Below, in pieces: positions 1-39,908 of a stretch of 39,908 nt of DNA. A program made the translations under genes and the position numbers. The stretch is from Eubacteriales bacterium (lineage in GTDB: Bacteria > Bacillota > Clostridia > Monoglobales > Firm-18), in the NCBI GenBank assembly GCA_028697835.1, contig JAQVDK010000010.1, forward strand, positions 1 to 39,908. The letters run 5' to 3'. Positions within the stretch are counted from its first letter, which is position 1, and the number at the start of each line of letters is the position of its first letter. The notes under the pieces were generated by a model. The model saw only the letters and a program-made list of their open reading frames with translations. It did no database searches and was not told the DNA's origin.

Positions 1-1230
1 TTTTTCTTCATTATTGCCTTGAGTGTTGTTAAAATTGGCTTCGCTTTGGCTTGGTTCCTGTACTCTTACATTTACAGTGCTTAGCTTGAAGCCTTTGTCG
101 TTCAGGCTCTGCTTTAGAGTTTCCAGATTTTTATTAAGTATGTCTGCAGCTTGTTTATTTTCTGCCGTGAATTGTGCGCTTAAGGTTCCGTTATTGGAAA
201 TTATATTAATATTTATTTTTCCCAGCGATTCAGGACGCAGTGCGATGTTTATTTGGGTTTTACCTTTTGCCAGTTTATCTATTCCGCCGTTTTTTACTTG
301 TTCAAGGACATTTTGCTCATTTATTGGCGTCTTTTGCTGTTGCAATACTTTTTGAAAATCTACATTTTTATTAAGGTTTATTTTAGTTACATGGCTTTGA
401 AGATTATTAAATGAGTTGTTAAAATTAAACTCGTTATCTTTTGGTGAGCTTTCTGTATCGCCTTCAACTTTTATTGATGTAATAACAGGGTTTAATGTTT
501 CCAAAGCTCTGTTTAAAGACGGGTTTTCACTGCCTTTAGAAGTATTTTGGGCGATTAATTTTTCAAGCATTTCTTGAGAAACTTTTATGCCTTTTTCTGT
601 ATTTTCTTCAGGTTTCACGGGGCTATTTAGTATTTTTGGAGCTGTTTCCGTCTGATTTTTATCCTGGGTTATTTTTATATTTTGTGCGGTATTTTCCGTT
701 GCTTTGGCGGCTTCTTTTACCGCAGCCGTTGTTGTCGCATTATTTACAAGGTTTTGTGTTATGGTTGCCTCTGTAGTGTTTGAGGTCGTTTCATCAGCCG
801 ACGCTTCTGCCGGAGATTCATTATCTTCTGTAGTCAGCTGTATTTGAGATATTTGCTGAGCTATTGTTTGCAGGTTGTTTTCTTTTGTCTGTAAAATCTC
901 TGCTGCGAGATTTTGCAGTATGGTTTGTTCTTTTTCCGTATCGGAAGAGCTTTTTGTACTTTTCTCTTCGGTATTATCGGTTACTTTTTCTTCTTGTTGA
1001 TTGGGAGCCTTTGTTTCTTCTTTTTTGTCATTGTAAGAGGTGAATTTTTCTTTTAATTTTTGAAAGAAGTTTTGATTACGGTCGTTTTTGTATATCTTTT
1101 GTTCATTTGCATTGTAGATAGTATTAGCTTTTTCAAAAATTTTGGAAAAAGTATCATTGTCCTTAAAATTTTTTTTGATTTCCGGGGTTGTTTCTTTAGT
1201 TGTTAATAATTTGCTTGTTGATTCTAACAC
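1..1230 (-). CDS. fliK: FliK-like flagellar hook-length control protein (partial, 3' end off window)
   Basis: Controls flagellar hook length and the switch in export substrate. The frame starts at GTG 1230 after GGAGAGG at good spacing, 12 bases past the fliJ stop, and stays open to the left edge (410 codons). The first ~320 residues are low-complexity, rich in Gln, Asn, Thr, Lys and Glu, as in FliK ruler regions. Residues ~325-395 match the Flg_hook C-terminal domain: ALRPESLGKI, then a beta-strand stretch, then FTAENKQAADILNKNLETLK and a segment ending in VNVRVQE. Composition is like that of its neighbours. The fliJ-fliK order is the usual one in flagellar operons. The C-terminus lies outside the window. 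The family call rests on the C-terminal domain together with the fliJ neighbour. Confidence 0.85.
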   Translation of the reverse strand, partial: MLESTSKLLTTKETTPEIKKNFKDNDTFSKIFEKANTIYNANEQKIYKNDRNQNFFQKLKEKFTSYNDKKEETKAPNQQEEKVTDNTEEKSTKSSSDTEKEQTILQNLAAEILQTKENNLQTIAQQISQIQLTTEDNESPAEASADETTSNTTEATITQNLVNNATTTAAVKEAAKATENTAQNIKITQDKNQTETAPKILNSPVKPEENTEKGIKVSQEMLEKLIAQNTSKGSENPSLNRALETLNPVITSIKVEGDTESSPKDNEFNFNNSFNNLQSHVTKINLNKNVDFQKVLQQQKTPINEQNVLEQVKNGGIDKLAKGKTQINIALRPESLGKININIISNNGTLSAQFTAENKQAADILNKNLETLKQSLNDKGFKLSTVNVRVQEPSQSEANFNNTQGNNEEK

Positions 1231-1242
1231 TGCGCCTCTCCG

Positions 1243-1704
1243 TTACCTTGTCCTTGCATATTTCATAATACCGATTTCATCAAGTTCTTTTCTTTCATGT
1301 TCTTCCAGCGTTTTAAGAAAGTTTTTATAATCTTTTTCTTTCAACTTCTCGAGCATGGTCTTAGCCTTTAGCGCCTCAACCACTTCAAGATTTTTTTGAG
1401 CTAAAGCGATTTCCGTTTCTTTGATGAGTTTTATCTGTTCTTCTTTTTTTATATGGGTTTGTTCTATGTGATTTTGGTTTGAGTTAATGGTATCAATATC
1501 AATTATTGCGCCTGAAGACAGCAAACTTTCCAAATTGTTTTTGGACGCTTCTATTGTGTATTCAATTCTTTCAAGCTCGACTTCTTGCGAACGAAGAAGG
1601 AACTTGATTTTTCCAAACTCAATTTGTTTTTTTTCAAGCTCTTTTTCACGTAAATCCAAGACGTTTTGCAGTTTAAACTTATACTTCTTCAATATAAAAC
1701 TCAC
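1243..1704 (-). CDS. fliJ: FliJ flagellar export chaperone
   Basis: FliJ is the small coiled-coil stalk and chaperone of the flagellar type III export ATPase (FliI/FliH complex), acting on the cytoplasmic face of the export gate. The 153-residue product is nearly all charged alpha helix, with the N-terminal family signature YKFKLQNVLDLREKELEKKQ, and its length is normal for FliJ (~145-150). The longest frame opens at GTG 1704. A TTG at 1692, giving a start at LKKYKFKLQ, sits downstream of GGGGTGAG and fits usual FliJ N-termini better. It is followed after 12 bases by fliK, so the two are probably cotranscribed. Confidence 0.85.
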   Translation of the reverse strand: MSFILKKYKFKLQNVLDLREKELEKKQIEFGKIKFLLRSQEVELERIEYTIEASKNNLESLLSSGAIIDIDTINSNQNHIEQTHIKKEEQIKLIKETEIALAQKNLEVVEALKAKTMLEKLKEKDYKNFLKTLEEHERKELDEIGIMKYARTR

Positions 1705-1777
1705 CCCAAGTATATTTAATACTTAGATTACCCTATTTTAAGCGGTTATATCATCCTCTAAAAAAAGTAATTTAGTT

Positions 1778-2371
1778 TTAAATCGAAAAAACAAACTTAT
1801 CTTTCCAGTATTCATTGTCGCAGGGAGTGTAGTTTTTTATGTAAGATATGGCTTCATCCACTGTATTTGCACGATGGTAAAGGGTTTCACAATCGCCTTT
1901 TGCAAATTTATATTTATAAAATTCGTCAAAAAATTCAAACAGTTTTGTATAAAAATTGTCGACATTTAAAAATACCAAAGGTTTTTTGTGAAATGCAAGC
2001 TGTTTGCCTACTATCATTTCCGATATTTCTTCAAGCGTGCCGAAACCGCCGGGAAGAGCTATAAAGGCATCTGCTTTTTCTTCCATGATTTTTTTGCGCT
2101 CACGCATTGTATTGGTGATTATTAATTCAATTTCATGGGGGAATGCTATCCCTGCGTCATTAATTTTTTGCGGGATGACTCCTGTTACTTTGCCTTTATT
2201 GTGGTAAACATTTCTTGCTACTTCGCCCATAAGACCGACATTGCTGCCGCCATAAACCAGTCCGTATCCGCTTTGGGCAATTTTTTCGCCCAGTTCTTTT
2301 GCTGCCGTAAAAAAGTTTTTATCCACAAAATCGCTTGATGAGCAATATACACAAATATTTTTTACCATCAT
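1778..2371 (-). CDS. LOG-family protein (cytokinin riboside 5'-monophosphate phosphoribohydrolase-like)
   Basis: Rossmann-fold protein of the LOG family. Characterised members hydrolyse the N-glycosidic bond of nucleoside 5'-monophosphates such as AMP or cytokinin nucleotides. The two signatures are present: GGSNVGLMG at residues 41-49 and PGGFGTLEE at 107-115, with MRERKK at 89-94 between them. Length (197) is typical. The first ATG (2371) overlaps the panD stop as ATGA, implying translational coupling; a second in-frame ATG follows at once. The substrate cannot be read from sequence. Coupling to panD is a matter of context only and does not prove a role in pantothenate synthesis. Confidence 0.88.
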
Positions 2372-2724
2372 AAATCCTTTACTATTTTATTATTTTCATC
2401 CACTAAAATAGCGATAGGGACATGTTTCTCAGCTTCTTCTTCGCTAAACAATCCGTAGGCACAGATAATTATTTTATGTCCTCTTTCCACTTTTCTTGCA
2501 GCTGCCCCGTTTAAACAAATGCAGCCGGAATGACGCTCGTCTTTTATTACATAAGTTGAGAAGCGCTCACCGTTATCTATGTCGTAGATATCAACTTTTT
2601 GATTGATTCTTAATTTGGCTTTTTCGATTAATTCTTCATCTATGGAGATAGAGCCGACGTATTCAACATTTGCATCGGTTACGGTAGCTCTGTGAATTTT
2701 TGATGATAACATTTCTATAAACAT
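2368..2724 (-). CDS. panD: Aspartate 1-decarboxylase
   Basis: Converts L-aspartate to beta-alanine for pantothenate and coenzyme A synthesis. It is a cytoplasmic pyruvoyl enzyme made as a proenzyme that cleaves itself between Gly24 and Ser25; the cleavage site YVGSISID is in exactly that position. Other family hallmarks are the N-terminal [30 protein letters not shown], and [20 protein letters not shown]. Length of 118 is slightly short of the usual ~126 but complete. It precedes, with a 4-base overlap, the LOG-family gene. No panB or panC gene is in the window. Confidence 0.97.
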
Positions 2725-2800
2725 AACCGTTCCTGAAAATTCTTCATTAATTTAATTATATATGAAAAATTTTAAAAAACATGGTGAAATTTGCAGTTAT

Positions 2801-3295
2801 TTATAGTCCGTGAAAGGCTCGGTTATTATTTCCCAACTGGGAAAGTCCGCTTAGTTGCTGCGTTGTATCCACAGCTTGCGGCATTTGTGTGTTAGCCGCT
2901 GCCGCCATTGCGCCTTGGAGTTCCGATTTTAACTCTTTCACGTTATTCACTTCGGCTTCTGTTTTGGCGCTTTTTTCAAGCTGTTCTATTTTATCCGTTA
3001 TTGCCTGCATATCCTTTTCGGGAGAACCTTGCGGCTCAATGCCTAGCTTTTGCATTAAACTAAGAAGCTGCTGCGGAGGTCCGCCTTGAGCCTGATTTGA
3101 TTGTTCCGTCTGTTTTGCCTGGTTGTTCTTTCCCTTGGTCTTATTCGCTCCGCCTGAAGCTTTGAGCTTTGTCAGCAGCTGGATATCACTTTGCATATCG
3201 TTCGACGGATTACCTCCAAGAGCGGTTATCTCTTTTTTGATGTAATCCGGGGTTTGCATCTTGTTTGCGTTGAATGATATTCCTTGAATTTGCAA
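2801..3295 (-). CDS. Hypothetical protein, Gln/Asn-rich, with internal duplication
   Basis: 164 residues, not recognised. No signal peptide or membrane segment. A Gln/Asn/Lys-rich linker (about residues 50-72) separates two related segments: ALGGNPSNDMQSDIQLLTKLK near residue 25 and LGIEPQGSPEKDMQAITDKI near residue 84. Both share the pattern LG-x2-P, a D-M-Q core and a hydrophobic helix, so the protein seems to be an internal duplication. The N-terminus MQIQGISFNANK resembles the start of the hypothetical protein at 5753-6133 (MQINNVNSQQNFG), suggesting a shared short N-terminal motif. It is a monocistronic minus-strand gene between panD and the repeat island. Function unknown. Confidence 0.7.
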   Translation of the reverse strand: MQIQGISFNANKMQTPDYIKKEITALGGNPSNDMQSDIQLLTKLKASGGANKTKGKNNQAKQTEQSNQAQGGPPQQLLSLMQKLGIEPQGSPEKDMQAITDKIEQLEKSAKTEAEVNNVKELKSELQGAMAAAANTQMPQAVDTTQQLSGLSQLGNNNRAFHGL

Positions 3296-3373
3296 GACAA
3301 ATACTCCTTAAGTATTTTTTATTTTAATGACCAAGGATGAAAAGACAATATTTTCTTAATTCGTGTCACGTTT

Positions 3374-3484
3374 GCTTTGCCTCACACGGCGCCTGTCTTG
3401 TAATTCGGCAACTCGCAACCCTTATCGGGTCGCTTCGAACAGACGGGTTTCACCCTAGCCGAATTCCGCTGCCGCAAATCCGCT
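3374..3484. repeat. GC-rich 111-bp direct repeat, copy 1
   Basis: First of two identical 111-bp copies 174 bp apart (63-bp spacer). It is clearly GC-richer than the flanking DNA. It contains a perfect 8-bp inverted repeat, AATTCGGC at 3402-3409 with GCCGAATT at 3458-3465. This encloses two short hairpins, ACCC/GGGT around TTATC and GGGT/ACCC around TTC. The predicted shape is therefore a branched, cloverleaf-like structure, though it does not fit tRNA dimensions. Confidence 0.9.
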
Positions 3485-3547
3485 GTCTTGGATTATGCGG
3501 GTCGTCGGAAAACTCATCGTTTACCTCCGACTTACGGGCTGGGTTCG

Positions 3548-3658
3548 GCTTTGCCTCACACGGCGCCTGTCTTGTAATTCGGCAACTCGCAACCCTTATC
3601 GGGTCGCTTCGAACAGACGGGTTTCACCCTAGCCGAATTCCGCTGCCGCAAATCCGCT
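3548..3658. repeat. GC-rich 111-bp direct repeat, copy 2
   Basis: Second copy of the element at 3374-3484, with no mismatch seen. Its right edge overlaps by two bases the stop codon of the small minus-strand ORF at 3657-3746, so read on the minus strand the ORF runs straight into the two structured elements. The 63-bp spacer holds a further inverted pair, GTCGG and CCGAC. A plus-strand reading frame crosses both copies, but its product is mainly the repeat itself, and I do not call it a gene. Confidence 0.9.
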
Positions 3659-3746
3659 AATGCATGTGTGCTTTGTCCGGTACTAACACGAACGTGATAT
3701 AAGTTATACATGCCAACAAAATAATTTGAATGATTGCATTTTCCAT
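3657..3746 (-). CDS. Putative 29-residue single-pass membrane peptide
   Basis: The short frame starts at ATG 3746, six bases after AAGAGG, and encodes MENAIIQIILLACITYITFV followed by LVPDKAHMH and a TAG stop. It has one hydrophobic helix of about 18 residues with a short polar tail. Its size and shape recall tiny subunits such as KdpF, but there is no kdp gene nearby and the likeness is only topological. The stop codon abuts the 111-bp repeat. Support is the good ribosome site and the clean transmembrane pattern; conservation could not be tested. Confidence 0.5.
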   Translation of the reverse strand: MENAIIQIILLACITYITFVLVPDKAHMH

Positions 3747-3864
3747 AACATACCTCTTTTCTTATTTTCAGATACTAACATTATGCCCTATTTTTTAAAA
3801 TTTAAACCTATTTTTTGTGATTTTCATTTGTTTGGATTATCAGAATATTTTATTGTTTTTAGGT
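3747..3864. other. AT-rich intergenic stretch
   Basis: Separates the membrane peptide ORF from the 46-residue ORF. It is strongly AT-rich, with runs of A and T. It probably carries the promoter of the membrane peptide on the minus strand, but no clear -35/-10 pair stands out. Confidence 0.4.
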
Positions 3865-4005
3865 TTAATTATTACACGAGGTTTTAAGGTACAAATACCT
3901 TATTGCTTCTGTCATTACATCCTTTCTGGCCAAAAATTCTTCTACGTTTTCAAACAATTCCTGTATTTCTTCACTAATAAATTCTTTTGAGTATTCCAAG
4001 TTCAT
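3865..4005 (-). CDS. Putative small acidic helical protein (46 aa)
   Basis: The frame from ATG 4005 encodes a 46-residue, Glu-rich, probably helical protein with segments EFISEEIQELFENVEEFLAR and DVMTEAIRYLYLKT. An AAGG element lies nine bases before this ATG; another in-frame ATG two codons upstream (4011) is too close to it. It is divergent from the NrtR-like gene, and the two share the ~160-bp upstream region. No family recognised. Its size and acidity would suit an antitoxin-like or adaptor peptide, but there is no toxin-like partner beside it. Confidence 0.45.
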   Translation of the reverse strand: MNLEYSKEFISEEIQELFENVEEFLARKDVMTEAIRYLYLKTSCNN

Positions 4006-4164
4006 TACCATATCCCTTATCTAACTTTTCTTACTTAGAATATCGGTATATTTTCTAAAAACTTTAGGTTTTTGGGCTTATATATTACAAATTGTTTACA
4101 ATCTCATAAAGAATGGTTTGTTTTTGATAGAATTAACGTAAGTTTACCAAATTTAGTTAGCTAC

Positions 4165-4845
4165 ATGTATCAAGAAACCAAAACACATGAAATCACGGTT
4201 GACGTTGTGATTTTTACAATCAAAAAAGGCTCTCTTCAAGTTTTGCTTGTTCAAAGGGCAAAAGAACCTTTTATTAACAAATGGGCAATTCCGGGCGGGT
4301 TTGTCCGCTTGTCTGAAAATCTGGATGAAGCGGCGCAACGGTTGCTGTTTGAAAAATCAAACTTAAAAGACGTTTATCTTGAGCAGATTTATACTTTCGG
4401 CAACCCTCTCAGATACCCTAATTCAAGGGTTATTACGGTTGCTTACTTTGCGCTTATACGTTCTGAGAATTTAGTGCTTAAGTTTGACGAAACAGCGGAA
4501 AATATTAAACAGGTGAGTTGGCATAGCGTTTATGATTTGCCGAAGTTGGCTTTTGACCACGAGTTAATTATTCAATATGCTTATAACCGATTAAGGGGTA
4601 GTTTAGAATATTCTCCCGTAGCTTTTCAGCTGTTGCCCAAAAAATTTACGTTGACAGAACTGCAAAAAGCTTATGAAATTATACTTCATACGACTTTAGA
4701 CAAAAGAAATTTCAGAAAAAAGATGGTTTCTTTAAATATTTTAAAAGAACTTGACGAGTATACCAAAAACAGGTCGAAACGTCCTGCAAGATTGTATATG
4801 TTTAATGAAGAAACTCTAAACGATAAAAAATCAGCCTTTCATTAA
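4165..4845 (+). CDS. NrtR-like transcriptional regulator (degenerate Nudix + winged helix)
   Basis: Matches the layout of NrtR, the Nudix-related regulator of NAD metabolism: an N-terminal Nudix fold (residues ~8-135) sensing an ADP-ribose-type ligand, then a C-terminal winged helix (~150-215; LPKKFTLTELQKAYEIIL, LDKRNFRKKM, RPARLYMF). The Nudix box begins correctly (GGFVRLSE, then seven residues, then R) but continues RLLFEKSNL instead of REUxEExGU. The metal-binding glutamates and glycine are lost, so it is probably a sensor rather than a hydrolase. The frame can be extended to TTG 4072, but ATG 4165 gives the normal family start; no strong ribosome site precedes it. No NAD genes are adjacent. 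A related sugar-responsive Nudix regulator is possible. Confidence 0.8.
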   Translation: MYQETKTHEITVDVVIFTIKKGSLQVLLVQRAKEPFINKWAIPGGFVRLSENLDEAAQRLLFEKSNLKDVYLEQIYTFGNPLRYPNSRVITVAYFALIRSENLVLKFDETAENIKQVSWHSVYDLPKLAFDHELIIQYAYNRLRGSLEYSPVAFQLLPKKFTLTELQKAYEIILHTTLDKRNFRKKMVSLNILKELDEYTKNRSKRPARLYMFNEETLNDKKSAFH

Positions 4846-4890
4846 AATTCATTAGCAATAGGACGAGCCGAAAAATTTGTCGTTATATTT

Positions 4891-5679
4891 TCAGGCTTCA
4901 CACACTGTTTGTGCTTTTATGCAGCCTTCAATTATGCCGGCAAAGTCTGATACTTTTAAGCTTGCTCCGCCTACTAAAGCACCGTCAATATCTGATTGTG
5001 TCATTTGCTCTTCTATGGTAGAAGGTTTTACGCTTCCGCCGTATAGAATGCGAATCGCATCAGCTGAGGCTTTGCCTGAAACTTCTTCAACAACGTTTCT
5101 AATCATTTTGATTACTCTGTTTGCCTCGATTGAATCACAAGTTTTGCCTGTGCCGATTGCCCAGATAGGTTCATAAGCTATAACGCTTCTTGCTATGTCT
5201 TCCTTTGAAATGCCTTCTAAAGCTGCTTTGATTTGGCTTGCGATATGAGAATCCGTTAACCCTTCTTCTCTTTGTTCTAAAGTTTCGCCGCAGCAAATTA
5301 TAGGAATAATATCAGCCGCTAAAATAGCTTTTGCTTTTTTATTAATCATTTCGTCAGTTTCGCTAAAGTATTGTCTTCTTTCGCTGTGTCCTATAATTAT
5401 GTAAGAACAGCCTAAATCTTTTAAAATATCAACCGAAACTTCGCCTGTGAATGCTCCTGAAGCTTCCCAATAGCAATTTTGAGCTGCAAGTTTAATGCAA
5501 TCGCAGGATAATATTTCGCTTACCGAAACTAATGCTGTAAAGACAGGTGCAATAACAACTTCGGGAAGAGAGTTCTCATCCATAGTGCATATTGATGTTT
5601 TTAATTCTTCCGTGAAAGAAACGGATTCCCCAACTGTTTTGTTAAGTTTCCAGTTTCCCGCAATAATAGGTTTTCTCAT
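4891..5679 (-). CDS. tpiA: Triosephosphate isomerase
   Basis: Interconverts dihydroxyacetone phosphate and glyceraldehyde 3-phosphate in glycolysis and gluconeogenesis, in the cytoplasm. TIM-barrel signatures are all present: AGNWKLNK (Asn9, Lys11), GHSERR at 97-102 (catalytic His98), AYEPIWAIGTGKT with catalytic Glu170 and the phosphate-gripping loop, and YGGSVKP and GALVGGASL near the C-terminus. The 262-residue length is normal. ATG 5679 follows GAGGAG by six bases. It is convergent with the NrtR-like gene, 45 bp apart, with no obvious terminator hairpin between them. Confidence 0.98.
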   Translation of the reverse strand: MRKPIIAGNWKLNKTVGESVSFTEELKTSICTMDENSLPEVVIAPVFTALVSVSEILSCDCIKLAAQNCYWEASGAFTGEVSVDILKDLGCSYIIIGHSERRQYFSETDEMINKKAKAILAADIIPIICCGETLEQREEGLTDSHIASQIKAALEGISKEDIARSVIAYEPIWAIGTGKTCDSIEANRVIKMIRNVVEEVSGKASADAIRILYGGSVKPSTIEEQMTQSDIDGALVGGASLKVSDFAGIIEGCIKAQTVCEA

Positions 5680-5752
5680 GATTTACTCCTCATATTTTGA
5701 ACATTATTTCTTTTATTTTAAATCAAAAAGAGGAATTCACAAGTTTTATTGT

Positions 5753-6133
5753 TTATTTTTTATACAGGTATGGCATTTCACTTTGAATTTGATAATATAC
5801 GCTCTTTAAAGCCTCTATAACCTTTGCTATAGGTTCTTCATTTTTAGTTACGATTGCTATATCGCTTGTAGTTATTATATCCGCGGATACCGGCTGTAAT
5901 TCAGGCAAGATTGGTCTGCCTCTTAATGTTGAAGTATATTTATCACCGTTTTTGGCAAAAACAAAATCAACAGCATAAAAACCGTCGGATTTTTTACCGA
6001 TGTCTTTAGCTGTTTTTTTAAGTATTTTTGCTTCCGCATTGCTTGCCTTTGCCATGTAACATTTTAAAATTTGATTTGCGCTGTTGCTTAACCGCCCGAA
6101 ATTTTGTTGAGAATTCACATTGTTAATTTGCAT
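5753..6133 (-). CDS. Hypothetical protein
   Basis: About 126 residues, not recognised. The frame extends to 6157, but ATG 6133 has AAAGGTG just upstream and gives a start of MQINNVNSQQNFGRL, so I prefer it. The N-terminal MQI-x-x-V/I...NFG pattern resembles the start of the protein at 2801-3295. No signal peptide or membrane helix. The middle (FYAVDFVFAKNGDKYTSTLR) looks like beta strands, and the end (PIAKVIEALKSVYYQIQSEM) is helical. It lies between tpiA and dut on the same strand, with gaps of about 75 and 80 bp, and could be cotranscribed with either. Confidence 0.7.
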   Translation of the reverse strand: MQINNVNSQQNFGRLSNSANQILKCYMAKASNAEAKILKKTAKDIGKKSDGFYAVDFVFAKNGDKYTSTLRGRPILPELQPVSADIITTSDIAIVTKNEEPIAKVIEALKSVYYQIQSEMPYLYKK

Positions 6134-6214
6134 CTTTTCACCTTTCTTTACTGGCATGTCTATTAAATACGCTCAAGAAATTTTTTTGCCGGTTTGAGCA
6201 ATAAAAAATTTTTA

Positions 6215-6661
6215 TTAATATCCTGTTGAGCCAAAACCGCCTGTACCGCGGGCTGTTTCAACAAGTTCGCACGACATCTCGATTGAAGCTTTTGTAACAG
6301 GCGCTATTATCATTTGGGCTATTCTTTCACCGGTGTTAATAATATAGGTTTCGTTTGATAAATTGATTACGGGAACGCAAACTTCTCCTCTATAATCTTC
6401 ATCAACCGTGCCTACAGCATTTACCAGCGTAATACCATGTTTTATGGAAAGTCCGGAGCGGGCTCTGACCTGTGCTTCATATCCTCGGGGCAATTCCATC
6501 TTAAACCCTAACGGGACTAATGTTCTCTCGAGCGGTTTCAGTGCTATCGGGTCAGGGTTTGCACTGTATAAATCCATGCCCGCCGCACCTTGCGTAGCGT
6601 ATGAAGGCATTTGCATTAGGTCCGAGATTTTTTCGATTTTAATGTGAATTTGTTCTTGCAT
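6215..6661 (-). CDS. dut: Deoxyuridine 5'-triphosphate nucleotidohydrolase (dUTPase)
   Basis: Hydrolyses dUTP to dUMP and pyrophosphate, keeping uracil out of DNA and supplying dTMP synthesis; it acts as a homotrimer. All five motifs of the trimeric family are visible: AAGMDLYS (26-33), RSGLSIKHG (68-76), GTVDEDYRGE (84-93, with catalytic Asp87), GERIAQMII (111-119) and the Gly-rich C-terminal RGTGGFGSTGY (138-148). Length of 148 is typical. Its start lies two bases after the ricT stop, making it the last gene of the metG-ricT-dut operon. Confidence 0.97.
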   Translation of the reverse strand: MQEQIHIKIEKISDLMQMPSYATQGAAGMDLYSANPDPIALKPLERTLVPLGFKMELPRGYEAQVRARSGLSIKHGITLVNAVGTVDEDYRGEVCVPVINLSNETYIINTGERIAQMIIAPVTKASIEMSCELVETARGTGGFGSTGY

Positions 6662-6663
6662 TT

Positions 6664-7560
6664 TTACTTGTCTTCCAATTGTGAAATATCTATATTGGTT
6701 TCGTCTTCTTCCGTATAACTTACAGTTGTGCTGATATCTATATTGTTGACATCATCATCAATCATTTCAATTTCTTCTTTGGCAAAGTCTTTAATTTTGC
6801 CGTCTTCCATTTTAACCGCAACTTTATCATTTAGGAAATGAAGAGCGCATACTCTTCCTATTCCGTTTGCTGTCATCACACCGCAGCCGACCGGAGGCAT
6901 ATCTTTTGCAGCATCGAGGTAGTTTTGATATTCATAATTAAGGCAGCACAATAGTCTTCCGCAAGTACCCGAAATTTTTGACGGGGTTATCGGCATTCCC
7001 TGGTCTTTTGCCAGTTTAATGTTTATAGAGTCGAAGTTTTTCAGAAACGAACAGCAGCAAAACTCTTTTCCGCAAAGTCCAGCTCCTTTTAGCATAGCGG
7101 TTTCATCCCTTACGCCGATATGTCTTAAGTCTATTCTTACTCTTGTGAATTCTCTTGTTAAATCTTTTAGAAGTTCTCTAAAGTCAACCCTTGCAGGCGC
7201 TGTATAGTAAAAAGTGATTTTTCTTCTGTCAAAGGTAAAGTTGGCTGAAATAAGGCTCATATTAAGGTTGTGAGCTTTTGCAAATTCTTTACACTTTTTA
7301 AATGCCCGTTCATTTTCTTTTTTTATAATTTCATATTCTTCCAAATCCCGTTTTGACATTACTCTTATTAAGGGTAACGATGCAGGCGCTTTGTTTTCCC
7401 AAGCCCTTGCTACGCAAGGATTCACAAGGAATGCTTGCGTGGCTTCTTCGCCTTTTTCTGTTCTGACCAGTACAAAATCACCGTGCTTCAACGTTACCGT
7501 ATTCGGCACATCCAGCGGTTGATATTGATTTTTTATTAATCTTACGGCGAACTTCTTCAT
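6664..7560 (-). CDS. ricT: PSP1/RicT (YaaT)-like protein
   Basis: Belongs to the PSP1 C-terminal family. In Bacillus, RicT (YaaT) works with RicA and RicF in a Fe-S-containing complex that affects mRNA processing and phosphorelay activity. The signature Cys clusters are present: GLCGKEFCCCSFL and KISGTCGRLLCCLNYEYQNY, candidate Fe-S ligands (Cys169, 174-176, 206, 211 and 212 counted from the upstream TTG). The frame can start at TTG 7578, but ATG 7560 gives a family-like MKKFAVRLI start. The C-terminal ~30 residues are acidic. It sits 52 bp after metG and 2 bp before dut; a PSP1 gene beside metG is a familiar bacterial arrangement. The role in this lineage is inferred. Confidence 0.9.
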   Translation of the reverse strand: MKKFAVRLIKNQYQPLDVPNTVTLKHGDFVLVRTEKGEEATQAFLVNPCVARAWENKAPASLPLIRVMSKRDLEEYEIIKKENERAFKKCKEFAKAHNLNMSLISANFTFDRRKITFYYTAPARVDFRELLKDLTREFTRVRIDLRHIGVRDETAMLKGAGLCGKEFCCCSFLKNFDSINIKLAKDQGMPITPSKISGTCGRLLCCLNYEYQNYLDAAKDMPPVGCGVMTANGIGRVCALHFLNDKVAVKMEDGKIKDFAKEEIEMIDDDVNNIDISTTVSYTEEDETNIDISQLEDK

Positions 7561-7612
7561 TGTTACATTGTAGCTCAAATACGGATAAAAACCAAGTTAT
7601 AACTATAGTAAA

Positions 7613-9184
7613 TTATTTCTTTTTATCCTGTGCTATTTCAGAGTCAAGTCTTAAAAATACCGGGTTTATTGTTTCTTTTGAGGCTATTTTGCCTGTTTTT
7701 AACTCACCCCATTCAAGCTCTTCAAGCTTTATATTTTTGATGATATCTTCAAAACCTAATTGGTTATAAATTTTTTGTGAAATATTAGGTATAACAGGGT
7801 ACAGCAAAATACCTGCAAAACGCATTGTTTCAAGCACGTTATAAAGAACTTTTGCGCATTCTTTTAACCCTTCTTCTGTTTTTGCAAGACTCCAGGGCGC
7901 CGTATCATTAACGTATTTGTTTGTATGGTCAACAAGCAAGAGAACTTTTTCTATTGCTTCGGTTATTTGGCAGCTGTCAAATTTTGCTTTAACGTCTTGT
8001 GCGGTTTGTTCTGCAAGTTTTGCTATTTCGCTGCTGCAGTCTGTAATTGCAAAGTCTTTTATCTCTCCGTCAAAGTATTTTAACAGCATACTTAAGGTTC
8101 TGTTTAAAAGATTTCCTAAATTGTTTGCCAAATCTGCGTTAACTTTCGCTTTGAATTCTTCGTCGCTGTAGTTGCCGTCTTTGCCAAAAGGAGCTGTTGT
8201 CATCAGAAAGTATCTTATAGAATCCGCATCTTGCAGCTCAAAAGCTTCCATAAGAGAAGCAGGGCTTATTACATTGCCTAATGATTTACTCATTTTGGTT
8301 TCATCTATTGTAATCCAGCCGTGGGCAAATATTGTTTTCGGCAGTTCTATTTCCATCGCCATCAAAAATCCTATCCAATAAATTGAATGGAATTTCAAAA
8401 TATCTTTGCCTATCATATGAATATCGCAGGGCCAATATCTGTTAAACAGTTCTTTGTCTTCAAGACAGCCCACACCTGTGATGTAGTTTGACAAAGCATC
8501 CATCCAGACATAGATAATCTGCTCCTCGTCATTTGGTACATCTATTCCCCATGTTACGGATTTTTTTGAGCGCGAAACACTTATATCTTCAATATTTTCT
8601 AATTGGTTTAATATTTCTGCAGCCCTGTATTCGGGAAGAATAAAATTCGGGTGGGTCTTTATGTGTTCGATAATTCTGTCTTTGTATTTAGATAATTTAA
8701 AAAAGTAGTTTTCTTCTTGTATTTCCTGAGGTTTTTTTTGGTGTGTCGGGCAGCAGCCGTTTTCGTCCAAATCACGGGCGGAGAGGAAGGCTTCGCAACC
8801 GTCGCAATATAATCCGGTATAAGAACTTTTATAGATGTCGCCTTTTTTTAACAGTTCTTTGAACATCCATTGGACGAGTTTTATATGGTCTTCGTCAGTG
8901 GTTCTTATGTACCTGTCGTAGTCTATATCTATTTTAGCCCAGGCCTTTTTAAACTCAACGCTTGTTTCATCGCAGTGTTCTTTTGGCGAAATCCCGCGCT
9001 CTTGTGCTGTTTTTTGGATTTTTATACCATGTTCATCGGAACCTGTCAGCAGAAATACATCTTTTCCCCTTTGTTTAAAATGTCTTGCAAGGATATCAGC
9101 TGCAATTTTTTCGTATGCATGTCCGATATGCGGCAATCCGTTTACGTAGTCGATTGCCGTTGTGATATAAAATGTTTCCGCCAT
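7613..9184 (-). CDS. metG: Methionyl-tRNA synthetase
   Basis: Charges tRNA-Met with methionine; class I synthetase. The HIGH motif is PHIGHAYE (His19-His22) and the KMSKS motif is ETKMSKSLGN near residue 300. A zinc-knuckle insert reads YCDGCEAFLSARD with a later CCPTH. The start is set at ATG 9184 (MAETFYITTAIDYVNG) because AAGAGG lies seven bases upstream; the 14-codon extension to 9226 would run through the promoter. At 523 residues it lacks the C-terminal EMAP/tRNA-binding dimerisation domain found in longer bacterial MetG. First gene of metG-ricT-dut. Confidence 0.97.
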   Translation of the reverse strand: MAETFYITTAIDYVNGLPHIGHAYEKIAADILARHFKQRGKDVFLLTGSDEHGIKIQKTAQERGISPKEHCDETSVEFKKAWAKIDIDYDRYIRTTDEDHIKLVQWMFKELLKKGDIYKSSYTGLYCDGCEAFLSARDLDENGCCPTHQKKPQEIQEENYFFKLSKYKDRIIEHIKTHPNFILPEYRAAEILNQLENIEDISVSRSKKSVTWGIDVPNDEEQIIYVWMDALSNYITGVGCLEDKELFNRYWPCDIHMIGKDILKFHSIYWIGFLMAMEIELPKTIFAHGWITIDETKMSKSLGNVISPASLMEAFELQDADSIRYFLMTTAPFGKDGNYSDEEFKAKVNADLANNLGNLLNRTLSMLLKYFDGEIKDFAITDCSSEIAKLAEQTAQDVKAKFDSCQITEAIEKVLLLVDHTNKYVNDTAPWSLAKTEEGLKECAKVLYNVLETMRFAGILLYPVIPNISQKIYNQLGFEDIIKNIKLEELEWGELKTGKIASKETINPVFLRLDSEIAQDKKK

Positions 9185-9214
9185 ATTTTTTCCTCTTAAT
9201 GCTCTGATGTGCCA

Positions 9215-9223
9215 ATTATAGCA
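9215..9223 (-). promoter_or_regulatory. Extended -10 promoter of metG
   Basis: Minus-strand TGCTATAAT (TG-n-TATAAT) is a perfect extended -10 box. No good -35 lies at the expected spacing, which extended -10 promoters tolerate. Predicted transcription would start near 9208, leaving a leader of about 25 bases that contains the AAGAGG ribosome site. Confidence 0.6.
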
Positions 9224-9224
9224 C

Positions 9225-9398
9225 AATAAAAAAGTGAGAGAAGGTGAAGAGATGAAGGAAGCTGAGAAGCTGGGAGTATGGGATTAGGGTGACGGGGAGT
9301 TTTTTGTCGGATTAAAACACAACATAAATCTTAGCTGCCTATTGGCGGATAATTTTATTTATGGTTCTATAGTATAAGTTACTAACCGGAATTTGTGC
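9225..9398. other. Intergenic region between metG and the 75-aa gene, with purine-rich tract
   Basis: The plus strand from about 9232 to 9300 is nearly all A and G, GC-richer than the rest of the intergenic DNA. It contains an 11-codon frame (ATG 9252, MKEAEKLGVWD) behind a GGTG/GAAG purine run. The AT-rich remainder (TATAGTAT near 9367) probably holds the promoter of the next gene. No strong fold was seen. Confidence 0.5.
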
Positions 9399-9626
9399 AT
9401 GAAAATAGCTTCGATATTTAAAAATTTTTTAAACGGGCTGGGTAATGTTTTGCTTGATATGCGCCCCAGGAATTATGAAAGAAGCTACAAGCTTTCTCCT
9501 TCGCAGCAGGTTGCTGCCGATATGAACAAAGTTATGGGGCAATTAGGAGCAAAAGCTTCAAAGGTGTACGCTTCCGTACAAACCCCCGAGGCGGCAAAAA
9601 AGCTGGCGGCTCTTAAGAAAAGATAA
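9399..9626 (+). CDS. Hypothetical small protein (75 aa)
   Basis: Not recognised. ATG 9399 gives a 75-residue product; a TTG two codons upstream is less likely. A mildly hydrophobic helix (IASIFKNFLNGLGNVLLDM) is followed by a basic region (RPRNYERSYK) and a Lys/Ala-rich C-terminal helix (TPEAAKKLAALKKR). No signal sequence that I would trust; it may be a membrane-peripheral or nucleic-acid-associated protein. Its stop is 5 bases before the ZIP transporter start, so the two are probably cotranscribed. Confidence 0.65.
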   Translation: MKIASIFKNFLNGLGNVLLDMRPRNYERSYKLSPSQQVAADMNKVMGQLGAKASKVYASVQTPEAAKKLAALKKR

Positions 9627-9631
9627 GAAGT

Positions 9632-10414
9632 ATGGAAGGTAATATTTTAACAGCTATATTAATATCGTTTCTTGTAGGTTTAACTACCAGTATAGGCGGA
9701 GCTTTGGCTTTCTTTTTGAAACGCGACAGTATGAAAGTTCTTGCAATAGGTTTGAGTTTTTCTGCGGGAGTTATGATTTTTGTTTCTTTTATGGAGATTT
9801 TACCTGCAGCTATTGATTTTTTCACCACTCATTTAGGGGCGACTAAGGGAAAACTTGTTGCTATTATTATATTTTTCTTTGGTATAGCTTTGGCTGCTTT
9901 AATTGATTATTTTATGCCTGACCATGTTACGAATGATATGATTGATGATGACCAAAAAGTCAGGTTGAAAAGGGTCGGAGTCTTTACCGCTATTGCTATT
10001 GCTATACATAATTTTCCCGAAGGACTCGCTACTTTTATGGCGGGCTTGAATTCTTTTTCTCTGAGTATTCCTATTGCTGTTGCTATTGCCCTTCATAATA
10101 TTCCTGAAGGAATCTCCGTTGCATTGCCTATTTATAACGCTACAGGCAAGAAACGTAAAGCTTTTCTATGGGCTTTTGTAGCAGGCATGGCAGAACCTTT
10201 GGGCGCTATTATAGGATTTGTTGTATTAATAAATATTTTAAATGATTATACCTTTGGCGCTTCGTTTGCTCTTATTGCAGGGATAATGATATATTTGGCA
10301 CTGGATGAATTGCTGCCGATGGCAAAAGAATACGATGAGGGTCATCAGGGGATTATCGGCGTTTCTTTGGGTATGCTTGTAATGGCAATGACTACCCTGT
10401 TTTTTGAGATTTAA
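9632..10414 (+). CDS. zupT: ZIP-family metal transporter (ZupT-like)
   Basis: Inner-membrane importer of zinc and other divalent metals. The two metal-site signatures of the ZIP family are intact: HNFPEG at residues 126-131 and HNIPEG at 155-160, in consecutive transmembrane helices. About eight hydrophobic helices are visible, and the length (260) matches ZupT (257). A short Asp-rich loop (NDMIDDDQK, near 101-109) takes the place of the usual His-rich loop. ATG 9632 follows the previous gene by 5 bases. Exact metal preference cannot be read from sequence. Confidence 0.93.
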   Translation: MEGNILTAILISFLVGLTTSIGGALAFFLKRDSMKVLAIGLSFSAGVMIFVSFMEILPAAIDFFTTHLGATKGKLVAIIIFFFGIALAALIDYFMPDHVTNDMIDDDQKVRLKRVGVFTAIAIAIHNFPEGLATFMAGLNSFSLSIPIAVAIALHNIPEGISVALPIYNATGKKRKAFLWAFVAGMAEPLGAIIGFVVLINILNDYTFGASFALIAGIMIYLALDELLPMAKEYDEGHQGIIGVSLGMLVMAMTTLFFEI

Positions 10415-10490
10415 CAATCAAAAACACATTATATGAAGGATTGAAATTTTCTCCCGCTTCGTTAAAATGTTATTAAGATAGCCGAGGTGT

Positions 10491-11039
10491 GTGAAGTTGA
10501 GGGTAGTTTTAAAGGCTTTAATATTATTATTTATAATGATTTTCGGGTTTGCATTTGAATCTTATGCAGAGCCTATTCAAGGTCCTACTTTAGGTCGGAT
10601 TTCTTCATTTTACGGCACAAGAACAGACCCTTTTTACGGGCATAAAGCTAATCACATGGGGCTTGATATTGCCGCTGATGCGGGAACCCCGGTTTATGCC
10701 ATGCAGGAAGGAAAGGTAACTTTTAGCGCAAAAAAAGGCGGTTATGGAAATTGTGTTATGATTGACCATTTTTTCTATAATGTGCCTGAGTTGCCTAATG
10801 TAACCACTCTTTACGGACATATGTCAAAAGTTTATGTTAAAAAAGGAGATATTGTACAAAGAGGCCAGGTTGTCGGTTTGATAGGCAGTACCGGTCGCTC
10901 TACCGGTCCGCATTTGCATTTTGAGGTGTTTTATCAGGGGAAAAATATTGACCCGTTGGAATACTTGCAAAAATTGCCGGGCTATCTTGAATATGCAAAT
11001 TATGCAAGGAAAAATAAGAGATTTATTTCACAGAGGTAG
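10491..11039 (+). CDS. Secreted M23-family peptidase (LytM/NlpD-type)
   Basis: Zinc endopeptidase or amidase-activator domain acting on peptidoglycan outside the cytoplasmic membrane. A signal peptide (LILLFIMIFGFAFESYA, cleavage probably before EP) is followed directly by the M23 domain, with all zinc and catalytic residues: HMGLDIAAD (HxxxD), TLYGHM, and GPHLHFEV (HxH). At 182 residues it has no LysM or coiled-coil partner domain. Start is GTG 10491 or TTG 10497 after GAGG at 10484-10487; the TTG has the better spacing. Because the catalytic residues are intact, it is more likely an active enzyme than an EnvC/NlpD-type activator. Confidence 0.92.
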   Translation: MKLRVVLKALILLFIMIFGFAFESYAEPIQGPTLGRISSFYGTRTDPFYGHKANHMGLDIAADAGTPVYAMQEGKVTFSAKKGGYGNCVMIDHFFYNVPELPNVTTLYGHMSKVYVKKGDIVQRGQVVGLIGSTGRSTGPHLHFEVFYQGKNIDPLEYLQKLPGYLEYANYARKNKRFISQR

Positions 11040-11127
11040 TATAAAAAGTTTATTTTTTGCTATTTTGTGGAAAATTATTAAATAGAAATGTAATAATACT
11101 ATTGTGCTGGGTAATTTGGGTAAGAAG

Positions 11128-11769
11128 ATGAAAAGATTAGGAATTGTTCTGGGGTTAGTTATACTGTTGAATGTTTTTAGTGCGGGTGCTTTTGCAAAGG
11201 TGCAAGCTGAGAGTGACGTTTATTCAGCATGCCCGAAAGAGTATATAAAAGTGGCACCGACAGAAAAAAGAATTTGGGATGCGCTGGATGTACTGCAAGG
11301 TACTGTGGGGGAATTTTCAAGAAATGCTATTTTAGGGGAAAATCTTTCAGCTAAGCCTATAAAAGTAGAGTTTTTAAACCTTGCTACCATTAATCCGCTT
11401 TATGCAGATTATGATGCATTAGGGATAAAAAAAGGTAAACAGTTATATATCTATATAAATCAAAAACATTATGATGCCCCAAAAGAAGCGTTGGCAGCGC
11501 TTTTAAGCCATGAGGCTCTGCATCAGGACGAATATAATTCTCTTAATGAAGAGACTTATGCCTGGACTATGGAAGCTAAAGTCTGGCATGATTTAGTATC
11601 TAAAAATCCTGCTATCAAAAATAAAACTTACTCTTCGCTGGTCAGGAGAGAAAATATTTTGTCTAAAATGCTCGAGAATGCTAATTTTTCAAATACTTTA
11701 ATCAAAAATACAGTTGTTACCCATCCGGGGTACCAAAAACTGCCCATGCGGTCACCCGGCTTTGACTAA
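11128..11769 (+). CDS. Secreted HExxH protein, putative metalloprotease of unknown family
   Basis: A signal peptide (LGIVLGLVILLNVFSAGAFA, then KV) leads a ~180-residue exported domain. LLSHEALHQDEYNSLNEE contains HExxH with glutamates 10-13 residues further on, the pattern of a zinc metallopeptidase of gluzincin type. I do not recognise the family. The upstream segment EALAAL before the motif would be its helix, and YIYINQKHYD the edge strand. The longest frame starts at GTG 11104, but ATG 11128 gives a clean signal peptide. It follows the M23 gene by about 90 bp and precedes secD; being next to another envelope hydrolase fits a cell-envelope role, but the substrate is unknown. Confidence 0.75.
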   Translation: MKRLGIVLGLVILLNVFSAGAFAKVQAESDVYSACPKEYIKVAPTEKRIWDALDVLQGTVGEFSRNAILGENLSAKPIKVEFLNLATINPLYADYDALGIKKGKQLYIYINQKHYDAPKEALAALLSHEALHQDEYNSLNEETYAWTMEAKVWHDLVSKNPAIKNKTYSSLVRRENILSKMLENANFSNTLIKNTVVTHPGYQKLPMRSPGFD

Positions 11770-11789
11770 TTTTTACTAGGAAATTTAAT
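11762..11789 (+). promoter_or_regulatory. Possible promoter of secDF
   Basis: TTGACT (11762-11767) and TTTAAT (11784-11789) are 16 bp apart, each 5/6 to consensus. The -35 box overlaps the end of the preceding gene. It would give a ~40-base leader before secD. Prediction only. Confidence 0.4.
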
Positions 11790-11835
11790 TTATTCTTGTT
11801 AAAATTGTATCAAACTATTTAACATGGAGTAAATT

Positions 11836-13152
11836 ATGAACAATAGGAATTGGATGTTAGCCTTTATCTTTGTGGTGATAATGACGGCTGCTTTTATTGT
11901 GTACAAGTTTCCTACAAAACTTGGTTTGGATTTGGTCGGGGGTTCTCGCCTTGTGCTTGAGGCGCAAACGACGGATACAATAGCAAAAATTACGCCTGAA
12001 ATGATGAACAGTTTGCAATTTGCTATTGAGAAAAGAATTAACTCTTTAGGGGTTGCAGAAACGGTTGTTCAAAGAAACGGCGAAAAAAGGCTTTTAGTTG
12101 AAATTCCTAATATTACTGACCCTGCTAAAGCTAAAGAATATCTCGGCGATACAGCGGAGTTGGAATTTAAAGAACTTAAATCTGACAGTAAAGACCCCCA
12201 GGGTGAGTGGGTTTCTACCGGTTTGACAGGTAAAGACTTAAATAAAGCGCAGGTTACAAGCAATCCCACCACCGGTGAATGGGTTGTTTCTCTTGAATTT
12301 AACGATGCAGGCGCTCAAAAGTTTGCAAAATTAACCTCTCGTTTGGTAGGAAAGCCTATGGCTATATTTTTCAACGGTGAACTTCAATCCGCACCGGTTA
12401 TCAGAGAACCTATTACAGGCGGTATGGCACAAATATCAGGCGGCGATAACGGCGGATTTAAAGCCGATGAGGCTCAAAAAATGGTGGATTTGTTAAATGC
12501 AGGCGCGCTTCCGGTGCCGGCTAAAATTATTGAAGAAAATTCCGTTGGCCCTACTTTAGGGGCTGATTCTATCGCTAAAAGCAAGATGGCAGGAATTGTC
12601 GGATTAGGGCTGGTTGTTGCCTTTATGTTTCTTATATACGGTATTCCCGGCTTGGTAGCTAACATTGCATTGGGAGTTTATGCTCTTATCGTTTTGGCGC
12701 TGTTTAAGATTATTCCGGTAACCCTTACATTGGCAGGTATTGCGGGCTTTGTATTAAGTATCGGTATGGCAGTTGATGCCAATATCCTTATTTTTGAGCG
12801 TACAAAAGAAGAACTTCGTTCGGGCAAAAGGATTTATACCGCGATAAATACCGGTTTTGACAGAGCATTTACAAGTATTTTTGATTCTAATATGACCACC
12901 ATTCTTACTTGTATGGTTCTGTATTTCTTAGGTACAAGTATAGTCCGGGGCTTTGCTTTGACTCTGGCAATAGGGGTTGCGGTAAGTATGTTTACGGCAA
13001 TTACCGTTACCAGAAGTTTTATGCACTTAATTTTGGAGCTGGAAACCTTCAGGCATCATAAACTTTTCGGTGTCAATCCGGATGAGATAGAAGAGGCTGC
13101 CAAGCAGCCTGATACAGCAGGTAAAAAAGCTAAATTAGGTGTTCTAGATTAA
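11836..13152 (+). CDS. secD: Protein translocase subunit SecD
   Basis: Partner of SecF in the SecDF complex, which uses proton motive force to pull preproteins across the membrane from the outside face. TM1 covers residues ~7-23, followed by LGLDLVGGSRLVLEA (family motif), a large periplasmic P1 domain, and five C-terminal helices (~250-400) containing VGPTLGADSI and GMAVDANILIFERTKEE. Length of 438 is on the compact side (shortened P1, as in Gram-positive and cyanobacterial types). GGAG precedes ATG 11836. secF follows after 17 bp. Confidence 0.96.
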   Translation: MNNRNWMLAFIFVVIMTAAFIVYKFPTKLGLDLVGGSRLVLEAQTTDTIAKITPEMMNSLQFAIEKRINSLGVAETVVQRNGEKRLLVEIPNITDPAKAKEYLGDTAELEFKELKSDSKDPQGEWVSTGLTGKDLNKAQVTSNPTTGEWVVSLEFNDAGAQKFAKLTSRLVGKPMAIFFNGELQSAPVIREPITGGMAQISGGDNGGFKADEAQKMVDLLNAGALPVPAKIIEENSVGPTLGADSIAKSKMAGIVGLGLVVAFMFLIYGIPGLVANIALGVYALIVLALFKIIPVTLTLAGIAGFVLSIGMAVDANILIFERTKEELRSGKRIYTAINTGFDRAFTSIFDSNMTTILTCMVLYFLGTSIVRGFALTLAIGVAVSMFTAITVTRSFMHLILELETFRHHKLFGVNPDEIEEAAKQPDTAGKKAKLGVLD

Positions 13153-13169
13153 TTTAAGGAGATATATAA

Positions 13170-14177
13170 ATGGTCAGCAGCGCTATTTTAAAAGATAAAC
13201 ATTATGTCGATGTAGTTAAACATAAATGGATATACGCAATTATTACCCTGATTTTGGTATTACCGGGTCTTTTTGCAATGGGATATTCCATGTATAAGTA
13301 CCATACCCCTTTAAAAGTCGGGATTGATTTTACCGGCGGTACTATGCTGCAATATGCCTTTGATAAAAAATTAACTAATGACGATGTAAGTAAAATAAGA
13401 GGGATTTTTGTCGCCAATGGTGTTGAAAATCCTGTCATACAAGTTGAAAAATTTGATCAAGGACAAACGCTGCAAGAAGGAAAACATAACAAAAAATTTG
13501 AAATAAAAGATTTGGTATCTGTGAAAACAAGGTATTTGGAAACAACAAAAGAAGGCGGAAGCGAATCCTCTAAAATTAATACCGCTTTAACAAAAGAGTT
13601 TGGTGAAATTGAACTTTTGCAGGTTAATGCAATAGGTCCGACTTTAGGGCAGGAATTGTTTACAAATTCTATTATGGCTATGATTTTAGCTTTTGCAGCT
13701 ATTATTATCTATTTAACGCTTCGGTTCCAGCTGGATTATGCTATATTTGCATTTTTGTCTTTGCTGCATGATGCGCTTTTTGTTGTAGGTATGTTTTCCA
13801 TATTTGGGATTTTATACAATACCCAGGTTGACGGCTTATTTATAACGGCTGTTCTCACTGTAATAGGATTTAGCGTGCATGATACTATCGTTGTTTATGA
13901 CAGAATAAGAGAGAATTCCAGATTCTTCGGAAAGAAAATGGACTTCTCCGATATAGTTAATGCAAGCGTTAACCAGACTTTGGCAAGAAGTATTTATACT
14001 TCCGTAACAACATTATTGACTTTAGGCGCGCTGTATTTCTTTGGCGGGGAAACCACTAAAGATTTTGTATTAGCTATGATTTTAGGTATTATTGTCGGTA
14101 CGTATTCAAGCATTTTCTTTGCAAGTATGCTTTTAGCTCATTACAGAGGATTAAAAACCGCCAAACGACACGCTTAG
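13170..14177 (+). CDS. secF: Protein translocase subunit SecF
   Basis: Membrane partner of SecD. TM1 is at ~20-42, then GIDFTGGTMLQ, a short periplasmic domain, and five helices with GPTLGQEL and the TM4 signature IGFSVHDTIVVYDRIREN. Length of 335 is normal. The AAGGAG ribosome site is well placed before ATG 13170. The gene is cotranscribed with secD and probably with the CDF exporter 15 bp downstream. Confidence 0.96.
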   Translation: MVSSAILKDKHYVDVVKHKWIYAIITLILVLPGLFAMGYSMYKYHTPLKVGIDFTGGTMLQYAFDKKLTNDDVSKIRGIFVANGVENPVIQVEKFDQGQTLQEGKHNKKFEIKDLVSVKTRYLETTKEGGSESSKINTALTKEFGEIELLQVNAIGPTLGQELFTNSIMAMILAFAAIIIYLTLRFQLDYAIFAFLSLLHDALFVVGMFSIFGILYNTQVDGLFITAVLTVIGFSVHDTIVVYDRIRENSRFFGKKMDFSDIVNASVNQTLARSIYTSVTTLLTLGALYFFGGETTKDFVLAMILGIIVGTYSSIFFASMLLAHYRGLKTAKRHA

Positions 14178-14192
14178 GCAAGGCAAAATTTT

Positions 14193-15086
14193 ATGAGTAA
14201 AAAAGAAGCTACAGCAATGTTGTCTATATTATCAAATTCTTTTTTGATAATTATTAAGTTGGTTGTGGGATTTTTAACAGGAAGTATCAGTATTATTTCT
14301 GAAGCTTTGCATTCATTTTCGGATTTATTGGCTTCTTTTATTGCTTTTTTCTCTGTAAACAGGGCTGCTCAACCCGCAGATGCAGACCATCCATTCGGGC
14401 ATGGAAAGTATGAAGACCTCTCATGCTTTTTTGAAGGGTTATTAATATATGCGATTGCGATTTATATTATTTATGAGTCTGTTATAAAAATTTCATCGCA
14501 TAAAATACAAGAGTTTGAACCGGTTTGGGGTATTGTCGTAATGTTCTTTTCTGTTGTCGTAAATATTATTGTCAGCAGAAAACTCTTTGCTGTTGGTAAA
14601 GAAACCGATTCAATAGCTTTGATTGGTGACGCAGAGCATCTTAATACCGATATAATTTCGTCCTTGGCCGTTCTGGTGGGCTTATTGGCTATTAAAGTAA
14701 CAGGATACCATATTATCGACCCTGTTTTGGCTTTGATTGTGGCTGTGATTATAATTAAAACCGCTACAGAGTTGACATTAACTTCCGCTAAAAATTTGTT
14801 GGATAGTTCATTGCCTGAAAAAGATCTTAATGTTATACACGAGGTACTTCGAAATTATGTTCAAATAGTGGGCATTAAGTACATAGGTACAAGAAAATCA
14901 GGCAGCGATAAGATTATAGTTATTACTTTGATTGTGAATAAAGATTTAACCATTAAGGACGGGCATGATTTATGCGATTTGCTTGAGCAGGGGATTTGTT
15001 CTCAATTGCCAAATTCACTTGTTACAATTCATTTAGAGCCTTGCGAAGGTGATTGTTGTTTTTGTAATAAGCCGTTTGTAAAATAA
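14193..15086 (+). CDS. Cation diffusion facilitator (CDF) metal exporter with Cys-rich tail
   Basis: Proton-coupled exporter of Zn, Fe, Mn or similar ions from the cytoplasm. Family features: six helices; metal-site helices TM2 (SEALHSFSDLLAS) and TM5 (GDAEHLNTDIISS, HxxxD); the family signature DHPFGHGKYE; and a C-terminal ferredoxin-like cytoplasmic domain (~205-285, LLDSSLPEKD to TIHLEP). The C-terminus ends in CEGDCCFCNKPFVK, four cysteines in eight residues, a likely extra metal-sensing site not standard in the family. It begins 15 bp after secF and ends at a terminator. The metal is not predictable with confidence. Confidence 0.93.
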   Translation: MSKKEATAMLSILSNSFLIIIKLVVGFLTGSISIISEALHSFSDLLASFIAFFSVNRAAQPADADHPFGHGKYEDLSCFFEGLLIYAIAIYIIYESVIKISSHKIQEFEPVWGIVVMFFSVVVNIIVSRKLFAVGKETDSIALIGDAEHLNTDIISSLAVLVGLLAIKVTGYHIIDPVLALIVAVIIIKTATELTLTSAKNLLDSSLPEKDLNVIHEVLRNYVQIVGIKYIGTRKSGSDKIIVITLIVNKDLTIKDGHDLCDLLEQGICSQLPNSLVTIHLEPCEGDCCFCNKPFVK

Positions 15087-15092
15087 AATAAA

Positions 15093-15123
15093 AAAATCAG
15101 CTTTTTTGAAGCTGATTTTTTTT
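15093..15123. terminator. Bidirectional Rho-independent terminator
   Basis: An 11-bp stem, AAAATCAGCTT (15093-15103) with AAGCTGATTTT (15109-15119), around a TTTTG loop. It is followed by T on the plus strand and, read the other way, by T as well. It would stop both the secDF-CDF operon and the minus-strand gene at 15138. Confidence 0.9.
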
Positions 15124-15137
15124 ATACATTTTTGTTT

Positions 15138-15332
15138 TTACGGTTTAGCTGCGATTACTTTACAGGCAAAATTTAGAGATTCTCTTAAGGTTTTGTTTTC
15201 TTCTTCCAATGTTTTTTTGTATATATCAGCCTGTAATTCTTTTCCTCTTGCAGCGCTGTTGTTTCCTCGTTGACATCTATTCCCGTTGCATTTCGATGCG
15301 AAACTAACTCCATTAATTATTGATAACATCAT
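15138..15332 (-). CDS. Hypothetical small protein (64 aa)
   Basis: Not recognised. Start is placed at ATG 15332 (MMLSIINGVSFASKCNG), eight bases after AAAGG; GTG 15341 is the outer limit. The N-terminus is followed by a Cys/Asn/Arg segment (KCNGNRCQRGNN) and a charged helix (QADIYKKTLEEENKTLRESL) likely to be a coiled coil. The good ribosome site and the shared terminator favour a real gene. Could be translated from the end of the rpaB transcript. Confidence 0.55.
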   Translation of the reverse strand: MMLSIINGVSFASKCNGNRCQRGNNSAARGKELQADIYKKTLEEENKTLRESLNFACKVIAAKP

Positions 15333-15382
15333 AGGAAACACCTTTCTGATTTAGCTATAAGACACAAATTATTTAGCGTTCT

Positions 15383-16126
15383 TTAGGTTATACGTTGGAA
15401 CATATAACCAATGCCGCGGGCAGTTAAAATGAGTTCGGGATTAGCCGGATCATTTTCTAATTTTGAGCGTAATCTACTGATATGTACATCGACCACCCGG
15501 GTATCGATTCTGTGGTCAGCAGGGTATGACCATACGTGCTGTAATATCTCATTTCTTGAAAAAGCTTGTCCCGAGTTGTTTACAAGAAGTTCTAACAAAC
15601 TGAACTCCATGCCTGTCAAGCGGACTTTTTCATTTTTGCAAAACACTTGCCTTCTGCTTGTATCTATTTTGATATTACCTATGGTTATTACATTTTTGGT
15701 AACTTTACCTACGCCGACTATTTCTCTGTCGTTAGTTCTTCTCAGAACTGCGCGAACTCTTGCTTCTAATTCTTTGGGGCTGAAGGGTTTAACCACATAA
15801 TCATCAGCACCTAATTCCAAACCTGTGATGCGTTCTGAAACGTCGCCCAATGCCGTTAGTATAATTATAGGAACATCGCTGTTTCTTCTTACTTCTCTTG
15901 CTACTCCGTAACCGTCTAATTTTGGCATCATAACATCCAAAATTATTAAGTCAGGGTTGTGTTTTTGGAAAGCTTCAATAGCTTCTTCTCCATCCGCAGC
16001 GGTGATAACCTCGTATCCAACCATTTTTAATCTTGTTTCCAAAATTCTTCTGATACTGGCTTCGTCATCTACAACCAATATCCGTTCTTGATCCTGAATT
16101 TCTTGGGCATCGTCTTTGTCAGTCAT
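15383..16126 (-). CDS. rpaB: RpaB/Ycf27-type OmpR-family response regulator
   Basis: Two-component response regulator. The receiver domain (~14-130) has the acidic pair Asp20-Asp21, phospho-acceptor Asp64 (LILDVMMPKLDG), Thr91 and Lys113 (VKPFSPKELEARVRAVLRR). A winged-helix DNA-binding domain covers ~150-245 (LTGMEFSLLELLVNN, VVDVHISRLRSKLE, ARGIGYMF). The receiver is strikingly close to cyanobacterial and plastid RpaB (ASIRRILETRL, ITGLELGADDYVVKPFSPKE), which controls light and stress genes through the HLR1 element. Its sensor kinase (NblS-like in cyanobacteria) is not in the window. An HLR1-like site lies ~190 bp upstream. Start ATG 16126 is preceded by AGGAA. Confidence 0.93.
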   Translation of the reverse strand: MTDKDDAQEIQDQERILVVDDEASIRRILETRLKMVGYEVITAADGEEAIEAFQKHNPDLIILDVMMPKLDGYGVAREVRRNSDVPIIILTALGDVSERITGLELGADDYVVKPFSPKELEARVRAVLRRTNDREIVGVGKVTKNVITIGNIKIDTSRRQVFCKNEKVRLTGMEFSLLELLVNNSGQAFSRNEILQHVWSYPADHRIDTRVVDVHISRLRSKLENDPANPELILTARGIGYMFQRIT

Positions 16127-16314
16127 GCTCTGTATTCCTGTCTGTACTATTTCCTAACCATTTTTAAAATTAATAAAAGTTAATCTCAGGCACTATTCTA
16201 CAATAAAAATTAAATAATGTTAAGGAAAAATAATATTTCTATGCTTAACTTTTAACGGATAAAAAATAAAAGCCAGCAATAGCAAGTTTTTTCGGGGTTG
16301 TGTATACAAAACAC

Positions 16315-16340
16315 TTTACAAATATTTACAAAAGTTTACC
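16315..16340 (+). promoter_or_regulatory. HLR1-like direct repeat, probable RpaB-binding site
   Basis: Octamer TTTACAAA occurs at 16315-16322 and again at 16325-16332, two bases apart, with a third partial copy TTTACC at 16335-16340, all at 10-bp spacing. This fits the published cyanobacterial HLR1 pattern of two K-TTACA-WW boxes separated by 2 bp. It lies ~10 bp upstream of the putative -35 box of the GntR-like gene and in the region divergent from rpaB itself. Confidence 0.7.
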
Positions 16341-16349
16341 TGCTGGCAA

Positions 16350-16378
16350 TTAATCCCTATTGATTATTTTTATATAAT
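16350..16378 (+). promoter_or_regulatory. Putative promoter of the tandem-GntR gene
   Basis: Perfect TATAAT at 16373-16378, with a poor -35 (TTAATC, 16350-16355) at 17 bp. A weak -35 next to the HLR1 repeats would suit an activator-dependent promoter. Confidence 0.5.
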
Positions 16379-16431
16379 TAGGTATTATTATTAAGCATTT
16401 TTTAAGGGAAAAATTGCTGCAAGGAGGATAA

Positions 16432-17649
16432 ATGGTTTTACGGGGCAATGGCTTGGAATATATTGAAGGTAAAAATATTATTGAGAAAGCGGATTTAGAC
16501 AGAATAGATGTGTCTTTACTGCCCAAAAAATTACCTGAATTCAGACATTCGAATATGACAAAAGATTTATTGATTTCCAAGTGGCTTGAAAAATGGATTG
16601 AAACTGATTTGAAATCGGGAATTATAAAAGAAAATCAACTCTTGCCTAAAAAAGCTGATATAGCTGCTTATTTGGGTATCAGTGTAGGCACTGTACAAAA
16701 TGCAATAAGATATATAGAAGATAACGGCTATGTAGAATCCAAGCAGAGAATAGGTACTCTTGTTAAAGATGTAAAAAAAGGTATTTCTATTTTAAGAAAG
16801 CAAACCTCAAAAAGAGAACAAGCTATATTGTCTATACAAAAATTTATTATTAAAGAAGATTATAAGATTAACGATATTCTTCCTTCTTCAAGGGATTTGT
16901 CAAAACGCATAGGCAGTGCGACAAATACTACAAGGCTTGCGCTTGAGTATTTGGCTTGTACGGGTGTTATAAAATCTATGGGTAATCGCGGAAATAAAGC
17001 CAACTGGATTTTAATTTCAATACCTAAAGTAGCAAAATCCGATTTGAAGGATACGTCTATTCAAACTGTAACTTTGGTTCAACAGGTTGAAAATGATTTG
17101 AAAAACTATATAGAAAAAAATTATAGTGTCGGTAATAAACTTCCTGCTCATATGGAATTGTCGGCAGCACTGAAGGTAAGCATAAAAACAATTCATGATG
17201 CAATGAAGGAGCTTATCAGGCAAGGTATTTTGAGCGCCAAAAGAGGCCGCTACGGTACTAAAATAATTCGTATGCCTAACGAAAAAATTGTACAAAAACC
17301 TGAAAACTCTATTTTTGCATCAGCTCAGGAAGCAAGTTTTTATAATTATGAAAAAATTGAAAAACATATTAAAAATATGATAGTTTCAGAATATAAAATC
17401 GGGCAGAAACTGCCTTCTATGCACGAGCTTGCTAAAAAACTTGATGTCAGCGGCAATACTATCAGAAAAGCGCTGCAAAATTTGGCTAAAGAATGCATTG
17501 TTGAATTTTCCAGAGGCAAATACGGCGGTACATTTATTGTTAATATGCCTAAGAATGTGGAAAAACAATCTGCATTTACATGGCTATCAGTCAACCCGGA
17601 ACATGCAAAGGCATATCGCGGGCAAGGTAAAGAAACTGCAGTTAAATAA
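16432..17649 (+). CDS. Four-fold tandem GntR-type winged-helix protein
   Basis: A DNA-binding protein made of four consecutive GntR-like winged helices at residues ~44-112, 126-195, 213-280 and 305-371. Each has an initial helix, a K/D-x-LP motif (QLLPKKADIA, DILPSSRDLS, NKLPAHMELS, QKLPSMHELA), a recognition helix (SVGTVQNAIRYIEDNGYV, SIKTIHDAMKELIRQGIL, SGNTIRKALQNLAKECIV) and a Gly-rich wing (RIGTLVK, RGRYGTKI, RGKYGGTFI). Domain 2 is the most diverged. No FCD, UTRA or aminotransferase effector domain follows, only a 34-residue tail. A strong AGGAGG precedes ATG 16432. Transcription may be under RpaB control. Ligand and targets unknown. Standard GntR proteins carry one such domain, so this architecture is unusual. 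Confidence 0.85.
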   Translation: MVLRGNGLEYIEGKNIIEKADLDRIDVSLLPKKLPEFRHSNMTKDLLISKWLEKWIETDLKSGIIKENQLLPKKADIAAYLGISVGTVQNAIRYIEDNGYVESKQRIGTLVKDVKKGISILRKQTSKREQAILSIQKFIIKEDYKINDILPSSRDLSKRIGSATNTTRLALEYLACTGVIKSMGNRGNKANWILISIPKVAKSDLKDTSIQTVTLVQQVENDLKNYIEKNYSVGNKLPAHMELSAALKVSIKTIHDAMKELIRQGILSAKRGRYGTKIIRMPNEKIVQKPENSIFASAQEASFYNYEKIEKHIKNMIVSEYKIGQKLPSMHELAKKLDVSGNTIRKALQNLAKECIVEFSRGKYGGTFIVNMPKNVEKQSAFTWLSVNPEHAKAYRGQGKETAVK

Positions 17650-17676
17650 TTTAATATATTAAATAATATTCAATTA

Positions 17677-17715
17677 ATGAAAGCCGGGAAGTTATTTTAC
17701 CCGGCTTTCATAATT
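17677..17715 (+). terminator. Hairpin terminator after the tandem-GntR gene
   Basis: Perfect 12-bp stem ATGAAAGCCGGG (17677-17688) with CCCGGCTTTCAT (17700-17711) around an 11-base AT loop. The downstream T run is short (AATTTC), so it may be a weak terminator or a transcript-stabilising hairpin. Confidence 0.65.
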
Positions 17716-17723
17716 TCAGGTAT

Positions 17724-17751
17724 AAAAAAAGGTCAATTGTATCAATTAACC
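17724..17751 (-). terminator. Rho-independent terminator of the STAS gene
   Basis: On the minus strand GGTTAATTG and CAATTGACC pair (one G-T wobble) around a 3-base loop, followed directly by seven T. It lies 58 bases past the STAS stop. Confidence 0.8.
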
Positions 17752-17808
17752 CTGTAAGTAAATTATTTAGGCTGGAATATATAATTGAAACTCAAATAAG
17801 CCTATGCG

Positions 17809-18156
17809 CTATGCTATGAGCGCTCCCCCGTCATCAAGACGACTCTCCTCTTCCTCATCTAATATGTCTAATATTAGACAACTGCTTTTCATAATTTTTT
17901 TTACATTTTCTTTTAAATCAAATAATATTATTTTTGCATTGTTTATTATGGCTATTTTTTGAATGGTTCTTAGTACGCCAAAGCCGATGATATCCATACT
18001 TTGAACTTCTGAAAAATCTAAATATATGTTTAATATATTATTTTCGATAGCTTTTTTGATTTCATTCACAAGTTCATTTACATGCTTTCTCGAAAAAATA
18101 TCCTTATGCAATTTAATTGTATGATTTTGGGATATCATTCTATTGCTTTGCTGCAT
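17809..18156 (-). CDS. STAS-domain protein (anti-sigma factor antagonist-like)
   Basis: Single-domain STAS protein. The strand-helix pattern IYLDFSEVQSMDIIGFGVLRTI matches SpoIIAA/RsbV, where the loop normally reads D-S-S-G with a phosphorylatable Ser. Here it reads DIIG, so kinase-controlled switching of the usual kind is impossible. The acidic C-terminal tail (LDEEEESRLDDGGALIA) is longer than usual. Start is set at ATG 18156 (MQQSNRMISQ) with GGAAGG just upstream; the frame extends to GTG 18171. It is transcribed divergently from the giant adhesin gene, sharing a ~370-bp upstream region. A partner-swapping role with an anti-sigma factor or a scaffold role are both possible; no partner is in view. 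Confidence 0.75.
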   Translation of the reverse strand: MQQSNRMISQNHTIKLHKDIFSRKHVNELVNEIKKAIENNILNIYLDFSEVQSMDIIGFGVLRTIQKIAIINNAKIILFDLKENVKKIMKSSCLILDILDEEEESRLDDGGALIA

Positions 18157-18186
18157 CAAACCTTCCACCACAAGTACTAAACAATT

Positions 18187-18223
18187 TGTTGTTCAACAAT
18201 TAATATAGTATCAACATTTGTTG
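18187..18223. promoter_or_regulatory. Paired 12-bp palindromes (possible operators)
   Basis: TGTTG-TT-CAACA at 18187-18198 and CAACA-TT-TGTTG at 18212-18223 use the same half-sites in opposite order, with centres 25 bp apart. They lie just upstream of the STAS start, within the region divergent to the giant gene, and could bind a dimeric regulator. Confidence 0.4.
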
Positions 18224-18523
18224 CATTTTTCAAATATTTTTTAAAAAATATATATTTTTTGTTTTTCAAGCATACCAACGGGCATGCCAAAATATAGCAG
18301 GAGCATGCTTTTCCATGTTTTTTATAAATTGTAGAATTGTAAAGAAATACTAAGATAAATTATTTTATTTTTAAGAAAAAAGTTAAGAAATGTTAAAAAA
18401 GATTAAAGTTTTGTAAAAATATATAAACAATAATAGCGAAAATTGTAGCATTACATTAAAACATGTGCTAATATTAGAAAGTACACGTTTTTTAATATAA
18501 TTATCTGGCTGGGTAAAAATTTA
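18224..18523 (+). promoter_or_regulatory. AT-rich leader/promoter region of the giant adhesin gene
   Basis: About 300 bp with no gene. The best promoter candidate is the extended -10 TGCTAATAT (TG at 18466, TAATAT 18469-18474), giving a leader of about 40 bases. A GCATGC repeat pair near 18273 and 18304 could form a hairpin. No strong ribosome site precedes ATG 18524; only GGCTGGG lies 8-14 bases upstream. Confidence 0.4.
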
Positions 18524-18604
18524 ATGAAGAAAAGGTTAGCATTTACGCTCTCGGAAATCCTTATTTCTGTTGCTATTTTGGGCATTATTTGCCTGATTAT
18601 TTTT
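18524..18604 (+). other. Prepilin-like leader and transmembrane helix
   Basis: Short basic leader (MKKRLA), cleavage expected before Phe, Glu at mature position 5, then ~20 hydrophobic residues. Position -1 is Ala rather than the commoner Gly; prepilin peptidases accept Ala in some substrates. Confidence 0.85.
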
Positions 18605-21600
18605 TGGCTGCTTAACAATGAGAGAAACCAGACAGACTTGCTAAACAGCCATTATAACAAAGCTTACAATGATGTGTATTCGGCGGCGAAAGCTGTTGTA
18701 AACCTTGATAAACAAGGCGATTTAAGAGCGCTCACTACTGCAAATGTACTAAGAGACGCTTTTGAGAAAAGATTTAATATTGTAGATGATTTTGATACGA
18801 ATAACCCGCCTGATTATTTAACGAATGAAGACGGTATTATAGCCGAGAAAAAATTAAACCCAAATGATTTTGCAGGATTTACATTAGAAAACGGTACAGC
18901 CATTGCTTTCTCGAGAACACCGCTTGATACTTACCCAGATTCTATAGGTGTTGCGGTAGTTGATGTAAATTCATCTAAAGGCCCCAATAAAGGGCAAAAA
19001 GACCAGTTTATCCTGCCTATTTATAAGGATGGAATCAGAGATTCAGAGATTACTGACTTAGACAGAGACGGCGCCGGAGCCGATGATGTGCTGTCGTGTG
19101 CGTTGGTTGTTCCCGGAGTGGGCGAAGCTGAATGTTCAAACGGGGCCTATCCTAATTGTGAGTGTTCTTGTTTGCCTGATTACACTAAAATAGCGAGCGG
19201 AAGATGTGTTAAGGATTGTACCAGGTTTACTGATGCTGATTTTGCTTTACCGAGAGTGTACGATGCTACCCAGCCAGAATGTTACATCTGTTCTCCGGTA
19301 TTTAAAGCAGAATGTTTAAGCAACGGAGGCCGCTTCAATTCCTATGATTGTACTTGCAGCCAGTGTCCTTATCCTTGCCCTGCGGAACAAAAAGTAGCAG
19401 GATATTATGATTATACCTGCAGGTGCGGTTGTCCTCAAAATATGGTTTTAAACACAGATGGTGATTGTGAATGTCCTCAGACTTTTGAGACTGGTTGTTT
19501 GGCATCGTTTGGTGAATTTATTGAAGGAACTTGCGAATGTAATTGTGGTTATGTACGTCAGCTAAATGCTTCCAAAACCGCTTGTGAATGTCCGATAGAA
19601 CCTGATTTTCCTATAACTCCAGGTAAATGGTACGATATTACACAAGAATCCTGTTTATCAGATTGTACAACGGAAATCCCTGCAGGTTTTACTTTCGAGG
19701 AAAATGAAATTTATGACATTGCAGGGATTAACTGTAAATATACATGTGAAGACATAAAAGTTGCTAATATTGATAAAACCCAGTGTGTATGCCCAACCAC
19801 AAAGCCGCAAGGGATGGACTTAAGCGATACTAATAAAATTTATGACCCTTCTCAGCCAGCGTGTACAAAAGAATGTCTTACCCCGCTTGTGCCTAATAAT
19901 GAGAGGAACATGTGTATATGTTCTGAAACGAAACCGGGTGGTTTTGAGCTTACCGAGTCAGAAATTTATGACAGTTCTCAACCTTTATCGGGTTGTAAGT
20001 CTGCCTGTTCTTCGCCTAAAATTCCAAATGCTGCTAAAACCGTTTGTGAATGCCCTTCAACCGGACCTAATTCAGCGACAGGCTGTGATGGTATAAATTA
20101 CAACAGCAATACTTGTACCTGTACTCCTTGTTTGACGCCCAAAACTCCAAACGTAGCTAAGACCGCTTGTGAATGTCCTTCGACCGGACCTAATTCAGCT
20201 ACGGGTTGTGATGGTATAAATTACACCAGTGAAACTTGTACATGTACCGCTTGTAATGCGCCAAAGGTTCCGAATGCTGCCAAGACAAATTGTGTATGTC
20301 CGGATGGAACTCCTTATTGGTCAGGCGGAAATTGTGTTGCATGCCCTACAGGAACCGGATTTGTAAATAATCACTGTTCATTATCCGAATCGGCAGGAAG
20401 CTGTGCTGCAGGTGATTTTGCTGTTTTTAATGATCACACATTAGATGATGTTCGTAATAATTTAAGCGGCAGTTATTGTATGATTAATAATATTGATTTA
20501 AGCGAGAGCGGTTTTTTTGAACCTATTGGTGCGCTTGGCAGCGCTTTTACCGGAAAATTTAACGGTAACGGCTATGCTATTAACGGTTTAAAAATTAATA
20601 AGCCTTCGACTGACAATGTGGGTTTGTTCGGATATGTTTCAGGTTCATCATCCGTAATTAAAAACGTTGCATTAATTGGTGTTAATATAACAGGTCAATC
20701 CAGTGTTGGAGCTGCTGCGGGTTCAATACGTAACGGAGCTAAAATTCAGAATGTTTATGCTACAGGTACAGTAGGCGCTTTGGATTTTGTAGGCGGCTTG
20801 GTCGGAATGGCGGTAGATAATGTAATTTTGTCATCAACTTATACTGATGTAACAGTTTCCGGAGCTACTGCAGGTGGTTTAGTCGGTTCAAACCAAAGCA
20901 ATTCAATTATTCGCAACAGCTATACCGTAGGAACAGTTACAGGCTCAATCAGTGCAGGCGGTTTGATAGGTATAAACCAACTGGACTCTCAAATTCAGAA
21001 CTCTTATTCCATTGCTGCGGTTAACGGTTCTGCACCGAATAAAGGCGCTATTTACGGTTGGAATACAGATAATGCCACTGTAAGTAATGTATATTGGGAT
21101 AAGACAAAAGTAGCTTCAGCCGGCGTTAACGATGTTGGCGCTGCCGCTCATACTAATGTCATCGGTCTGTTGACAGGACATTTGAGTATGACTCCTACTA
21201 CTAAAATTTATGCAGGTTGGCTGGAAAGCGCCTGGTGTTTTAATTGTGATTCAAGACCTGTGTTAAAAAACATGCCGAGCGGTGCGCCATCCACTGATGT
21301 TTGCGATGCATTGGATGCTTGTCCTTGTTCTACATGGGCTGATTCTGCCTGTACGAATTCTATGGGTGTGTTAGCCGGAGATTGCGCTTGTGCTTGCAGC
21401 GCACCTATGGTTTCTGTAAACAATTATACAGAATGTGCCTGTATTTCCGACGCTCAATCTGTTTGTGACTCAAGCGGCGGTATTTATATTGATGATGGTT
21501 TGTGTACCTGCTCTTGTTCAGGTTATAAAGTTTTATCCGCAGCCAAGACATCTTGTGTTTGTGATGTTAACGCGTTAAAAGCGGGCTGTAAGGCCGACGG

Positions 21601-24600
21601 AATGTTATATAATGAACCTTCTTGCACCTGCAGTGCGTGTCCTTCTCCTAAAGTATTGTCAGAAGACGGTTTATCCTGTCAATGTCCATCTGACAGCTGC
21701 GCAACAGACGGCAGCGAAATAACTAACACTGAAGACTGCAGCTGTTCAAGCGTTTGTCAAGTTGACGAAGCTTGGGATCCTAGTACATCTTCTTGTGTTT
21801 CTACTCCAGGCCAAGGTAGCGCAGCTACTTGTTTAGATCCTGATTCCGTAAAAATTTCCACCGTTGCCGAGCTTAACAATACAAGAAATAATTTAGCTGG
21901 TAGCTATTGCTTGGTAGCTGATATAGATTTACAAAATGCTTCTTGGGTATCACTTGGCGGTATGGATGTTGATACTATGGAAGACCTACCTTTTACAGGC
22001 AGGTTTGATGGTAATGGGCATATAATTAAAAACTTAAGTATTGCTTCTTCCGGCTATTATGCAGGTTTCTTCGGTGCTACACAAAATGCGACAATTTCGC
22101 GATTGGGGTTAGAAAATATATCATTTTCAAGTTCAGGTTATTCAACAGGAGGATTGGTAGGTAGTGCCTCTACGGGTACGTTGATTGACCAATGTTATGT
22201 GTCTTCAGGTAACATTACTTATGGAGAATCAGCCGGTGGATTGGCAGGAAGTCTTTACAATGCTACTATTCAAAATTCTTATTCTACCGTTACACTTGGA
22301 GAAGGTTGTCAGCTTGCAGGCTTGGTAGGATCTATGTCGAGCAGTTCTGTTATAAATTCTTATGCAACAGGAGCAATGTCAGGATATTCTTATTGTGACG
22401 GTTATATGGGGTTAATCGGATCCAATTATTCTGGTACTATAACAGCTTCGTATTGGGACAAAATTACTTCCGGTACTACAAGCAGTAACGGAGGTACAGG
22501 TAAAACAACTGTAGAAATGCAGGTCGCACGTACAGATTCTAATTTATACTCAACATGGGATGAAGACATTTGGTGTTTTGAAGCCGGTTCTTATCCACAG
22601 TTGAAAGCTGTAATTGGTACGAATAATATTTGTGTAAGCTGTCCGATTTCTTCTCCAGCATACCAAGATGGTAGTTGTGTAACGTGTTTAGAGAAATATG
22701 GTTCAGCGAGACCTATAAACAACAATGGCAAATGTGAAGCTTGTCCGGGTGAAACACCAAAATGGAACGGAACAGAATGCGAAGCTTGTCCTACCGGAGC
22801 AGTTTGGAATGGCAGTGCATGCGTATGTTTGGGTGGTCAAACTCTTGTTGACGGTGCTTGCGCTTGCCCCGCCGAAAAACTATTGTGGGTTTCAGGTGAT
22901 AGTTCCTCTACTCTGTTATTACATTTTGACGGAGAGAATAATTCTAAAGAAATTGTTGACAGTTCTCCTAATAATTTGCCTGTTACTGTTTTGGGTGGCG
23001 CTAAGTTGTCGGCTGATAAGAGCAAATTTGGCGGCAGTTCACTTTATTTGGATGGTGTTGATTCTTACCTGCAAATAGATAGCCCAGATAAATTTGATTT
23101 TGCCGACAAGGATTTCACAGTTGATTGGTGGGAATATCGAATTGGTACCGGTACTTTTATATCAACCAGTATTAGTTCTGATTACAGCGGACTGCTATTG
23201 GGACATTCAAGTAATAAAGTTTGGATGAGTTCTCAGAGAAATAGTTGGAATATTTTAGGTGATTGGGCCTATGGCGATGACATTAAGAATGAATGGGTCC
23301 ACCGAGCATTCCAGAGAAGAGGTGATACCTTAACTGCATATCAAAATGGGGTTCAAAAAGTTACAACTACTATTAACGGTACAATTATGAACGGTAACAG
23401 GTTATTAATCGGTAAGTATAAAGATGATGCGCCCGATTATTTGAAAGCTTATATTGATGAACTTCGTATAAATAAAGGTACTGCGCTATATAGTGATAAT
23501 TTTGATTTATCAACGTCTGCTTATGGCGGTTATTGCACAGCAGAATGCCCTGCTTCTGCCCCTATTAGAATTGGTAATACTTGTTATAATCAACAGGATG
23601 CTAATGAAGAAGAATGCTCAGAAACACCCGATACGCCTGTTTATAAAGATGGAGAAGGTTGTGTAACCTGTTATGAATTCAACGCATTGACGCCTGTATT
23701 TGATGAAACGACAGGATTATGCACGTATTGTGCTCAAAATCAAGAATGGAGTACAGAAACTAATACGTGTGTAAATTGTCCTGCTAATAAACCTTATGCG
23801 GATCCTGTTACGCGTTTATGTTCAGAATCACCGGCAGCGAGTTGTTTGGATTCTAACGCAATTACGATATCGAATAAGACAGAGTTATTGGGAATAGTTG
23901 ATGACACAACGAACTATGGAGGTTATACATCAAGATTAGCTAAGCTTAATCTCAACTATTGTTTAATCGCAAATATAGATTTAGAAAACGCCTCTTGGGC
24001 AGGCATAGGCTATATGGACTATGATACTATGGATACATATTATTATACGGGTAGGTTTGACGGAAACGGTTTTGTTATTAAAAATGTAAATATTGCAACT
24101 TCAGGTTATGAATCGGGTTTCTTTGCTGCCACTCAAAATGCGACAATTACACGCTTGGGATTAGAAAACCTATCTTTTTCAAGTTCAGGTTATTCAACAG
24201 GAGGATTGGTAGGCAGTGCATCTACGGGTACGTTGATAGATCAATGTTATGTAACAGGTTCAATTACTTATGGTGATACACAAGGAGGATTGGTAGGAAC
24301 CCTTTACAATGCTACTGTTAAAAATTCTTATTCTACCGTTACACTTGGAGAAGGTTGTCAGCTTGCAGGTTTAGTAGGATATGTTGCAAGCAGTTCTGTT
24401 ATAAATTCTTATGCAACAGGAGCAATGTCAGGATATTCTTATTGTGACGGTTATATGGGGTTAATCGGATCCAATTATTCTGGTACTATAACAGCTTCGT
24501 ATTGGGACAAAATTACTTCCGCTACTACAAGCAGTAACGGAGGTACAGGCAAAACAACTATAGAAATGAAGGTTGCACGTACAGATTCTAATTTATACTC

Positions 24601-27600
24601 AACATGGGATGAAGACATTTGGTGTTTTGAAGATGGTTCTTATCCTAAGTTAAAAGCCGTAATCGGCACGGATAATCTTTGTGTATCTTGCCCTCTTGAT
24701 AAGCCTGCGTACGTACCGCCTAATTGTGTGACCTGCTTTGAAGCACACGGCAATGCTAAACCTATTAACAACAACGGAAAATGTGAAGCTTGTCCTTCTG
24801 ATATACCGAAATGGAACGGCACAGATTGCGAAGCTTGTCCGACAGGCAGCGCCTGGAATGGGGCAGAGTGTGTATGTGCAGGCGGTTCCGAGTTGATTGA
24901 CGGGGTTTGTACTTGTCCTGCGGATAAACCTTATTGGGTGCCTGGTGATAATTCAATGACGTTATTAATGCATTTTGACGGTCCAAATAATTCACAAGTG
25001 TTTATTGAAAGTTCGCAAAATGCGTTTACTTCGTCTGTGTACGGCAATGTTAAAATATCCACCGATCATAGTGTCTTTGGCGGTTCAAGCGCCTACTTTG
25101 ACGGTGATGGCGATTATCTTCAAATTGATAGTACTACGGCATTTGATTTTGCTAATAAAGACTTTACCGTTGATTGGTGGGAATATAGGATAAATGGAGG
25201 AACCATAGTTTCTACAAGTCCTACCAATAATGGTTATAGCGGATTATTATTGCCTTATAGCGCTAATAGAGTTTATATGGGCTCTTCTATTAATAGTTGG
25301 AACATTATGAGCGATTGGACGTATGGTTCTGATATAAGGAATCAATGGGTTCATAGAGCACTTGTCAGAAAAGATAACCTTATTATTGCATATACTAATG
25401 GTACGCAATCAGGCACACAAACTATTAGCGGTTCTTTATACAATGGTAACAGGCTTCTTATCGGTATGTATAGAGAAGGTGATAGAAGTTATTTCCAAGG
25501 TTATATTGATGAATTAAGAGTGAATGTAGGTAAAGCTAAATATTCTAAAGATTTTGATTTAATGAGTATTCCCTATGGCGGGGTTTGTGTGGCGGAATGT
25601 CCTCCCGAAAAACCTATAGCATTGAATGGTAACTGTTATGATATATATGAGCTTTGTAAAGATTATGCACCTGATAATCCTGTTTATAAAGACGGCGAAT
25701 GTACGACTTGTGCGGAAGGAACTTCAATCTATACTCCGTTTTGGAATGATGAAAAGAAAAACTGTCAACCTTGTCAGGGCGGTTCTGCCTGGGATGGTAC
25801 AGGATGTTCTTGCCCAGAGGGAACTTCTTATAACGGCACATATTGTGTGGTTAACGGTACGGGTGAGTTCTGTGGTGCCGGCGATGTAGTTATTTCCAGT
25901 GCGGCTGATTTGGCTAAAATAGGATTGGATTCGGATTATCCCTTGAATGGAGCTTATTGTTTAATTACAGATATAGATTTGGCATCAGATACTACCCTGC
26001 CTGAGACACACACTTCTTCTGAGGGTTGGCGCCCTATAGGTGATTATGGACGTAATAGCAGTCAATTTACAGGTAGATTTGATGGTAATGGGCATATTAT
26101 TCGTAATTTGACAATCAATCGTTCGGGACATAACTATCAAGGTTTATTTGGCTGGCTTTCGGGTAACGCTGTTGTTACCAAGTTGGCTTTAGAGAATGTA
26201 AATATTAAGGCTTCAGGTAGAGAGCATGTCGGTGGTATTACGGGAAGAATGAACAGCAGCGCTAATATTAACCAGAGTTATGTTACAGGCAGTATTAGCG
26301 CCAGACACTATGTTGGAGGTATAGTGGGTTATCAGGATGACAGCTCATCTGTTTATAATTCATATACTAACGTAAGTCTTTCCAACACAGGCAGCCATGT
26401 CGGCGGTATTGCCGGTTGTTACCCGAGGAATATTGTCAATTGTTATGCCCTTGGCAGGATAATAGGTAATGATACCTACATGGGCGGTATCGGCGGATAT
26501 AGCGCTACCAATGTCAGTGATACTTATTGGGATATCTTAACTACGGGCGTTACCACCAGTTATGGCGGTACAGGTAAAACTACTTCCGAAATGCAGGTAT
26601 TAAGAACACTTGCCGGTTTATATAAAAATTGGTCCGGTGATACCTGGTGTTTCTCTAAAAATGATTATCCCCGTTTAAAAGCTTTCAGCAATTCAACTAA
26701 CTATTGCAACTCTTGCTCTGCCGAAGAGCCTGCTTATGACGGCGAAACCTGTTCTGCCTGCGCTGTATTGTACGGCGATGATAAACCTTATAATAATAAC
26801 GGAAAATGTGAAGCTTGTCCTGATTATATGCCTTTGTGGAACGGTACAAGGTGTACTGTTTGTCCCGAATATTCTTCCTGGAACGGCAGCGAATGTGTTT
26901 GCGGCAGTGATACAGTGATGCTTGGCGATAATACCTGCGGATGTCCTGCTGAAAAACCGCTCTGGTATAACGGAGATACTTCTGCGACCATGTTATTAAC
27001 CTTTGACGGTGAAAATAATTCCAAAAACTTTACAGGATATTCTACATCCGACATTACTGTTACGCCGTACGGTGATGCTAAAATGTCTTCCGCTCAAAGT
27101 AAATTCGGCGGCACCAGCTTGTATTTGGATGGAAGCGGTGATTATTTGAAAGTTTCCGTGCCTGCTGCTTTGAAGTTCGGGTCAGGTAATTTTACGTTTG
27201 ATTGGTGGGAGTACAGAACAGGCTCGGGTACAGTATTTTCTACTTCACTATATAATACCGGTGATGGCAGCGGAATTATGTCCGGTTACGCCTCGGCTAT
27301 TAAACTGTATATGGGTAATGTCGGGAATAGTTCCTGGAATTTACTAAGCGATTTTACTGCAGGAACATATACGACAGGCACGTGGGTTCACCGTGCTATT
27401 GTTAAAGACGGTACTCAGGTTCGTACTTATCAAGACGGCGTATTGTATGCAACAGTTTCCGACAAAACAGGTGAAGTTTACAACCAATATAATATTAATG
27501 ATTTATCAATAGGTATGCACAGGTATGGTGATACAAATTACTTTAACGGTTATATTGATGAGTTCAGGTTAACTAAGAATAAAGCTCTTTATTCAGGAAA

Positions 27601-30600
27601 CTTTACACCTGCAGATTATTCTTATAAGCCCGGTTGTGTGGCAACTTGTCCCGTATTTGCGCCTGCCCTTATAGGTAAGGTTTGCTATCCTCAAGATGAG
27701 GCTAATGATATTATGTGTTCTACAACGCCTGCTAACCCTATTTATTATAATGAAAGTTGTACTACTTGTGCAGCGGCTACAAGCGGAGCTAAGCCTATTT
27801 GGAATGCTAATGATAAAACATGTATAGCTTGTCCCGACTACACTCCTCTTTGGGATGGTACGCAGTGTGTGGCTTGTCCTGCAGGTACATTCTGGAATGG
27901 CAGCAGCTGCAAGTGTCCCGGTACTACAGAGTTTATAGACGGCGTTTGTAAATGTCCCGCTGACAAACCTTTGCAAGCGGATTACGATACTCAGGTAGTT
28001 TTATTATTGCATTTTGATGGTGAGGACGGTACTACAGCATTTACGGATAGTTCTATTAATAACTCTACGGTTGTTAATAGCGGTGATGTCAAACTTTCAA
28101 AAACTCAGTCGAAATTTGGCGGTACAAGCGCCTACTTTGACGGAAATGGCGATTATTTAACTATTACTGATTCTGATAAGTTTAACTTTAGCAATAAAGA
28201 CTTCACGGTTGACTGGTGGGAATACAGAATGAACACAGGCGCAAGCTTCACTACTCAAAAAAATAACGGGGTTGCCGCCCTGCTTGCGGGTTATGATTCT
28301 GTTTACTTATATATGTCAGGTAATACAAGCTACTGGAATTTGCTTGATCGTTGGACTTTTGCTAATGATCTTAGAAATACATGGGTGCATCGTGCAATTG
28401 TCAGAGATGGCAGTACAATAAGAACTTATGAAAACGGCGTAAATTCCTGGTCTGCCAATATAGGAACCGGCAGTTTATATAACGACGGTAATATTAAAAT
28501 CGGTATGTGGCACCCCAGTGATACCAAATACTTCCAGGGTTATATTGATGAGTTCAGAGTTACTATAGGTAAAAAGCAATATTCTTCTAACTTTACACTT
28601 GCTACGAATACTTACGGCGCTACTTGCAATACAACTTGTCCTTCGGATTTGCCTGTACTTATAGATGGCAAATGCTACACTCAAAAGCAAGCTAATGAGT
28701 TTTGTGAAGACCCCGCCGCCCCTGCTTATAAAAGCGGAGAAGGCTGTGTTGCTTGTCATCAGTTTAATGCTCTGACACCTGTATTTGATGAAAATACAGG
28801 ATTGTGTACATATTGTCCAAAGAATCAGGAATGGAATTCAGATGAAATGAGCTGTGTTGACTGCCCTGCCGATAATCCGTTTACTGACCCTGTTACTCAC
28901 TTGTGTTCAAATTCGCCCGCGGGAACTTGTTTGGATTCTGATGCTATTACAATATCCACAAAAGCACAGTTGTTGGCGATACTTGATAATACTACAAATT
29001 ACGGCGGCTATACTTCCAAGAATGATAAGCTTAAGCTTAATTATTGCTTAATTGCCGATATTGATTTGCAAAATGCCGGCTGGAGCGGTCTTGGCGGGAT
29101 GGATTATGATATCGGGGATTACATATATTATACAGGAAGATTTGATGGTAATGGTTTTGTAATTAAAAATGTTAACCTTAACGGTTCGGAATATTTAGGT
29201 TTCTTTGGCGCTACTCAAAATGCCACAATTACACGTTTAGGTTTGGAAAATATTTCTGTTTCAGGATGGGGTATGCTCACAGGGGCTCTGGTTGGTTATG
29301 CCGTAAGTACAACTATCGACCAATGCTATGTTTCAGGCGGAAGTATTCCTTCTGGAGAAACAGCAGGCGGGCTTGTAGGGCAGACTAATAATTCTACCGT
29401 AAAAAATTCTTATTCTACGATTGCAGTTGGCGAAGGCTGTCAGATTGCGGGCCTTGTAGGATATATGTACAACAATTCTAAAACAATAAATTCTTATTCA
29501 ACCGGAGCTGTAGGCTATAGTTGGTGTTATGATAATTATTTTGGTTTGATTGGTTATAACAGCGGTTCTTCAATTACAAATTCTTACTGGGATACTGAAA
29601 CATCAGGCGCTGCAAGCAGTAATGGCGGTACAGGAAAAACTACCGTTGAAATGAAGAATGTGCCTGACAGCTCGATATACGTAGGTTGGGATGAGGGTAT
29701 ATGGTGTTTCTCTAATTCCGCATATCCTAAATTAAAAACTATTAGGAACAGCAGCGATCATACTTGTCCTACCTGTCCTGCGGAGACTCCTGTTTACAGC
29801 GGCGGTAGTTGTACGACCTGCGAAGCAGCATACGGCACTGCTAAACCTGTTTATAAAAACGGTACATGTCAGGCGTGTCCTTCCTCTACTCCTGCCTGGA
29901 ACGGTACTTATTGTGAGTCCTGTCCGATGGGCGCAACCTGGAACGGTGCGGAATGCGCTTGTGCCGGCGGAGCTGTATTGCAGGATGATGTATGTGTATG
30001 TCCTGTGGAAAGTCCGCTGTGGGCAAACAGTATCCCTTGGACTCAGCCGATTTTTACGAGCAATACTAACGGTTCATACACAATTACAACAAGTCACGAA
30101 ACACAGCCGGCATGGTGGGCTTTTGATGGCGATAAAACAACAAACGACAGATGTTGGTGGACGAATAATATTGGTATTAGTACTTCTAATCCTGCTTGGA
30201 TTACTTTCTATAGTCCTAAAAAGTTATACTTGAAGTCTTACTATATAAGAAATGAACACACTAGCCCTGAAAACCTTAAAAATGCTATTATACAGGGTTC
30301 TAATGATAATACAGCTTGGACTGATTTATATACAATCAGCGATAGACCAAATACCGGTACGTATGAAGAATCTTATAAAGTTAACGCAACCACAGCGTAT
30401 AATTATTTTAGGTTATATGTAATAGGCGTTTATAATTCAGGGGTTTCTATTCAGGAAATTTCTATCGATGCAGAAGAGTTTTTAGGCTGCGTAGCAGAAT
30501 GTCCTGCTGATAAACCTATAGTTATCGATAATATATGTTATTCTCAAGAAGAAGCTAACGAAGTACAGTGCGGCGGTTATCCCGATACGCCATACTGGAA

Positions 30601-33600
30601 TGGTACTGATTGTGAAGCTTGTCCTACAGGGGCTGATTGGGATGGTATACACTGTGAATGTCCTAAAACAATGGTGGCAATAGACGGCGCGTGTGTTTGT
30701 CCTGAATCTAAGCCTTTGTGGGTTAACGGCGGTGATAATAATACAGTTCTTTTCTTTGACGGAGAAAGTAATCTTGATAATCAAGGTCAGGCTGATGTTA
30801 CTGTTACACCTACAAATATAACGTATTCTGATTCGGGATATATTGGTAAGGCATTTAGCTTTAACGGGTCAAGTAGTTATATTACTATTAATAACCCATC
30901 CGGTTGGTTTGATATCAATAAGGATTATACGGTTGATTTTTGGGTTAAGTTTAATACAACATCTGTTCAAGCATTGTTTGGCAGTTCAGCCGATTGGAGC
31001 GGAGTTGGGGCTATTGCTTTCCATAACGGAAGCCGTATAAGTTATTTTGCTTCCAATACAGGCAATAGTTGGAATATTATGAATGAAAAATACGGCTCTA
31101 TTCCTATTACTGCGGGCAAATGGTACCACGTTGCTTATGTGCGCAGCGGTAGTACTTTATACAGTTTTATTGACGGCAATTTAGATTGGAGCCAAACAAT
31201 ATCAACAGAACCTTCCTTCGGTGCTAATACATTTAGAATAGGTATTTGGGGAAATAACGGTTATTATCTCAACGGTTTAATCGATGAGTTTAGAATATCA
31301 GATGTTGCAAGACATACAACCAGCTTTACTCCTCCTGCGCATTCATTAAGCGGCGGATATTGTATTGTAGAATGTCCTGATACAGCGCCTATTCAGATTG
31401 GTAATATTTGTTATAATCAACCAGATGCCAATGTTGCAGAATGTTCGGACACGCCTGATACACCTGTTTATAAGAATGGAGAGTGTATATCTTGTCCTGA
31501 GTATTCATCTTTAACACCGCTGTTAAATACTTCTACGGGTTTGTGTACAAAGTGTCCTGATAATCAGGAATTTAATCCTGCTTGGGAAAGCGATGGTAAT
31601 GTTTGCGTTCCTTGTCCTGCCGATAAACCTATAACAGACGCTAACGGTATTTGTACCAACAGTACTTGTGAAGATATCAAAAATCCTAACTTGGTAATGA
31701 TATCTACTAAAGCTGAATTGCTTGGTATTATTAATGATTCTACTACTTTAGGCGGTGTAACTTCTAAAGCTGCTAAAGCTCAATTAAGTTATTGTTTAGC
31801 AAATAATATTGATCTTGAAGGCGCCACTTGGACAGGTGTTGGCGGTATGAACTATGATACATATGAAGAAATTCCTTTCACCGGTAAATTTGACGGAAAC
31901 GGACATATTATAAAGAATATGACTATCCAAGGCGAATATATGACTTCGGCATTTTTCCCTTCTGCCGTAGGTGCAAAAATCAGCCGTTTAGGTATTGAAA
32001 ATGCAACCGCAAGATATGGTACGTATAACGCTATATTGGTTGGTTCTGCAACAGCCGGTACCGTGATTGACAGCTGCTATGTATCGGGTTCTTCTCAGGA
32101 TGGTGATACTATGGCAGGACTTGTCGGCTTTCTTTATAATTCAACCGTTAAAAATTCATATTCTATGGCTAATGTCAGCAGCGGATGCCAGCTTGGCGGT
32201 TTAATAGGTTATGCATATTCCGGCAGTGTAATTCAAAATTCTTATTCGACAGGTAATATATCCAACTCCTGGTGTGATGACCCAAGAGGCTTCATCGGAT
32301 ATTGTTATGATTGCAGCGTGACCAATTCCTACTGGGATACTGTTTCTTCCGGAACCGCAAGTAGTAGTGGCGGAACAGGTAAAACTACCGCACAAATGAA
32401 AACTTTCCCGAGTGATTCTGTTTATACAAACTGGAGCGAAGATATATGGTGTTTCTCTGCCGCCGATTATCCCAGATTGAAAGTTCTAAACGGCAGTAGC
32501 AGCGATTTTAATATTTGTAATGATTGTCCTTTAGCAACACCTGTGAAGAAAGATGGTGTTTGTGTAACTTGTTTGGAAAATTATGGGTCTGCGAAACCTA
32601 TAACTAATAACGGTAAATGCGAACCTTGTCCTTCTGATGCACCGAAATGGAACGGCACATCTTGCGAATCTTGTCAATCAGGAAGTGTTTGGACCGGCTC
32701 GGAATGCGCTTGTTCCGGCGGAGCTGTACTGCAGGATGATGCTTGTGTATGTCCGGCTGAAAAGCCTTTGTGGACAACGGCTCCTGATTCTAATACGTTG
32801 TTATTATTGCATTTTGATGGAAATATAAATGATGCTGCCAATAACTTTACGCTTACAAATACCGGTTCAACTTTTGTTGATGATGCTAAAATTGGAAATC
32901 AGGCAATTAATATATCAGGAGGAAAGTATCTTAATTTCCTTGATAGTACAGGATTACTGGATTTTGGAACGGATAAAGACTTTACTGTTGAATTTTATGT
33001 AAAAACCCCTTCTCATACAACTTCCTACCCTCACTTGATTGCAGGTCATTCGTGGTCTGATACTTGCGCTAAAGTACAAATCCATCATTCTTCCAGATCA
33101 GGTGTGGTGTCATTAGAGAATTATAATAACAGCTTTATTATAAACGGTAATACCCCTACTGCCCAAGATAAATGGATTCATATTGCCGTTGTTAGAAAAG
33201 GCAGTACATTTATGATTTTTGAAGATGGTGTTCTGGCTAACACTGTTAATTCGGGTGCAGGTATTAATTTCTCATATGGCGGACAAACTGACATGGGCTA
33301 TACTACGTGGGATGGTGGCAGTGGATATTTTAACGGTTTGGTTGACGAGTTTAGAGTTTCTAAAGTAGCCAGATATGAATCAAACTTTACCCCTCCGATT
33401 GCGCAGTTTGGTGGTGAATGTGTTGCTGAATGCCCTCCAAGTGCGCCTATTCTAATAGAAAGCAGATGTTATTCTCAGGAAGAAGCTAACAAACGTTGTG
33501 TCCAAATTGATGTTAATAAGCCTTTCTATGATACGGTTTCGGGAACTTGTAAGTCTTGTATAGATGCTACAGGCGGCGATAAACCTATTTGGAATGCAAC

Positions 33601-36600
33601 AAAAGGTCAATGTGAAGAATGTTCAAACGGTAAAGTTTGGAGCGGCATGGCTTGTGCTTGTCCTGACGGTACATCTTATAATGGAGCAAACTGCACAGTT
33701 AACGGTACAGACGGTTTCTGTGAGGCCGGCGCTGTAGTTATATCCTCAATAAATGACTTAAACAATATAAGAAACGGCTTGGCAGGCAGTTACTGTTTGA
33801 TGAGGGATTTGGATATGGCAGGCGTTGCCTGGGTGCCTATTGCAGAAGCTCAAGCTTATAACCAAAATCCTTTCACAGGCAGATTTGACGGTAACGGTCA
33901 TATTATTAAAAACCTCACTATAAACAGAACGTCCAGCGGCGGAGCAGCTTTATTCGGAGGTATTAACAGCAGTAATTGTTACATTAAAAACTTAGGGTTA
34001 GAAAATGTTGATGTAACCTCCAGCGGACATACTGTGGGCGCTCTTGTAGGTACATGTAACTTTGAAGCTGTGGTTGAAAATGTTTACGTTACCGGTAGTG
34101 TTTCAGGTTCTACCACGGTAGGTTGTATTATGGGTTATAACGACAGATGTAAGATAAAAAACTCTTATGCTGATTGTACTGTTAACGCTACAGCCGGAGA
34201 TGCTGCAGGTATAGGTATAGCAGGCGGCGGATGCTGCGGAGCTGAAGTTTATAACAGTTATTCACTATCCAGGGTCACGGCTACAAGTTCTCGCGGGCCT
34301 GTCAATATTCAGGGTTCTGCCAACTATAGCTATTGGGATAGTGTTGTGAGCGGTATTACTTCCGGTGCAGGCGGCGGTACTGCCAAGACTACAGAGGAGT
34401 TGCAGGTAGTAAGAACAATTGGTAATTTATATAGTAATTGGTCTGAAACTTATTGGTGCTTTAATCAAGGCGAGTACCCAAAATTAAGGCAGATGTATTC
34501 TTCTTATAATAGATGTGTATCTTGTCCCGTTGAAAAACCCGAATGGAGCGGGCTTGATTGTATCACTTGTGCGCAAAAAGACCCTGTCAAACCTTATAAC
34601 AATAACGGTGTATGTTCCCGTTGTCCCGAAGAAACTCCAAGATGGGATGGAACCGCTTGTGTAGCTTGTCCTGCAAATACTACATTATCTAACGGACAAT
34701 GTGTTTTAACCGGCACTATAGGTACTTGTAGTGAAGGTATGATTGCTATTACCAATCCTTATGATTTGGATGACATAAGAGATAACCTCGATGGCGAATA
34801 TTGTATGCTTAATTCTATTGATATGTCGGTTTATGACTACTTTACTCCTATAGGGTCTGCGGCAACTCCGTTTACAGGTGTATTTAACGGCAATGGAAAC
34901 GTTATTAATAATTTGAATATAGTTGAGACACGAGAACCTAACGTGGGATTTTTCGGTTATTTATCAGGAGTTGATACTATAGTTGAGCATGTTGGTTTCT
35001 CTAATGTATCTGTTATCGGTAAGAGCCGAATAGGTGTTGTTGCCGGCACTAACTCAGGCGCTCTTATACAATATGTTTACGTTGACGGTGTTGTTGAAAA
35101 TGATGCTATGGCTACAGACGGTTATGGCGGTGCTATTGTTGGTATGGCAATTAACGGTGCAAGATTATATTTCGCTGCTGCTAATATTTCATCAAGAGGC
35201 TTAAATATTGGCGGTCTTGTCGGTTTAAATCAATTTGGTTCTATTATTAAAGATTGTTATGTCAAAGGCAATATTTATGCCAGAGGGTTATATGCCGGAG
35301 GTATTGCAGGGTTGAATGATAATAATTCTCAAATAATGAATTGTTATTCTTCTATTGATATACAAGGAGTTGCTTCTTATAAGGGAGGATTATTTGGCAG
35401 AAATAACGCGGATTCCAAGGTTGCTGCCTCACATTGGAACATTGATAAAATTACTGATGCCGGAGATAATTTAGCAACAGGTGAAAACTACTATAAAAAT
35501 GAAGGTTTAGCATTTGTTCAATTCCAAACTACACCGACGGCATTGGTTTACCCGGGATGGAAGTTTGCGACGCCGCAAGATGAATGGTGCTTCCATTGCG
35601 GCGGTTATCCTGTACTTAAAAATATGCCGGCAAACGCTCCTGATTGGAATGATTGTGATGTGTCTTGTGAAGAATGTCCTCCTGATGCCTGCTTGACTGA
35701 CGGTAGTGAAGTCGTATTAGGCGATTGTTCATGTATGTTGGTTTGTGATCCGCCGGGAATTTGGAATATTGAACAAAATGGATGTTCAACTTGTGTAATC
35801 AAAGACTATACAAAACCTTACTATAATTATGAAGTTGCAGATTGCACAAAATGCCCTGATGAAACACCTTATTGGACAGTTAACGGCTGTAAAGAATGTC
35901 CTGTTGGCGCAGTTAAACAAGACGGTATTTGCGTAATGGCATCTGATACAGAATATTGTGAATCAGGTATGATAGCTGTTTCAAACTTTAGTGATTTGGC
36001 AAGAATAGGGGTTGATTTGCCGCTCAACGGTCATTATTGTTTATTAAATGATATTGATTATGCCACAGATTACACCACTCCTGAAACACATTCTACCTCC
36101 TGGATTCCTATAGGCAATGTTGTAAGTCCGTTTACAGGTGTTTTTGAAGGAAACGGTAAAGTTATTGGAAATTTAGAAATTAATAACTCTGACGCAGCTA
36201 AACCACAACAAGGGTTATTCGGTTATGTCAGCGGCACTAATACCAAAATACGTAATTTAAAAATGACAGGTGTGGATATTAAGAATAATTTATCTGTAAG
36301 TAATGCTTATACCGGTGCTATTGCGGGTGTTATAGAAAACAGCATAATTGTAAATTGTAAAATAACAGGCTCTATTTCAGGCGGCAGCTCAGGTGCAGGT
36401 GCTATTGCAGGATTTAGCAGCGGCAGTTTGAGCAACAGTTATTCAGAAGCAAATGTTACGAATGTTATTGCAGGCGGCTTGGTTGGTTATTCAACCGGTA
36501 CAATTTCCAACTGCCGTGTTACATCAAATGTTATCTCAGAAGCCGGTCCGACTTCTGCTGCAGGCGGTTTAGTAGGTATTCAACAAGGCGGCTTGATTGT

Positions 36601-39600
36601 AAACAGTTATGTCAGCGGTACTGTTGAAGGTACTAATGTCGGCGGCGCTATAGGTATACAACAAGAAGGTAATATTAACAGTACTTATGCAAAAAATGAT
36701 ATAACAGCTGTTGGTACATCTCCTTGTGCAGGCGGATTTGTAGGACGTAAGGAAAATGGAGCAATAACGAATACTTATGCACTGGGTGATGTCTACGGTG
36801 CGGGTAGTTTGGGAGGTTTTGCAGGCTGCGTAACCAGTTTGGGTACAATTGTAAATTCATATTGTATAGGCGAACTTACAAAAACTTCAGATGAAGATGT
36901 TGTCGGCGGCTTTGTTGCTTACCTTGAAGAAGGTAACGAAAATTCCGTTCTTAACTCCTATTGGGATACGCAAACTTCGGGTGTTGATATAAGTGCAGGC
37001 GGGCTTGGCAAGTTAACTGCAGAAATGAAAGTGTTAAGAACTACAGCTAATCTGTATAAGAATTGGGATGACACGGTTTGGACGTTCTCTACTACTAATT
37101 ACCCGAGATTAAGAGAAGTTGCGGGACAGGGAGAAAGTGAAGGTGTGCATTGTCCTTCTGATTCTACAGGTGAATATCCTTCTTGTGATTGTAATTCTTT
37201 AGAAAAACAATACAATAGATTTGATAATGTTTGTGAATGTCCGAGTGCTTGTGCAGAGCCAAGAACAAAACAAGATTCACTTACCTGTGCTTGCTCTTGT
37301 CCTACGGGCTGCCCATTTACAAAAATTCAAGACCCTGTTACTTGTTCTTGTACTTGTCCTGCCGATAGTTGTGCAACTGACGGTTCTCAAACTATGAGTA
37401 CGTATGATTGCAGTTGTACCGATGTTTGTAGTGCTCCTCAAATATGGGATGTAGCTACCAGTACTTGCAAATTATGTTACGAAGTGAATGTTCAAAAACC
37501 ATACTATAACCCCGATGTTAAGAACCCTAATAATAATGAAGGTACTTGTCAAATTTGTCCCGAAACCCAGCCTTATTGGATTGATGCTACTAAGGAATGC
37601 GCAGAATGCCCTGACGGTTCTGCTAAAAAAGAAGGCGAAACTACTTGTAAGATAAATTCATCTGTATTTAAGTGTACTACAGGCATGATTCCACTTGTGA
37701 ATGCTGCTGATATCGCCAAAATAGGCAGAGCTGATACTCATCCTGCCAACGGTTCTTACTGTTTAATGAATGATATAGATTTAGCAGATCCTACCATACC
37801 GTCCTCTCATTCAGGCGAAGACGGATGGGATCCTGTAAGTTTTTCAGGAACGTTTGAAGGTAACGGCAGAATTATTTCCGGCTTGAAATCCAGAAGATTA
37901 TACCGTGATAATTTGGGATTATTTAGTGTATTAACGGGTCAAGTTAGAAATCTTGGGCTTGAAAATGTTGATATTAATGGTCAAAGCAGGGTAGGTGCAA
38001 TTGCAGGAACTCAAAGTTCAGGCACTATCTCTGATTGTTATGTTACCGGTGTTAAGGTTGCGGGGACATCTTACATTGGAGGTGTTTTAGGCTACAAAGA
38101 AGGCGGTAGTATGTATAGAGCTTATTCTGCTATACCTATTGTTACTTCCAGTACAGCAACAAAAGGAGGGTTAACGGGAAATAATGCAGGCGGTGTTAGT
38201 GACGCCTATTGGGATAAGCAAGTTACCGGTGTTTTGGTGGGAGATTCAGCTCAGGCTAAAATGACTGAAGAGATGCAAATCCTAAAAACAGCATATAACC
38301 TGTACAAAAACTTCCCTGAGGATATTTGGACGTTCTCTACAGAGGATTATCCCAGATTTTACGGCGCAAGAGTAGAAAATGGAATTCAACAATGTATTAG
38401 TGCAACTTGTTTGTCTGATGGTTCTCAGGTTATTGACTACTCTGATTGCAGTTGCGGCAATATTTGTATATTCCCGCAAATTTGGAATCCTACTTTAAAA
38501 GAATGTGTTAATACATGCCCTGAAGGCGCTGAATATAGAGAAGGATACGGTACTTGTCGTTATACAGAACGAACAGGAGATTGTGAAGTTAATACAATTG
38601 CCATCCAAAATGCTTTTGAATTGGCGCAAATTGGTATTAACCCTAATTATCCGCTTAGTGCAAATTATTGTTTGTCAAATGATATAGATTTGAAAAATGA
38701 CGGCTCTATTCCTGATACGCACTCTACAGATGAAGGTTGGATTCCTATAGGTTCATTTAGCGGTAATTTCTACGGCAACAGCCACGTTATTAAAAATCTG
38801 TATATAAGAAGACTATTTAGTGACAACCAGGCTCTGTTCGGTTATTTGAACGGCGGTACAATACAAAAGCTTGGCATTGAAAATGCTGATGTAAGAGGAT
38901 ATAGTAATGTCGGCGTTTTAGTCGGTCGTATTCAATCAGGTACCGTTTCAAATACTTATGCGCTTGGTAAAACAGAAGGTGCTTCTAATATTGGCGGCTT
39001 GGTGGGCTACCATAGAGGCAATATAAATAATTCTTATGCGGCTGTACAAATTATAACTTCAAGTATTAATAAAGGCGGTTTGATAGGCTATCACGAAACA
39101 GGCGGCTATTCAAACAGCTACTACGATAAAGAGATGGCAGGAGTGGATTCCGGCAATCCCGATGTGGCTAAAACTACAGCTGAAATGAAGGTTGTTAAGA
39201 ATGCATATAATTTGTACAAAGATTACAGTGAAGATATATGGACGTTCTCTTCCTCAGATTATCCTAAATTTATAGGCAGCAGAAAATCAGGTGAAACAAC
39301 TTTATGCCCAAGCACTTCTTGTGCAACGGACGGCTCTCAAGTGATTGATTATTCCAATTGTACTTGTGCGGATATGTGTTTAGAACCGCAAGTTTGGGAA
39401 AAAGATACAAAAACTTGCGTAGACTCTTGTCCTGATGGTGCGGATTTGGTGTATGGCGTATGTAAGTTTGCGATGGATATGGGGCGCTGCCTGACAGGCA
39501 TGATTCCGATCCAAAAAGCTTCAGAATTAGCCAAGATAGGACGTACAGAGCTTTACCCTCTCAACGGCAGCTATTGCTTAATGAACGATATAGATTTGGC

Positions 39601-39908
39601 GGAAGATGCAACTTTGCCATACACGCACGCAACAAGCGAAGGCTGGATCCCGATCGGCACGTTCAGCGGAACGTTTGAAGGCAACGGCAAAGTCGTAAGC
39701 AACCTGAAGATAAGAAGAATCCACAGCAATAACCAAGGCTTGTTCGGCAGATTGGAAGGCGGAACAATCAGAAACCTTGGGGTAGAAAAAGCCGATGTAA
39801 ACGGATATAGCTATGTTGGTGCACTGGTGGGATATCAATATTCGGGAGCAGTGCTCAATACGTACGCAATGGGTAAAACAGAAGGCTCATCAGATGTATC
39901 GGGATTGG
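18524..39908 (+). CDS. Giant modular surface protein with prepilin-like N-terminus (3' end off window)
   Basis: One reading frame runs from ATG 18524 to the window end (at least 7,128 residues); translating it line by line I met no stop. It opens with a type IV prepilin-like signal: MKKRLA, then FTLSEILISVAILGII and a hydrophobic helix to ~residue 27, with the conserved Glu at mature position 5. After a ~165-residue head come Cys-rich linkers (CPxGxxWNGxxCxCP style) that join twelve GLUG-type blocks, six LamG-like domains and one discoidin-like domain. Most blocks close with YWD-x-TSG, GGTGKT and a Trp-Cys/Thr-Phe motif before YPxLK. Likely a very large exported adhesin binding glycans or host matrix, presented by, or modelled on, the type IV pilus/type II secretion machinery. 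Ligand and mode of export are inferred. Cysteines imply disulfides outside the cytoplasm. Confidence 0.9.
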   Translation, partial: MKKRLAFTLSEILISVAILGIICLIIFWLLNNERNQTDLLNSHYNKAYNDVYSAAKAVVNLDKQGDLRALTTANVLRDAFEKRFNIVDDFDTNNPPDYLTNEDGIIAEKKLNPNDFAGFTLENGTAIAFSRTPLDTYPDSIGVAVVDVNSSKGPNKGQKDQFILPIYKDGIRDSEITDLDRDGAGADDVLSCALVVPGVGEAECSNGAYPNCECSCLPDYTKIASGRCVKDCTRFTDADFALPRVYDATQPECYICSPVFKAECLSNGGRFNSYDCTCSQCPYPCPAEQKVAGYYDYTCRCGCPQNMVLNTDGDCECPQTFETGCLASFGEFIEGTCECNCGYVRQLNASKTACECPIEPDFPITPGKWYDITQESCLSDCTTEIPAGFTFEENEIYDIAGINCKYTCEDIKVANIDKTQCVCPTTKPQGMDLSDTNKIYDPSQPACTKECLTPLVPNNERNMCICSETKPGGFELTESEIYDSSQPLSGCKSACSSPKIPNAAKTVCECPSTGPNSATGCDGINYNSNTCTCTPCLTPKTPNVAKTACECPSTGPNSATGCDGINYTSETCTCTACNAPKVPNAAKTNCVCPDGTPYWSGGNCVACPTGTGFVNNHCSLSESAGSCAAGDFAVFNDHTLDDVRNNLSGSYCMINNIDLSESGFFEPIGALGSAFTGKFNGNGYAINGLKINKPSTDNVGLFGYVSGSSSVIKNVALIGVNITGQSSVGAAAGSIRNGAKIQNVYATGTVGALDFVGGLVGMAVDNVILSSTYTDVTVSGATAGGLVGSNQSNSIIRNSYTVGTVTGSISAGGLIGINQLDSQIQNSYSIAAVNGSAPNKGAIYGWNTDNATVSNVYWDKTKVASAGVNDVGAAAHTNVIGLLTGHLSMTPTTKIYAGWLESAWCFNCDSRPVLKNMPSGAPSTDVCDALDACPCSTWADSACTNSMGVLAGDCACACSAPMVSVNNYTECACISDAQSVCDSSGGIYIDDGLCTCSCSGYKVLSAAKTSCVCDVNALKAGCKADGMLYNEPSCTCSACPSPKVLSEDGLSCQCPSDSCATDGSEITNTEDCSCSSVCQVDEAWDPSTSSCVSTPGQGSAATCLDPDSVKISTVAELNNTRNNLAGSYCLVADIDLQNASWVSLGGMDVDTMEDLPFTGRFDGNGHIIKNLSIASSGYYAGFFGATQNATISRLGLENISFSSSGYSTGGLVGSASTGTLIDQCYVSSGNITYGESAGGLAGSLYNATIQNSYSTVTLGEGCQLAGLVGSMSSSSVINSYATGAMSGYSYCDGYMGLIGSNYSGTITASYWDKITSGTTSSNGGTGKTTVEMQVARTDSNLYSTWDEDIWCFEAGSYPQLKAVIGTNNICVSCPISSPAYQDGSCVTCLEKYGSARPINNNGKCEACPGETPKWNGTECEACPTGAVWNGSACVCLGGQTLVDGACACPAEKLLWVSGDSSSTLLLHFDGENNSKEIVDSSPNNLPVTVLGGAKLSADKSKFGGSSLYLDGVDSYLQIDSPDKFDFADKDFTVDWWEYRIGTGTFISTSISSDYSGLLLGHSSNKVWMSSQRNSWNILGDWAYGDDIKNEWVHRAFQRRGDTLTAYQNGVQKVTTTINGTIMNGNRLLIGKYKDDAPDYLKAYIDELRINKGTALYSDNFDLSTSAYGGYCTAECPASAPIRIGNTCYNQQDANEEECSETPDTPVYKDGEGCVTCYEFNALTPVFDETTGLCTYCAQNQEWSTETNTCVNCPANKPYADPVTRLCSESPAASCLDSNAITISNKTELLGIVDDTTNYGGYTSRLAKLNLNYCLIANIDLENASWAGIGYMDYDTMDTYYYTGRFDGNGFVIKNVNIATSGYESGFFAATQNATITRLGLENLSFSSSGYSTGGLVGSASTGTLIDQCYVTGSITYGDTQGGLVGTLYNATVKNSYSTVTLGEGCQLAGLVGYVASSSVINSYATGAMSGYSYCDGYMGLIGSNYSGTITASYWDKITSATTSSNGGTGKTTIEMKVARTDSNLYSTWDEDIWCFEDGSYPKLKAVIGTDNLCVSCPLDKPAYVPPNCVTCFEAHGNAKPINNNGKCEACPSDIPKWNGTDCEACPTGSAWNGAECVCAGGSELIDGVCTCPADKPYWVPGDNSMTLLMHFDGPNNSQVFIESSQNAFTSSVYGNVKISTDHSVFGGSSAYFDGDGDYLQIDSTTAFDFANKDFTVDWWEYRINGGTIVSTSPTNNGYSGLLLPYSANRVYMGSSINSWNIMSDWTYGSDIRNQWVHRALVRKDNLIIAYTNGTQSGTQTISGSLYNGNRLLIGMYREGDRSYFQGYIDELRVNVGKAKYSKDFDLMSIPYGGVCVAECPPEKPIALNGNCYDIYELCKDYAPDNPVYKDGECTTCAEGTSIYTPFWNDEKKNCQPCQGGSAWDGTGCSCPEGTSYNGTYCVVNGTGEFCGAGDVVISSAADLAKIGLDSDYPLNGAYCLITDIDLASDTTLPETHTSSEGWRPIGDYGRNSSQFTGRFDGNGHIIRNLTINRSGHNYQGLFGWLSGNAVVTKLALENVNIKASGREHVGGITGRMNSSANINQSYVTGSISARHYVGGIVGYQDDSSSVYNSYTNVSLSNTGSHVGGIAGCYPRNIVNCYALGRIIGNDTYMGGIGGYSATNVSDTYWDILTTGVTTSYGGTGKTTSEMQVLRTLAGLYKNWSGDTWCFSKNDYPRLKAFSNSTNYCNSCSAEEPAYDGETCSACAVLYGDDKPYNNNGKCEACPDYMPLWNGTRCTVCPEYSSWNGSECVCGSDTVMLGDNTCGCPAEKPLWYNGDTSATMLLTFDGENNSKNFTGYSTSDITVTPYGDAKMSSAQSKFGGTSLYLDGSGDYLKVSVPAALKFGSGNFTFDWWEYRTGSGTVFSTSLYNTGDGSGIMSGYASAIKLYMGNVGNSSWNLLSDFTAGTYTTGTWVHRAIVKDGTQVRTYQDGVLYATVSDKTGEVYNQYNINDLSIGMHRYGDTNYFNGYIDEFRLTKNKALYSGNFTPADYSYKPGCVATCPVFAPALIGKVCYPQDEANDIMCSTTPANPIYYNESCTTCAAATSGAKPIWNANDKTCIACPDYTPLWDGTQCVACPAGTFWNGSSCKCPGTTEFIDGVCKCPADKPLQADYDTQVVLLLHFDGEDGTTAFTDSSINNSTVVNSGDVKLSKTQSKFGGTSAYFDGNGDYLTITDSDKFNFSNKDFTVDWWEYRMNTGASFTTQKNNGVAALLAGYDSVYLYMSGNTSYWNLLDRWTFANDLRNTWVHRAIVRDGSTIRTYENGVNSWSANIGTGSLYNDGNIKIGMWHPSDTKYFQGYIDEFRVTIGKKQYSSNFTLATNTYGATCNTTCPSDLPVLIDGKCYTQKQANEFCEDPAAPAYKSGEGCVACHQFNALTPVFDENTGLCTYCPKNQEWNSDEMSCVDCPADNPFTDPVTHLCSNSPAGTCLDSDAITISTKAQLLAILDNTTNYGGYTSKNDKLKLNYCLIADIDLQNAGWSGLGGMDYDIGDYIYYTGRFDGNGFVIKNVNLNGSEYLGFFGATQNATITRLGLENISVSGWGMLTGALVGYAVSTTIDQCYVSGGSIPSGETAGGLVGQTNNSTVKNSYSTIAVGEGCQIAGLVGYMYNNSKTINSYSTGAVGYSWCYDNYFGLIGYNSGSSITNSYWDTETSGAASSNGGTGKTTVEMKNVPDSSIYVGWDEGIWCFSNSAYPKLKTIRNSSDHTCPTCPAETPVYSGGSCTTCEAAYGTAKPVYKNGTCQACPSSTPAWNGTYCESCPMGATWNGAECACAGGAVLQDDVCVCPVESPLWANSIPWTQPIFTSNTNGSYTITTSHETQPAWWAFDGDKTTNDRCWWTNNIGISTSNPAWITFYSPKKLYLKSYYIRNEHTSPENLKNAIIQGSNDNTAWTDLYTISDRPNTGTYEESYKVNATTAYNYFRLYVIGVYNSGVSIQEISIDAEEFLGCVAECPADKPIVIDNICYSQEEANEVQCGGYPDTPYWNGTDCEACPTGADWDGIHCECPKTMVAIDGACVCPESKPLWVNGGDNNTVLFFDGESNLDNQGQADVTVTPTNITYSDSGYIGKAFSFNGSSSYITINNPSGWFDINKDYTVDFWVKFNTTSVQALFGSSADWSGVGAIAFHNGSRISYFASNTGNSWNIMNEKYGSIPITAGKWYHVAYVRSGSTLYSFIDGNLDWSQTISTEPSFGANTFRIGIWGNNGYYLNGLIDEFRISDVARHTTSFTPPAHSLSGGYCIVECPDTAPIQIGNICYNQPDANVAECSDTPDTPVYKNGECISCPEYSSLTPLLNTSTGLCTKCPDNQEFNPAWESDGNVCVPCPADKPITDANGICTNSTCEDIKNPNLVMISTKAELLGIINDSTTLGGVTSKAAKAQLSYCLANNIDLEGATWTGVGGMNYDTYEEIPFTGKFDGNGHIIKNMTIQGEYMTSAFFPSAVGAKISRLGIENATARYGTYNAILVGSATAGTVIDSCYVSGSSQDGDTMAGLVGFLYNSTVKNSYSMANVSSGCQLGGLIGYAYSGSVIQNSYSTGNISNSWCDDPRGFIGYCYDCSVTNSYWDTVSSGTASSSGGTGKTTAQMKTFPSDSVYTNWSEDIWCFSAADYPRLKVLNGSSSDFNICNDCPLATPVKKDGVCVTCLENYGSAKPITNNGKCEPCPSDAPKWNGTSCESCQSGSVWTGSECACSGGAVLQDDACVCPAEKPLWTTAPDSNTLLLLHFDGNINDAANNFTLTNTGSTFVDDAKIGNQAINISGGKYLNFLDSTGLLDFGTDKDFTVEFYVKTPSHTTSYPHLIAGHSWSDTCAKVQIHHSSRSGVVSLENYNNSFIINGNTPTAQDKWIHIAVVRKGSTFMIFEDGVLANTVNSGAGINFSYGGQTDMGYTTWDGGSGYFNGLVDEFRVSKVARYESNFTPPIAQFGGECVAECPPSAPILIESRCYSQEEANKRCVQIDVNKPFYDTVSGTCKSCIDATGGDKPIWNATKGQCEECSNGKVWSGMACACPDGTSYNGANCTVNGTDGFCEAGAVVISSINDLNNIRNGLAGSYCLMRDLDMAGVAWVPIAEAQAYNQNPFTGRFDGNGHIIKNLTINRTSSGGAALFGGINSSNCYIKNLGLENVDVTSSGHTVGALVGTCNFEAVVENVYVTGSVSGSTTVGCIMGYNDRCKIKNSYADCTVNATAGDAAGIGIAGGGCCGAEVYNSYSLSRVTATSSRGPVNIQGSANYSYWDSVVSGITSGAGGGTAKTTEELQVVRTIGNLYSNWSETYWCFNQGEYPKLRQMYSSYNRCVSCPVEKPEWSGLDCITCAQKDPVKPYNNNGVCSRCPEETPRWDGTACVACPANTTLSNGQCVLTGTIGTCSEGMIAITNPYDLDDIRDNLDGEYCMLNSIDMSVYDYFTPIGSAATPFTGVFNGNGNVINNLNIVETREPNVGFFGYLSGVDTIVEHVGFSNVSVIGKSRIGVVAGTNSGALIQYVYVDGVVENDAMATDGYGGAIVGMAINGARLYFAAANISSRGLNIGGLVGLNQFGSIIKDCYVKGNIYARGLYAGGIAGLNDNNSQIMNCYSSIDIQGVASYKGGLFGRNNADSKVAASHWNIDKITDAGDNLATGENYYKNEGLAFVQFQTTPTALVYPGWKFATPQDEWCFHCGGYPVLKNMPANAPDWNDCDVSCEECPPDACLTDGSEVVLGDCSCMLVCDPPGIWNIEQNGCSTCVIKDYTKPYYNYEVADCTKCPDETPYWTVNGCKECPVGAVKQDGICVMASDTEYCESGMIAVSNFSDLARIGVDLPLNGHYCLLNDIDYATDYTTPETHSTSWIPIGNVVSPFTGVFEGNGKVIGNLEINNSDAAKPQQGLFGYVSGTNTKIRNLKMTGVDIKNNLSVSNAYTGAIAGVIENSIIVNCKITGSISGGSSGAGAIAGFSSGSLSNSYSEANVTNVIAGGLVGYSTGTISNCRVTSNVISEAGPTSAAGGLVGIQQGGLIVNSYVSGTVEGTNVGGAIGIQQEGNINSTYAKNDITAVGTSPCAGGFVGRKENGAITNTYALGDVYGAGSLGGFAGCVTSLGTIVNSYCIGELTKTSDEDVVGGFVAYLEEGNENSVLNSYWDTQTSGVDISAGGLGKLTAEMKVLRTTANLYKNWDDTVWTFSTTNYPRLREVAGQGESEGVHCPSDSTGEYPSCDCNSLEKQYNRFDNVCECPSACAEPRTKQDSLTCACSCPTGCPFTKIQDPVTCSCTCPADSCATDGSQTMSTYDCSCTDVCSAPQIWDVATSTCKLCYEVNVQKPYYNPDVKNPNNNEGTCQICPETQPYWIDATKECAECPDGSAKKEGETTCKINSSVFKCTTGMIPLVNAADIAKIGRADTHPANGSYCLMNDIDLADPTIPSSHSGEDGWDPVSFSGTFEGNGRIISGLKSRRLYRDNLGLFSVLTGQVRNLGLENVDINGQSRVGAIAGTQSSGTISDCYVTGVKVAGTSYIGGVLGYKEGGSMYRAYSAIPIVTSSTATKGGLTGNNAGGVSDAYWDKQVTGVLVGDSAQAKMTEEMQILKTAYNLYKNFPEDIWTFSTEDYPRFYGARVENGIQQCISATCLSDGSQVIDYSDCSCGNICIFPQIWNPTLKECVNTCPEGAEYREGYGTCRYTERTGDCEVNTIAIQNAFELAQIGINPNYPLSANYCLSNDIDLKNDGSIPDTHSTDEGWIPIGSFSGNFYGNSHVIKNLYIRRLFSDNQALFGYLNGGTIQKLGIENADVRGYSNVGVLVGRIQSGTVSNTYALGKTEGASNIGGLVGYHRGNINNSYAAVQIITSSINKGGLIGYHETGGYSNSYYDKEMAGVDSGNPDVAKTTAEMKVVKNAYNLYKDYSEDIWTFSSSDYPKFIGSRKSGETTLCPSTSCATDGSQVIDYSNCTCADMCLEPQVWEKDTKTCVDSCPDGADLVYGVCKFAMDMGRCLTGMIPIQKASELAKIGRTELYPLNGSYCLMNDIDLAEDATLPYTHATSEGWIPIGTFSGTFEGNGKVVSNLKIRRIHSNNQGLFGRLEGGTIRNLGVEKADVNGYSYVGALVGYQYSGAVLNTYAMGKTEGSSDVSGL
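19097..20401 (+). other. N-terminal Cys-rich region of the giant protein
   Basis: Residues ~192-626. EGF/growth-factor-receptor-like Cys spacing without a strict consensus. It contains a local tandem duplication of a ~40-residue unit: CECPSTGPNSATGCDGINY occurs at ~20045 and again at ~20168. Confidence 0.75.
20402..21270 (+). repeat. GLUG block A
   Basis: Opens CAAGDFAVFNDHTLDDVRNN and holds about five GLUG units (AGGLVGSNQSNSIIRNSYTVG type). It closes WCFNCDSRPVLKNMP, a variant shared only with block H. Confidence 0.8.
21830..22650 (+). repeat. GLUG block B
   Basis: Founding member of the B/C/E/F subgroup (GRFDGNG, GEGCQLAGLVG, SSNGGTGKTT). Its second half is nearly identical in DNA to block C. 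Confidence 0.8.
22340..22472 (+). repeat. 133-bp exact intragenic repeat, copy 1
   Basis: Identical base for base to 24389-24521 (offset 2,049 bp, 683 codons). High similarity extends about 200 bp further on each side with scattered substitutions. Confidence 0.9.
22901..23540 (+). other. LamG-like domain 1
   Basis: LLLHFDGENNS start, FGGSSLYLDG, FTVDWWEYR, EWVHRAF and YIDELRINKG: the concanavalin-like jelly-roll pattern of bacterial LamG_3 domains. Confidence 0.8.
23843..24690 (+). repeat. GLUG block C
   Basis: Near-copy of block B, with a 12-residue insertion (TTNYGGYTSRLAKLNL region) that is also present in block E. Confidence 0.8.
24389..24521 (+). repeat. 133-bp exact intragenic repeat, copy 2
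   Basis: Partner of 22340-22472. The first mismatches flanking the match are at 24388 and 24522. Confidence 0.9.
24947..25585 (+). other. LamG-like domain 2
   Basis: LLMHFDGPNNS, FGGSSAYFDGDGDYLQID, FTVDWWEYR, QWVHRAL and YIDELRVNVG; closest in pattern to domain 1. Confidence 0.8.
25871..26720 (+). repeat. GLUG block D
   Basis: First of the D/I/J/K/L subgroup, whose opening reads LAKIG, then YPLNG, YCL, DIDLA, TH and EGW-x-PIG. It has its own GLUG units (HVGGIAGCYPRNIVNCYALG). Confidence 0.8.
26981..27632 (+). other. LamG-like domain 3
   Basis: MLLTFDGENNSKNF, FGGTSLYLDGSGDYLKV, FTFDWWEYR, TWVHRAIV and YIDEFRLTKN. Linked to LamG 4 by a Cys-rich linker with no GLUG block between them. Confidence 0.8.
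27989..28625 (+). other. LamG-like domain 4
   Basis: LLLHFDGEDGT, FGGTSAYFDGNGDYL, FTVDWWEYR, TWVHRAIVRDG and YIDEFRVTIG. Followed by the FNALTPVFDENTGLCTYC linker that also follows LamG 1. Confidence 0.8.
28928..29760 (+). repeat. GLUG block E
   Basis: B/C-type block with the same opening as C (CLDSDAITISTKAQLL) but diverged in its central units (MLTGALVGYAVSTTIDQCYV). Confidence 0.8.
30026..30490 (+). other. Discoidin (F5/8 type C)-like domain
   Basis: About 150 residues in a slot otherwise used by LamG. Features: AWWAFDGDKTTNDRCWW, a PAWITFYSPKKLYLKSYYI strand, AIIQGSNDNTAWTDLYTIS, then NYFRLYVIGV and VSIQEISIDAEEF. This is the order of a galactose-binding/discoidin fold. Confidence 0.8.
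30740..31365 (+). other. LamG-like domain 5
   Basis: Different subtype: LFFDGESN, AFSFNGSSSYITI, YTVDFWVKF, WYHVAYVRSGSTLYSFIDG and GLIDEFRISDVARH; it lacks the DWWEYR motif. Confidence 0.8.
31667..32520 (+). repeat. GLUG block F
   Basis: B/C-type block with CEDIKNPNLVMISTKAELL opening and GCQLGGLIGYAYSGS unit; closes DIWCFSAADYPRLK. Confidence 0.8.
32790..33420 (+). other. LamG-like domain 6
   Basis: LLLLHFDGNINDA, FTVEFYVKTPS, WIHIAVVRKGSTFMIFEDG and GLVDEFRVSKVARY. It is the last LamG in view; only GLUG blocks and Cys-rich linkers follow. Confidence 0.8.
33719..34515 (+). repeat. GLUG block G
   Basis: Opens CEAGAVVISSINDLNNIRNG. It carries an unusual Cys pair in the GIAGGGCCGAEVYNSYS unit. 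Closes YWCFNQGEYPKLR. Confidence 0.75.
34727..35640 (+). repeat. GLUG block H
   Basis: A-like block (DIRDNLDGEYCMLNSIDMS, end EWCFHCGGYPVLKNMP). It lacks the GGTGKT segment and instead has a longer DAGDNLATGENYY stretch. Confidence 0.75.
35957..37135 (+). repeat. GLUG block I
   Basis: The longest block (~393 residues), with about eight GLUG units such as AGGLVGIQQGGLIVNSYVSG and VGGAIGIQQEGNINSTYAK. From here on the closing motif is WTF, not WCF. Confidence 0.8.
37673..38370 (+). repeat. GLUG block J
   Basis: D-type opening (DIAKIGRADTHPANGSYCLM). Short, with about three GLUG units; closes DIWTFSTEDYPRFYGAR. Confidence 0.8.
38582..39285 (+). repeat. GLUG block K
   Basis: Closely follows J in layout (ELAQIGINPNYPLSANYCLS, DIWTFSSSDYPKFIGSR); J, K and L look like a tandem triplication of a ~905-bp unit. 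Confidence 0.8.
39488..39908 (+). repeat. GLUG block L (cut by window end)
   Basis: J/K-type block whose codon choice is visibly GC-richer than the rest of the gene (ATC, AAC, CAC, GGC in place of ATT, AAT, CAT, GGT). The shift begins near 39420. Confidence 0.75.

Follow-up and report, generated by a model that had tools for sequence, protein, structure and literature searches.

Type IV pilins onto which lectin, vWA or other modules have been grafted are described and widespread (PMC8179133, PMC9934059). A single survey holds more than 1,200 such modular pilins in 264 architectures, with the lectin-like PF13385 among the frequent modules and IPR011493 also seen, and its most extreme case is a 12-copy protein of 860 residues (PMC8179133). 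PilC of S. sanguinis is a pilin of this kind, and its ConA-like lectin module binds glycans (PMC9934059). The locus described here begins like a prepilin and continues for thousands of residues, and an earlier note, made from the letters of the DNA, had seen in it either a giant adhesin of a pilus tip or pseudopilus, or else a new use of prepilin processing for tethering large surface proteins. The latter idea is not supported, since modular pilins are already known (PMC8179133, PMC9934059), and as the combination of a pilin signal with adhesive modules is therefore not new, it is rather the size of the protein that stands out.

The giant frame and its N-terminal signal

The window, by which we mean the whole stretch of DNA analysed, is the entire 39,908-nucleotide contig C34 of G000, a 1.79-Mb, 95%-complete assembly of 116 contigs. 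From the ATG at 18524 a frame of 7,128 codons runs without a stop off the end of the contig (Table 1), just as had been claimed for a stop-free frame of 21.4 kb and more than 7,100 residues. This is no chance frame, since its codon usage is like that of the other genes of C34 (RSCU correlation 0.89) and since its paralogous GLUG modules differ mostly by synonymous changes, the dN/dS of 0.13-0.28 in the four measurable pairs implying that the copies evolve as protein under purifying selection. We can conclude that the gene is real and that its protein exceeds 7,100 residues, and if a second contig of the assembly, C1 (L022, 14,364 bp), is taken together with C34, the full length is probably about 9,000 residues.

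The protein begins with MKKRLA/FTLSEILISVAILGIICLIIF, that is MKKRLA-FTLSE followed by a hydrophobic helix, and the features of a class III signal, namely a short charged leader ending in Ala, a hydrophobic tract and Glu5, are all present, in agreement with what had been read from the sequence. In the genome search MKKRLA-FTLSEILISVAILGIICLIIFWLL is the sole match in G000 to PF07963 (N_methyl), at 27.0 bits (E 9e-6) against a cut-off of 21.2; with residues 1-233 as query the score is 22.8 bits, and with longer pieces it is slightly below the cut-off. The stricter TIGR02532 (GFxxxE) is just missed (score 14.9, cut-off 16.3), perhaps on account of an Ala rather than a Gly at -1, either of which is allowed as the final residue of a class III leader (PMC10191384). 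A single-sequence model of the putative pilin head has a helix of about 55 residues (9-63) followed by four strands, but its pLDDT is 48, with only residues 10-30 or so confident, and a fold search with it, which at this confidence is hardly meaningful, gave no match. A search of 60 genomes and of plasmids and viral contigs likewise gave no sequence relatives of the N-terminal 239-264 residues. The window's part of the protein has no further convincing membrane segment, a marginal one at residue 750 lying inside a GLUG module, and a lipoprotein anchor was rejected, since inspection by eye gave no lipobox at Cys23.

The balance tips slightly towards the gene encoding a giant modular type IV pilin-like adhesin, for which cleavage, display and binding would follow the pattern of pilins, and the former of the two proposals thus stands as the best reading in the form of a prepilin-type multi-module adhesin. 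It is favoured by the N_methyl score with Glu5, by the long helix that the model places behind the leader, as is the case in pilins, by the fact that the module classes PF13385 and IPR011493 are already known on pilins (PMC8179133), by the likeness of the GLUG modules to 3n6z in profile and fold, by coding selection and contig-native codon usage, and finally by the misbinning of the contig, through which the objection that the bin is without PilB/C/D/Q falls away. The low-confidence head with neither fold match nor relatives and the score for TIGR02532 speak against it, as do the proteins of C34 and C1, among which no pil gene was found in the families scanned, and the searchable literature, which gave us no example of a protein so large that is carried on a pilin.

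The main rival, which is less likely, takes the prepilin-like helix for a signal anchor that stays uncleaved and has a motif inherited or coincidental, so that the giant would be tethered directly in the cytoplasmic membrane and never enter a filament. The Ala at -1 together with the sub-cut-off TIGR02532, the putative nature of the head, the lack of pil genes on the two contigs in the families scanned and the extreme size would all agree with such an anchor. However, FTLSE with its Glu5 is kept as in true prepilins, a Glu within the hydrophobic tract is needless for an anchor, and the predicted helix runs on past the membrane segment as it does in pilins.

Modules of the giant and their probable continuation on a second contig

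Pfam matches along the giant are to PF07581 (GLUG, for which we take IPR011493 to be the InterPro entry), to PF05342 in its beta-helix part only, to PF13385 (LamG_3, six domains) and to the discoidin-like PF22633 (one domain), and twelve GLUG modules were counted in the window. Along with 350 Cys, or 4.9% of the window's part of the protein, these matches bear out the GLUG, LamG, discoidin and Cys-rich modules named in the earlier note, and GLUG, LamG and discoidin-like domains are extra C-terminal domains of a kind not specific to pilus biology. The GLUG module is modelled as a beta-solenoid and resembles the solved structure 3n6z both by profile (E 1.3e-22) and by fold (Foldseek E 4.8e-7), which together with IgA1 proteases in their N-terminal part comes closest to it among solved structures. 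An identity as M26 IgA1 protease was nonetheless rejected, since no M26 catalytic domain is found in C34 or C1 and the PF05342 matches are to the N-terminal/GLUG end of the profile (up to 250/250). An Rfam search gave no match.

Table 1. Features of the giant gene and misbinning markers in the window
Feature	Position	Strand	Remarks
TIM, misbinning marker	4891..5679	-	
MetG, misbinning marker	7613..9226	-	
SecD, misbinning marker	11836..13152	+	
Giant ORF, 7,128 codons	18524..39907	+	3' end past contig; codon usage and dN/dS
Class III (prepilin) signal MKKRLA-FTLSE and hydrophobic helix	18524..18604	+	PF07963, 27 bits
Putative pilin-like N-terminal region, residues 1-167	18524..19024	+	model, low confidence, pLDDT 48
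Cys-rich region, no Pfam match	19100..20383	+	
GLUG module 1	20384..21265	+	
GLUG module 2	21815..22603	+	beta-solenoid model, pLDDT 81
LamG domain 1	22913..23527	+	
GLUG module 3	23867..24652	+	
LamG domain 2	24962..25579	+	
GLUG module 4	25865..26677	+	
LamG domain 3	27005..27630	+	limits approximate; end motif at residue 3010
LamG domain 4	28001..28618	+	
GLUG module 5	28952..29734	+	
Discoidin-like (F5_F8_type_C_2) domain	30119..30397	+	PF22633
LamG domain 5	30746..31357	+	
GLUG module 6	31700..32479	+	
LamG domain 6	32801..33415	+	
GLUG module 7	33701..34486	+	
GLUG module 8	34709..35617	+	
GLUG module 9	35945..37111	+	
GLUG module 10	37667..38359	+	
GLUG module 11	38576..39271	+	
GLUG module 12, cut by contig end	39482..39907	+	presumed to continue on C1 (L022, 14362 down to 8689)

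An extension of the contig, as had been called for, very probably leads to C1, which has the same GLUG/Cys modules on its minus strand, that is on the strand expected for a continuation, and which is open at its very end. Its frames comprise 710 aa from the open contig end, a break near 12,235 and then 1,187 aa to a presumed stop of the giant; the single frame break (about 12,230-12,250) is either a sequencing or assembly error or a real mutation. The top matches of C1 to the last modules of C34 are 48-54% identical, and the other genes of C1 resemble those of C34 in codon usage (0.92) and in tetranucleotide signature (0.69). No exact overlap of the two contigs was found. When SDVSGL at the end of C34 and KGGLVGY at the start of C1 are placed by eye in the register of module 11, about 23 residues, or some 70 nt, are missing, but this estimate is not firm, since automatic alignment set the start of C1 one GLUG repeat earlier. 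It is very likely that C1 carries the 3' part of the giant gene, with intervening contigs possible. If C1 is indeed the continuation, the protein ends with ...WSLVAGQYPKLIGVGGQ-stop, a C-terminus in which GLUG is the sole family found and in which neither an LPXTG-type sorting signal nor an autotransporter beta-barrel was found. Elsewhere on C1 a glycogen debranching enzyme gene adjoins one, at 5295-5864 (+), whose product is homologous to bacteriophage T4 gp30.3 (PF08010, E 9e-39).

It is quite improbable that the assembly made one apparent giant out of repeats from several GLUG/LamG genes, for although the longest exact internal repeat (133 bp) comes near short-read length and the junction of C34 and C1 lies inside a repeat module, there is but a single exact repeat that long and the module copies are otherwise well diverged, and furthermore the frame is intact through all the modules and its three thirds are alike in codon usage.

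The contig and its host

The lack of a prepilin peptidase in the genome had been named as something that would refute the prepilin reading, and formally this is what G000 presents. In profile searches that were positive in control genomes, the assembly gave neither PF01478 nor PF00482 nor PF00263, and its matches to PF00437 all stayed below the cut-off and were of Walker-A size, so that G000 is without PilB, PilC, PilD or secretin. The objection is however inapplicable to the giant, since C34 does not belong to the bin. G000 contains two copies each of MetG, TIM and SecD, one of which lies on C34 and the other on C106, C63 and C96, respectively. Of the copies native to the bin, MetG shares 82% identity with those of the same-family genomes G002 and G004, TIM 75-76% with those of four genomes of the family and SecD 70-78% with those of four, some others of the family being further off (G003 SecD 34%), while the C34 copies are foreign, with 41-46% (MetG), 45-52% (TIM) and 31-38% (SecD) identity to the genomes compared and no family preference, and in a MetG tree the C34 copy has a branch length of 5.48. 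In tetranucleotide composition C34 and C1 have median correlations of 0.42-0.48 in a comparison with 21 other contigs, nearly all of which have 0.62-0.75, the exception being the 5-kb C76 (0.50), and the codon usage of the giant correlates at 0.89 with the genes of C34 and C1 but at 0.42 with the bin. From the duplicated foreign genes, the tetranucleotides and the codon usage it follows that C34 and C1 are misbinned in G000 and are pieces of another organism, and the missing pilus genes of the bin therefore say nothing about the host of the giant. The stated contamination of G000 is 0.02% in spite of these two contigs and of three housekeeping genes duplicated by misbinning.

That the contig is truly from the bin, and that a pilus-less Clostridia-like bacterium keeps one orphan giant prepilin, is hardly credible, since the missing pilus families and the low stated contamination would suit such a view but the duplicated, foreign MetG, TIM and SecD, on account of which it was rejected, and the outlying tetranucleotide and codon usage common to C34 and C1 do not. 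Taking the absence of the pilus machinery at face value would indeed have led to a striking but false "orphan prepilin", and the case may serve as a warning of binning artefacts.

Flagellar fliK and fliJ are present on C34, and the owner of the giant is a bacterium with flagellar genes other than the organism of the bin. As a guess, from the general impression given by the genes of C1, it may be a Gastranaerophilales-like gut relative of cyanobacteria, a group in which one termite-gut genome has flagellar genes along with pilA/B/C/D/T (PMC5877343). Upstream of the giant, at 16432-17649 (+), lies the gene for a protein of 405 aa which matches the GntR winged helix (PF00392) in three separate stretches, and three such DNA-binding heads in one chain look unusual.

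Proposed display and comparison with known systems

By analogy with modular pilins, and going by the anatomy of the sequence, the N-terminal helix of the giant would be put into the inner membrane by SRP/Sec and cleaved after Ala6 by the prepilin peptidase of the true host, upon which a type IV pilus or pseudopilus would incorporate the pilin-like module, in all likelihood at its tip. The modules would then reach outward as a stalk with many low-affinity carbohydrate- or protein-binding sites, by which it may attach to mucus, fibre or similar surfaces. More tentatively, a type IV filament may display, from one pilin-sized module, a single chain of about 9,000 residues with some 16 GLUG modules and 6 LamG domains.

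GLUG proteins occur in 25 of the 60 genomes searched (the bin with its relatives), and outside the bin their open frames reach 3,433 aa. The search for similar giants in relatives, which had likewise been suggested, yields long GLUG arrays as in the giant but, among the starts in view, not its prepilin start. In the Clostridia-like relatives G013, G019, G020 and G029 the GLUG open frames have 2,069-3,433 aa, with, where the start is in view, mostly ordinary Sec-type N-termini (by eye), and unlike the giant they are lower in Cys and without N_methyl. Frames of 2,884-3,433 aa without an N_methyl match occur on G019:C10, G013:C25, G029:C72 and G020:C72 and C73, and all N_methyl hits in the bin's relatives are in frames of at most 727 aa. 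When contigs were searched with residues 1-1000 of the giant, 17 GLUG-type loci came up in named genomes from other phyla; among their readable starts, judged by eye, none looks prepilin-like and most look Sec-type. A prepilin start is therefore not simply typical of GLUG proteins, and on a GLUG giant it is unusual within this sample, which leaves out the clade of the true host. Viral LamG loci were rejected as relatives, since by eye they resemble phage structural proteins and are unrelated to the pilin start.

Among described systems, the M26 IgA1 proteases and their relatives (3n6z, 6xja, 7uvk) have a GLUG beta-solenoid homologous to that of the giant in sequence and fold; the giant, however, has a prepilin rather than a Sec start, and its GLUG modules, unaccompanied by the protease domain, alternate with LamG domains and Cys-rich linkers. 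The PilC/PilY1 tip adhesins are, like the giant as proposed here, large, modular and presented on type IV pili, but PilY1, with its C-terminal beta-propeller, does not belong to the pilins (PMC8179133), and no propeller family was found in the giant. Closest are the modular type IV pilins, such as S. sanguinis PilB with its vWA module and PilC with its Ig and ConA-like lectin modules, which share with the giant the class III signal and C-terminal adhesive modules foreign to the pilus, PF13385 and IPR011493 included. The giant differs from them in its putative pilin head and in its length of at least 7,128 aa against 860 aa in the extreme case. If the reading of a displayed chain is true, it is about ten times that case and makes of the pilus a carrier of a very long multivalent adhesive cable. 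A giant both real and pilus-borne would take the modular-pilin idea an order of magnitude further and raise the questions of how Sec and prepilin peptidase handle such a chain and of what the cable binds, and it would thereby represent an extreme case of the known modular-pilin design.
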